A DNA stretch of 21,558 nt from a virus. Below are positions 1 to 21,558 of this stretch, in pieces. The stretch's first letter is position 1. Each line of letters starts with the position of its first letter. The notes beneath the pieces were generated by a model. The model saw only the letters and a program-made list of their open reading frames with translations, was not told the DNA's origin and did no database searches. Both the position numbers and the translations under genes were made by a program. Location: the IMG/VR virus record IMGVR_UViG_3300007541_000274, positions 1 through 21,558 of that record; one strand, given 5' to 3'.

Positions 1-186
1 CATCACTGGGTAAATAGATTAGGTTACTATGTTGCTACCGTGCCATGGGACGATGAGTTTGACAGCTGTCTGCTATCTGTTGAAGAAGAGTGTGAGTGCT
101 ATGACGAAGAGAAGTTTGACTGGGGTGCTGACCCTGACTGCAAGATTTGTGAGGGTAACGGGACCGTAACGAGGTATGTTGACTAA
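1..186 (+). CDS. C-terminal part of a small cysteine-rich protein (5' end outside window)
   Basis: An open frame runs from base 1 to the TAA at 184-186 and gives 61 residues with no start codon in the window. The C-terminal half is acidic and carries a CxC pair followed by CKICEGNG, which resembles one half of a DnaJ-type CxxCxGxG zinc-binding repeat. The stop overlaps the ATG of the next gene (TAATG), so the two are probably co-translated. The function is not recognised. The zinc-binding suggestion rests only on cysteine spacing. Confidence 0.65.
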   Translation, partial: HHWVNRLGYYVATVPWDDEFDSCLLSVEEECECYDEEKFDWGADPDCKICEGNGTVTRYVD

Positions 187-602
187 TGGTTAATCTAATG
201 ATATCACGTAACAAAAACAAGGGTAAGACTATTATTGACTGGGACCTTAACGTGTACTGTCCAGAGCAATGGTATGGGGGTGAGTCTTACTGGGATCACG
301 ATCTATGGAAGATTAATGCCCGCATATATAGGGAGGGGCCAGGACTGAATCCTCTAGACACTGACTATACTATTACTCTGCTAGAAAAAGAAGCTAAGGC
401 CATTGGTCTTGTTGACTGGGCAAATAGTAGTATAGACAGCGATGACTCTTGGGACGACTGGCTTGACGCAGGCCTAGATGGCTTCATTGACCTATATCAC
501 TTTAATGAGCTATATAGGAGCAGGTGCACCGATAGAGTACTGGAGTTCCTGGACACACTACCTAGGTACCTCGAAGACGTACCTGATCGGATGATGTGGT
601 AA
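186..602 (+). CDS. hypothetical acidic protein, 138 aa
   Basis: The ATG at 186 overlaps the preceding stop (TAATG), which supports this start by translational coupling. The product is rich in Asp and Trp, with a DSDDSWDDW stretch about two thirds along, and has no signal peptide or membrane segment. No known family is recognised. It ends the first rightward pair, and a possible terminator hairpin follows at 620-668. Confidence 0.75.
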   Translation: MVNLMISRNKNKGKTIIDWDLNVYCPEQWYGGESYWDHDLWKINARIYREGPGLNPLDTDYTITLLEKEAKAIGLVDWANSSIDSDDSWDDWLDAGLDGFIDLYHFNELYRSRCTDRVLEFLDTLPRYLEDVPDRMMW

Positions 603-619
603 ATAATTTAAATAAACTT

Positions 620-668
620 GGTGGGGTTGAGGGTATTCCTACTTTCCCCTTGACCCTGCCACCTTTTT
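620..668 (+). terminator. possible intrinsic terminator
   Basis: GGTGG (620-624) pairs with CCACC (659-663), and an inner AGGGT (630-634) pairs with ACCCT (653-657). A run of five T follows at 664-668. The internal loops make the stem imperfect. The 3' arm also contains the -35 box of the next promoter, so the site may be a promoter overlapping a terminator, or only a promoter. Confidence 0.35.
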
Positions 669-678
669 GCTGTATAAT
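650..678 (+). promoter_or_regulatory. sigma70-type promoter for the 694 gene
   Basis: TTGACC (650-655), a 17-base spacer, then TATAAT (673-678). The predicted transcription start is near 685, only about 9 bases before the ATG at 694, so the AGGAG ribosome site lies at the extreme 5' end of the message. Confidence 0.75.
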
Positions 679-693
679 GACCATAGGAGAAGA

Positions 694-894
694 ATGAAGA
701 AATCAGAAGCCGAGAAGATAGCCGAGAAGATGCTCAACCTGACCAAAGACAGCACACTGGACTTGGAGCAGGTTGGAGTTTATCTTGCTCGTAGCCACCC
801 AGCCTACCTTACCAAAAGACTAGAATACATTCTTGAGGTAGCCAGAGATGAAAAGGAAGGAAAAGACCTTGTCCAATCCGACACACTTTTCTAA
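694..894 (+). CDS. hypothetical small protein, 66 aa
   Basis: ATG at 694 was chosen because AGGAG at 685-689 sits four bases upstream. A longer reading from TTG at 667 would start inside the promoter -10 box. The product is charged and mostly helical in appearance (KKSEAEKIAEKML near the N-terminus) with no recognisable catalytic motif. Its 3' end overlaps the next gene by 47 bases in another frame. Function unknown. Confidence 0.7.
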   Translation: MKKSEAEKIAEKMLNLTKDSTLDLEQVGVYLARSHPAYLTKRLEYILEVARDEKEGKDLVQSDTLF

Positions 895-1165
895 CAGGTG
901 TGAAATCCTAGCAGAGCTATGGATGAATTACCGAGATGATGAGCAGTTTGCTGATTTTATTGAATATAATGATTTGGGTTTGCCACTAGCATACATGCTA
1001 GCTAATGCCATCACCAAAGGAACAGATACCTCTGAGGCAATGGTAAATGAAACATGGGAGCTATTCCTACATGGTTTGGGAATTGTAGAAGATACTGGCT
1101 TTGAGACCCTGGACGAGATGTTTGATGAAACAGATATAGATGAGGACACAGACCTAGGCGACTAG
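848..1165 (+). CDS. conserved phage-type hypothetical protein, 105 aa
   Basis: The core segment around EYNDLGLPLAYML followed by an ETWELFL and a LGIVEDTGFETLDE stretch resembles a small acidic protein I recall from actinobacteriophages, with no established function. The C-terminus is strongly acidic. ATG 848 lies inside the preceding gene. In-frame TTG 869 and ATG 923 are alternatives, and the similarity appears to begin around residue 17 (CEILAELWMNY), so the true start is uncertain. Confidence 0.7.
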   Translation: MKRKEKTLSNPTHFSNRCEILAELWMNYRDDEQFADFIEYNDLGLPLAYMLANAITKGTDTSEAMVNETWELFLHGLGIVEDTGFETLDEMFDETDIDEDTDLGD

Positions 1166-1223
1166 GATCTGTGGCCGCACCACATCTTTGTCCATTTGTC
1201 AAGTCCTATCTTTATAACAATTT

Positions 1224-1242
1224 GATTACGAAGGATTACGAA
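1224..1242 (+). repeat. tandem pair of the ATTACGAA motif
   Basis: Two copies of GATTACGAA (1224-1232 and 1234-1242) stand one base apart in the intergenic region. The octamer ATTACGAA recurs on the plus strand at 1533, 1693, 3002, 6598, 6657, 7527, 7836, 12533 and 15903, and once on the minus strand (16375-16382). One-mismatch relatives include 9287 (ATTACGAC) and 10197 (GTTACGAA). Confidence 0.75.
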
Positions 1243-1256
1243 AAATCGTGGAATAT
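1225..1256 (+). repeat. composite repeat, copy 1
   Basis: ATTACGAAG, seven variable bases, then AAAAATCG. The same two blocks with the same seven-base spacing recur at 1533-1556, and GAA follows at the same offset in both. The two copies flank the 1303 gene. Confidence 0.55.
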
Positions 1257-1290
1257 CCTGGAAGTTATGATCAAATTATAGATAACTGTG

Positions 1291-1296
1291 TATAAT
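1291..1296 (+). promoter_or_regulatory. leaderless promoter -10 (TATAAT-N6-ATG)
   Basis: TATAAT at 1291-1296 is followed by six bases and then ATG at 1303. No convincing -35 box is visible at the usual distance. Confidence 0.7.
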
Positions 1297-1302
1297 ATAT
1301 AT

Positions 1303-1482
1303 ATGAGTCCAAGACATCAATTTAGAATGCATTATCCAGAAGAAGCTAGGAAGCTAGATGAAGGATATGCTGAGTTTGGTATTGTTGTTCTTAATAGTAT
1401 ATCCTATATAGTTAAAGATGTTATTGTTCCATTCTTTGTACCGTCCCTAAAGAAGACTAATAATCCTGACAAGGATAAATAG
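1303..1482 (+). CDS. hypothetical small protein, 59 aa, with a hydrophobic segment
   Basis: The start is set by the leaderless promoter: ATG 1303 lies six bases after TATAAT. A longer frame from GTG 1288 would translate the promoter itself as Tyr-Asn. The second half holds an amphipathic to hydrophobic stretch (roughly residues 24-48, including IVVLNSISYIVKDVIVPFFV), so weak membrane association is possible. The C-terminus is Lys/Asp-rich. No family is recognised. It stands alone before a long intergenic region. Confidence 0.6.
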   Translation: MSPRHQFRMHYPEEARKLDEGYAEFGIVVLNSISYIVKDVIVPFFVPSLKKTNNPDKDK

Positions 1483-1532
1483 ATCACGGTATCGCAGCCA
1501 TCCCTGGCTACATATATAGTAGTATATAATAC

Positions 1533-1565
1533 ATTACGAAGAACATAAAAAAATCGCTGAAATAT
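1533..1565 (+). repeat. composite repeat, copy 2
   Basis: ATTACGAAG (1533-1541) and AAAAATCG (1549-1556) repeat the block order and spacing of 1225-1248. This copy lies a few bases after a TATAAT at 1525-1530. Confidence 0.55.
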
Positions 1566-1637
1566 TTAATTATTATTTATTTTATGAAACTTATTTACAT
1601 TTTTTACATGTTTTTATATGTTATATAAACGTTATAT

Positions 1638-1666
1638 TTGACAAATATTTGGCTATCTGATATAAT
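1638..1666 (+). promoter_or_regulatory. full-consensus sigma70 promoter with extended -10
   Basis: TTGACA (1638-1643), 17 bases, TATAAT (1661-1666), preceded by TGA so that TGnTATAAT is also satisfied. The upstream 80 bases are almost pure A/T, as in an UP element. It is the strongest-looking promoter in the window, and its transcript runs toward the convergent oxygenase gene ending at 1860. Confidence 0.85.
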
Positions 1667-1669
1667 GCA

Positions 1670-1684
1670 GTCCCAATTTGGGAC
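1670..1684. promoter_or_regulatory. 15-bp palindromic operator over the start site
   Basis: GTCCCAATTTGGGAC is a perfect inverted repeat (7-base arms around one T) that begins four bases after the -10 box and covers the predicted +1 near 1673. That is a typical repressor position. In RNA it would also form a short 5' hairpin. Confidence 0.65.
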
Positions 1685-1689
1685 CCAAA

Positions 1690-1779
1690 ATGATTACGAA
1701 TCTTCTTAAAGATGTGTACCATTCTCCATATCTCTCCACTTTACTCCACTTTATGTACATTTATCTAAATAATCAGTAA
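1690..1779 (+). CDS. possible 29-aa peptide or start of a small RNA
   Basis: The first ATG after the strong promoter opens a 29-codon frame ending at TAA 1777-1779, with a hydrophobic, aromatic-rich C-terminal half. No Shine-Dalgarno sequence precedes it, and codons 2-4 overlap a GATTACGAA site. It may be a leader peptide, a regulatory RNA, or chance. Confidence 0.25.
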   Translation: MITNLLKDVYHSPYLSTLLHFMYIYLNNQ

Positions 1780-1859
1780 GATGTATTTCATTACGATGAG
1801 TCCAGAAATAGCTCTGAAAAGCTCTAGAATGGATTCTAAGGGGGGTATATATCTCTTCG

Positions 1860-2438
1860 CTAAATCAGGCTAGGTCCTATTTGATCTCTAGCTTTATTGG
1901 CTAAATCAAACATCGAATCAGTCATATTACTAGGCAAATGAGAGTTATCTATCTCGTTATTGGAGTCTACAAATCTAAAGAACATCATGCGTACAAACTC
2001 TCCTGGCTGAAACTCTTTTCTTGGTCTCCAATGTATGTTCTCATTAGGATTAAATATTAATGCTTCATTGTCTTCTATGTAGAATACTTCTTCATCTAAC
2101 CCTATACCCCATTTTGTATTGGACGATAGTTGGAAATTAACCAGAAGCTCGGTGTTGTCCCTATCAACATGTGGTGGCAAGTTGGGTTGTCCATATTTGA
2201 GGTTATACTCTACAGCATTTGCACCTTTCATCTCTAGCCTAGATCCAGTCAGGTGAGATATTTTATTAAACAAGGATTCATAATAAAAATGAAATGGTCC
2301 TATGCGATATGAGACTCTGCCTAGATTACTGTTTTCTGTAGGGCTTTCCATAACATCTTCTGATGCCTCGTCCATAGCATTATTAAGAACTAAGAGCTGT
2401 TCCTCTGAGAATATGTTATTGAGTCGAACTATTTCCAT
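1860..2438 (-). CDS. putative 2OG/Fe(II)-dependent oxygenase, 192 aa
   Basis: The product has the facial triad expected of the 2OG/Fe(II) dioxygenase superfamily: H90-V-D92 after a PPH turn, distal H136 in an NIHW segment, and R150 fourteen residues later as the likely 2-oxoglutarate carboxylate ligand. Length and order match small double-stranded beta-helix hydroxylases. The substrate is unknown. ATG 2438 lies six bases after TAAAAT (2450-2445), so it is predicted leaderless. It is transcribed divergently from the oxygenase at 2551, with possible operators between them, and converges on the transcript from the 1638 promoter. Confidence 0.75.
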   Translation of the reverse strand: MEIVRLNNIFSEEQLLVLNNAMDEASEDVMESPTENSNLGRVSYRIGPFHFYYESLFNKISHLTGSRLEMKGANAVEYNLKYGQPNLPPHVDRDNTELLVNFQLSSNTKWGIGLDEEVFYIEDNEALIFNPNENIHWRPRKEFQPGEFVRMMFFRFVDSNNEIDNSHLPSNMTDSMFDLANKARDQIGPSLI

Positions 2439-2444
2439 GTATAT

Positions 2445-2450
2445 ATTTTA
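2445..2450 (-). promoter_or_regulatory. leaderless promoter -10 (TAAAAT-N6-ATG)
   Basis: TAAAAT on the minus strand, six bases from ATG 2438. It is the only member of the leaderless set with a non-TATAAT hexamer. Confidence 0.6.
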
Positions 2451-2470
2451 TCACGTTAGCTAGAGAATAT

Positions 2471-2486
2471 TGCTACGTTAGTAGCA
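2471..2486. promoter_or_regulatory. inverted repeat in divergent promoter region
   Basis: TGCTAC-GTTA-GTAGCA forms 6-base arms around four bases and sits at the -35 distance from the leftward promoter. ACGTTAG recurs at 2453-2459. It is a candidate operator controlling the 1860-2438 gene. Confidence 0.4.
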
Positions 2487-2501
2487 TTGTACCTCTTATT
2501 T

Positions 2502-2528
2502 ACCGCCGAACTTTACACCGCCGAACTT
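2502..2528 (+). repeat. direct repeats ACCGCCGAACTT upstream of 2551 promoter
   Basis: ACCGCCGAACTT occurs at 2502-2513 and 2517-2528 (15-base period), and GCCGAACT occurs again at 2553-2560 over the start codon. The pair covers the -35 region of a promoter that lacks a -35 box, as expected for an activator or repressor site. Confidence 0.5.
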
Positions 2529-2538
2529 AAATTAATGT

Positions 2539-2544
2539 TATAAT
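2539..2544 (+). promoter_or_regulatory. leaderless promoter, extended -10
   Basis: TGTTATAAT with TATAAT at 2539-2544, then six bases and ATG 2551. Confidence 0.75.
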
Positions 2545-2550
2545 AGTTAA

Positions 2551-3312
2551 ATGCCGAACTATGAGCTATTAGAAATTCAAGACCCCGACAAGCTAAATAA
2601 GCTCAAGGCTGAGTGGGAGCCCAAGAAAGAGTATATTGAGAAAGATTTATGGGTCATCAGAAACTTTTTAACTGATGAAGAATTTGAGTGGCTTGATGCT
2701 CAGGCCAGGGACCCTGAAGGATGGTATCCTACAATGAGATCTGCATATGGCAATAACACAATGAATAAATTTTTGGGATATGTCCCTCAATACGGAGATG
2801 ATGGGGTCATGCTTCCTCCCCACCCCAGTATCAATCCTAAATTTGAAAAACCAGATTTTTTTCGAGATATCGAAGACAGGCTAGAAGCAGTTTTGCCAAA
2901 ATTCTTTTCTGGAGGCGGAGCCTTTCAATCACTATTTGAAGTGCCAGATGATCAAATCATTAAAGAGCTTGGCAAGAATGTTGACTACGCTATAAACTGG
3001 CATTACGAAAGAGATGATGAGGATTCAGAAGAAGACCAAAAGAGGGTATCTTTTACAGGAGTTAGTGCCGAAGCAAAGATTACAGGTTCTTTTAATATTT
3101 ATATTAATGATGATTTTGATGGCGGAATTCTTGAATTTCAAAACAAGCCTTACAAAATTAAGCCAGAACCTGGAATGCTAATTAACATACCCTTATATAA
3201 AGAATTTGAACACAGGGTAACAAAAGTTACTAACGGAAATAGGCACACAATTTACGGAAGATGCTGGGACAGCTTAGAGGGTTCGCACCTATCTTCCAGA
3301 GAGGACTGCTAA
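2551..3312 (+). CDS. putative 2OG/Fe(II) oxygenase with unusual HxE triad, 253 aa
   Basis: The C-terminal half has the order of a 2OG/Fe(II) oxygenase: a WHYERD segment (H151, E153, D155), a FNIYINDDFDGG strand-turn typical of P4H-like proteins, H221 and R231 ten residues on. The usual HxD reads H151-x-E153 here, although D155 could serve. The N-terminal third (DLWVIRNFLTDEEFEWL) matches the usual start of this fold. The first ATG after an extended -10 makes it leaderless. A small zinc-finger-like gene follows two bases after the stop. Catalytic competence is uncertain. The substrate is unknown. Confidence 0.7.
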   Translation: MPNYELLEIQDPDKLNKLKAEWEPKKEYIEKDLWVIRNFLTDEEFEWLDAQARDPEGWYPTMRSAYGNNTMNKFLGYVPQYGDDGVMLPPHPSINPKFEKPDFFRDIEDRLEAVLPKFFSGGGAFQSLFEVPDDQIIKELGKNVDYAINWHYERDDEDSEEDQKRVSFTGVSAEAKITGSFNIYINDDFDGGILEFQNKPYKIKPEPGMLINIPLYKEFEHRVTKVTNGNRHTIYGRCWDSLEGSHLSSREDC

Positions 3313-3314
3313 TT

Positions 3315-3494
3315 ATGAGTCTTGATGAGTCAGCAAACAGAAATATCGAGCTAATTAAAAAAATGAGAGAGAACCCTTGCCCTGAGGGAGACCACGAATA
3401 CACAGATCATATATTTGCTACAGATTCTATGGGAATAATGATGCATGTTATATGCAGCAAATGCTTAGATATGCAGGGATGGATTTATAGATAA
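3315..3494 (+). CDS. small putative zinc-binding protein, 59 aa
   Basis: ATG 3315 follows the oxygenase stop by two bases, with GAGG further upstream. A longer in-frame start at 3261 would lie deep in the oxygenase gene and is less likely. A CPxxxH segment near residue 20 and a CSKC pair near residue 49 could bind one metal ion. The 3' end overlaps the convergent oxygenase gene by 30 bases (3465-3494). Function unknown. Confidence 0.65.
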   Translation: MSLDESANRNIELIKKMRENPCPEGDHEYTDHIFATDSMGIMMHVICSKCLDMQGWIYR

Positions 3495-3998
3495 TTTCTG
3501 ATGAGTGTCTATGTCCAAAACAATTTGGTATCTGCTATCTTCAGATTCATTAATAAACCAGTGTGGTGCATAATGCTCTATCCAAAACAGGTCTCCCGAT
3601 TTTGGATGAATAATGTCTTTATTAATTTCAACCCTCATTTTTGACTTATTTAAGAAAAGCACAAACCTCAGCGTGCCCCAGGGATTGTCAATTCTACTAA
3701 CATAATCTTTAATAAACCTGTTATGACCAATTTCTGGGTCATAAACGTTATACTGGTCATAGTCTGCATGAACTACCCCAGGAAAATCGTAGTCAGCCTT
3801 AGAAACCTGAACTCTGCTTTCTCCAATGTTTGCTAGAAATTTTGTAGCAACATCTGCTAAGTCTTTAACTTCGGCGGGCCACTCAGAAAATGACAAAGAG
3901 TAGTACCCAGGCTCTGATTCATTCCACGTGATCGTTTTTTCAAGAGCCTGCACTGCTTCAAAAGAATCAAAACTAGACATTAACTTCCAGTAAGACAC
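3465..3998 (-). CDS. putative 2OG/Fe(II) oxygenase, 177 aa
   Basis: The triad is clear: H77-A-D79 in a VVHADYDQYN segment, H146 in APHWF and R156 ten residues later. The layout is closer to the aspartyl/asparaginyl hydroxylase-like or small phage oxygenases than to the P4H-like trio at 11-13 kb. The start is GTG 3998, whose G is also the last base of the methyltransferase stop (TAGTG). GGAGAG lies just upstream, which supports it over the internal ATG. Co-translation with the methyltransferase suggests a shared substrate or pathway. Confidence 0.75.
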   Translation of the reverse strand: MSYWKLMSSFDSFEAVQALEKTITWNESEPGYYSLSFSEWPAEVKDLADVATKFLANIGESRVQVSKADYDFPGVVHADYDQYNVYDPEIGHNRFIKDYVSRIDNPWGTLRFVLFLNKSKMRVEINKDIIHPKSGDLFWIEHYAPHWFINESEDSRYQIVLDIDTHQKLSINPSLHI

Positions 3999-4615
3999 TA
4001 ATCTCTCCAGTTGCTATTTAGATTAAAAAAGTTTTTGTAGTTTTGAAATGGCACAACATTCGGGTCCACCCACCAATCTTCATGGGGTAGTTTAGCAACA
4101 AGAGCATACCCAAAGGAGTCTAGTATTCTTCTTGATACGTCTCGTATCCAATCATTTTTAAAGTTTTGAATTAGGTTGTGCTCAAATGTAATAACCGAAA
4201 ACCTATACGTGTTTAACGGAACTGCAATAAGTGCTCTAAGACATCTTTCGTTGTCGCCGTCTTGACCTCTGTGATCATAACTATCTTCTATATCTAATTG
4301 TAAAAAATCAATTTGATTTGGAAAGCCCTGCTCTTTAAAATAATTGGCATAATCAAACGTTTGTGCATCTTGTAGTAAACATGGGTTAGAACGCAAGCTA
4401 TTAAACTCATTTACGAATGCTTCATCAATATCAAAAGAAACACCGTGCCACCCATGGTCTTTTTCTAAAACATAAGAGTTGTTGCCATCTTTATAGTGTC
4501 CAGCTCCTATTTCCACATAATATCTTGGACCAGAGCTTAGGTCTTGAGTGGTGGATAAAATATCTAAAACAAAGCTGGTTACTGTATGGTCTGGGTTAAA
4601 GGAGTTTTCTGTCAT
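3998..4615 (-). CDS. FkbM-like SAM-dependent methyltransferase, 205 aa
   Basis: The N-terminal half shows SAM-binding motif I (YYVEIGAGHYKDG, around residues 32-44), then a KDHGWHGVSFDID segment whose acidic end would bind the ribose, and a later FLQLDIED motif. This pattern is typical of FkbM-family O-methyltransferases, which often act on sugars or glycan-linked groups. The start is ATG 4615, six bases after TATAAT, so it is predicted leaderless. It overlaps the downstream oxygenase by one base and follows a GT61-like gene, which fits a glycan or hydroxyl-group modification role. The substrate is inferred only from context. Confidence 0.7.
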   Translation of the reverse strand: MTENSFNPDHTVTSFVLDILSTTQDLSSGPRYYVEIGAGHYKDGNNSYVLEKDHGWHGVSFDIDEAFVNEFNSLRSNPCLLQDAQTFDYANYFKEQGFPNQIDFLQLDIEDSYDHRGQDGDNERCLRALIAVPLNTYRFSVITFEHNLIQNFKNDWIRDVSRRILDSFGYALVAKLPHEDWWVDPNVVPFQNYKNFFNLNSNWRD

Positions 4616-4621
4616 AATACT

Positions 4622-4627
4622 ATTATA
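4622..4627 (-). promoter_or_regulatory. leaderless promoter, extended -10
   Basis: TGATATAAT on the minus strand (hexamer 4627-4622), six bases before ATG 4615, in the 24-base gap after the GT61-like gene. Confidence 0.75.
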
Positions 4628-4639
4628 TCACGCAGAAGA

Positions 4640-5551
4640 CTATGATGCTGAAGCAATGCTTCTTATTTTTTGAATAATTAAATTAATATTTCTAGTATTG
4701 GGATACTCACGATAATCTAGCAAGTGATGCACGTTAGGGCTGACCATATCCATAGCATCGTGGTAGTTTGGTAACGGCCAGGCAGTGTCTGTGTTTATCA
4801 AAAATACTTCACAGTCTTCTCTAACAATAAATGCATTTGCAACTGAGGCTCCGACAAAAACAACCAGTCGCTTAGCATTAGCAACAGCCTCTAACTGCTC
4901 TTGAAACGAAGTCTCTCTATAATCAAGAACAACAAAGTCTTTAAACTCAGACTTAATTAATTCGTACTCTTCTTCAGTTAAATATCTGCTAGTTTTCTCC
5001 AGATCATCCAAAGTCTTTGGGCCACCGCTTGACATTATCTTGTCATATACTTCATTAACTTCTTCAGCCTTTCCGTCTCTTGAAACAAAGATATCTAGCC
5101 TATTGTCATCATTCTTGGAAATATTTGACAAGAAAAAGTGTCTTAGGTGTGGTATAACAAGGCTTAAATATTCATTATCTTGTAAAAGATCTTTCAGGTC
5201 ATTGTCTATTAGGTGATAAAAGTTAAAAAGTCTATTTGATATTACAGTTATGTTTTCAATATCTATGTGTCCATAGTCTGACAGCTTGATAGACGTATGC
5301 TCATAGTTTGCTTTAATTTTTTCTAAGCACCAGGTTGCGTATTCGGAAGAGTGGGTGCCTGGTTCTTGCTCAATAATAAGTAATTTTAAGTTTGGTATGG
5401 CACTTTTGAGATAAAGAAACTGCCCAATCTGATCTACCATAAAGTGGTAGTAAGTTTGCTCTTCAGCATTTATAATAAAGTAGTTTCCTTTTAGGCTAAG
5501 AGAGCTGTCCCCGCTTAAGCCTGGAATTGATACTTCGCTATACCTCTTCAA
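4640..5551 (-). CDS. GT61-like (DUF563) glycosyltransferase, 303 aa
   Basis: The protein carries the [FLY]YH..xD..[GA]QxLxL[KR] motif shared by all four GT61-like proteins here (YYHFMVDQIGQFLYLK, residues 34-49). Later come a VSRDGK segment, a YLTEEEYELIK helix and a C-terminal VGASVANAF loop. GT61 enzymes transfer sugars to proteins or polysaccharides. The donor is unknown. No ATG is suitable, so TTG 5551 is used with AGGA at good distance upstream, giving a 14-base overlap with the 57-residue gene. This copy has no fused N-terminal domain and belongs with the 16570 gene by its GA..xNA C-terminal motif. Confidence 0.7.
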   Translation of the reverse strand: MKRYSEVSIPGLSGDSSLSLKGNYFIINAEEQTYYHFMVDQIGQFLYLKSAIPNLKLLIIEQEPGTHSSEYATWCLEKIKANYEHTSIKLSDYGHIDIENITVISNRLFNFYHLIDNDLKDLLQDNEYLSLVIPHLRHFFLSNISKNDDNRLDIFVSRDGKAEEVNEVYDKIMSSGGPKTLDDLEKTSRYLTEEEYELIKSEFKDFVVLDYRETSFQEQLEAVANAKRLVVFVGASVANAFIVREDCEVFLINTDTAWPLPNYHDAMDMVSPNVHHLLDYREYPNTRNINLIIQKIRSIASAS

Positions 5552-5711
5552 CTTCTGTTTCCTCGTGAGTGTTTAGTGCCCTCTGCACCCCAGCAATGTA
5601 CCCAGCCTGCCAGGCCAGGATTGCTTTTTCATTTGTGTCAGAAGGTGCTTTTGCCATCCAGGTTTGTAGGTCTTGCACAGCATGACTAACAATCTTTTGT
5701 TCGATATCCAT
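5538..5711 (-). CDS. hypothetical small protein, 57 aa
   Basis: ATG 5711 was chosen over ATG 5735 because AAGGAGGTG stands immediately upstream and the A of the ATG is the last base of the previous TAA (TAATG). A helical AWQAGYIAGVQRAL segment and an acidic tail are visible. No family is recognised. The gene links the GT61-like gene to a chain of small overlapping genes upstream. Confidence 0.7.
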   Translation of the reverse strand: MDIEQKIVSHAVQDLQTWMAKAPSDTNEKAILAWQAGYIAGVQRALNTHEETEVEEV

Positions 5712-5914
5712 TAAAACACCTCCTTCATGGAACATTCTAGGTGTAGTTCTGCAAATCGTCTTTCAACAATCCTAGTCGCTTTCTCGATGTCCGTTACCTT
5801 GGGTACCCAGACAATTCCGTCATCGCATACAACACATCTTTTAATAACGGTTGTTCCAGACGGCGAGACCTCTACTTGCAGCCCGTATTCTTTTTCTATT
5901 TTATCAGGATTCAT
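5711..5914 (-). CDS. hypothetical small protein, 67 aa
   Basis: ATG 5914 lies inside the end of the HExxH gene (11-base overlap). The stop is shared with the next start. A CVVCDDG pair near residue 27 and a later Cys could bind metal, but there is no second full pair. Function unknown. Confidence 0.65.
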   Translation of the reverse strand: MNPDKIEKEYGLQVEVSPSGTTVIKRCVVCDDGIVWVPKVTDIEKATRIVERRFAELHLECSMKEVF

Positions 5915-6248
5915 CTTTGATCCAATCTATTAGCTCTGGATTATCGTTAATAATCATTAATATTGCGTTTTCATAAATTCCAATAAAGTAATGTTCCCAG
6001 TCCTCGAAATCTGCCCTTCTTTTTGGTCTATTATTGTCAAATACCATTCTAGCAGCATGAAGGACTTCATGCAACAAGGTCACTCTTTGCTTAGATAGGC
6101 TAATATCACTTGCAACAACAATCAAATTCCCCTGGTCAAGGGTGTACCCATGCGAACCATCATTAAGCATGCCATCATTGTCTGTCTTACGAAACTCAAT
6201 CTTAAAGGTCTGAGGACCTATTTTGACCTTGCTTGGCTTACTCGTCAT
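5904..6248 (-). CDS. small HExxH putative metallopeptidase, 114 aa
   Basis: The signature LLHEVLHAA (H60-E61-x-x-H64) marks a zincin-type active site. Before it, KVKIGPQTFKIEF and a GYTLDQGNLIVVASD stretch follow the order of small phage HExxH proteins, where a beta-rich N-terminus precedes the metal helix. These are common in phages and have no assigned substrate. ATG 6248 was chosen over ATG 6269 because a separate small gene ends at 6251 and GGAAG is well placed. No signal peptide, so it is probably cytoplasmic. Confidence 0.7.
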   Translation of the reverse strand: MTSKPSKVKIGPQTFKIEFRKTDNDGMLNDGSHGYTLDQGNLIVVASDISLSKQRVTLLHEVLHAARMVFDNNRPKRRADFEDWEHYFIGIYENAILMIINDNPELIDWIKDES

Positions 6249-6250
6249 AG

Positions 6251-6412
6251 TTACTTCCAATCTTTCCATGCTCCACGATTTCTAAACCACACAAATACAT
6301 GGGTGCCAAAGTAAATATCTAAAGTTATTCTTTCAGGATGTGCGTATAGTGCAATGCCATAACGAACTTCGGGGTCCCACTCTTTATTGTTATAGTGCCT
6401 ATACTGCAGCAT
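6251..6412 (-). CDS. hypothetical protein, 53 aa
   Basis: ATG 6412 to TAA 6251-6253 fills the gap between the HExxH gene (2 bases away) and the 71-residue gene (14-base overlap), with GGGAAGAG before the start. The product is rich in aromatic residues, with a FGTHVFVWFRNRGAWKDW tail. It is unlike random sequence but matches no family I recognise. Confidence 0.65.
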   Translation of the reverse strand: MLQYRHYNNKEWDPEVRYGIALYAHPERITLDIYFGTHVFVWFRNRGAWKDWK

Positions 6413-6614
6413 GCTCTTCCCAGTCTCCCTTATACGAATAGTTTAGTCCATGCTCAATAGTATATACACAGATCTCATCTGGCTCTAAGTATTTGGTTTG
6501 CTTATCAGATGTGATAAGAAACATGCGGGTACCCTGGGGTATGGCAGTCTCAACATCCATATCTCTCATAAGATTAATATATGTATCACGCTTAGCTATT
6601 ACGAACTGTGACAT
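6399..6614 (-). CDS. hypothetical protein, 71 aa
   Basis: The start ATG 6614 is fused to the preceding stop (TAATG). The protein alternates short beta-like stretches (FVIAKRDTYINL, TRMFLITSD, EICVYTI), suggesting a small beta-barrel. The region coding its residues 4-6 contains an ATTACGAA site on the opposite strand. Function unknown. Confidence 0.65.
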   Translation of the reverse strand: MSQFVIAKRDTYINLMRDMDVETAIPQGTRMFLITSDKQTKYLEPDEICVYTIEHGLNYSYKGDWEEHAAV

Positions 6615-6721
6615 TACTTGCGTAGCTTTCTATATACAAAAGCCCAAACGGCTAGGATTACGAAGGCAAAATAATATGCCCAGGCTGAACCAAATAACTC
6701 ACGCATGACATCCACAGCCAC
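6614..6721 (-). CDS. single-pass membrane microprotein, 35 aa
   Basis: GTG 6721 has AGGAG six bases upstream, an ideal distance, and the frame ends in TAATG coupling to the next gene. One hydrophobic helix (about residues 13-29, WAYYFAFVILAVWAFVY) is followed by RKLRK, so the C-terminus is probably cytoplasmic by the positive-inside rule. It is the first gene after a perfect consensus promoter. Such peptides in phages may be holin-like or spanin-like, but nothing specific supports that. Confidence 0.65.
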   Translation of the reverse strand: MAVDVMRELFGSAWAYYFAFVILAVWAFVYRKLRK

Positions 6722-6744
6722 ACCTCTCTCCTGTTGATAATTCA

Positions 6745-6773
6745 ATTATACAGGACTCGTGATGCCCTGTCAA
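6745..6773 (-). promoter_or_regulatory. full-consensus sigma70 promoter, leadered
   Basis: TTGACA (6773-6768), 17 bases, TATAAT (6750-6745). Unlike the leaderless set, it yields a leader of about 17 bases containing AGGAG, and probably drives the leftward chain from 6721 down through the overlapping small genes. Confidence 0.85.
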
Positions 6774-6804
6774 GCACCAGCCAAAACTTGTTGTGCCAGG
6801 AAGT

Positions 6805-7161
6805 TTAGAAGCCATCTTTGGCTAGCTCTTCTTGCCACTCCTCATCGGTCCATGGCTTTAGATCAATTGGCGTTAGGTATTCTTTAACATTCTTCCATCG
6901 GAGATACTCAGCACCCTTGCCTTCTTGCTCTGCCCACTTCATTTGCATATCAAGAATAGAATAAATACGCTGACGCTCTCTTTCCATACCCTCTGCAAAG
7001 CCTACAGACTTGCCGTCTTCATAAGAACTGCTTTCTAGTTCAGCAGTCTCGTAGCCCTCATCATAGCCATCTTCATAGCCCAGAGTAAAGTACTCTTGAG
7101 CAAGATCTTGCTGCTCTTCTGTTAGCTCATCATATCCGTCTGCGTCTTCTATTGAAAACAT
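6805..7161 (-). CDS. acidic helical protein with G-x(2,3)-ER-x-RI module, 118 aa
   Basis: The sequence has repeating GYEDGYDEGY and GKSVGFAEGMERERQRIYSIL segments, predicted alpha-helical. The second resembles the FERxRIL segment of the proteins at 7734-7922 and 15869-16051, so the three may be paralogs or share a binding partner. AGGAGAGG lies before ATG 7161, and it follows the oxygenase gene by 14 bases. A 70-base gap with a strong promoter separates it from the next group. Function unknown. Confidence 0.7.
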   Translation of the reverse strand: MFSIEDADGYDELTEEQQDLAQEYFTLGYEDGYDEGYETAELESSSYEDGKSVGFAEGMERERQRIYSILDMQMKWAEQEGKGAEYLRWKNVKEYLTPIDLKPWTDEEWQEELAKDGF

Positions 7162-7175
7162 TACACCTCTCCTAT

Positions 7176-7733
7176 CTATAGCTTAAATGTTATGTCATTA
7201 GTTAAAAAAATTGGTAAAGCATATCTATCTTGAGAAATACTTTTTACTTGATGCATATATGCATCGGTAGATGGAAATAAGATAAGGTCTCCAGCCTTCT
7301 GGCGAACAGTATAATTAAATTGTGTAAACTCCAGGAATCCGTCTGCAATCATATCATTTAGGTAAAAAACTCCACTATATGTGCAGTGAGGATTGCTTCC
7401 GTTGTCCTGGTCGTAATGAATTGGTATGCTTGCCCCTGGCCCCTGCTTGGTTAAAAAGAAGTTTGATACATACAGCTTACTTGAAGAATAAAGCTCTTCT
7501 GCCTTTGCTTCTGCACGTGCAAATAAATTACGAACCACTGGCTCTATGTCAGAAACTGGCTCAAGAGTGCGAGGACTATTTGATCCTGGGATGTTGTCAA
7601 TTCCCATAGTGAGTTGCCATCGCTTGGCCTGCTCAGAAAATGTTAGCTTATCAATATTATTATTAATATAGTCTATATAAAATTTACACTCATCTTGAGA
7701 ACAAAAATTATTTATTATAAATATTTGATCCAA
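7176..7733 (-). CDS. putative 2OG/Fe(II) oxygenase, 185 aa
   Basis: Triad H106-Y-D108 in IPIHYDQDNG, H161 in YMHQVKS and R170 in DRYALP are all present at standard spacing. GVFYLND and KAGDLILFPS are the usual core strands of P4H-type (2OG-FeII_Oxy) proteins. No ATG fits: TTG 7733 begins right after the previous stop and has GGAGAG upstream. The first residues (IFIINNFCSQDEC) match the normal N-terminus of the fold, so little is missing. It lacks the 50-residue insert present in the 11-13 kb trio. The substrate is unknown. Confidence 0.78.
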   Translation of the reverse strand: MDQIFIINNFCSQDECKFYIDYINNNIDKLTFSEQAKRWQLTMGIDNIPGSNSPRTLEPVSDIEPVVRNLFARAEAKAEELYSSSKLYVSNFFLTKQGPGASIPIHYDQDNGSNPHCTYSGVFYLNDMIADGFLEFTQFNYTVRQKAGDLILFPSTDAYMHQVKSISQDRYALPIFLTNDITFKL

Positions 7734-7922
7734 TTATAGCTCTCCGATGTCCCAGTGATCTTCTGCATTAAATTCTTTTACATAGCCAACGTAGTTGTTT
7801 CTTTGGTCCCCGTTATTTATATCTGTAATAATTCTATTACGAAGGAGGTCTAAAATTCTCTGCCTCTCAAACTTCCTACCGTCTTCAAATGCCTGCTTTA
7901 AATCATGTGCGTCAAAACTCAT
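7734..7922 (-). CDS. small protein with GxxFERxRIL motif, 62 aa
   Basis: The sequence around residues 12-26 (FEDGRKFERQRILDLL) is nearly repeated in the 15869-16051 product (WAEKGIKFERARILKLL). It is predicted to be one amphipathic helix. ATG 7922 is six bases after a TATAAT with a 17-base-spaced TTTACA, so the gene is leaderless. It shares a divergent promoter region with the 7957 gene and is directly followed by an oxygenase gene. Function unknown. Confidence 0.7.
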   Translation of the reverse strand: MSFDAHDLKQAFEDGRKFERQRILDLLRNRIITDINNGDQRNNYVGYVKEFNAEDHWDIGEL

Positions 7923-7928
7923 AAGTCT

Positions 7929-7957
7929 ATTATAACAGATGGGGTATAATATGTAAA
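7929..7957 (-). promoter_or_regulatory. leaderless promoter with -35
   Basis: TTTACA (7957-7952), 17 bases, TATAAT (7934-7929) preceded by TGT, six bases to ATG 7922. It overlaps the opposing promoter at 7945-7950, so the two directions probably exclude one another. Confidence 0.8.
7945..7950 (+). promoter_or_regulatory. leaderless promoter -10, divergent
   Basis: TATAAT followed by six bases and ATG 7957. The six bases are ATGTAA, an ATG-stop pair that forms no gene. This -10 lies inside the spacer of the opposing promoter. Confidence 0.7.
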
Positions 7958-8142
7958 TGGAAAAAGAGAATAAATTTAAGTATTTGGTATTTCCAGATCA
8001 GACCTACATTTTAGAGTGGGATGATGGCCTCAAGGCAGAGGTTACTGGTGAGGACATCCTTGCCCAATTTAGGCGTGAATCATATCTTGATAAACTAATT
8101 CATCAAATAGACGACAACAACAAGCAATCGCTACAGGATTAG
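7957..8142 (+). CDS. hypothetical protein, 61 aa
   Basis: Leaderless ATG 7957. The product begins with charged and beta-like stretches (FKYLVFPDQTYILEWDDGLKAEV) and ends with a helix. No family is recognised. It is an isolated rightward gene among leftward ones, and its last four bases overlap the end of the convergent peroxidase-like gene. Confidence 0.65.
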   Translation: MEKENKFKYLVFPDQTYILEWDDGLKAEVTGEDILAQFRRESYLDKLIHQIDDNNKQSLQD

Positions 8143-8753
8143 CCGTACACCTCAGAAACAGGCTTTAGGCTGCCCTCTAGGGCTAGTTCTATGTTGTTTT
8201 TTAAACGTGCAATCTCTTCTTCTGCAGAGCCGATTTCCATGTCGCCATTGTCTCTTGCATAGTCTAGCAAAGTAGCATTAGCGTATCTACCTACGAGCTG
8301 ACCATTTCTATCTACCAGGAATTTTTCAAAGTTTCCAAACATGTCTGTTCCGCTCATGGCACTCATCTTGTCAAAAAGTTCGTGAGGAACTTCGCCCTCT
8401 GGGAGCTGCTTAAACCAGTCTGCTCCTGGCTTAGAGTTGACAAGCTCGGAAAACTTATAGGAGACATCGTATTTGTCTACTGCATATTCCCGTGCATGAG
8501 CTGCATCCCTTAAACCTTCGCAATATTCTCCATAGGTAATTCCGCCACCGCAATACTCATTAGTAGGGACAGCAAGAACCTCAAAGCCTTGATCCTTGTA
8601 CTCATTGTAGATGTTTTCAATAATTTTAAACTGTGGTGCATTTCCACAGTCTCCAGTAACATTAACAATTAGAGTTACCTTGCCTTTAAATTCTGCAAGC
8701 AAATCTTCTGTAGAGTTATCCCAGGAACTCAGTTTGATATCATAAATAGACAT
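8139..8753 (-). CDS. glutathione-peroxidase-like thioredoxin-fold protein, 204 aa
   Basis: The order of elements follows the glutathione peroxidase family: GKVTLIVNVTGDCGNAPQF with the peroxidatic Cys at C36, a FEVLAVPTNEY strand, and a late NFEKFLVDRNGQLVGRYA block. The catalytic tetrad Cys-Gln-Trp-Asn reads Cys36, Glu66 and a Gly where Trp is expected, with Asn kept, so peroxidase activity may be altered. A nearby C68 is unusual. GGAGG precedes ATG 8753, two bases after the upstream stop. It may protect phage or host from peroxide, or act as a redox switch. Family assignment is fairly sure, activity is not. Confidence 0.75.
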   Translation of the reverse strand: MSIYDIKLSSWDNSTEDLLAEFKGKVTLIVNVTGDCGNAPQFKIIENIYNEYKDQGFEVLAVPTNEYCGGGITYGEYCEGLRDAAHAREYAVDKYDVSYKFSELVNSKPGADWFKQLPEGEVPHELFDKMSAMSGTDMFGNFEKFLVDRNGQLVGRYANATLLDYARDNGDMEIGSAEEEIARLKNNIELALEGSLKPVSEVYG

Positions 8754-8755
8754 GT

Positions 8756-8962
8756 TTAATCCTCCAGCTCTATTATACTCTCATTTTTTACTTGATAAAG
8801 TGTATTACAGGAATAGCAATAGTGGGTGGCACTTCTAACTGAGCAGCCACCGAGAGCTATTAGGCCCCCACGAGCATGCTCTATCATCTTTGTATCTGGG
8901 TAGCCATACAGTACTGGCACCATTTCTCCTGAGCAGCCACAAGAATAAGACCTATAATCCAT
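8756..8962 (-). CDS. small zinc-ribbon protein, 68 aa
   Basis: Cysteine pairs CGC near the N-terminus and CYSC near residue 49 flank a GYPD...ARGGLIALGGC segment. This matches a small actinobacterial zinc-ribbon protein of unknown function that has the same pattern of P-x-x-YGYP followed by a GGC turn. ATG 8962 is six bases after TATAAT (leaderless). The 55-residue gene just upstream has a similar layout, so the two may be diverged paralogs. Confidence 0.7.
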   Translation of the reverse strand: MDYRSYSCGCSGEMVPVLYGYPDTKMIEHARGGLIALGGCSVRSATHYCYSCNTLYQVKNESIIELED

Positions 8963-8968
8963 TATTAA

Positions 8969-8974
8969 ATTATA
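8969..8974 (-). promoter_or_regulatory. leaderless promoter -10
   Basis: TATAAT (8974-8969) on the minus strand, six bases to ATG 8962, in the 18-base gap after the 8981 gene. Confidence 0.7.
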
Positions 8975-8980
8975 ACGATA

Positions 8981-9148
8981 CTATTCAATTTCAATGTATT
9001 TTTTAGCACATTCTTTGCATTGAAATTTTTCTATCCCAAATTTTTCAGCAATTACAAGATCTCCAATAATTGCCCTTTCTATGGTAGCAAAGTCGACGTG
9101 TCCATAATGAATGGGTACAACCCTGCCATCACATTCAGGACATCTCAT
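8981..9148 (-). CDS. small zinc-ribbon protein, 55 aa
   Basis: ATG 9148 lies six bases after TATAAT, and the frame ends at TAG 8981-8983. CPEC (residues 3-6) and CKEC (44-47) make a complete four-Cys ribbon around a VVPIHYG segment comparable to MVPVLYGY in the adjacent protein. It is too short for usual length cut-offs. The likely role is nucleic-acid or protein binding through zinc. Nothing more specific is visible. Confidence 0.7.
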   Translation of the reverse strand: MRCPECDGRVVPIHYGHVDFATIERAIIGDLVIAEKFGIEKFQCKECAKKYIEIE

Positions 9149-9154
9149 GCCTTT

Positions 9155-9160
9155 ATTATA
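9155..9160 (-). promoter_or_regulatory. leaderless promoter -10
   Basis: TATAAT (9160-9155) on the minus strand, six bases to ATG 9148. A second TATAAT facing right lies 15 bases away at 9175-9180. Confidence 0.7.
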
Positions 9161-9174
9161 GTTCTGTTTTATGA

Positions 9175-9180
9175 TATAAT
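9175..9180 (+). promoter_or_regulatory. extended -10 firing toward the 9187 hairpin
   Basis: TGATATAAT, with the seventh base after the hexamer (the start position used by the leaderless genes) being G9187, the first base of a 12-pair stem. An ATG at 9185 lies only four bases after the hexamer, off the usual six. Confidence 0.55.
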
Positions 9181-9186
9181 AGTAAT

Positions 9187-9238
9187 GGCCCCAGTCAGTT
9201 GGTGGACTGGGAAGAGTTTATTGGGACTGGCTGGGGTC
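9187..9238 (+). ncRNA. candidate structured small RNA (hairpin, partly tRNA-like)
   Basis: GGCCCCAGTCAG (9187-9198) pairs with CTGGCTGGGGTC (9227-9238): 12 pairs including two G-U, with a 28-base loop. An alternative fold has a 7-bp acceptor-like stem (GGCCCCA/TGGGGTC) and a D-arm-like AGTC-AGTTGGTG-GACT. No anticodon or T arm fits in the remaining bases, so it is not a tRNA. The 5' end coincides with the predicted transcription start. It overlaps the 3' end of the leftward GDPD-like gene, so it could also act as an antisense or 3'-end structure. A 20-codon frame from ATG 9185 is an alternative reading. Confidence 0.35.
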
Positions 9239-9679
9239 AAATTCTAATGGGTAGTCCGTGCACACACCCCAAAAATCTATTAAGTCATTACGACTAGCAT
9301 TAAATATCTCTGGCAAAACAGCAATTGATCTACGAGTAGGCTTCATGTGTGGGTAGGTCCAGGAGTACCCCCAGCTAGTGAGAGTATAGTCATCGCTTTG
9401 ATGCCAGAAAAAATTTGGTTTTAAAAAATGTCTGTCAAAATACTCTAAAGCTTCTACATTTTTGCAGTGAAGCCAGGACTTTGTAACTATTTCTCTAAAT
9501 GTTTTATTATCGAGCACGTATGCTGGCCCATCATGCCCAGTAAATAGCTGGCCATCGTGATACCAAATATCTACTTCAACATCGTATCCCAGAACAATTG
9601 CTTCTTTAAGATATTCGGGATCATTTTCCTTAGCAGGATTTGGGCCTGCTAAATTTCCTCTATGTGCAATAATTCTCAT
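9218..9679 (-). CDS. GDPD-like phosphodiesterase, 153 aa
   Basis: The N-terminus has the glycerophosphodiester phosphodiesterase pattern: AHRGN (H6, R7), EVDIWYHDG (E35, D37) and a GHD with H49. These supply the metal ligands and the catalytic His pair of the PI-PLC-like TIM barrel. At 153 residues it is shorter than usual GDPD enzymes (about 240). Similar short versions occur beside surface-polysaccharide genes, where they may act on phosphodiester-linked glycans. ATG 9679 follows the Rossmann-GT61 stop by one base, with GGAGGAG upstream, so the two are co-expressed. The substrate is unknown. Confidence 0.75.
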   Translation of the reverse strand: MRIIAHRGNLAGPNPAKENDPEYLKEAIVLGYDVEVDIWYHDGQLFTGHDGPAYVLDNKTFREIVTKSWLHCKNVEALEYFDRHFLKPNFFWHQSDDYTLTSWGYSWTYPHMKPTRRSIAVLPEIFNASRNDLIDFWGVCTDYPLEFDPSQSQ

Positions 9680-9680
9680 T

Positions 9681-11120
9681 TTATAGCTCCTCCTCCATTG
9701 CCCTTAAAGAATCCATGACCAGTTCAATGTTGCCCTTAATATAGCGTCCGTCGCAATTAAGACGCAAAACATTTGAATGAGCAAATCCATATTTTTCGCT
9801 TAAATTTATCATTACAAAAATAGCATCTTCTTTTGCATATACAGAATGTGCTGAATTAGAGCCAGCAAGGCTAGCCAGGTGTGTGCAATTAGCTACCAGA
9901 CTTACTTGATCACTAAAAGGTATTTTCATAGGATCAACTATTAGGTAACCTTTATTCTTAAAAAACTTTTCAATCATCAAAACATCTTTTGATAAAAAAT
10001 TTCTTCCAGAATCTTTCCACTTGCCAGGTGGGATTTGTAAAAATATTTTTTTATTTGGCGACTCACTCGCAATTATTTTATCCTTAAATGCTTCCCTAAG
10101 TGTTGGGCCAACTATATTTTGCCACGATGCTTCTGTAAAAATTGGCAGCTTTAATTTTTGTTTTTGCATTTCTCTTTTTAGCCAGACGTTGCTGGGGTTA
10201 CGAAGCCAGACTAAATTTTTTACTTTTATTTGTTGATATTTTGGAATTCTTTGTTTCATTATTTCAAACCCAAACATTTTGCATAGAGATTGCATTAGGT
10301 TGCCAGGCTCTGGGTCGTAGTAAACCGCTAAGACCCTCAGTTCTGGCAATAATTGTTTTAAGTAAAGGGCCTGGCCAATCTCATCAAAAAGACTATGGTA
10401 TAAAGAGCCACAGTCTCCGCTCAGAAAAAGAACTGGTCTATCGTCTTCAATAATAAATGGAGCTACGGATACGCTATTGTTAATTATGCCAGTATTAAAT
10501 GCTGATTGCATAATTTTAACTATGGTAGCATCTTTAGTAGTTTTAATTGAATGCTGTGTTTGTGCTGCATTTAAATCTGCAACAATAACCTTTGCCGTTG
10601 CTCTTCCATCAGCACCACGAAATTGTACAACATCGTTTATATCAACAAGCGATATAGAATCATGGTCTAAAAAGAGATCTTTATATCCCGACTTGCCATT
10701 ATTATCTGCTGTTAAAGAATTGAGAATTAGTTTTGCACCAGAATCTTTAAAGTCTTGACAAGTTTGTACAATTTCCTGTAAATGTTTTACCCAAACGTCT
10801 TTGCTACAAGAGATAACTGTTTTGCCTGATGTAAGACAATCTAAAATAAACTGTCTTGCAGCATCTGTATCATCTATTGCCTCTATAACAACATTAACAG
10901 ATTCATTCATTGATATCTCGCTTAGGGATGTAATCCACAGCGTAGATTCTCTAAATTTTTCAGGTATTGTACCGATAGCTCTTGGCCTTTTAGTCGCTAC
11001 AAAAATAAGGTTTATACTTTTTAAATCAACAAGTTCTAAAAAATTCATCCCTACCTGTCCTGCTCCTGCTAATGCGACAGAAATTTTAGGGTTGTCCAGT
11101 GTACTGTGATTTAAAGCCAA
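9681..11120 (-). CDS. Rossmann (homoserine-dehydrogenase-like)-GT61 fusion, 479 aa
   Basis: Residues about 12-190 form an NAD(P)-binding domain: G19-x-G21-x-x-G24, then VVIEAIDDTDAARQF and SGKTVISCSKD, in the order seen in homoserine/aspartate dehydrogenases, but the dehydrogenase catalytic domain is absent. Residues about 195-479 are GT61-like: LYHSLFDEIGQALYLK (240-255), a YLIVDP strand (392-397) and GSNSAHS (420-426). The pairing suggests sugar oxidation or binding coupled to transfer. TTG 11120 has GAGG upstream and follows the oxygenase stop by three bases. The GSNSxHS motif groups it with the 17789 fusion rather than with the stand-alone copies. Confidence 0.7.
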   Translation of the reverse strand: MALNHSTLDNPKISVALAGAGQVGMNFLELVDLKSINLIFVATKRPRAIGTIPEKFRESTLWITSLSEISMNESVNVVIEAIDDTDAARQFILDCLTSGKTVISCSKDVWVKHLQEIVQTCQDFKDSGAKLILNSLTADNNGKSGYKDLFLDHDSISLVDINDVVQFRGADGRATAKVIVADLNAAQTQHSIKTTKDATIVKIMQSAFNTGIINNSVSVAPFIIEDDRPVLFLSGDCGSLYHSLFDEIGQALYLKQLLPELRVLAVYYDPEPGNLMQSLCKMFGFEIMKQRIPKYQQIKVKNLVWLRNPSNVWLKREMQKQKLKLPIFTEASWQNIVGPTLREAFKDKIIASESPNKKIFLQIPPGKWKDSGRNFLSKDVLMIEKFFKNKGYLIVDPMKIPFSDQVSLVANCTHLASLAGSNSAHSVYAKEDAIFVMINLSEKYGFAHSNVLRLNCDGRYIKGNIELVMDSLRAMEEEL

Positions 11121-11123
11121 TTA

Positions 11124-11807
11124 CTATTCCTCAACTTTTTTATGAACACGGTTTATTTCAATTTCACCCTTCCAGGCTTTCTCTTCGTATCCACGAGTCC
11201 AAACAAAGTTAGCAATAGCATACCTAGTTGGTCCTGGCTCAACCACACCCACTCCGTGTAGGTAGTCTCTACCCGTAGGGAAAATAATAAGGCTTCCAGC
11301 TCGTGGCTCTATTGTCAAATTTCTTTTTGGGAAGTAAAGCCTTCCCCCATTAAAATCATCATTAATATAAAATACTGCTGCATATCGCAAGTGCTCGGAA
11401 GTTTCTGCGTCAATATGTTCAGCAAGACTTGCTCCAGGATAGTGACGCTGAATGCCCACCAGTGCCGTGGCCTCAAGGTCATCAGTTAAAAAATCTTGAA
11501 TTCTTCGTGCAAAAACATGAGGCAACTCTCCCTGTAGCTGAAGAGTCCTGTCAATCCACTCTTCATTAATATCAATAAGCCCCTCAGCAATTAAGTTATC
11601 TACATCATCTCTACCAAACTTTTGCAATCCCTCTTGCTTTATTGTTTCTAGATATCTAGCACTCCACTCTTCTTCTGTTGCAGAAACACAAAAATTGTAG
11701 CAAAAAGCAAGCTCTTCTGCAGTTGCAAAATTATGAATGTAGTAGATGTCTGTATCAAGCCGTTCCCAATTAAAGCCGAGATCATTTAGTTTTTCTGTAA
11801 TTACCAT
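11124..11807 (-). CDS. P4H-like 2OG/Fe(II) oxygenase, 227 aa
   Basis: The C-terminal half is a clear prolyl-4-hydroxylase-type domain: RHYPGASLAEHIDAE (H131, D133), AVFYINDDFNGG, a LIIFPTG strand, LHGV (H184) and GPTRYAI (R195). The N-terminal ~100 residues contain a KFGRDDVDNLIAEGL segment shared with the two neighbouring oxygenases, so all three arose by tandem duplication. ATG 11807 is six bases after a TATAAT that lies in the last codons and stop of the gene upstream. An apparent earlier start would translate the promoter. It is followed at three bases by the Rossmann-GT61 gene. Confidence 0.85.
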   Translation of the reverse strand: MVITEKLNDLGFNWERLDTDIYYIHNFATAEELAFCYNFCVSATEEEWSARYLETIKQEGLQKFGRDDVDNLIAEGLIDINEEWIDRTLQLQGELPHVFARRIQDFLTDDLEATALVGIQRHYPGASLAEHIDAETSEHLRYAAVFYINDDFNGGRLYFPKRNLTIEPRAGSLIIFPTGRDYLHGVGVVEPGPTRYAIANFVWTRGYEEKAWKGEIEINRVHKKVEE

Positions 11808-11813
11808 AAAACA

Positions 11814-11819
11814 ATTATA
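11814..11819 (-). promoter_or_regulatory. leaderless promoter embedded in a stop codon region
   Basis: TATAAT (11819-11814) follows GTG, and its first bases contain the TAA stop of the upstream oxygenase. Six bases to ATG 11807. Confidence 0.75.
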
Positions 11820-12432
11820 CACTATCAGAAAATATAAAACCCGTCAGAGCATACCTAGTGGGACCTGGCTCAACCAAAGAAACCCCGTGCAAATATTGAT
11901 CACCAGTTGGAAAAATTGCCAATGCCCCTGTGACTGGGCGAATGGTAGCTCCCAGTTTAGGAAAATACAAGTTCCCGCCATTAAAATTGTCATTTAGGTA
12001 TATAACACAGGCATATATTAGTGAAGAATCATGCTCAGCATCAACATGTTCTTTTAAAAAAGATCCAGGGTAGTGTCTTTGCACCGTTCTCATCGGCTCT
12101 AATGCTGTTTTAGTTTTAAACAATGCCTGAATATCTTGCGAAATTTGCATAGCAACATCTTCATTAATTTCAATAGACTTATCTACCCAGTCGCTATTCA
12201 TTGTCATAAGATTTTCATCTACGTATTTTTGATAATCGCTGTCGCCAAATTTTTGTAGAGCCTCTCTCTTTAAACCATCAACATAGTCTTTGCCCCAATC
12301 TTCTTCTTTCGCACTGGCGATTGTAGAGAGACAATAGTTTAAATTATCTTTTGACAAAAAATTTTTAATTAAAAGTATGTCATTACCAAAATTAACAACA
12401 TCATACTTTTTAAGCTGCTTTGCCTTTATCAT
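11815..12432 (-). CDS. P4H-like 2OG/Fe(II) oxygenase, 205 aa
   Basis: Same architecture as its neighbour: H129-V-D131 in a KEHVDAEHD segment, a YLNDNFNGG turn, LHGV (H182) and GPTRYAL (R193). The N-terminal KFGDSDYQKYVDENL segment is a more diverged form of the trio's shared helix. Start ATG 12432 lies inside the HNH gene (23-base overlap). TTG 12444 is possible, but no good Shine-Dalgarno separates them. It shares more with 11124-11807 than with 12721-13431 (EPGPTRYA and YFPK kept). Confidence 0.83.
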   Translation of the reverse strand: MIKAKQLKKYDVVNFGNDILLIKNFLSKDNLNYCLSTIASAKEEDWGKDYVDGLKREALQKFGDSDYQKYVDENLMTMNSDWVDKSIEINEDVAMQISQDIQALFKTKTALEPMRTVQRHYPGSFLKEHVDAEHDSSLIYACVIYLNDNFNGGNLYFPKLGATIRPVTGALAIFPTGDQYLHGVSLVEPGPTRYALTGFIFSDSV

Positions 12433-12709
12433 TATGCTGCCCAAATTCTCTCATATATGTTCTTATTTTGTGACAGTTTGAACAAACAACGTCGCATTTT
12501 TTAACCTCTTCCCAGGCAGCCTCTGGTCCCTGATTACGAAGAACCCGATATACAACATCTATTTTAACACATTCTGGTCTGTGATCAAACTCTAGAACAT
12601 AGTGGGGGAACTTGTTGTGACAATCAGAGCAGCCGTGAGCCTCTTTATACAAGTGAAGTTCGTGTAAAGTTTTAGAAAATTCTTTGCGAAATCCTGCACC
12701 CTTTATCAT
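12410..12709 (-). CDS. HNH endonuclease, 99 aa
   Basis: A zinc-framed HNH fold is visible: C27-x-x-C30, the EFDHRP core (H43), then C76-x-x-C79-H80. The size fits small phage HNH proteins, which may be free-standing homing endonucleases or packaging-associated nickases. Here it sits between two tandem oxygenase paralogs, far from any terminase in view, so homing is the more likely role. It overlaps the downstream oxygenase by 23 bases and starts 11 bases after the upstream one without a clear ribosome site, suggesting translational reinitiation. An ATTACGAA site lies opposite its codons for R-N. Confidence 0.8.
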   Translation of the reverse strand: MIKGAGFRKEFSKTLHELHLYKEAHGCSDCHNKFPHYVLEFDHRPECVKIDVVYRVLRNQGPEAAWEEVKKCDVVCSNCHKIRTYMREFGQHNDKGKAA

Positions 12710-12720
12710 ATAAAACTATT

Positions 12721-13431
12721 TTAAGGCACGTATTTAGTATCATCTAAAGTTTTATCTACGTTATAATTATTTTTTTGGTGCTTGTCCCAGAAACCTTTTC
12801 TAGAAATAAAGCCAGGAATAATATACCTGTGGGGCCCTGGCCCAGGAGCATTTACTCCGTGCCTCCAATCCTCGCTTGTTGGAAAAACAAGGAGATCACC
12901 TGGATCTGGACGCAACTGAATATCCTGTTTGACAAAATAAACCTCTCCGTCAGTGTAATTATCATTTAAGTAAAAAACAGCTGCATATTCTAGAGATGGG
13001 TCTGTGTGATTATCAACATGGTCTTTAAGTGGAACACCCTCATATTGACGCTGAATTGTGCCACACCCATTAAAGTGAAGATCATCTCTAAAGTCAAACA
13101 CTTCTTGTGCCCTCTTGTTAAGAGTTGTGGCCAAATCCCAGTTTGCAATTTTAAGATTTTTGTCATTCCAATTATGGGTTAATTCATAAAGGCCCTCTGC
13201 AACTAAATTATCGATGTCAGTTCTTCCAAACTTAACTTTGGCAAGATTGATTGCACCCTCAAGATAGTGGTGCTCCCATTCTTCCTGAGTTGCATTCTCT
13301 GCCTGATTTATAATTTCTTCAATTTCTTCAGGCTTAGTGAAGTTTTTAATTAGAAAAATTCTGTAATCAACAACCTCTACCTCATAGCCCAGCGACTCGA
13401 TATACTCTTTAGTTAAAATAATTTCACTCAT
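12721..13431 (-). CDS. P4H-like 2OG/Fe(II) oxygenase, 236 aa
   Basis: The first of the tandem trio in transcription order. H138-V-D140 in LKDHVDNH, AVFYLNDNY, a LLVFPTSED strand, RHGV (H191) and GPHRYII (R202) complete the triad and the 2OG ligand. It keeps the KFGRTDIDNLVAEGL N-terminal segment. A 30-residue tail (KGFWDKHQKNNY...) is not present in the second copy. ATG 13431 is six bases after TATAAT (leaderless). The earlier ATG/GTG reads through the promoter. P4H-family members hydroxylate Pro, Lys or free substrates. Which applies here is unknown. Confidence 0.83.
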   Translation of the reverse strand: MSEIILTKEYIESLGYEVEVVDYRIFLIKNFTKPEEIEEIINQAENATQEEWEHHYLEGAINLAKVKFGRTDIDNLVAEGLYELTHNWNDKNLKIANWDLATTLNKRAQEVFDFRDDLHFNGCGTIQRQYEGVPLKDHVDNHTDPSLEYAAVFYLNDNYTDGEVYFVKQDIQLRPDPGDLLVFPTSEDWRHGVNAPGPGPHRYIIPGFISRKGFWDKHQKNNYNVDKTLDDTKYVP

Positions 13432-13437
13432 GTGTAT

Positions 13438-13443
13438 ATTATA
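13438..13443 (-). promoter_or_regulatory. leaderless promoter -10
   Basis: GTGTATAAT with hexamer 13443-13438, directly after the stop of the lipoprotein gene. Six bases to ATG 13431. A plus-strand TATAAT lies at the -35 position (13461-13466). Confidence 0.75.
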
Positions 13444-13445
13444 CA

Positions 13446-14885
13446 CTATTTGGATATCTGTATAATATTCTTAGAAAGAATCTTTATAGTAAATCCAGTA
13501 GTATTGGGAATAGTCCCAGACTTAAAGTTAAAGTTATTATTTCCACCGCCGTCAAAGGTGCCTGGTTTTCTAATATAGTTCCACCAGTTCTTTCTATCCT
13601 CATATTCTTGAGGCCCACAAGAGTCGCACCTATTGCTTGGCTTTGAGGTATCGAGGTTGTAAGCAGTAATTCCATGCCTTAATTCGGATAGGGTACTAAA
13701 CTTTCCATCAGTTCGATATTCAACTACGGTTGCGGTTGTTTCACCAGTTCTAAGAATGACGCTTTTAATGCCAGGAGATGCTCCCAATGCGTCCAAAGAT
13801 TCTACTTGAATTATAGAAGTTGCAAACTGTTTCCTTGCATCAATACATACAATATCATCTGAGTCTAACCAGCCAGCCAAAAAGCTGGGCCAGGATAATA
13901 CAGACAACGACTGGTTCCATTGTCCCATCATAACTCCATAGGCAGATCCGTTAGCAGGACCATGACCAATAAATCCTTGGTCATGTAAAATTTCATGGAC
14001 AAGGTGACTCCAAATCTTGTTGGGTTCTCCAGCGTAGGTAAAGACACGAGAAATAAGCTGGCCCTCATCAGTGTTGGCAATGCCAGGGCCATACATGTCT
14101 GCCCCCAGCTCGAAGTGAGCTTTTTCTGGAACAACAAAGTATACGAAATGAGTTTTTGAAAAATCATAATATGGATCTGCCACGCTTATCCAGTCTTGCA
14201 TTTGAGCATACTCAGCGTAGTCGTTTCTCTTTGGATACTCTGTTGCCTTTTTAGGTGCACGAAGCCATTCCGTATGGATTGAAATGTTATATGTCATTTT
14301 GCCGTCAGAGTAAAAGTTAGACCATGACCTTGCAAAATCAAAGTATTTTTTATAAGTTGATAAAGAGCTCATTCCGCTAGAGGTAGCATCAGAAAAATCA
14401 ATTGGAATTACAGCAACATTTACGATTCCAGAGTAAGGAACGTCGTTATTTCTAATTGGAAAGCCCTTAGAGTGTGGTCCAGTCCAGGTATATTCAGGAA
14501 TTTTGCAAAGATCAACGTTATCTACAAAAGAAACGGTGTCGTATACTGCCTCAGGCTCTTTTGTAGGCTCTGACGGCTTCTCAGAGGCCGTAGGCGATGG
14601 CTCTGGGGCACTAGACTCTACGGGCTTAGGCTCCTGCTTTGCTGGAGCAGACTCTTCTGGACTAGATACACCTAGAGACTCTGAAGTTTCAACTGCTGGA
14701 GACTCTGAAGGCTCATAAAATGTACTATCATTTTGTGTTTGATTATCTTGTTTGTGATCATTTGTGGGCAAAACATTTGTAGGTCTTGCTTCTGCTACAA
14801 TTTCGTTTGCTGTCTCATTTACGCTAGTGGTGCTGCACCCAGATAGAAGTGCAACACCTATCATACCCACTATAAATTTTTTCAT
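13446..14885 (-). CDS. secreted M6-like zinc metalloprotease lipoprotein, 479 aa
   Basis: The N-terminus is a lipoprotein signal: MKKF, a hydrophobic stretch, then lipobox LSGC with the lipidated C17. Residues about 35-113 are a Ser/Pro/Glu-rich low-complexity spacer as used to cross a cell wall. The following domain opens with IVNVAVIPIDFSDA, has HLVHEILH (H297-E298, H301) with H308 as likely third ligand, and a SWPSFLAGWL segment, all in the order of M6 (immune inhibitor A-like) peptidases. ATG 14885 overlaps the preceding stop. A wall-anchored surface protease is unusual cargo for a phage. It may trim surface proteins or receptors. Family placement is by motif only. Confidence 0.75.
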   Translation of the reverse strand: MKKFIVGMIGVALLSGCSTTSVNETANEIVAEARPTNVLPTNDHKQDNQTQNDSTFYEPSESPAVETSESLGVSSPEESAPAKQEPKPVESSAPEPSPTASEKPSEPTKEPEAVYDTVSFVDNVDLCKIPEYTWTGPHSKGFPIRNNDVPYSGIVNVAVIPIDFSDATSSGMSSLSTYKKYFDFARSWSNFYSDGKMTYNISIHTEWLRAPKKATEYPKRNDYAEYAQMQDWISVADPYYDFSKTHFVYFVVPEKAHFELGADMYGPGIANTDEGQLISRVFTYAGEPNKIWSHLVHEILHDQGFIGHGPANGSAYGVMMGQWNQSLSVLSWPSFLAGWLDSDDIVCIDARKQFATSIIQVESLDALGASPGIKSVILRTGETTATVVEYRTDGKFSTLSELRHGITAYNLDTSKPSNRCDSCGPQEYEDRKNWWNYIRKPGTFDGGGNNNFNFKSGTIPNTTGFTIKILSKNIIQISK

Positions 14886-15085
14886 TACTTTACCTTATTA
14901 CCGAACCTTGCCCATACTCTTTCATGAATAAAGTAGCCTAGTGCCTCCCAGGCTATATAAAGAAGAGCACCTAGAGTTGCATACTCCCACTCTCCAGTAA
15001 ACAAAAAGATAACACCAGCAACACCAATTAGGTGAAATGCTTCCCAGCTAAATGTTTTAATTAAACTACGTTTTGTTGATTCCAT
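14885..15085 (-). CDS. DUF2061-like membrane protein, 66 aa
   Basis: Two hydrophobic segments (about residues 18-30 and 37-52) and the ending YFIHERVWARFG match the DUF2061 family, whose members are about 65-75 residues with a conserved HERxW end. The first residues KRSLIKTFSWEAFH also fit. The function of the family is unknown. GGAGG stands before ATG 15085. The TAATG junction couples it to the lipoprotein gene. Confidence 0.75.
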   Translation of the reverse strand: MESTKRSLIKTFSWEAFHLIGVAGVIFLFTGEWEYATLGALLYIAWEALGYFIHERVWARFGNKVK

Positions 15086-15106
15086 TTTTCCTCCTAAGTA
15101 ATTGTA

Positions 15107-15712
15107 TCAGGCCAGGGCTAGGCTGTCAATATAGTGCTTCATTCTATCTCGCTTAGTTTTAAGGTAGCCCTTGTTTTCTTCAGAGATGCCCACAACTATG
15201 GGGGCAGTGCCTACAACATTTACAACAGAAGATCCATTTAAACAATCAGTTTTTGCGGGGTTGTTCGTAAGCAAGATTACGCCCTTGATGTCCATTTCTT
15301 CTAGGATTGCAATTGCAGCACCGTACTCTCTGGCCTCTTCTGGAAGACCTAAGGCTAGGTTTGCATCTACTGTGTCAAGGCCTTCCTCTTGCAATGCATA
15401 AGCCCTTAGCTTGTTGATAAGGCCAATGCCACGGCCCTCCTGCCCACGTAGGTAGATGACAACACCACCATGCTCTCCAATTTGTTCTAATGCAAAATGC
15501 AATTGAGGCCCACACTCACATTTGAGAGATCCAAAGGCCTCCCCCGTGATGCACTCAGAGTGTATTCTTAGCAATGTGTTTTCTTTGTCAGAGCATCCTG
15601 CAACAAGTGCTACATGTTCTACATTCATTACATGGTCATAGTATCCACGCATTTGCATTTCACCGTACACGGTGGGAACTGTCGTAACAGCCCTGAGCTC
15701 TACTCTACCCAT
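15107..15712 (-). CDS. ribA: GTP cyclohydrolase II, 201 aa
   Basis: The enzyme converts GTP to the pyrimidine precursor of riboflavin, formate and pyrophosphate. Zinc ligands C54, C65 and C67 lie in RIHSECITGEAFGSLKCECG. YLRGQEGRGIGL, Y105, R128 and the TNNPAK loop are intact. The usual Asp two residues before R128 is Glu126, a conservative change. Length is that of a complete stand-alone RibA without the RibB half. ATG 15712 overlaps the preceding TGA. No other riboflavin gene is in the window, so it may boost host flavin supply or feed another pathway. Confidence 0.88.
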   Translation of the reverse strand: MGRVELRAVTTVPTVYGEMQMRGYYDHVMNVEHVALVAGCSDKENTLLRIHSECITGEAFGSLKCECGPQLHFALEQIGEHGGVVIYLRGQEGRGIGLINKLRAYALQEEGLDTVDANLALGLPEEAREYGAAIAILEEMDIKGVILLTNNPAKTDCLNGSSVVNVVGTAPIVVGISEENKGYLKTKRDRMKHYIDSLALA

Positions 15713-15885
15713 CAATATTCGCTATCTGCATGCTTTACGCCATGCTTGTCATCAATATACCTATGGGCTTTACGAAGTGCCCCGCCTCTTGCAATTACAT
15801 ATGTTGCAGCAATGAAAACTGCATTCCAAAAAAACTCTGCAATTACATGCTCAGGTCCAAACATTACCTCAATCAAGTGTTCCAT
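15712..15885 (-). CDS. small membrane-associated protein, 57 aa
   Basis: ATG 15885 to TGA 15712-15714. The stop overlaps ribA's ATG (TGATG) and the start lies 17 bases inside the previous gene. One hydrophobic helix around residues 17-32 (EFFWNAVFIAATYVIA) is followed by an Arg/Lys/His-rich tail. Function unknown. Its tight coupling suggests it is made in step with RibA. Confidence 0.65.
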   Translation of the reverse strand: MEHLIEVMFGPEHVIAEFFWNAVFIAATYVIARGGALRKAHRYIDDKHGVKHADSEY

Positions 15886-16051
15886 GGTTAATTTCTCTCT
15901 CTATTACGAACCAGGCTGCATTTATGTACCCGCTGTCGTCTTTAAACTCTTCAAGAAGTTTTAAAATTCTAGCACGCTCAAACTTAATTCCTTTTTCCGC
16001 CCACTCATATGCATAATCTGGATCTGTTTCTATATCAATTTTTCTTAACAA
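15869..16051 (-). CDS. small protein with GxxFERxRIL motif, 60 aa
   Basis: WAEKGIKFERARILKLL (residues 17-33) parallels the 7734-7922 product and, less closely, the 6805-7161 product. TTG 16051 is preceded by GGAGG at six bases, so a TTG start is well supported. It overlaps the upstream gene by 17 bases. The coding strand for its FVI residues carries the complement of an ATTACGAA site. Function unknown. Confidence 0.68.
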   Translation of the reverse strand: MLRKIDIETDPDYAYEWAEKGIKFERARILKLLEEFKDDSGYINAAWFVIEREINHGTLD

Positions 16052-16205
16052 GATTATCCTCCATAATTGTTATGTATCCGCCACAGCGAACATATCTGTC
16101 TCCACCATCTACAAAAGACTTGCCACACTTACATCGTACAAAGTCATGGCGGTGCATTGACTGGATGACATCATCACATAAATTACAAACACATTTAGGT
16201 CCCAT
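16035..16205 (-). CDS. small zinc-ribbon protein, 56 aa
   Basis: The cysteines form CVCNLC near the N-terminus and CKCG plus a later single Cys in YVRCGGY, enough for one or two zinc sites. ATG 16205 is exactly six bases after TATAAT. A second ATG at 16211 touches the hexamer and is unlikely. A consensus TTGACA sits 18 bases upstream of the hexamer. No family is recognised. Confidence 0.68.
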   Translation of the reverse strand: MGPKCVCNLCDDVIQSMHRHDFVRCKCGKSFVDGGDRYVRCGGYITIMEDNLVKKN

Positions 16206-16211
16206 ACCCAT

Positions 16212-16241
16212 ATTATACACCCTCTCAGGGCCTAGTGTCAA
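16212..16241 (-). promoter_or_regulatory. leaderless promoter with consensus -35
   Basis: TTGACA (16241-16236, including the nrdH stop TGA), 18 bases, TATAAT (16217-16212), six bases to ATG 16205. Confidence 0.85.
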
Positions 16242-16459
16242 GCAGCCAGAAGGCTAATTTTATCTGGCTGAAAACCTGACCAGGAGCCGTTGGTGGTAAT
16301 AACCACTGGGACAGCTTGATATCCCATATTAACAATCTTAGTATACGCAGCCTCATCTTGTGTTATGTCTACTGTTTCGTAATTAATTCCTAAGTTATCC
16401 ATCAGTCTTTTTGTAGCGTCACACTGAACACACGCTGGCTTTGTATACACCGTTGTCAT
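16238..16459 (-). CDS. nrdH: NrdH-type glutaredoxin-like protein, 73 aa
   Basis: C10-V-Q-C13 is the redox pair, AVPVV holds the cis-Pro turn, and WSGFQPDKI near the C-terminus is the NrdH signature. NrdH supplies electrons to class Ib ribonucleotide reductase and is reduced by thioredoxin reductase. Phages often carry it to raise dNTP supply, although no reductase gene is in view. ATG 16459 has AGGAG eight bases upstream on a leader from the TATAAT at 16499-16494, so it is expressed differently from the leaderless gene downstream. Confidence 0.88.
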   Translation of the reverse strand: MTTVYTKPACVQCDATKRLMDNLGINYETVDITQDEAAYTKIVNMGYQAVPVVITTNGSWSGFQPDKISLLAA

Positions 16460-16493
16460 ATAATATTCTCCTTTTATTAAATTGAATGGACCA

Positions 16494-16499
16494 ATTATA
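16494..16499 (-). promoter_or_regulatory. -10 box for leadered nrdH transcript
   Basis: TATAAT (16499-16494) gives a leader of about 28 bases with AGGAG. No clear -35 box. It is divergent from the promoter at 16558. Confidence 0.6.
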
Positions 16500-16557
16500 C
16501 CTCATATTTTGCTTCAGAAACTGGCGTATTTATAACGTTTTGATTAAGCTTGCGTGG

Positions 16558-16563
16558 TATAAT
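16558..16563 (+). promoter_or_regulatory. leaderless promoter, extended -10
   Basis: TGGTATAAT, six bases, ATG 16570. It heads the four-gene rightward operon. No -35 consensus. Confidence 0.75.
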
Positions 16564-16569
16564 TTATAT

Positions 16570-17787
16570 ATGTCTGCCCTTGAATTTACTGCTTCTTATG
16601 ATGAGGTATTAACCAACAAAGTTTGGGATAATGGACTTAGTAATATAGATGGATCTGAATCTCCTGAAAACCTTTATCTCCATGAGATCAGCAATGTTTT
16701 TTTTAATAAAACATCTTATCCAGAATTTACTAGAGAGTACTCAAGAACAATTGGCGGACCATCTTTTTTTGTAGGGATATATGAAAGTCAATTTTATCAC
16801 TTCATGTGTGATGGGCTTGCACAGTACCTTTGGCTAAGAACATTTATTCCAGAAATAAAAATATATTTTGTTAATGATCAGCCAGGTGCGGTTGATGAGC
16901 TTGCAAAAACTCAAAAAGATTTTGTGTCTACCGTCATTCAATGGTGCCAGGAGGAGGGCTTTGGTGGAGAAGTAATAAATCTTTGTACATATAAAAAGCT
17001 AAAGGTAGACAAGCTATTCTTGCTGGCAAACTCAAACATTACTTTTTTAAGGGAAAAGATTTCTGAAATATCTATACCGCTACTGGCAGATGTTTTAAAT
17101 GGAAGTGGAAGCAGACTGCTAATGCTTCCCCTTCTCAAAGAGTTTATTTATAAAAAAGCACTTGAGCATAATAGGCTGCCAGAAGACTTTAATTATCCCA
17201 CCAGAGTATTTGTGCGACCTGGATTAACAATAGAAAGACTTCAGGCATGGCATGATCAAATTAAATACTTTGAAAAAAACAATGTTGTTTTTGACAAAGA
17301 TTTAAATATTGTTTCTGACCCCAAGGGCGTTGCTGCTGAGGTAATAAACATAGATTATTGGAGACATACAATTGATTTGACTAATGCTGGTTCAATGCGT
17401 GGGGTGGTGGCAGAGCTTGGGGAAAGATACCTTTCTCCTGAAGAAGTTTTGGCAATAGATAACTTTTTTAAAAGAAGAGACTATTTCTTCTTAGACTCAC
17501 AAGAGCTATCTTGGGTAGACATGCTAAATATGATTATTCGTGCAGAAAAAGTTGCTCTAATATCTGGGGCTGCAATTCTTAATGCTATAATCGCTGAAAG
17601 CAGCACCCAAATTGTTTATTTAGAGCCGAATACTACCTATCAATTTAATCACCTTGAGACCCTAGACTTATTTTTTAAAGAAGTAAAGCCTATAATTTAT
17701 TATGATCAAAGAGAAGTTTTGAGGAAAAAGTTTGACATTAACAGGCTTCTTAGCGATCTAGAAAAAGAAAAAGGAGATTTTTTATAA
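16570..17787 (+). CDS. GT61-like glycosyltransferase, 405 aa
   Basis: The GT61-like motif FYHFMCDGLAQYLWLR (residues 75-90) is followed by a VFVRPG segment, a YLSPEEVLAIDNFF helix, and SGAAILNAI near the C-terminus. The leaderless start at 16570 removes 28 residues of a longer open frame that would cross the promoter. It differs from the 303-residue copy by an N-terminal extension of ~60 residues and inserts of about 60 residues in the middle. It leads the operon with the nucleotidyltransferase-GT61 fusion, so the two may add successive sugars. Cytoplasmic, with no signal peptide or membrane helix. Confidence 0.7.
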   Translation: MSALEFTASYDEVLTNKVWDNGLSNIDGSESPENLYLHEISNVFFNKTSYPEFTREYSRTIGGPSFFVGIYESQFYHFMCDGLAQYLWLRTFIPEIKIYFVNDQPGAVDELAKTQKDFVSTVIQWCQEEGFGGEVINLCTYKKLKVDKLFLLANSNITFLREKISEISIPLLADVLNGSGSRLLMLPLLKEFIYKKALEHNRLPEDFNYPTRVFVRPGLTIERLQAWHDQIKYFEKNNVVFDKDLNIVSDPKGVAAEVINIDYWRHTIDLTNAGSMRGVVAELGERYLSPEEVLAIDNFFKRRDYFFLDSQELSWVDMLNMIIRAEKVALISGAAILNAIIAESSTQIVYLEPNTTYQFNHLETLDLFFKEVKPIIYYDQREVLRKKFDINRLLSDLEKEKGDFL

Positions 17788-17788
17788 A

Positions 17789-19447
17789 ATGCCCACAGTA
17801 ATTATTCCCATGGCAGGAAAAGGAAGTCGTTTTTCAAATGCGGGATACAGCCTTCCAAAGCCCCTTGTAAAAGTAGCTGGCAAAACGCTGGCAGAAATAG
17901 CCATTAAAACTTTGGGTCTGCCTGATTGGCATTTTGTTTTTATTACAAAAAGTTTTGAAAACTCTGAGCACAACGAAATGCTTACAGAAATTTTTACAAA
18001 AAACTGTAAGTCTTTTACAGAAGTGCGAATAGACGATGAGCATTTAGGTGCAGCACATTCAGCACTATATGCTGAAAAATATTTACAACTAGATGACGAG
18101 CTTATTATTACCAATTGTGACCAGGCCCTGAAGTGGGACCCAGAGCTGTTTCTAAGGGAGGTAAGGCATCAGGGTGCCTATGGTGCAGTAGTTGTTTATA
18201 CATCAAACGATCCGAATCATAGTTACGCACAAATTAAAGAAAATAGAATAGTTAAGCTTGCAGAAAAAGAAGTTATTAGCGATACTGCTTTAATTGGAGT
18301 TCACTACTGGAAAAAAGCAAAAGACTTTTTTGACACAGCAAGAAAGCTACTGGCTGAGTATAAGGATTTAGGATATAAAGAGCCGTACGTATCTCTTACC
18401 TACAATTATCTTCTTATTAATAAGCCAGTTGTGCCTTACATCTTCCATGGCTCTGAAAGATATTACAGCCTGGGAACTCCAAGCGACATAGATAACTATT
18501 TAAATATGGGAGAAAAGGTCAGGCTACATTTTGATGAGATTAGGCACACCGCCAAGGTTGGCGATGTAGTATCTGTTAGTGGCACAATTCCATATAGCAT
18601 ATTAAAAGATGTTGAGATTAAGATGCCCTCTAGAGGGGACGAAGAAAAATATCTTGAAAATGTTTTTTTGTTTAACGCTAATGAAAAGAGTTTTTATCAT
18701 GGCCTGTGCGACGTTGTCGGACAGTGGCTTGCCCTTAAAAAGCTTACGCAAACTGATATTAGTCCGCTGTATCTTGAAATAAATTCTGATATTTCTTTTA
18801 ATAACATACAGCCCTTTATGAAAGAGTTGCTGGACCTTGGAATAGTAAACTTACTAACAGTCGATGACACAGTCGGCAGAGTTAAGATTAAAAATCTTTT
18901 TGTAATTTCCCCACGAGACTATTCATTGTTTTATAAGTTATTTATGGACTATATTCCTCAAATCTTAACCGAAGAAAGCCACCCTGGAAATCCTGAATAT
19001 ATTAAACTTCTTTTGGGAAGCTCCTCAAAAGAAATTTTAGATAATCTTTCAGTGCAAGACAATACTCAAAAAAATAATAAAGTATTTTTTCATGCCTCCA
19101 ACAATAAGGTAGGGACTGGCTCATTGGACATCGACGAAACTCACAATCGTTTTGCCAGCAAGGATGAGTACGAGGCTGTTGTTAAATTATTTACAGATGA
19201 TGGATATGAGGTAGTTGATCCTGAGCGACTAAGCGTTGCTGATCAAATCAATATTGTTAGAAAAGCTTCACACATAGCAACAATTAAAGGCTCAAATAGC
19301 GTTCACAGTGCATTTGCCTCTTCAGATACAGTATTTACGATGATTAATTTAAAAAAAGAAAACACATTTCCACATGAAGTAATCGTAAGTTCTTTTATTG
19401 AAAATCCAATTTTTATTGACAAGACGGGAAGCAATGAAAACTTATAG
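17789..19447 (+). CDS. sugar nucleotidyltransferase-GT61 fusion, 552 aa
   Basis: Residues 1-~240 are a sugar-phosphate nucleotidyltransferase domain: IIPMAGKGSRF (5-15) binds the nucleotide, PKPLVKVAGK (23-32) follows, and NCDQ (109-112) supplies a likely metal Asp; the rest keeps the family order to SLGTPSDIDNYL. Residues ~290-552 are GT61-like: FYHGLCDVVGQWLALK (302-317), YEVVDPERL and GSNSVHS (501-507). One polypeptide could thus activate a sugar and transfer it. The start is ATG 17789 one base after the previous stop, with AGGAG 12 bases upstream. The upstream gene's tail supplies that site. The GSNSxHS motif matches the Rossmann fusion. Confidence 0.78.
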   Translation: MPTVIIPMAGKGSRFSNAGYSLPKPLVKVAGKTLAEIAIKTLGLPDWHFVFITKSFENSEHNEMLTEIFTKNCKSFTEVRIDDEHLGAAHSALYAEKYLQLDDELIITNCDQALKWDPELFLREVRHQGAYGAVVVYTSNDPNHSYAQIKENRIVKLAEKEVISDTALIGVHYWKKAKDFFDTARKLLAEYKDLGYKEPYVSLTYNYLLINKPVVPYIFHGSERYYSLGTPSDIDNYLNMGEKVRLHFDEIRHTAKVGDVVSVSGTIPYSILKDVEIKMPSRGDEEKYLENVFLFNANEKSFYHGLCDVVGQWLALKKLTQTDISPLYLEINSDISFNNIQPFMKELLDLGIVNLLTVDDTVGRVKIKNLFVISPRDYSLFYKLFMDYIPQILTEESHPGNPEYIKLLLGSSSKEILDNLSVQDNTQKNNKVFFHASNNKVGTGSLDIDETHNRFASKDEYEAVVKLFTDDGYEVVDPERLSVADQINIVRKASHIATIKGSNSVHSAFASSDTVFTMINLKKENTFPHEVIVSSFIENPIFIDKTGSNENL

Positions 19448-19775
19448 AATTGAAAACAGTATTGGCGGATGGTATGTTGGTAATTTTCCCAATGCTGCCT
19501 ATCAAACAAAGGGCCTAGAGGTATCTTTTAAAATACACAAGCAGGGTGAAAACTGGGATTGGCACTATCATGAGCATTTAGACGAAATTAACTTGCTCAT
19601 TAGGGGAACAATGATTATTCAAGGAAAGAAACTGGTGCCAGGAGATATCTTTATTCTTGAGCCCCTGGAAATAGCAGACCCAGATTTTTTAGAGGACTGT
19701 GAAATTGTTTGTGTTAAAGTTCCTAATTTTACTAATGATAAAGTTGTTGTAAGGAGAGACCGTGAATCTAGATGA
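19434..19775 (+). CDS. small cupin protein, 113 aa
   Basis: Cupin motif 1 is perfect: G38, five residues, H44-Y-H46, four residues, E51, six residues, G58. Motif 2 has VPGDIFILEP but lacks its usual His. The lone beta-barrel could bind metal and act as a sugar isomerase/epimerase, or sense a metabolite. ATG 19434 lies 14 bases inside the fusion gene with GGGAAG before it. An earlier in-frame start at 19398 is deeper in that gene and lacks support. The operon position next to sugar activation favours a sugar-related role. Confidence 0.75.
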   Translation: MKTYRIENSIGGWYVGNFPNAAYQTKGLEVSFKIHKQGENWDWHYHEHLDEINLLIRGTMIIQGKKLVPGDIFILEPLEIADPDFLEDCEIVCVKVPNFTNDKVVVRRDRESR

Positions 19776-19923
19776 CAAGATTAAAAATATTTTATTTGAA
19801 ATAGGCAAAGACATTAAGATTCATAAAATTGATAGAGATAATACAATTATAGAAATTGATTACGACAAGTACGTTTTAAAACTAAAAGGTCTTATCCAAG
19901 CAGAGATCGAAGAGCAAACTTAG
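19762..19923 (+). CDS. hypothetical protein, 53 aa
   Basis: GTG 19762 has GGAG five bases upstream and lies inside the end of the cupin gene. The frame ends at TAG 19921-19923. The sequence is helical with alternating Lys/Ile/Asp. No family is recognised. It overlaps the end of the convergent thioredoxin-like gene by 32 bases. Confidence 0.6.
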   Translation: MNLDDKIKNILFEIGKDIKIHKIDRDNTIIEIDYDKYVLKLKGLIQAEIEEQT

Positions 19924-20164
19924 ACGGCTTGCCTCCATTTTGTCTGTCTATTACTTGCCCATCTACAACACCAATATAGGTGGGAGATTGCTTTACGTCA
20001 TACTTGCTTACATGATAGCTAGTTGGTGGGTAAGACATATCAGTAAAATTAAACTTTTCAACTACAATGTCTGGATTTTCAGCAGCAAACTCATCAATTA
20101 CTGGCTCATGCTGCTTATAGTCCCAGCAATTGTCATTAAAAAATACGTATAGTTCTTTTGGCAT
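19892..20164 (-). CDS. thioredoxin-fold protein lacking CxxC, 90 aa
   Basis: The order YVFFNDNCWDYKQHEP ... VEKFNF ... QSPTYIGVVDGQVIDR follows thioredoxin, with the cis-Pro at P61. The active site reads C13-W-D-Y16, so only the first Cys remains and disulfide exchange would be monothiol at best. ATG 20164 is one base after the virion-protein stop with AAGGGG upstream. It may be a structural or chaperone-like derivative. Redox function is doubtful. Confidence 0.65.
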   Translation of the reverse strand: MPKELYVFFNDNCWDYKQHEPVIDEFAAENPDIVVEKFNFTDMSYPPTSYHVSKYDVKQSPTYIGVVDGQVIDRQNGGKPSKFALRSLLG

Positions 20165-20165
20165 G

Positions 20166-21311
20166 CTACCCCTTTTCGTTAAAGAACCAATCTACATACC
20201 CACGGCTTGGCATGTTATCAGGTGCTTTAAATAGGTCAGCGAACAATGCTTTGTCTTTTTCTTGATTTACAATTTTACGAGACCAGGAATAGCCTGCATC
20301 GCCACCCCAAGCAAGCCACATCACATAGCCCTTAGATGGGTTTGCCGAGTTGCCCCAGTCTTTGCCCTTCTTATCTACCTCATGACGAGAGAAATAAGAA
20401 TACATTCTTTTAACGGTGCTTAGCGAGAGTGTCTCTCCATTAGCCAGCTGTCTAGCTCTAGTCCATCCCACGGCCGTTCCTGCACCCGTCGCTTTGCCAT
20501 CTTCTTTGAACTTAATTGCCCTACGAGCAGCAGACCTAGCACCAGCAGGAGGAGAATATCCTTCAGCCTTTTCCATATCGCCTTCATAAACAACATCATC
20601 TCCATCTTCCCATAAATCATATTTCTTATCTGCTGGAACACAGTTTGGAACCATGCGACCATCTTTTTCTTTCATTCCACGCTGGACATAACCTTCCCAG
20701 CAAGCCTTTTCTACTTCTTCTGACATACTTGTATCTCCTGTTTTCTGCTTTGGAACTGGTGTAACAAAGTCTTTTTCTGATGCAGGATAGGGCTGTCCTG
20801 TAGCTGATGGCATACCATTAGAATCAGTCAAACTCTTCATGGTGTGCGTTTCAGGATTAATAACTGTAGCATCCTGATACATCATTCCTATGCTATATGC
20901 CGTAGCTTCCCATCCTCCAGACTCTTTCTCTGTAAATATTCTAACAGACATTGCTGGATTTTCAGGTGGCATAGACTCTAAGGCATACTCTTCCCCAGGC
21001 TGGCCCAGGGTTCCGCCCTCCCACATAATGTGCTCTACACGTCCGTGAATCATGCCCTCAGAAGTTTGCCCCATTACAAAGTCACCTTCAGATAAAGAAT
21101 TTTTCTTGACCTTTGGCCACTCTTCAGGATTTTTAATTCCTACACCATTGCTATTGATCTCTCCAGACTTTTCTTCTGATTGATTAATAGCATAAATTTG
21201 TGCCATAGCTTCTTCTTTAGTGTCGTGGCAGCCCATAACTTCCCCGCCTTCTTTTACAGCAGGGTATCCGCTACATCCGTAGCTGCCTTTTTCTCCGACA
21301 CTATAAGGCAC
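20166..21311 (-). CDS. phage virion-associated multidomain protein, 381 aa
   Basis: Three blocks are visible. Residues 1-45 (GSYGCSGYPAVKEGGEVMGCHDTKEEA) match an N-terminal piece of actinophage structural proteins. Residues ~60-140 (GDFVMGQTSEGMIHGRVEHI) resemble a small Tudor/HVA1-like beta-barrel. The C-terminal half has CWEGYVQRGMKEKDGRMVPNC and a MYSYFSRHEVDKKGKDWG...GYVMWLAWGGDAGYSWSRK block common in phage head-associated proteins. Function is unassigned. GTG 21311 overlaps the holin-like stop by one base (TAGTG). Confidence 0.7.
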   Translation of the reverse strand: MPYSVGEKGSYGCSGYPAVKEGGEVMGCHDTKEEAMAQIYAINQSEEKSGEINSNGVGIKNPEEWPKVKKNSLSEGDFVMGQTSEGMIHGRVEHIMWEGGTLGQPGEEYALESMPPENPAMSVRIFTEKESGGWEATAYSIGMMYQDATVINPETHTMKSLTDSNGMPSATGQPYPASEKDFVTPVPKQKTGDTSMSEEVEKACWEGYVQRGMKEKDGRMVPNCVPADKKYDLWEDGDDVVYEGDMEKAEGYSPPAGARSAARRAIKFKEDGKATGAGTAVGWTRARQLANGETLSLSTVKRMYSYFSRHEVDKKGKDWGNSANPSKGYVMWLAWGGDAGYSWSRKIVNQEKDKALFADLFKAPDNMPSRGYVDWFFNEKG

Positions 21312-21547
21312 TATTCATTATCCTTCTTATTATCTGCTTTTGCACCAAAATAGCCACCGATGATACCAATGACACCACCAAGGGCAGTCTGTACCAAAGT
21401 CATAACGTCAGCAGAAACGTCTACTGGTTCTCCTGTGGTAGCGGTTTCAATCCCTGCAACTACGTAGTCACCCACGATTGCAATGATGATGGCAGCCATA
21501 ACACCAGCTGCAAGCACAAACATGATCTTTTCTTTTAACGAATTCAT
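21311..21547 (-). CDS. holin-like two-helix membrane protein, 78 aa
   Basis: Two hydrophobic helices (about residues 8-30 and 50-68), separated by a polar loop and ending in a charged AKADNKKDNE tail, fit a class II-type holin topology. GGVIGIIGGYFGAKADNK is a form often seen in phage holin-like proteins. Only 11 bases upstream are visible, so its promoter lies outside. Lysis function is inferred from form and from its coupling to a virion gene. No endolysin is in the window. Confidence 0.65.
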   Translation of the reverse strand: MNSLKEKIMFVLAAGVMAAIIIAIVGDYVVAGIETATTGEPVDVSADVMTLVQTALGGVIGIIGGYFGAKADNKKDNE

Positions 21548-21558
21548 GACAACTATTA

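Follow-up and report, generated by a model that had tools for sequence, protein, structure and literature searches.

Prolyl-hydroxylase-like oxygenases beside GT61 glycosyltransferases in a phage genomic island: a candidate system for protein hydroxylation and glycosylation

The window analysed in this study is a stretch of 21,558 nt from IMG/VR record IMGVR_UViG_3300007541_000274, a fragment of an uncultured phage genome, in which an earlier note had delimited an island (positions 2551–19923) rich in 2OG-Fe(II) oxygenase and GT61-like glycosyltransferase genes (Table 1). An overlapping contig, 99.9% identical to the window, contributes an eighth oxygenase, and the two sequences together cover about 36 kb of the incomplete phage genome; many stress genes are located in the same region as the island, and no tail gene was recognised in the 36 kb. 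The overlapping contig reads as that of an actinophage, and the host is probably a member of the Actinobacteria, an assignment based on class Ib RNR genes and on a protein that by eye resembles WhiB, since a KatG scan matched distant bacteria only (51–55% identity). Megablast of the window against phage records returned no match, nor did searches of such records with GT61_1 and a lipoprotein; scans of viral contigs with the GT61 alignment and with single proteins retrieved the overlapping contig alone, or nothing, and a genome scan with the GT61 alignment found nothing.

Table 1. Oxygenase, glycosyltransferase and associated genes of the island and its margin, with the evidence for each assignment.
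Feature	Position	Strand	Evidence
2OG_a, probable 2OG-Fe(II) oxygenase	1860..2438	-	triad; PHROG 2954 E 9e-9 (family labelled 'ferrochelatase')
2OG_b, 2OG-Fe(II) oxygenase, HxE variant	2551..3312	+	PF13640 23.9 bits (sub-threshold; cut-off 27); PHROG 61; triad
2OG_c, possible 2OG/cupin-fold oxygenase	3465..3998	-	motif H77/D79/H146, R156; weak cupin match E 0.06
FkbM-like methyltransferase	3998..4615	-	family A8; 1 nt overlap with 2OG_c
GT61_1, stand-alone GT61 glycosyltransferase	4640..5551	-	PF04577 E 2e-8, above cut-off; AF2 model
2OG_d, 2OG-Fe(II) oxygenase	7176..7733	-	PF13640 30.7 bits, above cut-off; triad
GDPD-like short protein	9218..9679	-	PHROG 34507 E 3e-27; HRG/E-x-D/HD motifs by eye
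NAD_binding_3 + GT61 fusion	9681..11120	-	PF03447 and PF04577 above cut-off; NAD part aligned with L019, L029
2OG_e, P4H-like 2OG oxygenase	11124..11822	-	PF13640 E 4e-11; family A6
2OG_f, P4H-like 2OG oxygenase	11815..12444	-	PF13640 E 2e-12; model pLDDT 94
2OG_g, P4H-like 2OG oxygenase	12721..13446	-	PF13640 E 3e-9; in tree with L025/L031/L034
GT61_3, diverged GT61 domain	16486..17787	+	PF04577 E 0.06; common motif and alignment
Sugar nucleotidyltransferase-GT61 fusion	17789..19447	+	PF00483 E 1e-9; PF04577 E 2e-9; PDB 4evw E 2e-11
Cupin-like protein of sugar module	19398..19775	+	PHROG 24762 E 1e-25; weak PDB cupin match E 0.03

All seven of the HxD/E...H triads previously claimed for the oxygenases are present in the sequence. 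The residue numbers given for 2OG_a (H90/D92/H136), 2OG_b (H151/E153/H221), 2OG_c (Table 1) and 2OG_d (H106/D108/H161) are exact, while those of the remaining three were 4–5 residues low because a start that distance downstream had been used; counted from the first start codon they are H136/D138/H189 in 2OG_e (formerly H131/D133/H184), H133/D135/H186 in 2OG_f (formerly H129/D131/H182) and H143/D145/H196 in 2OG_g (formerly H138/D140/H191). A looser HxD/E..H..R pattern occurs in 8 of the 20 ORFs of at least 120 aa, GT61_1 being one of those eight, against a shuffle expectation of 2.5 ORFs and a maximum of 8 in 500 shuffles. In an alignment of 34 family members, H133, D135 and H186 are invariant and the distal R197 is at least 90% conserved. 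Pfam analysis bore out family membership in part: 2OG_d, e, f and g passed the PF13640 cut-off and 2OG_b fell below it, while 2OG_a and 2OG_c gave no Pfam 2OG match, the former matching PHROG 2954/3531 only and the latter being recognised from its motif alone; a PDB search with 2OG_b yielded no useful match. The four above-threshold matches in the 21.6 kb window compare with two in 1.68 Mb across 48 arbitrary viral contigs.

Profile and fold comparisons both suggest that the oxygenases are prolyl-hydroxylase-like. The profile of family A6 found its best PDB matches in prolyl 3-hydroxylase 1 and a bacterial prolyl 4-hydroxylase (P4H), and also reached LH3 and the procollagen lysyl hydroxylase/glycosyltransferase entry 6ax6. 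The predicted model of 2OG_f, the one oxygenase modelled, adopts the P4H-type double-stranded beta-helix fold, and its top PDB matches (TM about 0.55) are prolyl 4-hydroxylases, including those of Bacillus anthracis and the viral collagen P4H of PBCV-1, with 5v7y, an entry of P4H with EF-Tu, also among the matches.

Regarding the four GT61-like domains, the motif [FLY]YHxxxDxx[GA]QxLxL[KR] attributed to them is found in every one, and three passed the PF04577 cut-off, the fourth (GT61_3) matching weakly. Family membership is supported by the predicted fold of GT61_1 (AF2 model, pLDDT 70), which matches POMGNT2 (E 7e-7), a protein O-glycosyltransferase of GT61. Eukaryotic GT61 enzymes are described as carrying an N-R-R UDP-binding set and a catalytic-base His (PMC13123520). 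This His is retained in all four island domains and the Asn in none, and the first UDP-binding Arg is discernible by eye in one or two of the four, both fusion copies lacking it; the missing Asn is compatible with GT61 membership, since it is missing from proteobacterial GT61 too (PMC13123520). The accompanying nucleotidyltransferase, cupin, GDPD-like and methyltransferase genes were likewise corroborated, respectively by Pfam, by PHROG and a weak PDB match, by motif and PHROG, and as FkbM-like via relatives. The PDB match of the nucleotidyltransferase fusion, 4evw, is a pyrophosphorylase. The GDPD-like gene, which gave neither a GDPD Pfam match nor a PDB match, has a relative in L231 (E 8e-37), where a cupin-like gene also follows the nucleotidyltransferase (NTP) gene. 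Family A8, to which the methyltransferase belongs, is conserved in 2OG-bearing phages, and PF05050 was detected in two of eight members (best E 1e-18); the window copy has no PF05050 match, and its PDB search was without useful result.

The oxygenase and glycosyltransferase genes are physically coupled, as 2OG_f and 2OG_e overlap by 8 nt and are followed after 3 bp by the NAD-GT61 fusion and after a further 1 bp by the GDPD gene, the four forming one tight operon. The NAD domain, fused to GT61 in the window, is fused to a 2OG domain in L029 and lies directly after a 2OG gene in L019 and L072.

Related phages provide further instances of this partnership. Runs of 2OG genes in five of them (L023, L044, L045, L048 and L050) adjoin tail/fn3/LamG-type genes and lie near portal and prohead-protease genes. 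The combination of GT61, NTP and 2OG genes recurs in G421, while G430 keeps NTP-HAD, cupin, GDPD and two GT61 genes together. Carbamoyltransferase and SDR genes are also located among the 2OG genes of relatives. GT61 was not detected in any of the 22 further contigs with 2OG arrays that were examined first, so the oxygenases do not need GT61, and no GT2 partner exceeded the cut-off in 21 records. A different glycosyltransferase domain, PF11397 (GT60), was found in 7 of the 27 related records searched, although absent from the window and G001, and the PF11397 gene of L089 overlaps a 2OG gene confirmed by Pfam. PF13640 was found in 8 of 18 further GT60 contigs compared to 1 of 48 arbitrary viral contigs; the GT60 contigs, as well as those with the NAD domain, represent few independent lineages, and the p-values therefore overstate the significance. 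2OG_g groups in a tree with a gene common to L025, L031 and L034; the gene that partners GT60 in these three phages is 2OG-like by motif only, and profile comparison (13% probability) failed to confirm it. In open-licence full text, no paper naming PF11397 together with phage was among the matches listed.

Oxygenase arrays and phage glycan islands have each been known before, and what is new here is their coupling. T4-like cyanophages carry up to five 2OG genes each (PMC3037559), and HTVC023P-type pelagiphages carry eight non-orthologous 2OG types (PMC9599517). As in the island, these are several short, diverse genes per genome, sometimes close together; the present phage, a single putative actinophage, differs in having 7–8 copies in about 36 kb, several of them side by side and in the same operon as a GT61 fusion. 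A related sugar nucleotidyltransferase domain stands beside sugar genes in the sugar/LPS clusters of cyanophages S-SM2, S-SKS1 and B23, but the match is restricted to the nucleotidyltransferase half, which in the island forms a fusion with GT61 and is interspersed with 2OG genes. With POMGNT2, EOGT and the plant xylosyl/arabinosyltransferases the island domains share PF04577, the POMGNT2 fold match and the catalytic-base His, and they differ from known GT61 enzymes in lacking the N-R-R Asn and in being fused to NAD and NTP domains; phage GT61 proteins already exist in BFVD. Lysyl hydroxylase/glycosyltransferase enzymes couple hydroxylation to glycosylation. The island oxygenases resemble 6ax6 in profile and the PBCV-1 enzyme in fold, but no collagen-like repeat was found with them, and the island has separate genes of other glycosyltransferase families. 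The Skp1 prolyl hydroxylase and GT60 GlcNAc-transferase of Dictyostelium and Toxoplasma (PMC8724618, PMC6939170) have a counterpart in L089, which pairs a P4H-type oxygenase with PF11397/GT60; unlike that system, these are phage genes, and the window contains GT61 rather than GT60.

A partnership of the oxygenases with sugar transfer is thus supported. The reading that we tentatively prefer, granting it somewhat less than an even chance, is that the island constitutes a phage-encoded system of protein hydroxylation followed by glycosylation of the same phage proteins. The P4H-like oxygenases would hydroxylate amino-acid side chains, probably of Pro or Lys, in proteins made by the phage, those of the tail or adhesins being the likeliest, which glycosyltransferases (GT61 in the island, GT60/PF11397 in relatives) would next glycosylate, supplied by a nucleotidyltransferase-cupin-GDPD sugar module that the phage itself encodes; the NAD domain and FkbM-like methyltransferase may act in the same pathway. 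The gene families, the fold, the operon layout, the NAD-domain fusions and the recurrence in other phages are observed, whereas it is an inference that the substrate would be a protein, that it would belong to the virion and that hydroxylation would come before glycosylation. The earlier note had proposed hydroxylation and then glycosylation of virion proteins or a host surface polymer, and this proposal is supported in part, by the P4H-like and GT61 folds, the 2OG-GT operon, the NAD fusions and the pairings in relatives, while the lack of a recognised tail gene and the 22 arrays without GT61 tell against it. The collagen-like proteins that the note advised looking for did not turn up, as no run of at least six GXY was found in the window, G001 or relatives.

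Members of both the GT61 and the 2OG families are active on glycans and small molecules as well. It is possible, if somewhat doubtful, that the sugar module together with the GT61 enzymes serves to build or remodel a host or virion surface glycan, and that the oxygenases, like the NAD protein, the methyltransferase and the carbamoyltransferase and SDR of relatives, tailor sugars rather than proteins. The nucleotidyltransferase fusion, cupin and GDPD genes, the grouping in G430, the positions of the carbamoyltransferase and SDR genes and the large cyanophage sugar clusters holding related NTP genes (PMC3037559) are all consistent with such tailoring, yet the 2OG family is nearest to peptidyl hydroxylases, and the virion modules that house the arrays of relatives contain neither GT61 nor GT2.

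A bacterial P4H has been reported to modify EF-Tu, and the 5v7y match, the neighbouring stress genes and the frequency of 2OG genes in cyanophages, where they are linked to N metabolism (PMC3037559), would fit oxygenases serving host takeover or metabolism, through host proteins or 2OG/succinate metabolism, their proximity to glycosyltransferases merely reflecting a variable region. We consider this improbable, as the tight 2OG-NAD-GT61 operon and the fusions speak against it, and arrays of 5–7 diverse copies exceed the need of one host target. DNA hypermodification, whereby TET/JBP-like oxygenases would hydroxylate bases for subsequent glycosylation, is suggested by a Tet_JBP match of 2OG_f (E 0.03) and by Tet-like structures among the lowest-ranking A6 profile matches; these matches fall far short of those to prolyl hydroxylases. 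The island's methyltransferase resembles FkbM, a DNA cytosine methyltransferase could not be recognised along the 36 kb, and we have rejected this explanation as highly improbable.

Since related phages repeat the partnership beside tail and capsid genes, such phages may modify proteins first by hydroxylation and afterwards by glycosylation. Much as eukaryotes modify Skp1 and collagen, aquatic phages, actinophages included, could conceivably encode a pathway of this kind for their own tail and adhesin proteins, with GT60 or GT61 enzymes making Hyp/Hyl-linked glycans, a generalisation that we regard as unlikely at present. For the many 2OG oxygenases of aquatic phages, the recurrent pairing with protein-type glycosyltransferases and the position in structural modules suggest a specific and testable role, namely that they modify surface proteins of the phage. 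Were this so, tailed phages would possess hydroxylysine- or hydroxyproline-linked glycans, which could affect adsorption and host range.

The earlier note had claimed seven 2OG/Fe(II) oxygenase triads, all of which are present in the window, with the numbering correct for four and shifted in 2OG_e, 2OG_f and 2OG_g by start choice. Pfam identified 2OG_d, 2OG_e, 2OG_f and 2OG_g as 2OG oxygenases, placed 2OG_b slightly under the cut-off and did not support 2OG_a or 2OG_c; oxygenase density far exceeded that of 48 arbitrary viral contigs. H133, D135 and H186 were invariant across a 34-member oxygenase alignment, whose profile matches prolyl 3-hydroxylase 1, bacterial prolyl 4-hydroxylase, PHD2 and LH3 and also reaches 6ax6, a lysyl hydroxylase/glycosyltransferase entry. 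The best matches of the 2OG_f model (pLDDT 94) were prolyl 4-hydroxylases, and since TM-scores were about 0.55 this predicted likeness is informative at the family rather than the substrate level. In a tree with weak deep branches, 2OG_g clusters with genes from other phages. 2OG oxygenases here also match PHROG families annotated as 'ferrochelatase' (2954, 3531) and 'DNA endonuclease' (2297, 274); if these annotations are mistaken, as they may be, the ferrochelatase-2OG pairing described in pelagiphages (PMC9599517) could be affected.

The GT61 motif of the earlier note occurs in all four proposed domains, three of which passed Pfam; two lie in fusions (NAD_binding_3-GT61 and nucleotidyltransferase-GT61). 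The model of the stand-alone GT61_1 (pLDDT 70, pTM 0.70) matches POMGNT2, and phage GT61 proteins are present in BFVD. Compared by eye with the published N-R-R hallmark, every copy keeps the catalytic His but not the Asn, and both fusions lack the first Arg, so that activity is plausible, not assured. As GT61 is rare in Actinomycetota (4/246 genomes), it is not evident that these genes were copied from a widespread host gene.

RibA, DUF2061, lipoprotein, 2OG_g, HNH-like ORF, 2OG_f, 2OG_e, NAD-GT61 and GDPD follow one another on the minus strand, either overlapping or no more than ~21 bp apart, which suggests a single transcript. A plus-strand operon comprises the diverged GT61_3, the nucleotidyltransferase fusion and a cupin, and the methyltransferase and 2OG_c genes overlap by 1 base.

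Coordinates of features in the window and in related viral loci
Feature	Location	Remark
2OG_a, probable oxygenase gene	window 1860-2438	among the PHROG-mislabelling candidates
Glutathione peroxidase gene	window 8139-8753	island region
HNH-like ORF	window 12410-12709	motif only; between 2OG_g and 2OG_f
Lipoprotein	window 13446-14885	overlaps 2OG_g by 1 base; metallopeptidase-like HEILH motif (by eye); distant relatives in 15/396 Actinomycetota genomes
GTP cyclohydrolase II gene	window 15107-15715	island region
NrdH-like glutaredoxin gene	window 16238-16459	island region
'PEWY' proteins	L050:6951-9152; L048:9319-10735; L091:2623-4768	
NodU/TobZ-type carbamoyltransferase	L019:7459-8904	Pfam
NodU/TobZ-type carbamoyltransferase	L107:397-1836	sequence resemblance only
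Catalase-peroxidase (KatG) gene	L010:4807-7008	within phage contig
LLM-type monooxygenase-like gene	L010:8476-9264	partial match to alkanesulfonate monooxygenase models

The window is the full 21,558-base IMG/VR record, and an overlapping contig (IMGVR_UViG_3300025646_009126; 30,607 bases, 99.9% identity to window 5821-21558) lengthened it by 14.9 kb. The extension encodes ribonucleotide reductase genes, a catalase-peroxidase, a lysin, an eighth oxygenase flanked by tRNA genes and, as read by eye, a WhiB-like protein, from which, together with the NrdE/F/H set, we infer an actinobacterial host. No tail gene was recognised across the combined 36 kb. KatG matches in the phage collection carry Salmonella, Escherichia or Acinetobacter labels and probably represent host DNA; an estuary study has reported viral katG.

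The oxygenase family of 2OG_e, 2OG_f and 2OG_g is common to thirty viral loci, with runs of five to seven genes in L023, L029, L044, L045, L048 and L050. In the last four, the runs are flanked by tail-type or fn3 proteins on one side and by a LamG-type protein on the other, after which come portal and prohead protease genes; the setting in L023 is similar, but with a 1132-aa neighbour lacking a Pfam hit. GT61 was absent from 22 other contigs of this family.

Links between oxygenases and transferases recur. The NAD domain fused to GT61 in the window is joined to a 2OG domain in L029; in L019 and L072 it stands alone, directly behind a 2OG gene. PF11397, which we take to be GT60, occurs in 7/27 related records from about three lineages, and in L089 such a gene is overlapped by a Pfam-confirmed 2OG gene. 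GT60-type polypeptide GlcNAc-transferases include the Skp1 hydroxyproline enzyme (PMC8724618, PMC6939170). 2OG and GT60-like genes lie near each other in L091, L092, L098 and L105, upstream of portal-like and prohead-protease-like genes (called by resemblance to L050). PF13640 was found in 8/18 further GT60 contigs against 1/48 arbitrary ones (Fisher p 6e-5, inflated by related contigs, habitat unmatched), and GT61 in 3/10 contigs selected because they carry GT60 or the NAD domain, compared with 0/40 arbitrary ones (p 0.006). Contig G421 holds a nucleotidyltransferase, GT61, 2OG and a 2OG-NAD pair; G430 holds a nucleotidyltransferase, cupin, GDPD and two GT61s, with no PF13640. Among the 2OG and GT60 genes, small 'PEWY' proteins (PHROG 7084/DUF6065-like) are a recurring feature, and the carbamoyltransferases adjoin 2OG, NAD-domain or GT60 genes.

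These sequence data speak for oxygenases and glycosyltransferases acting jointly. They lean toward proteins as the putative substrates, hydroxylation before glycosylation and a virion target in this phage being likewise putative, with glycan tailoring a strong rival. The gene families themselves are already known; what is new is their coupled arrangement.
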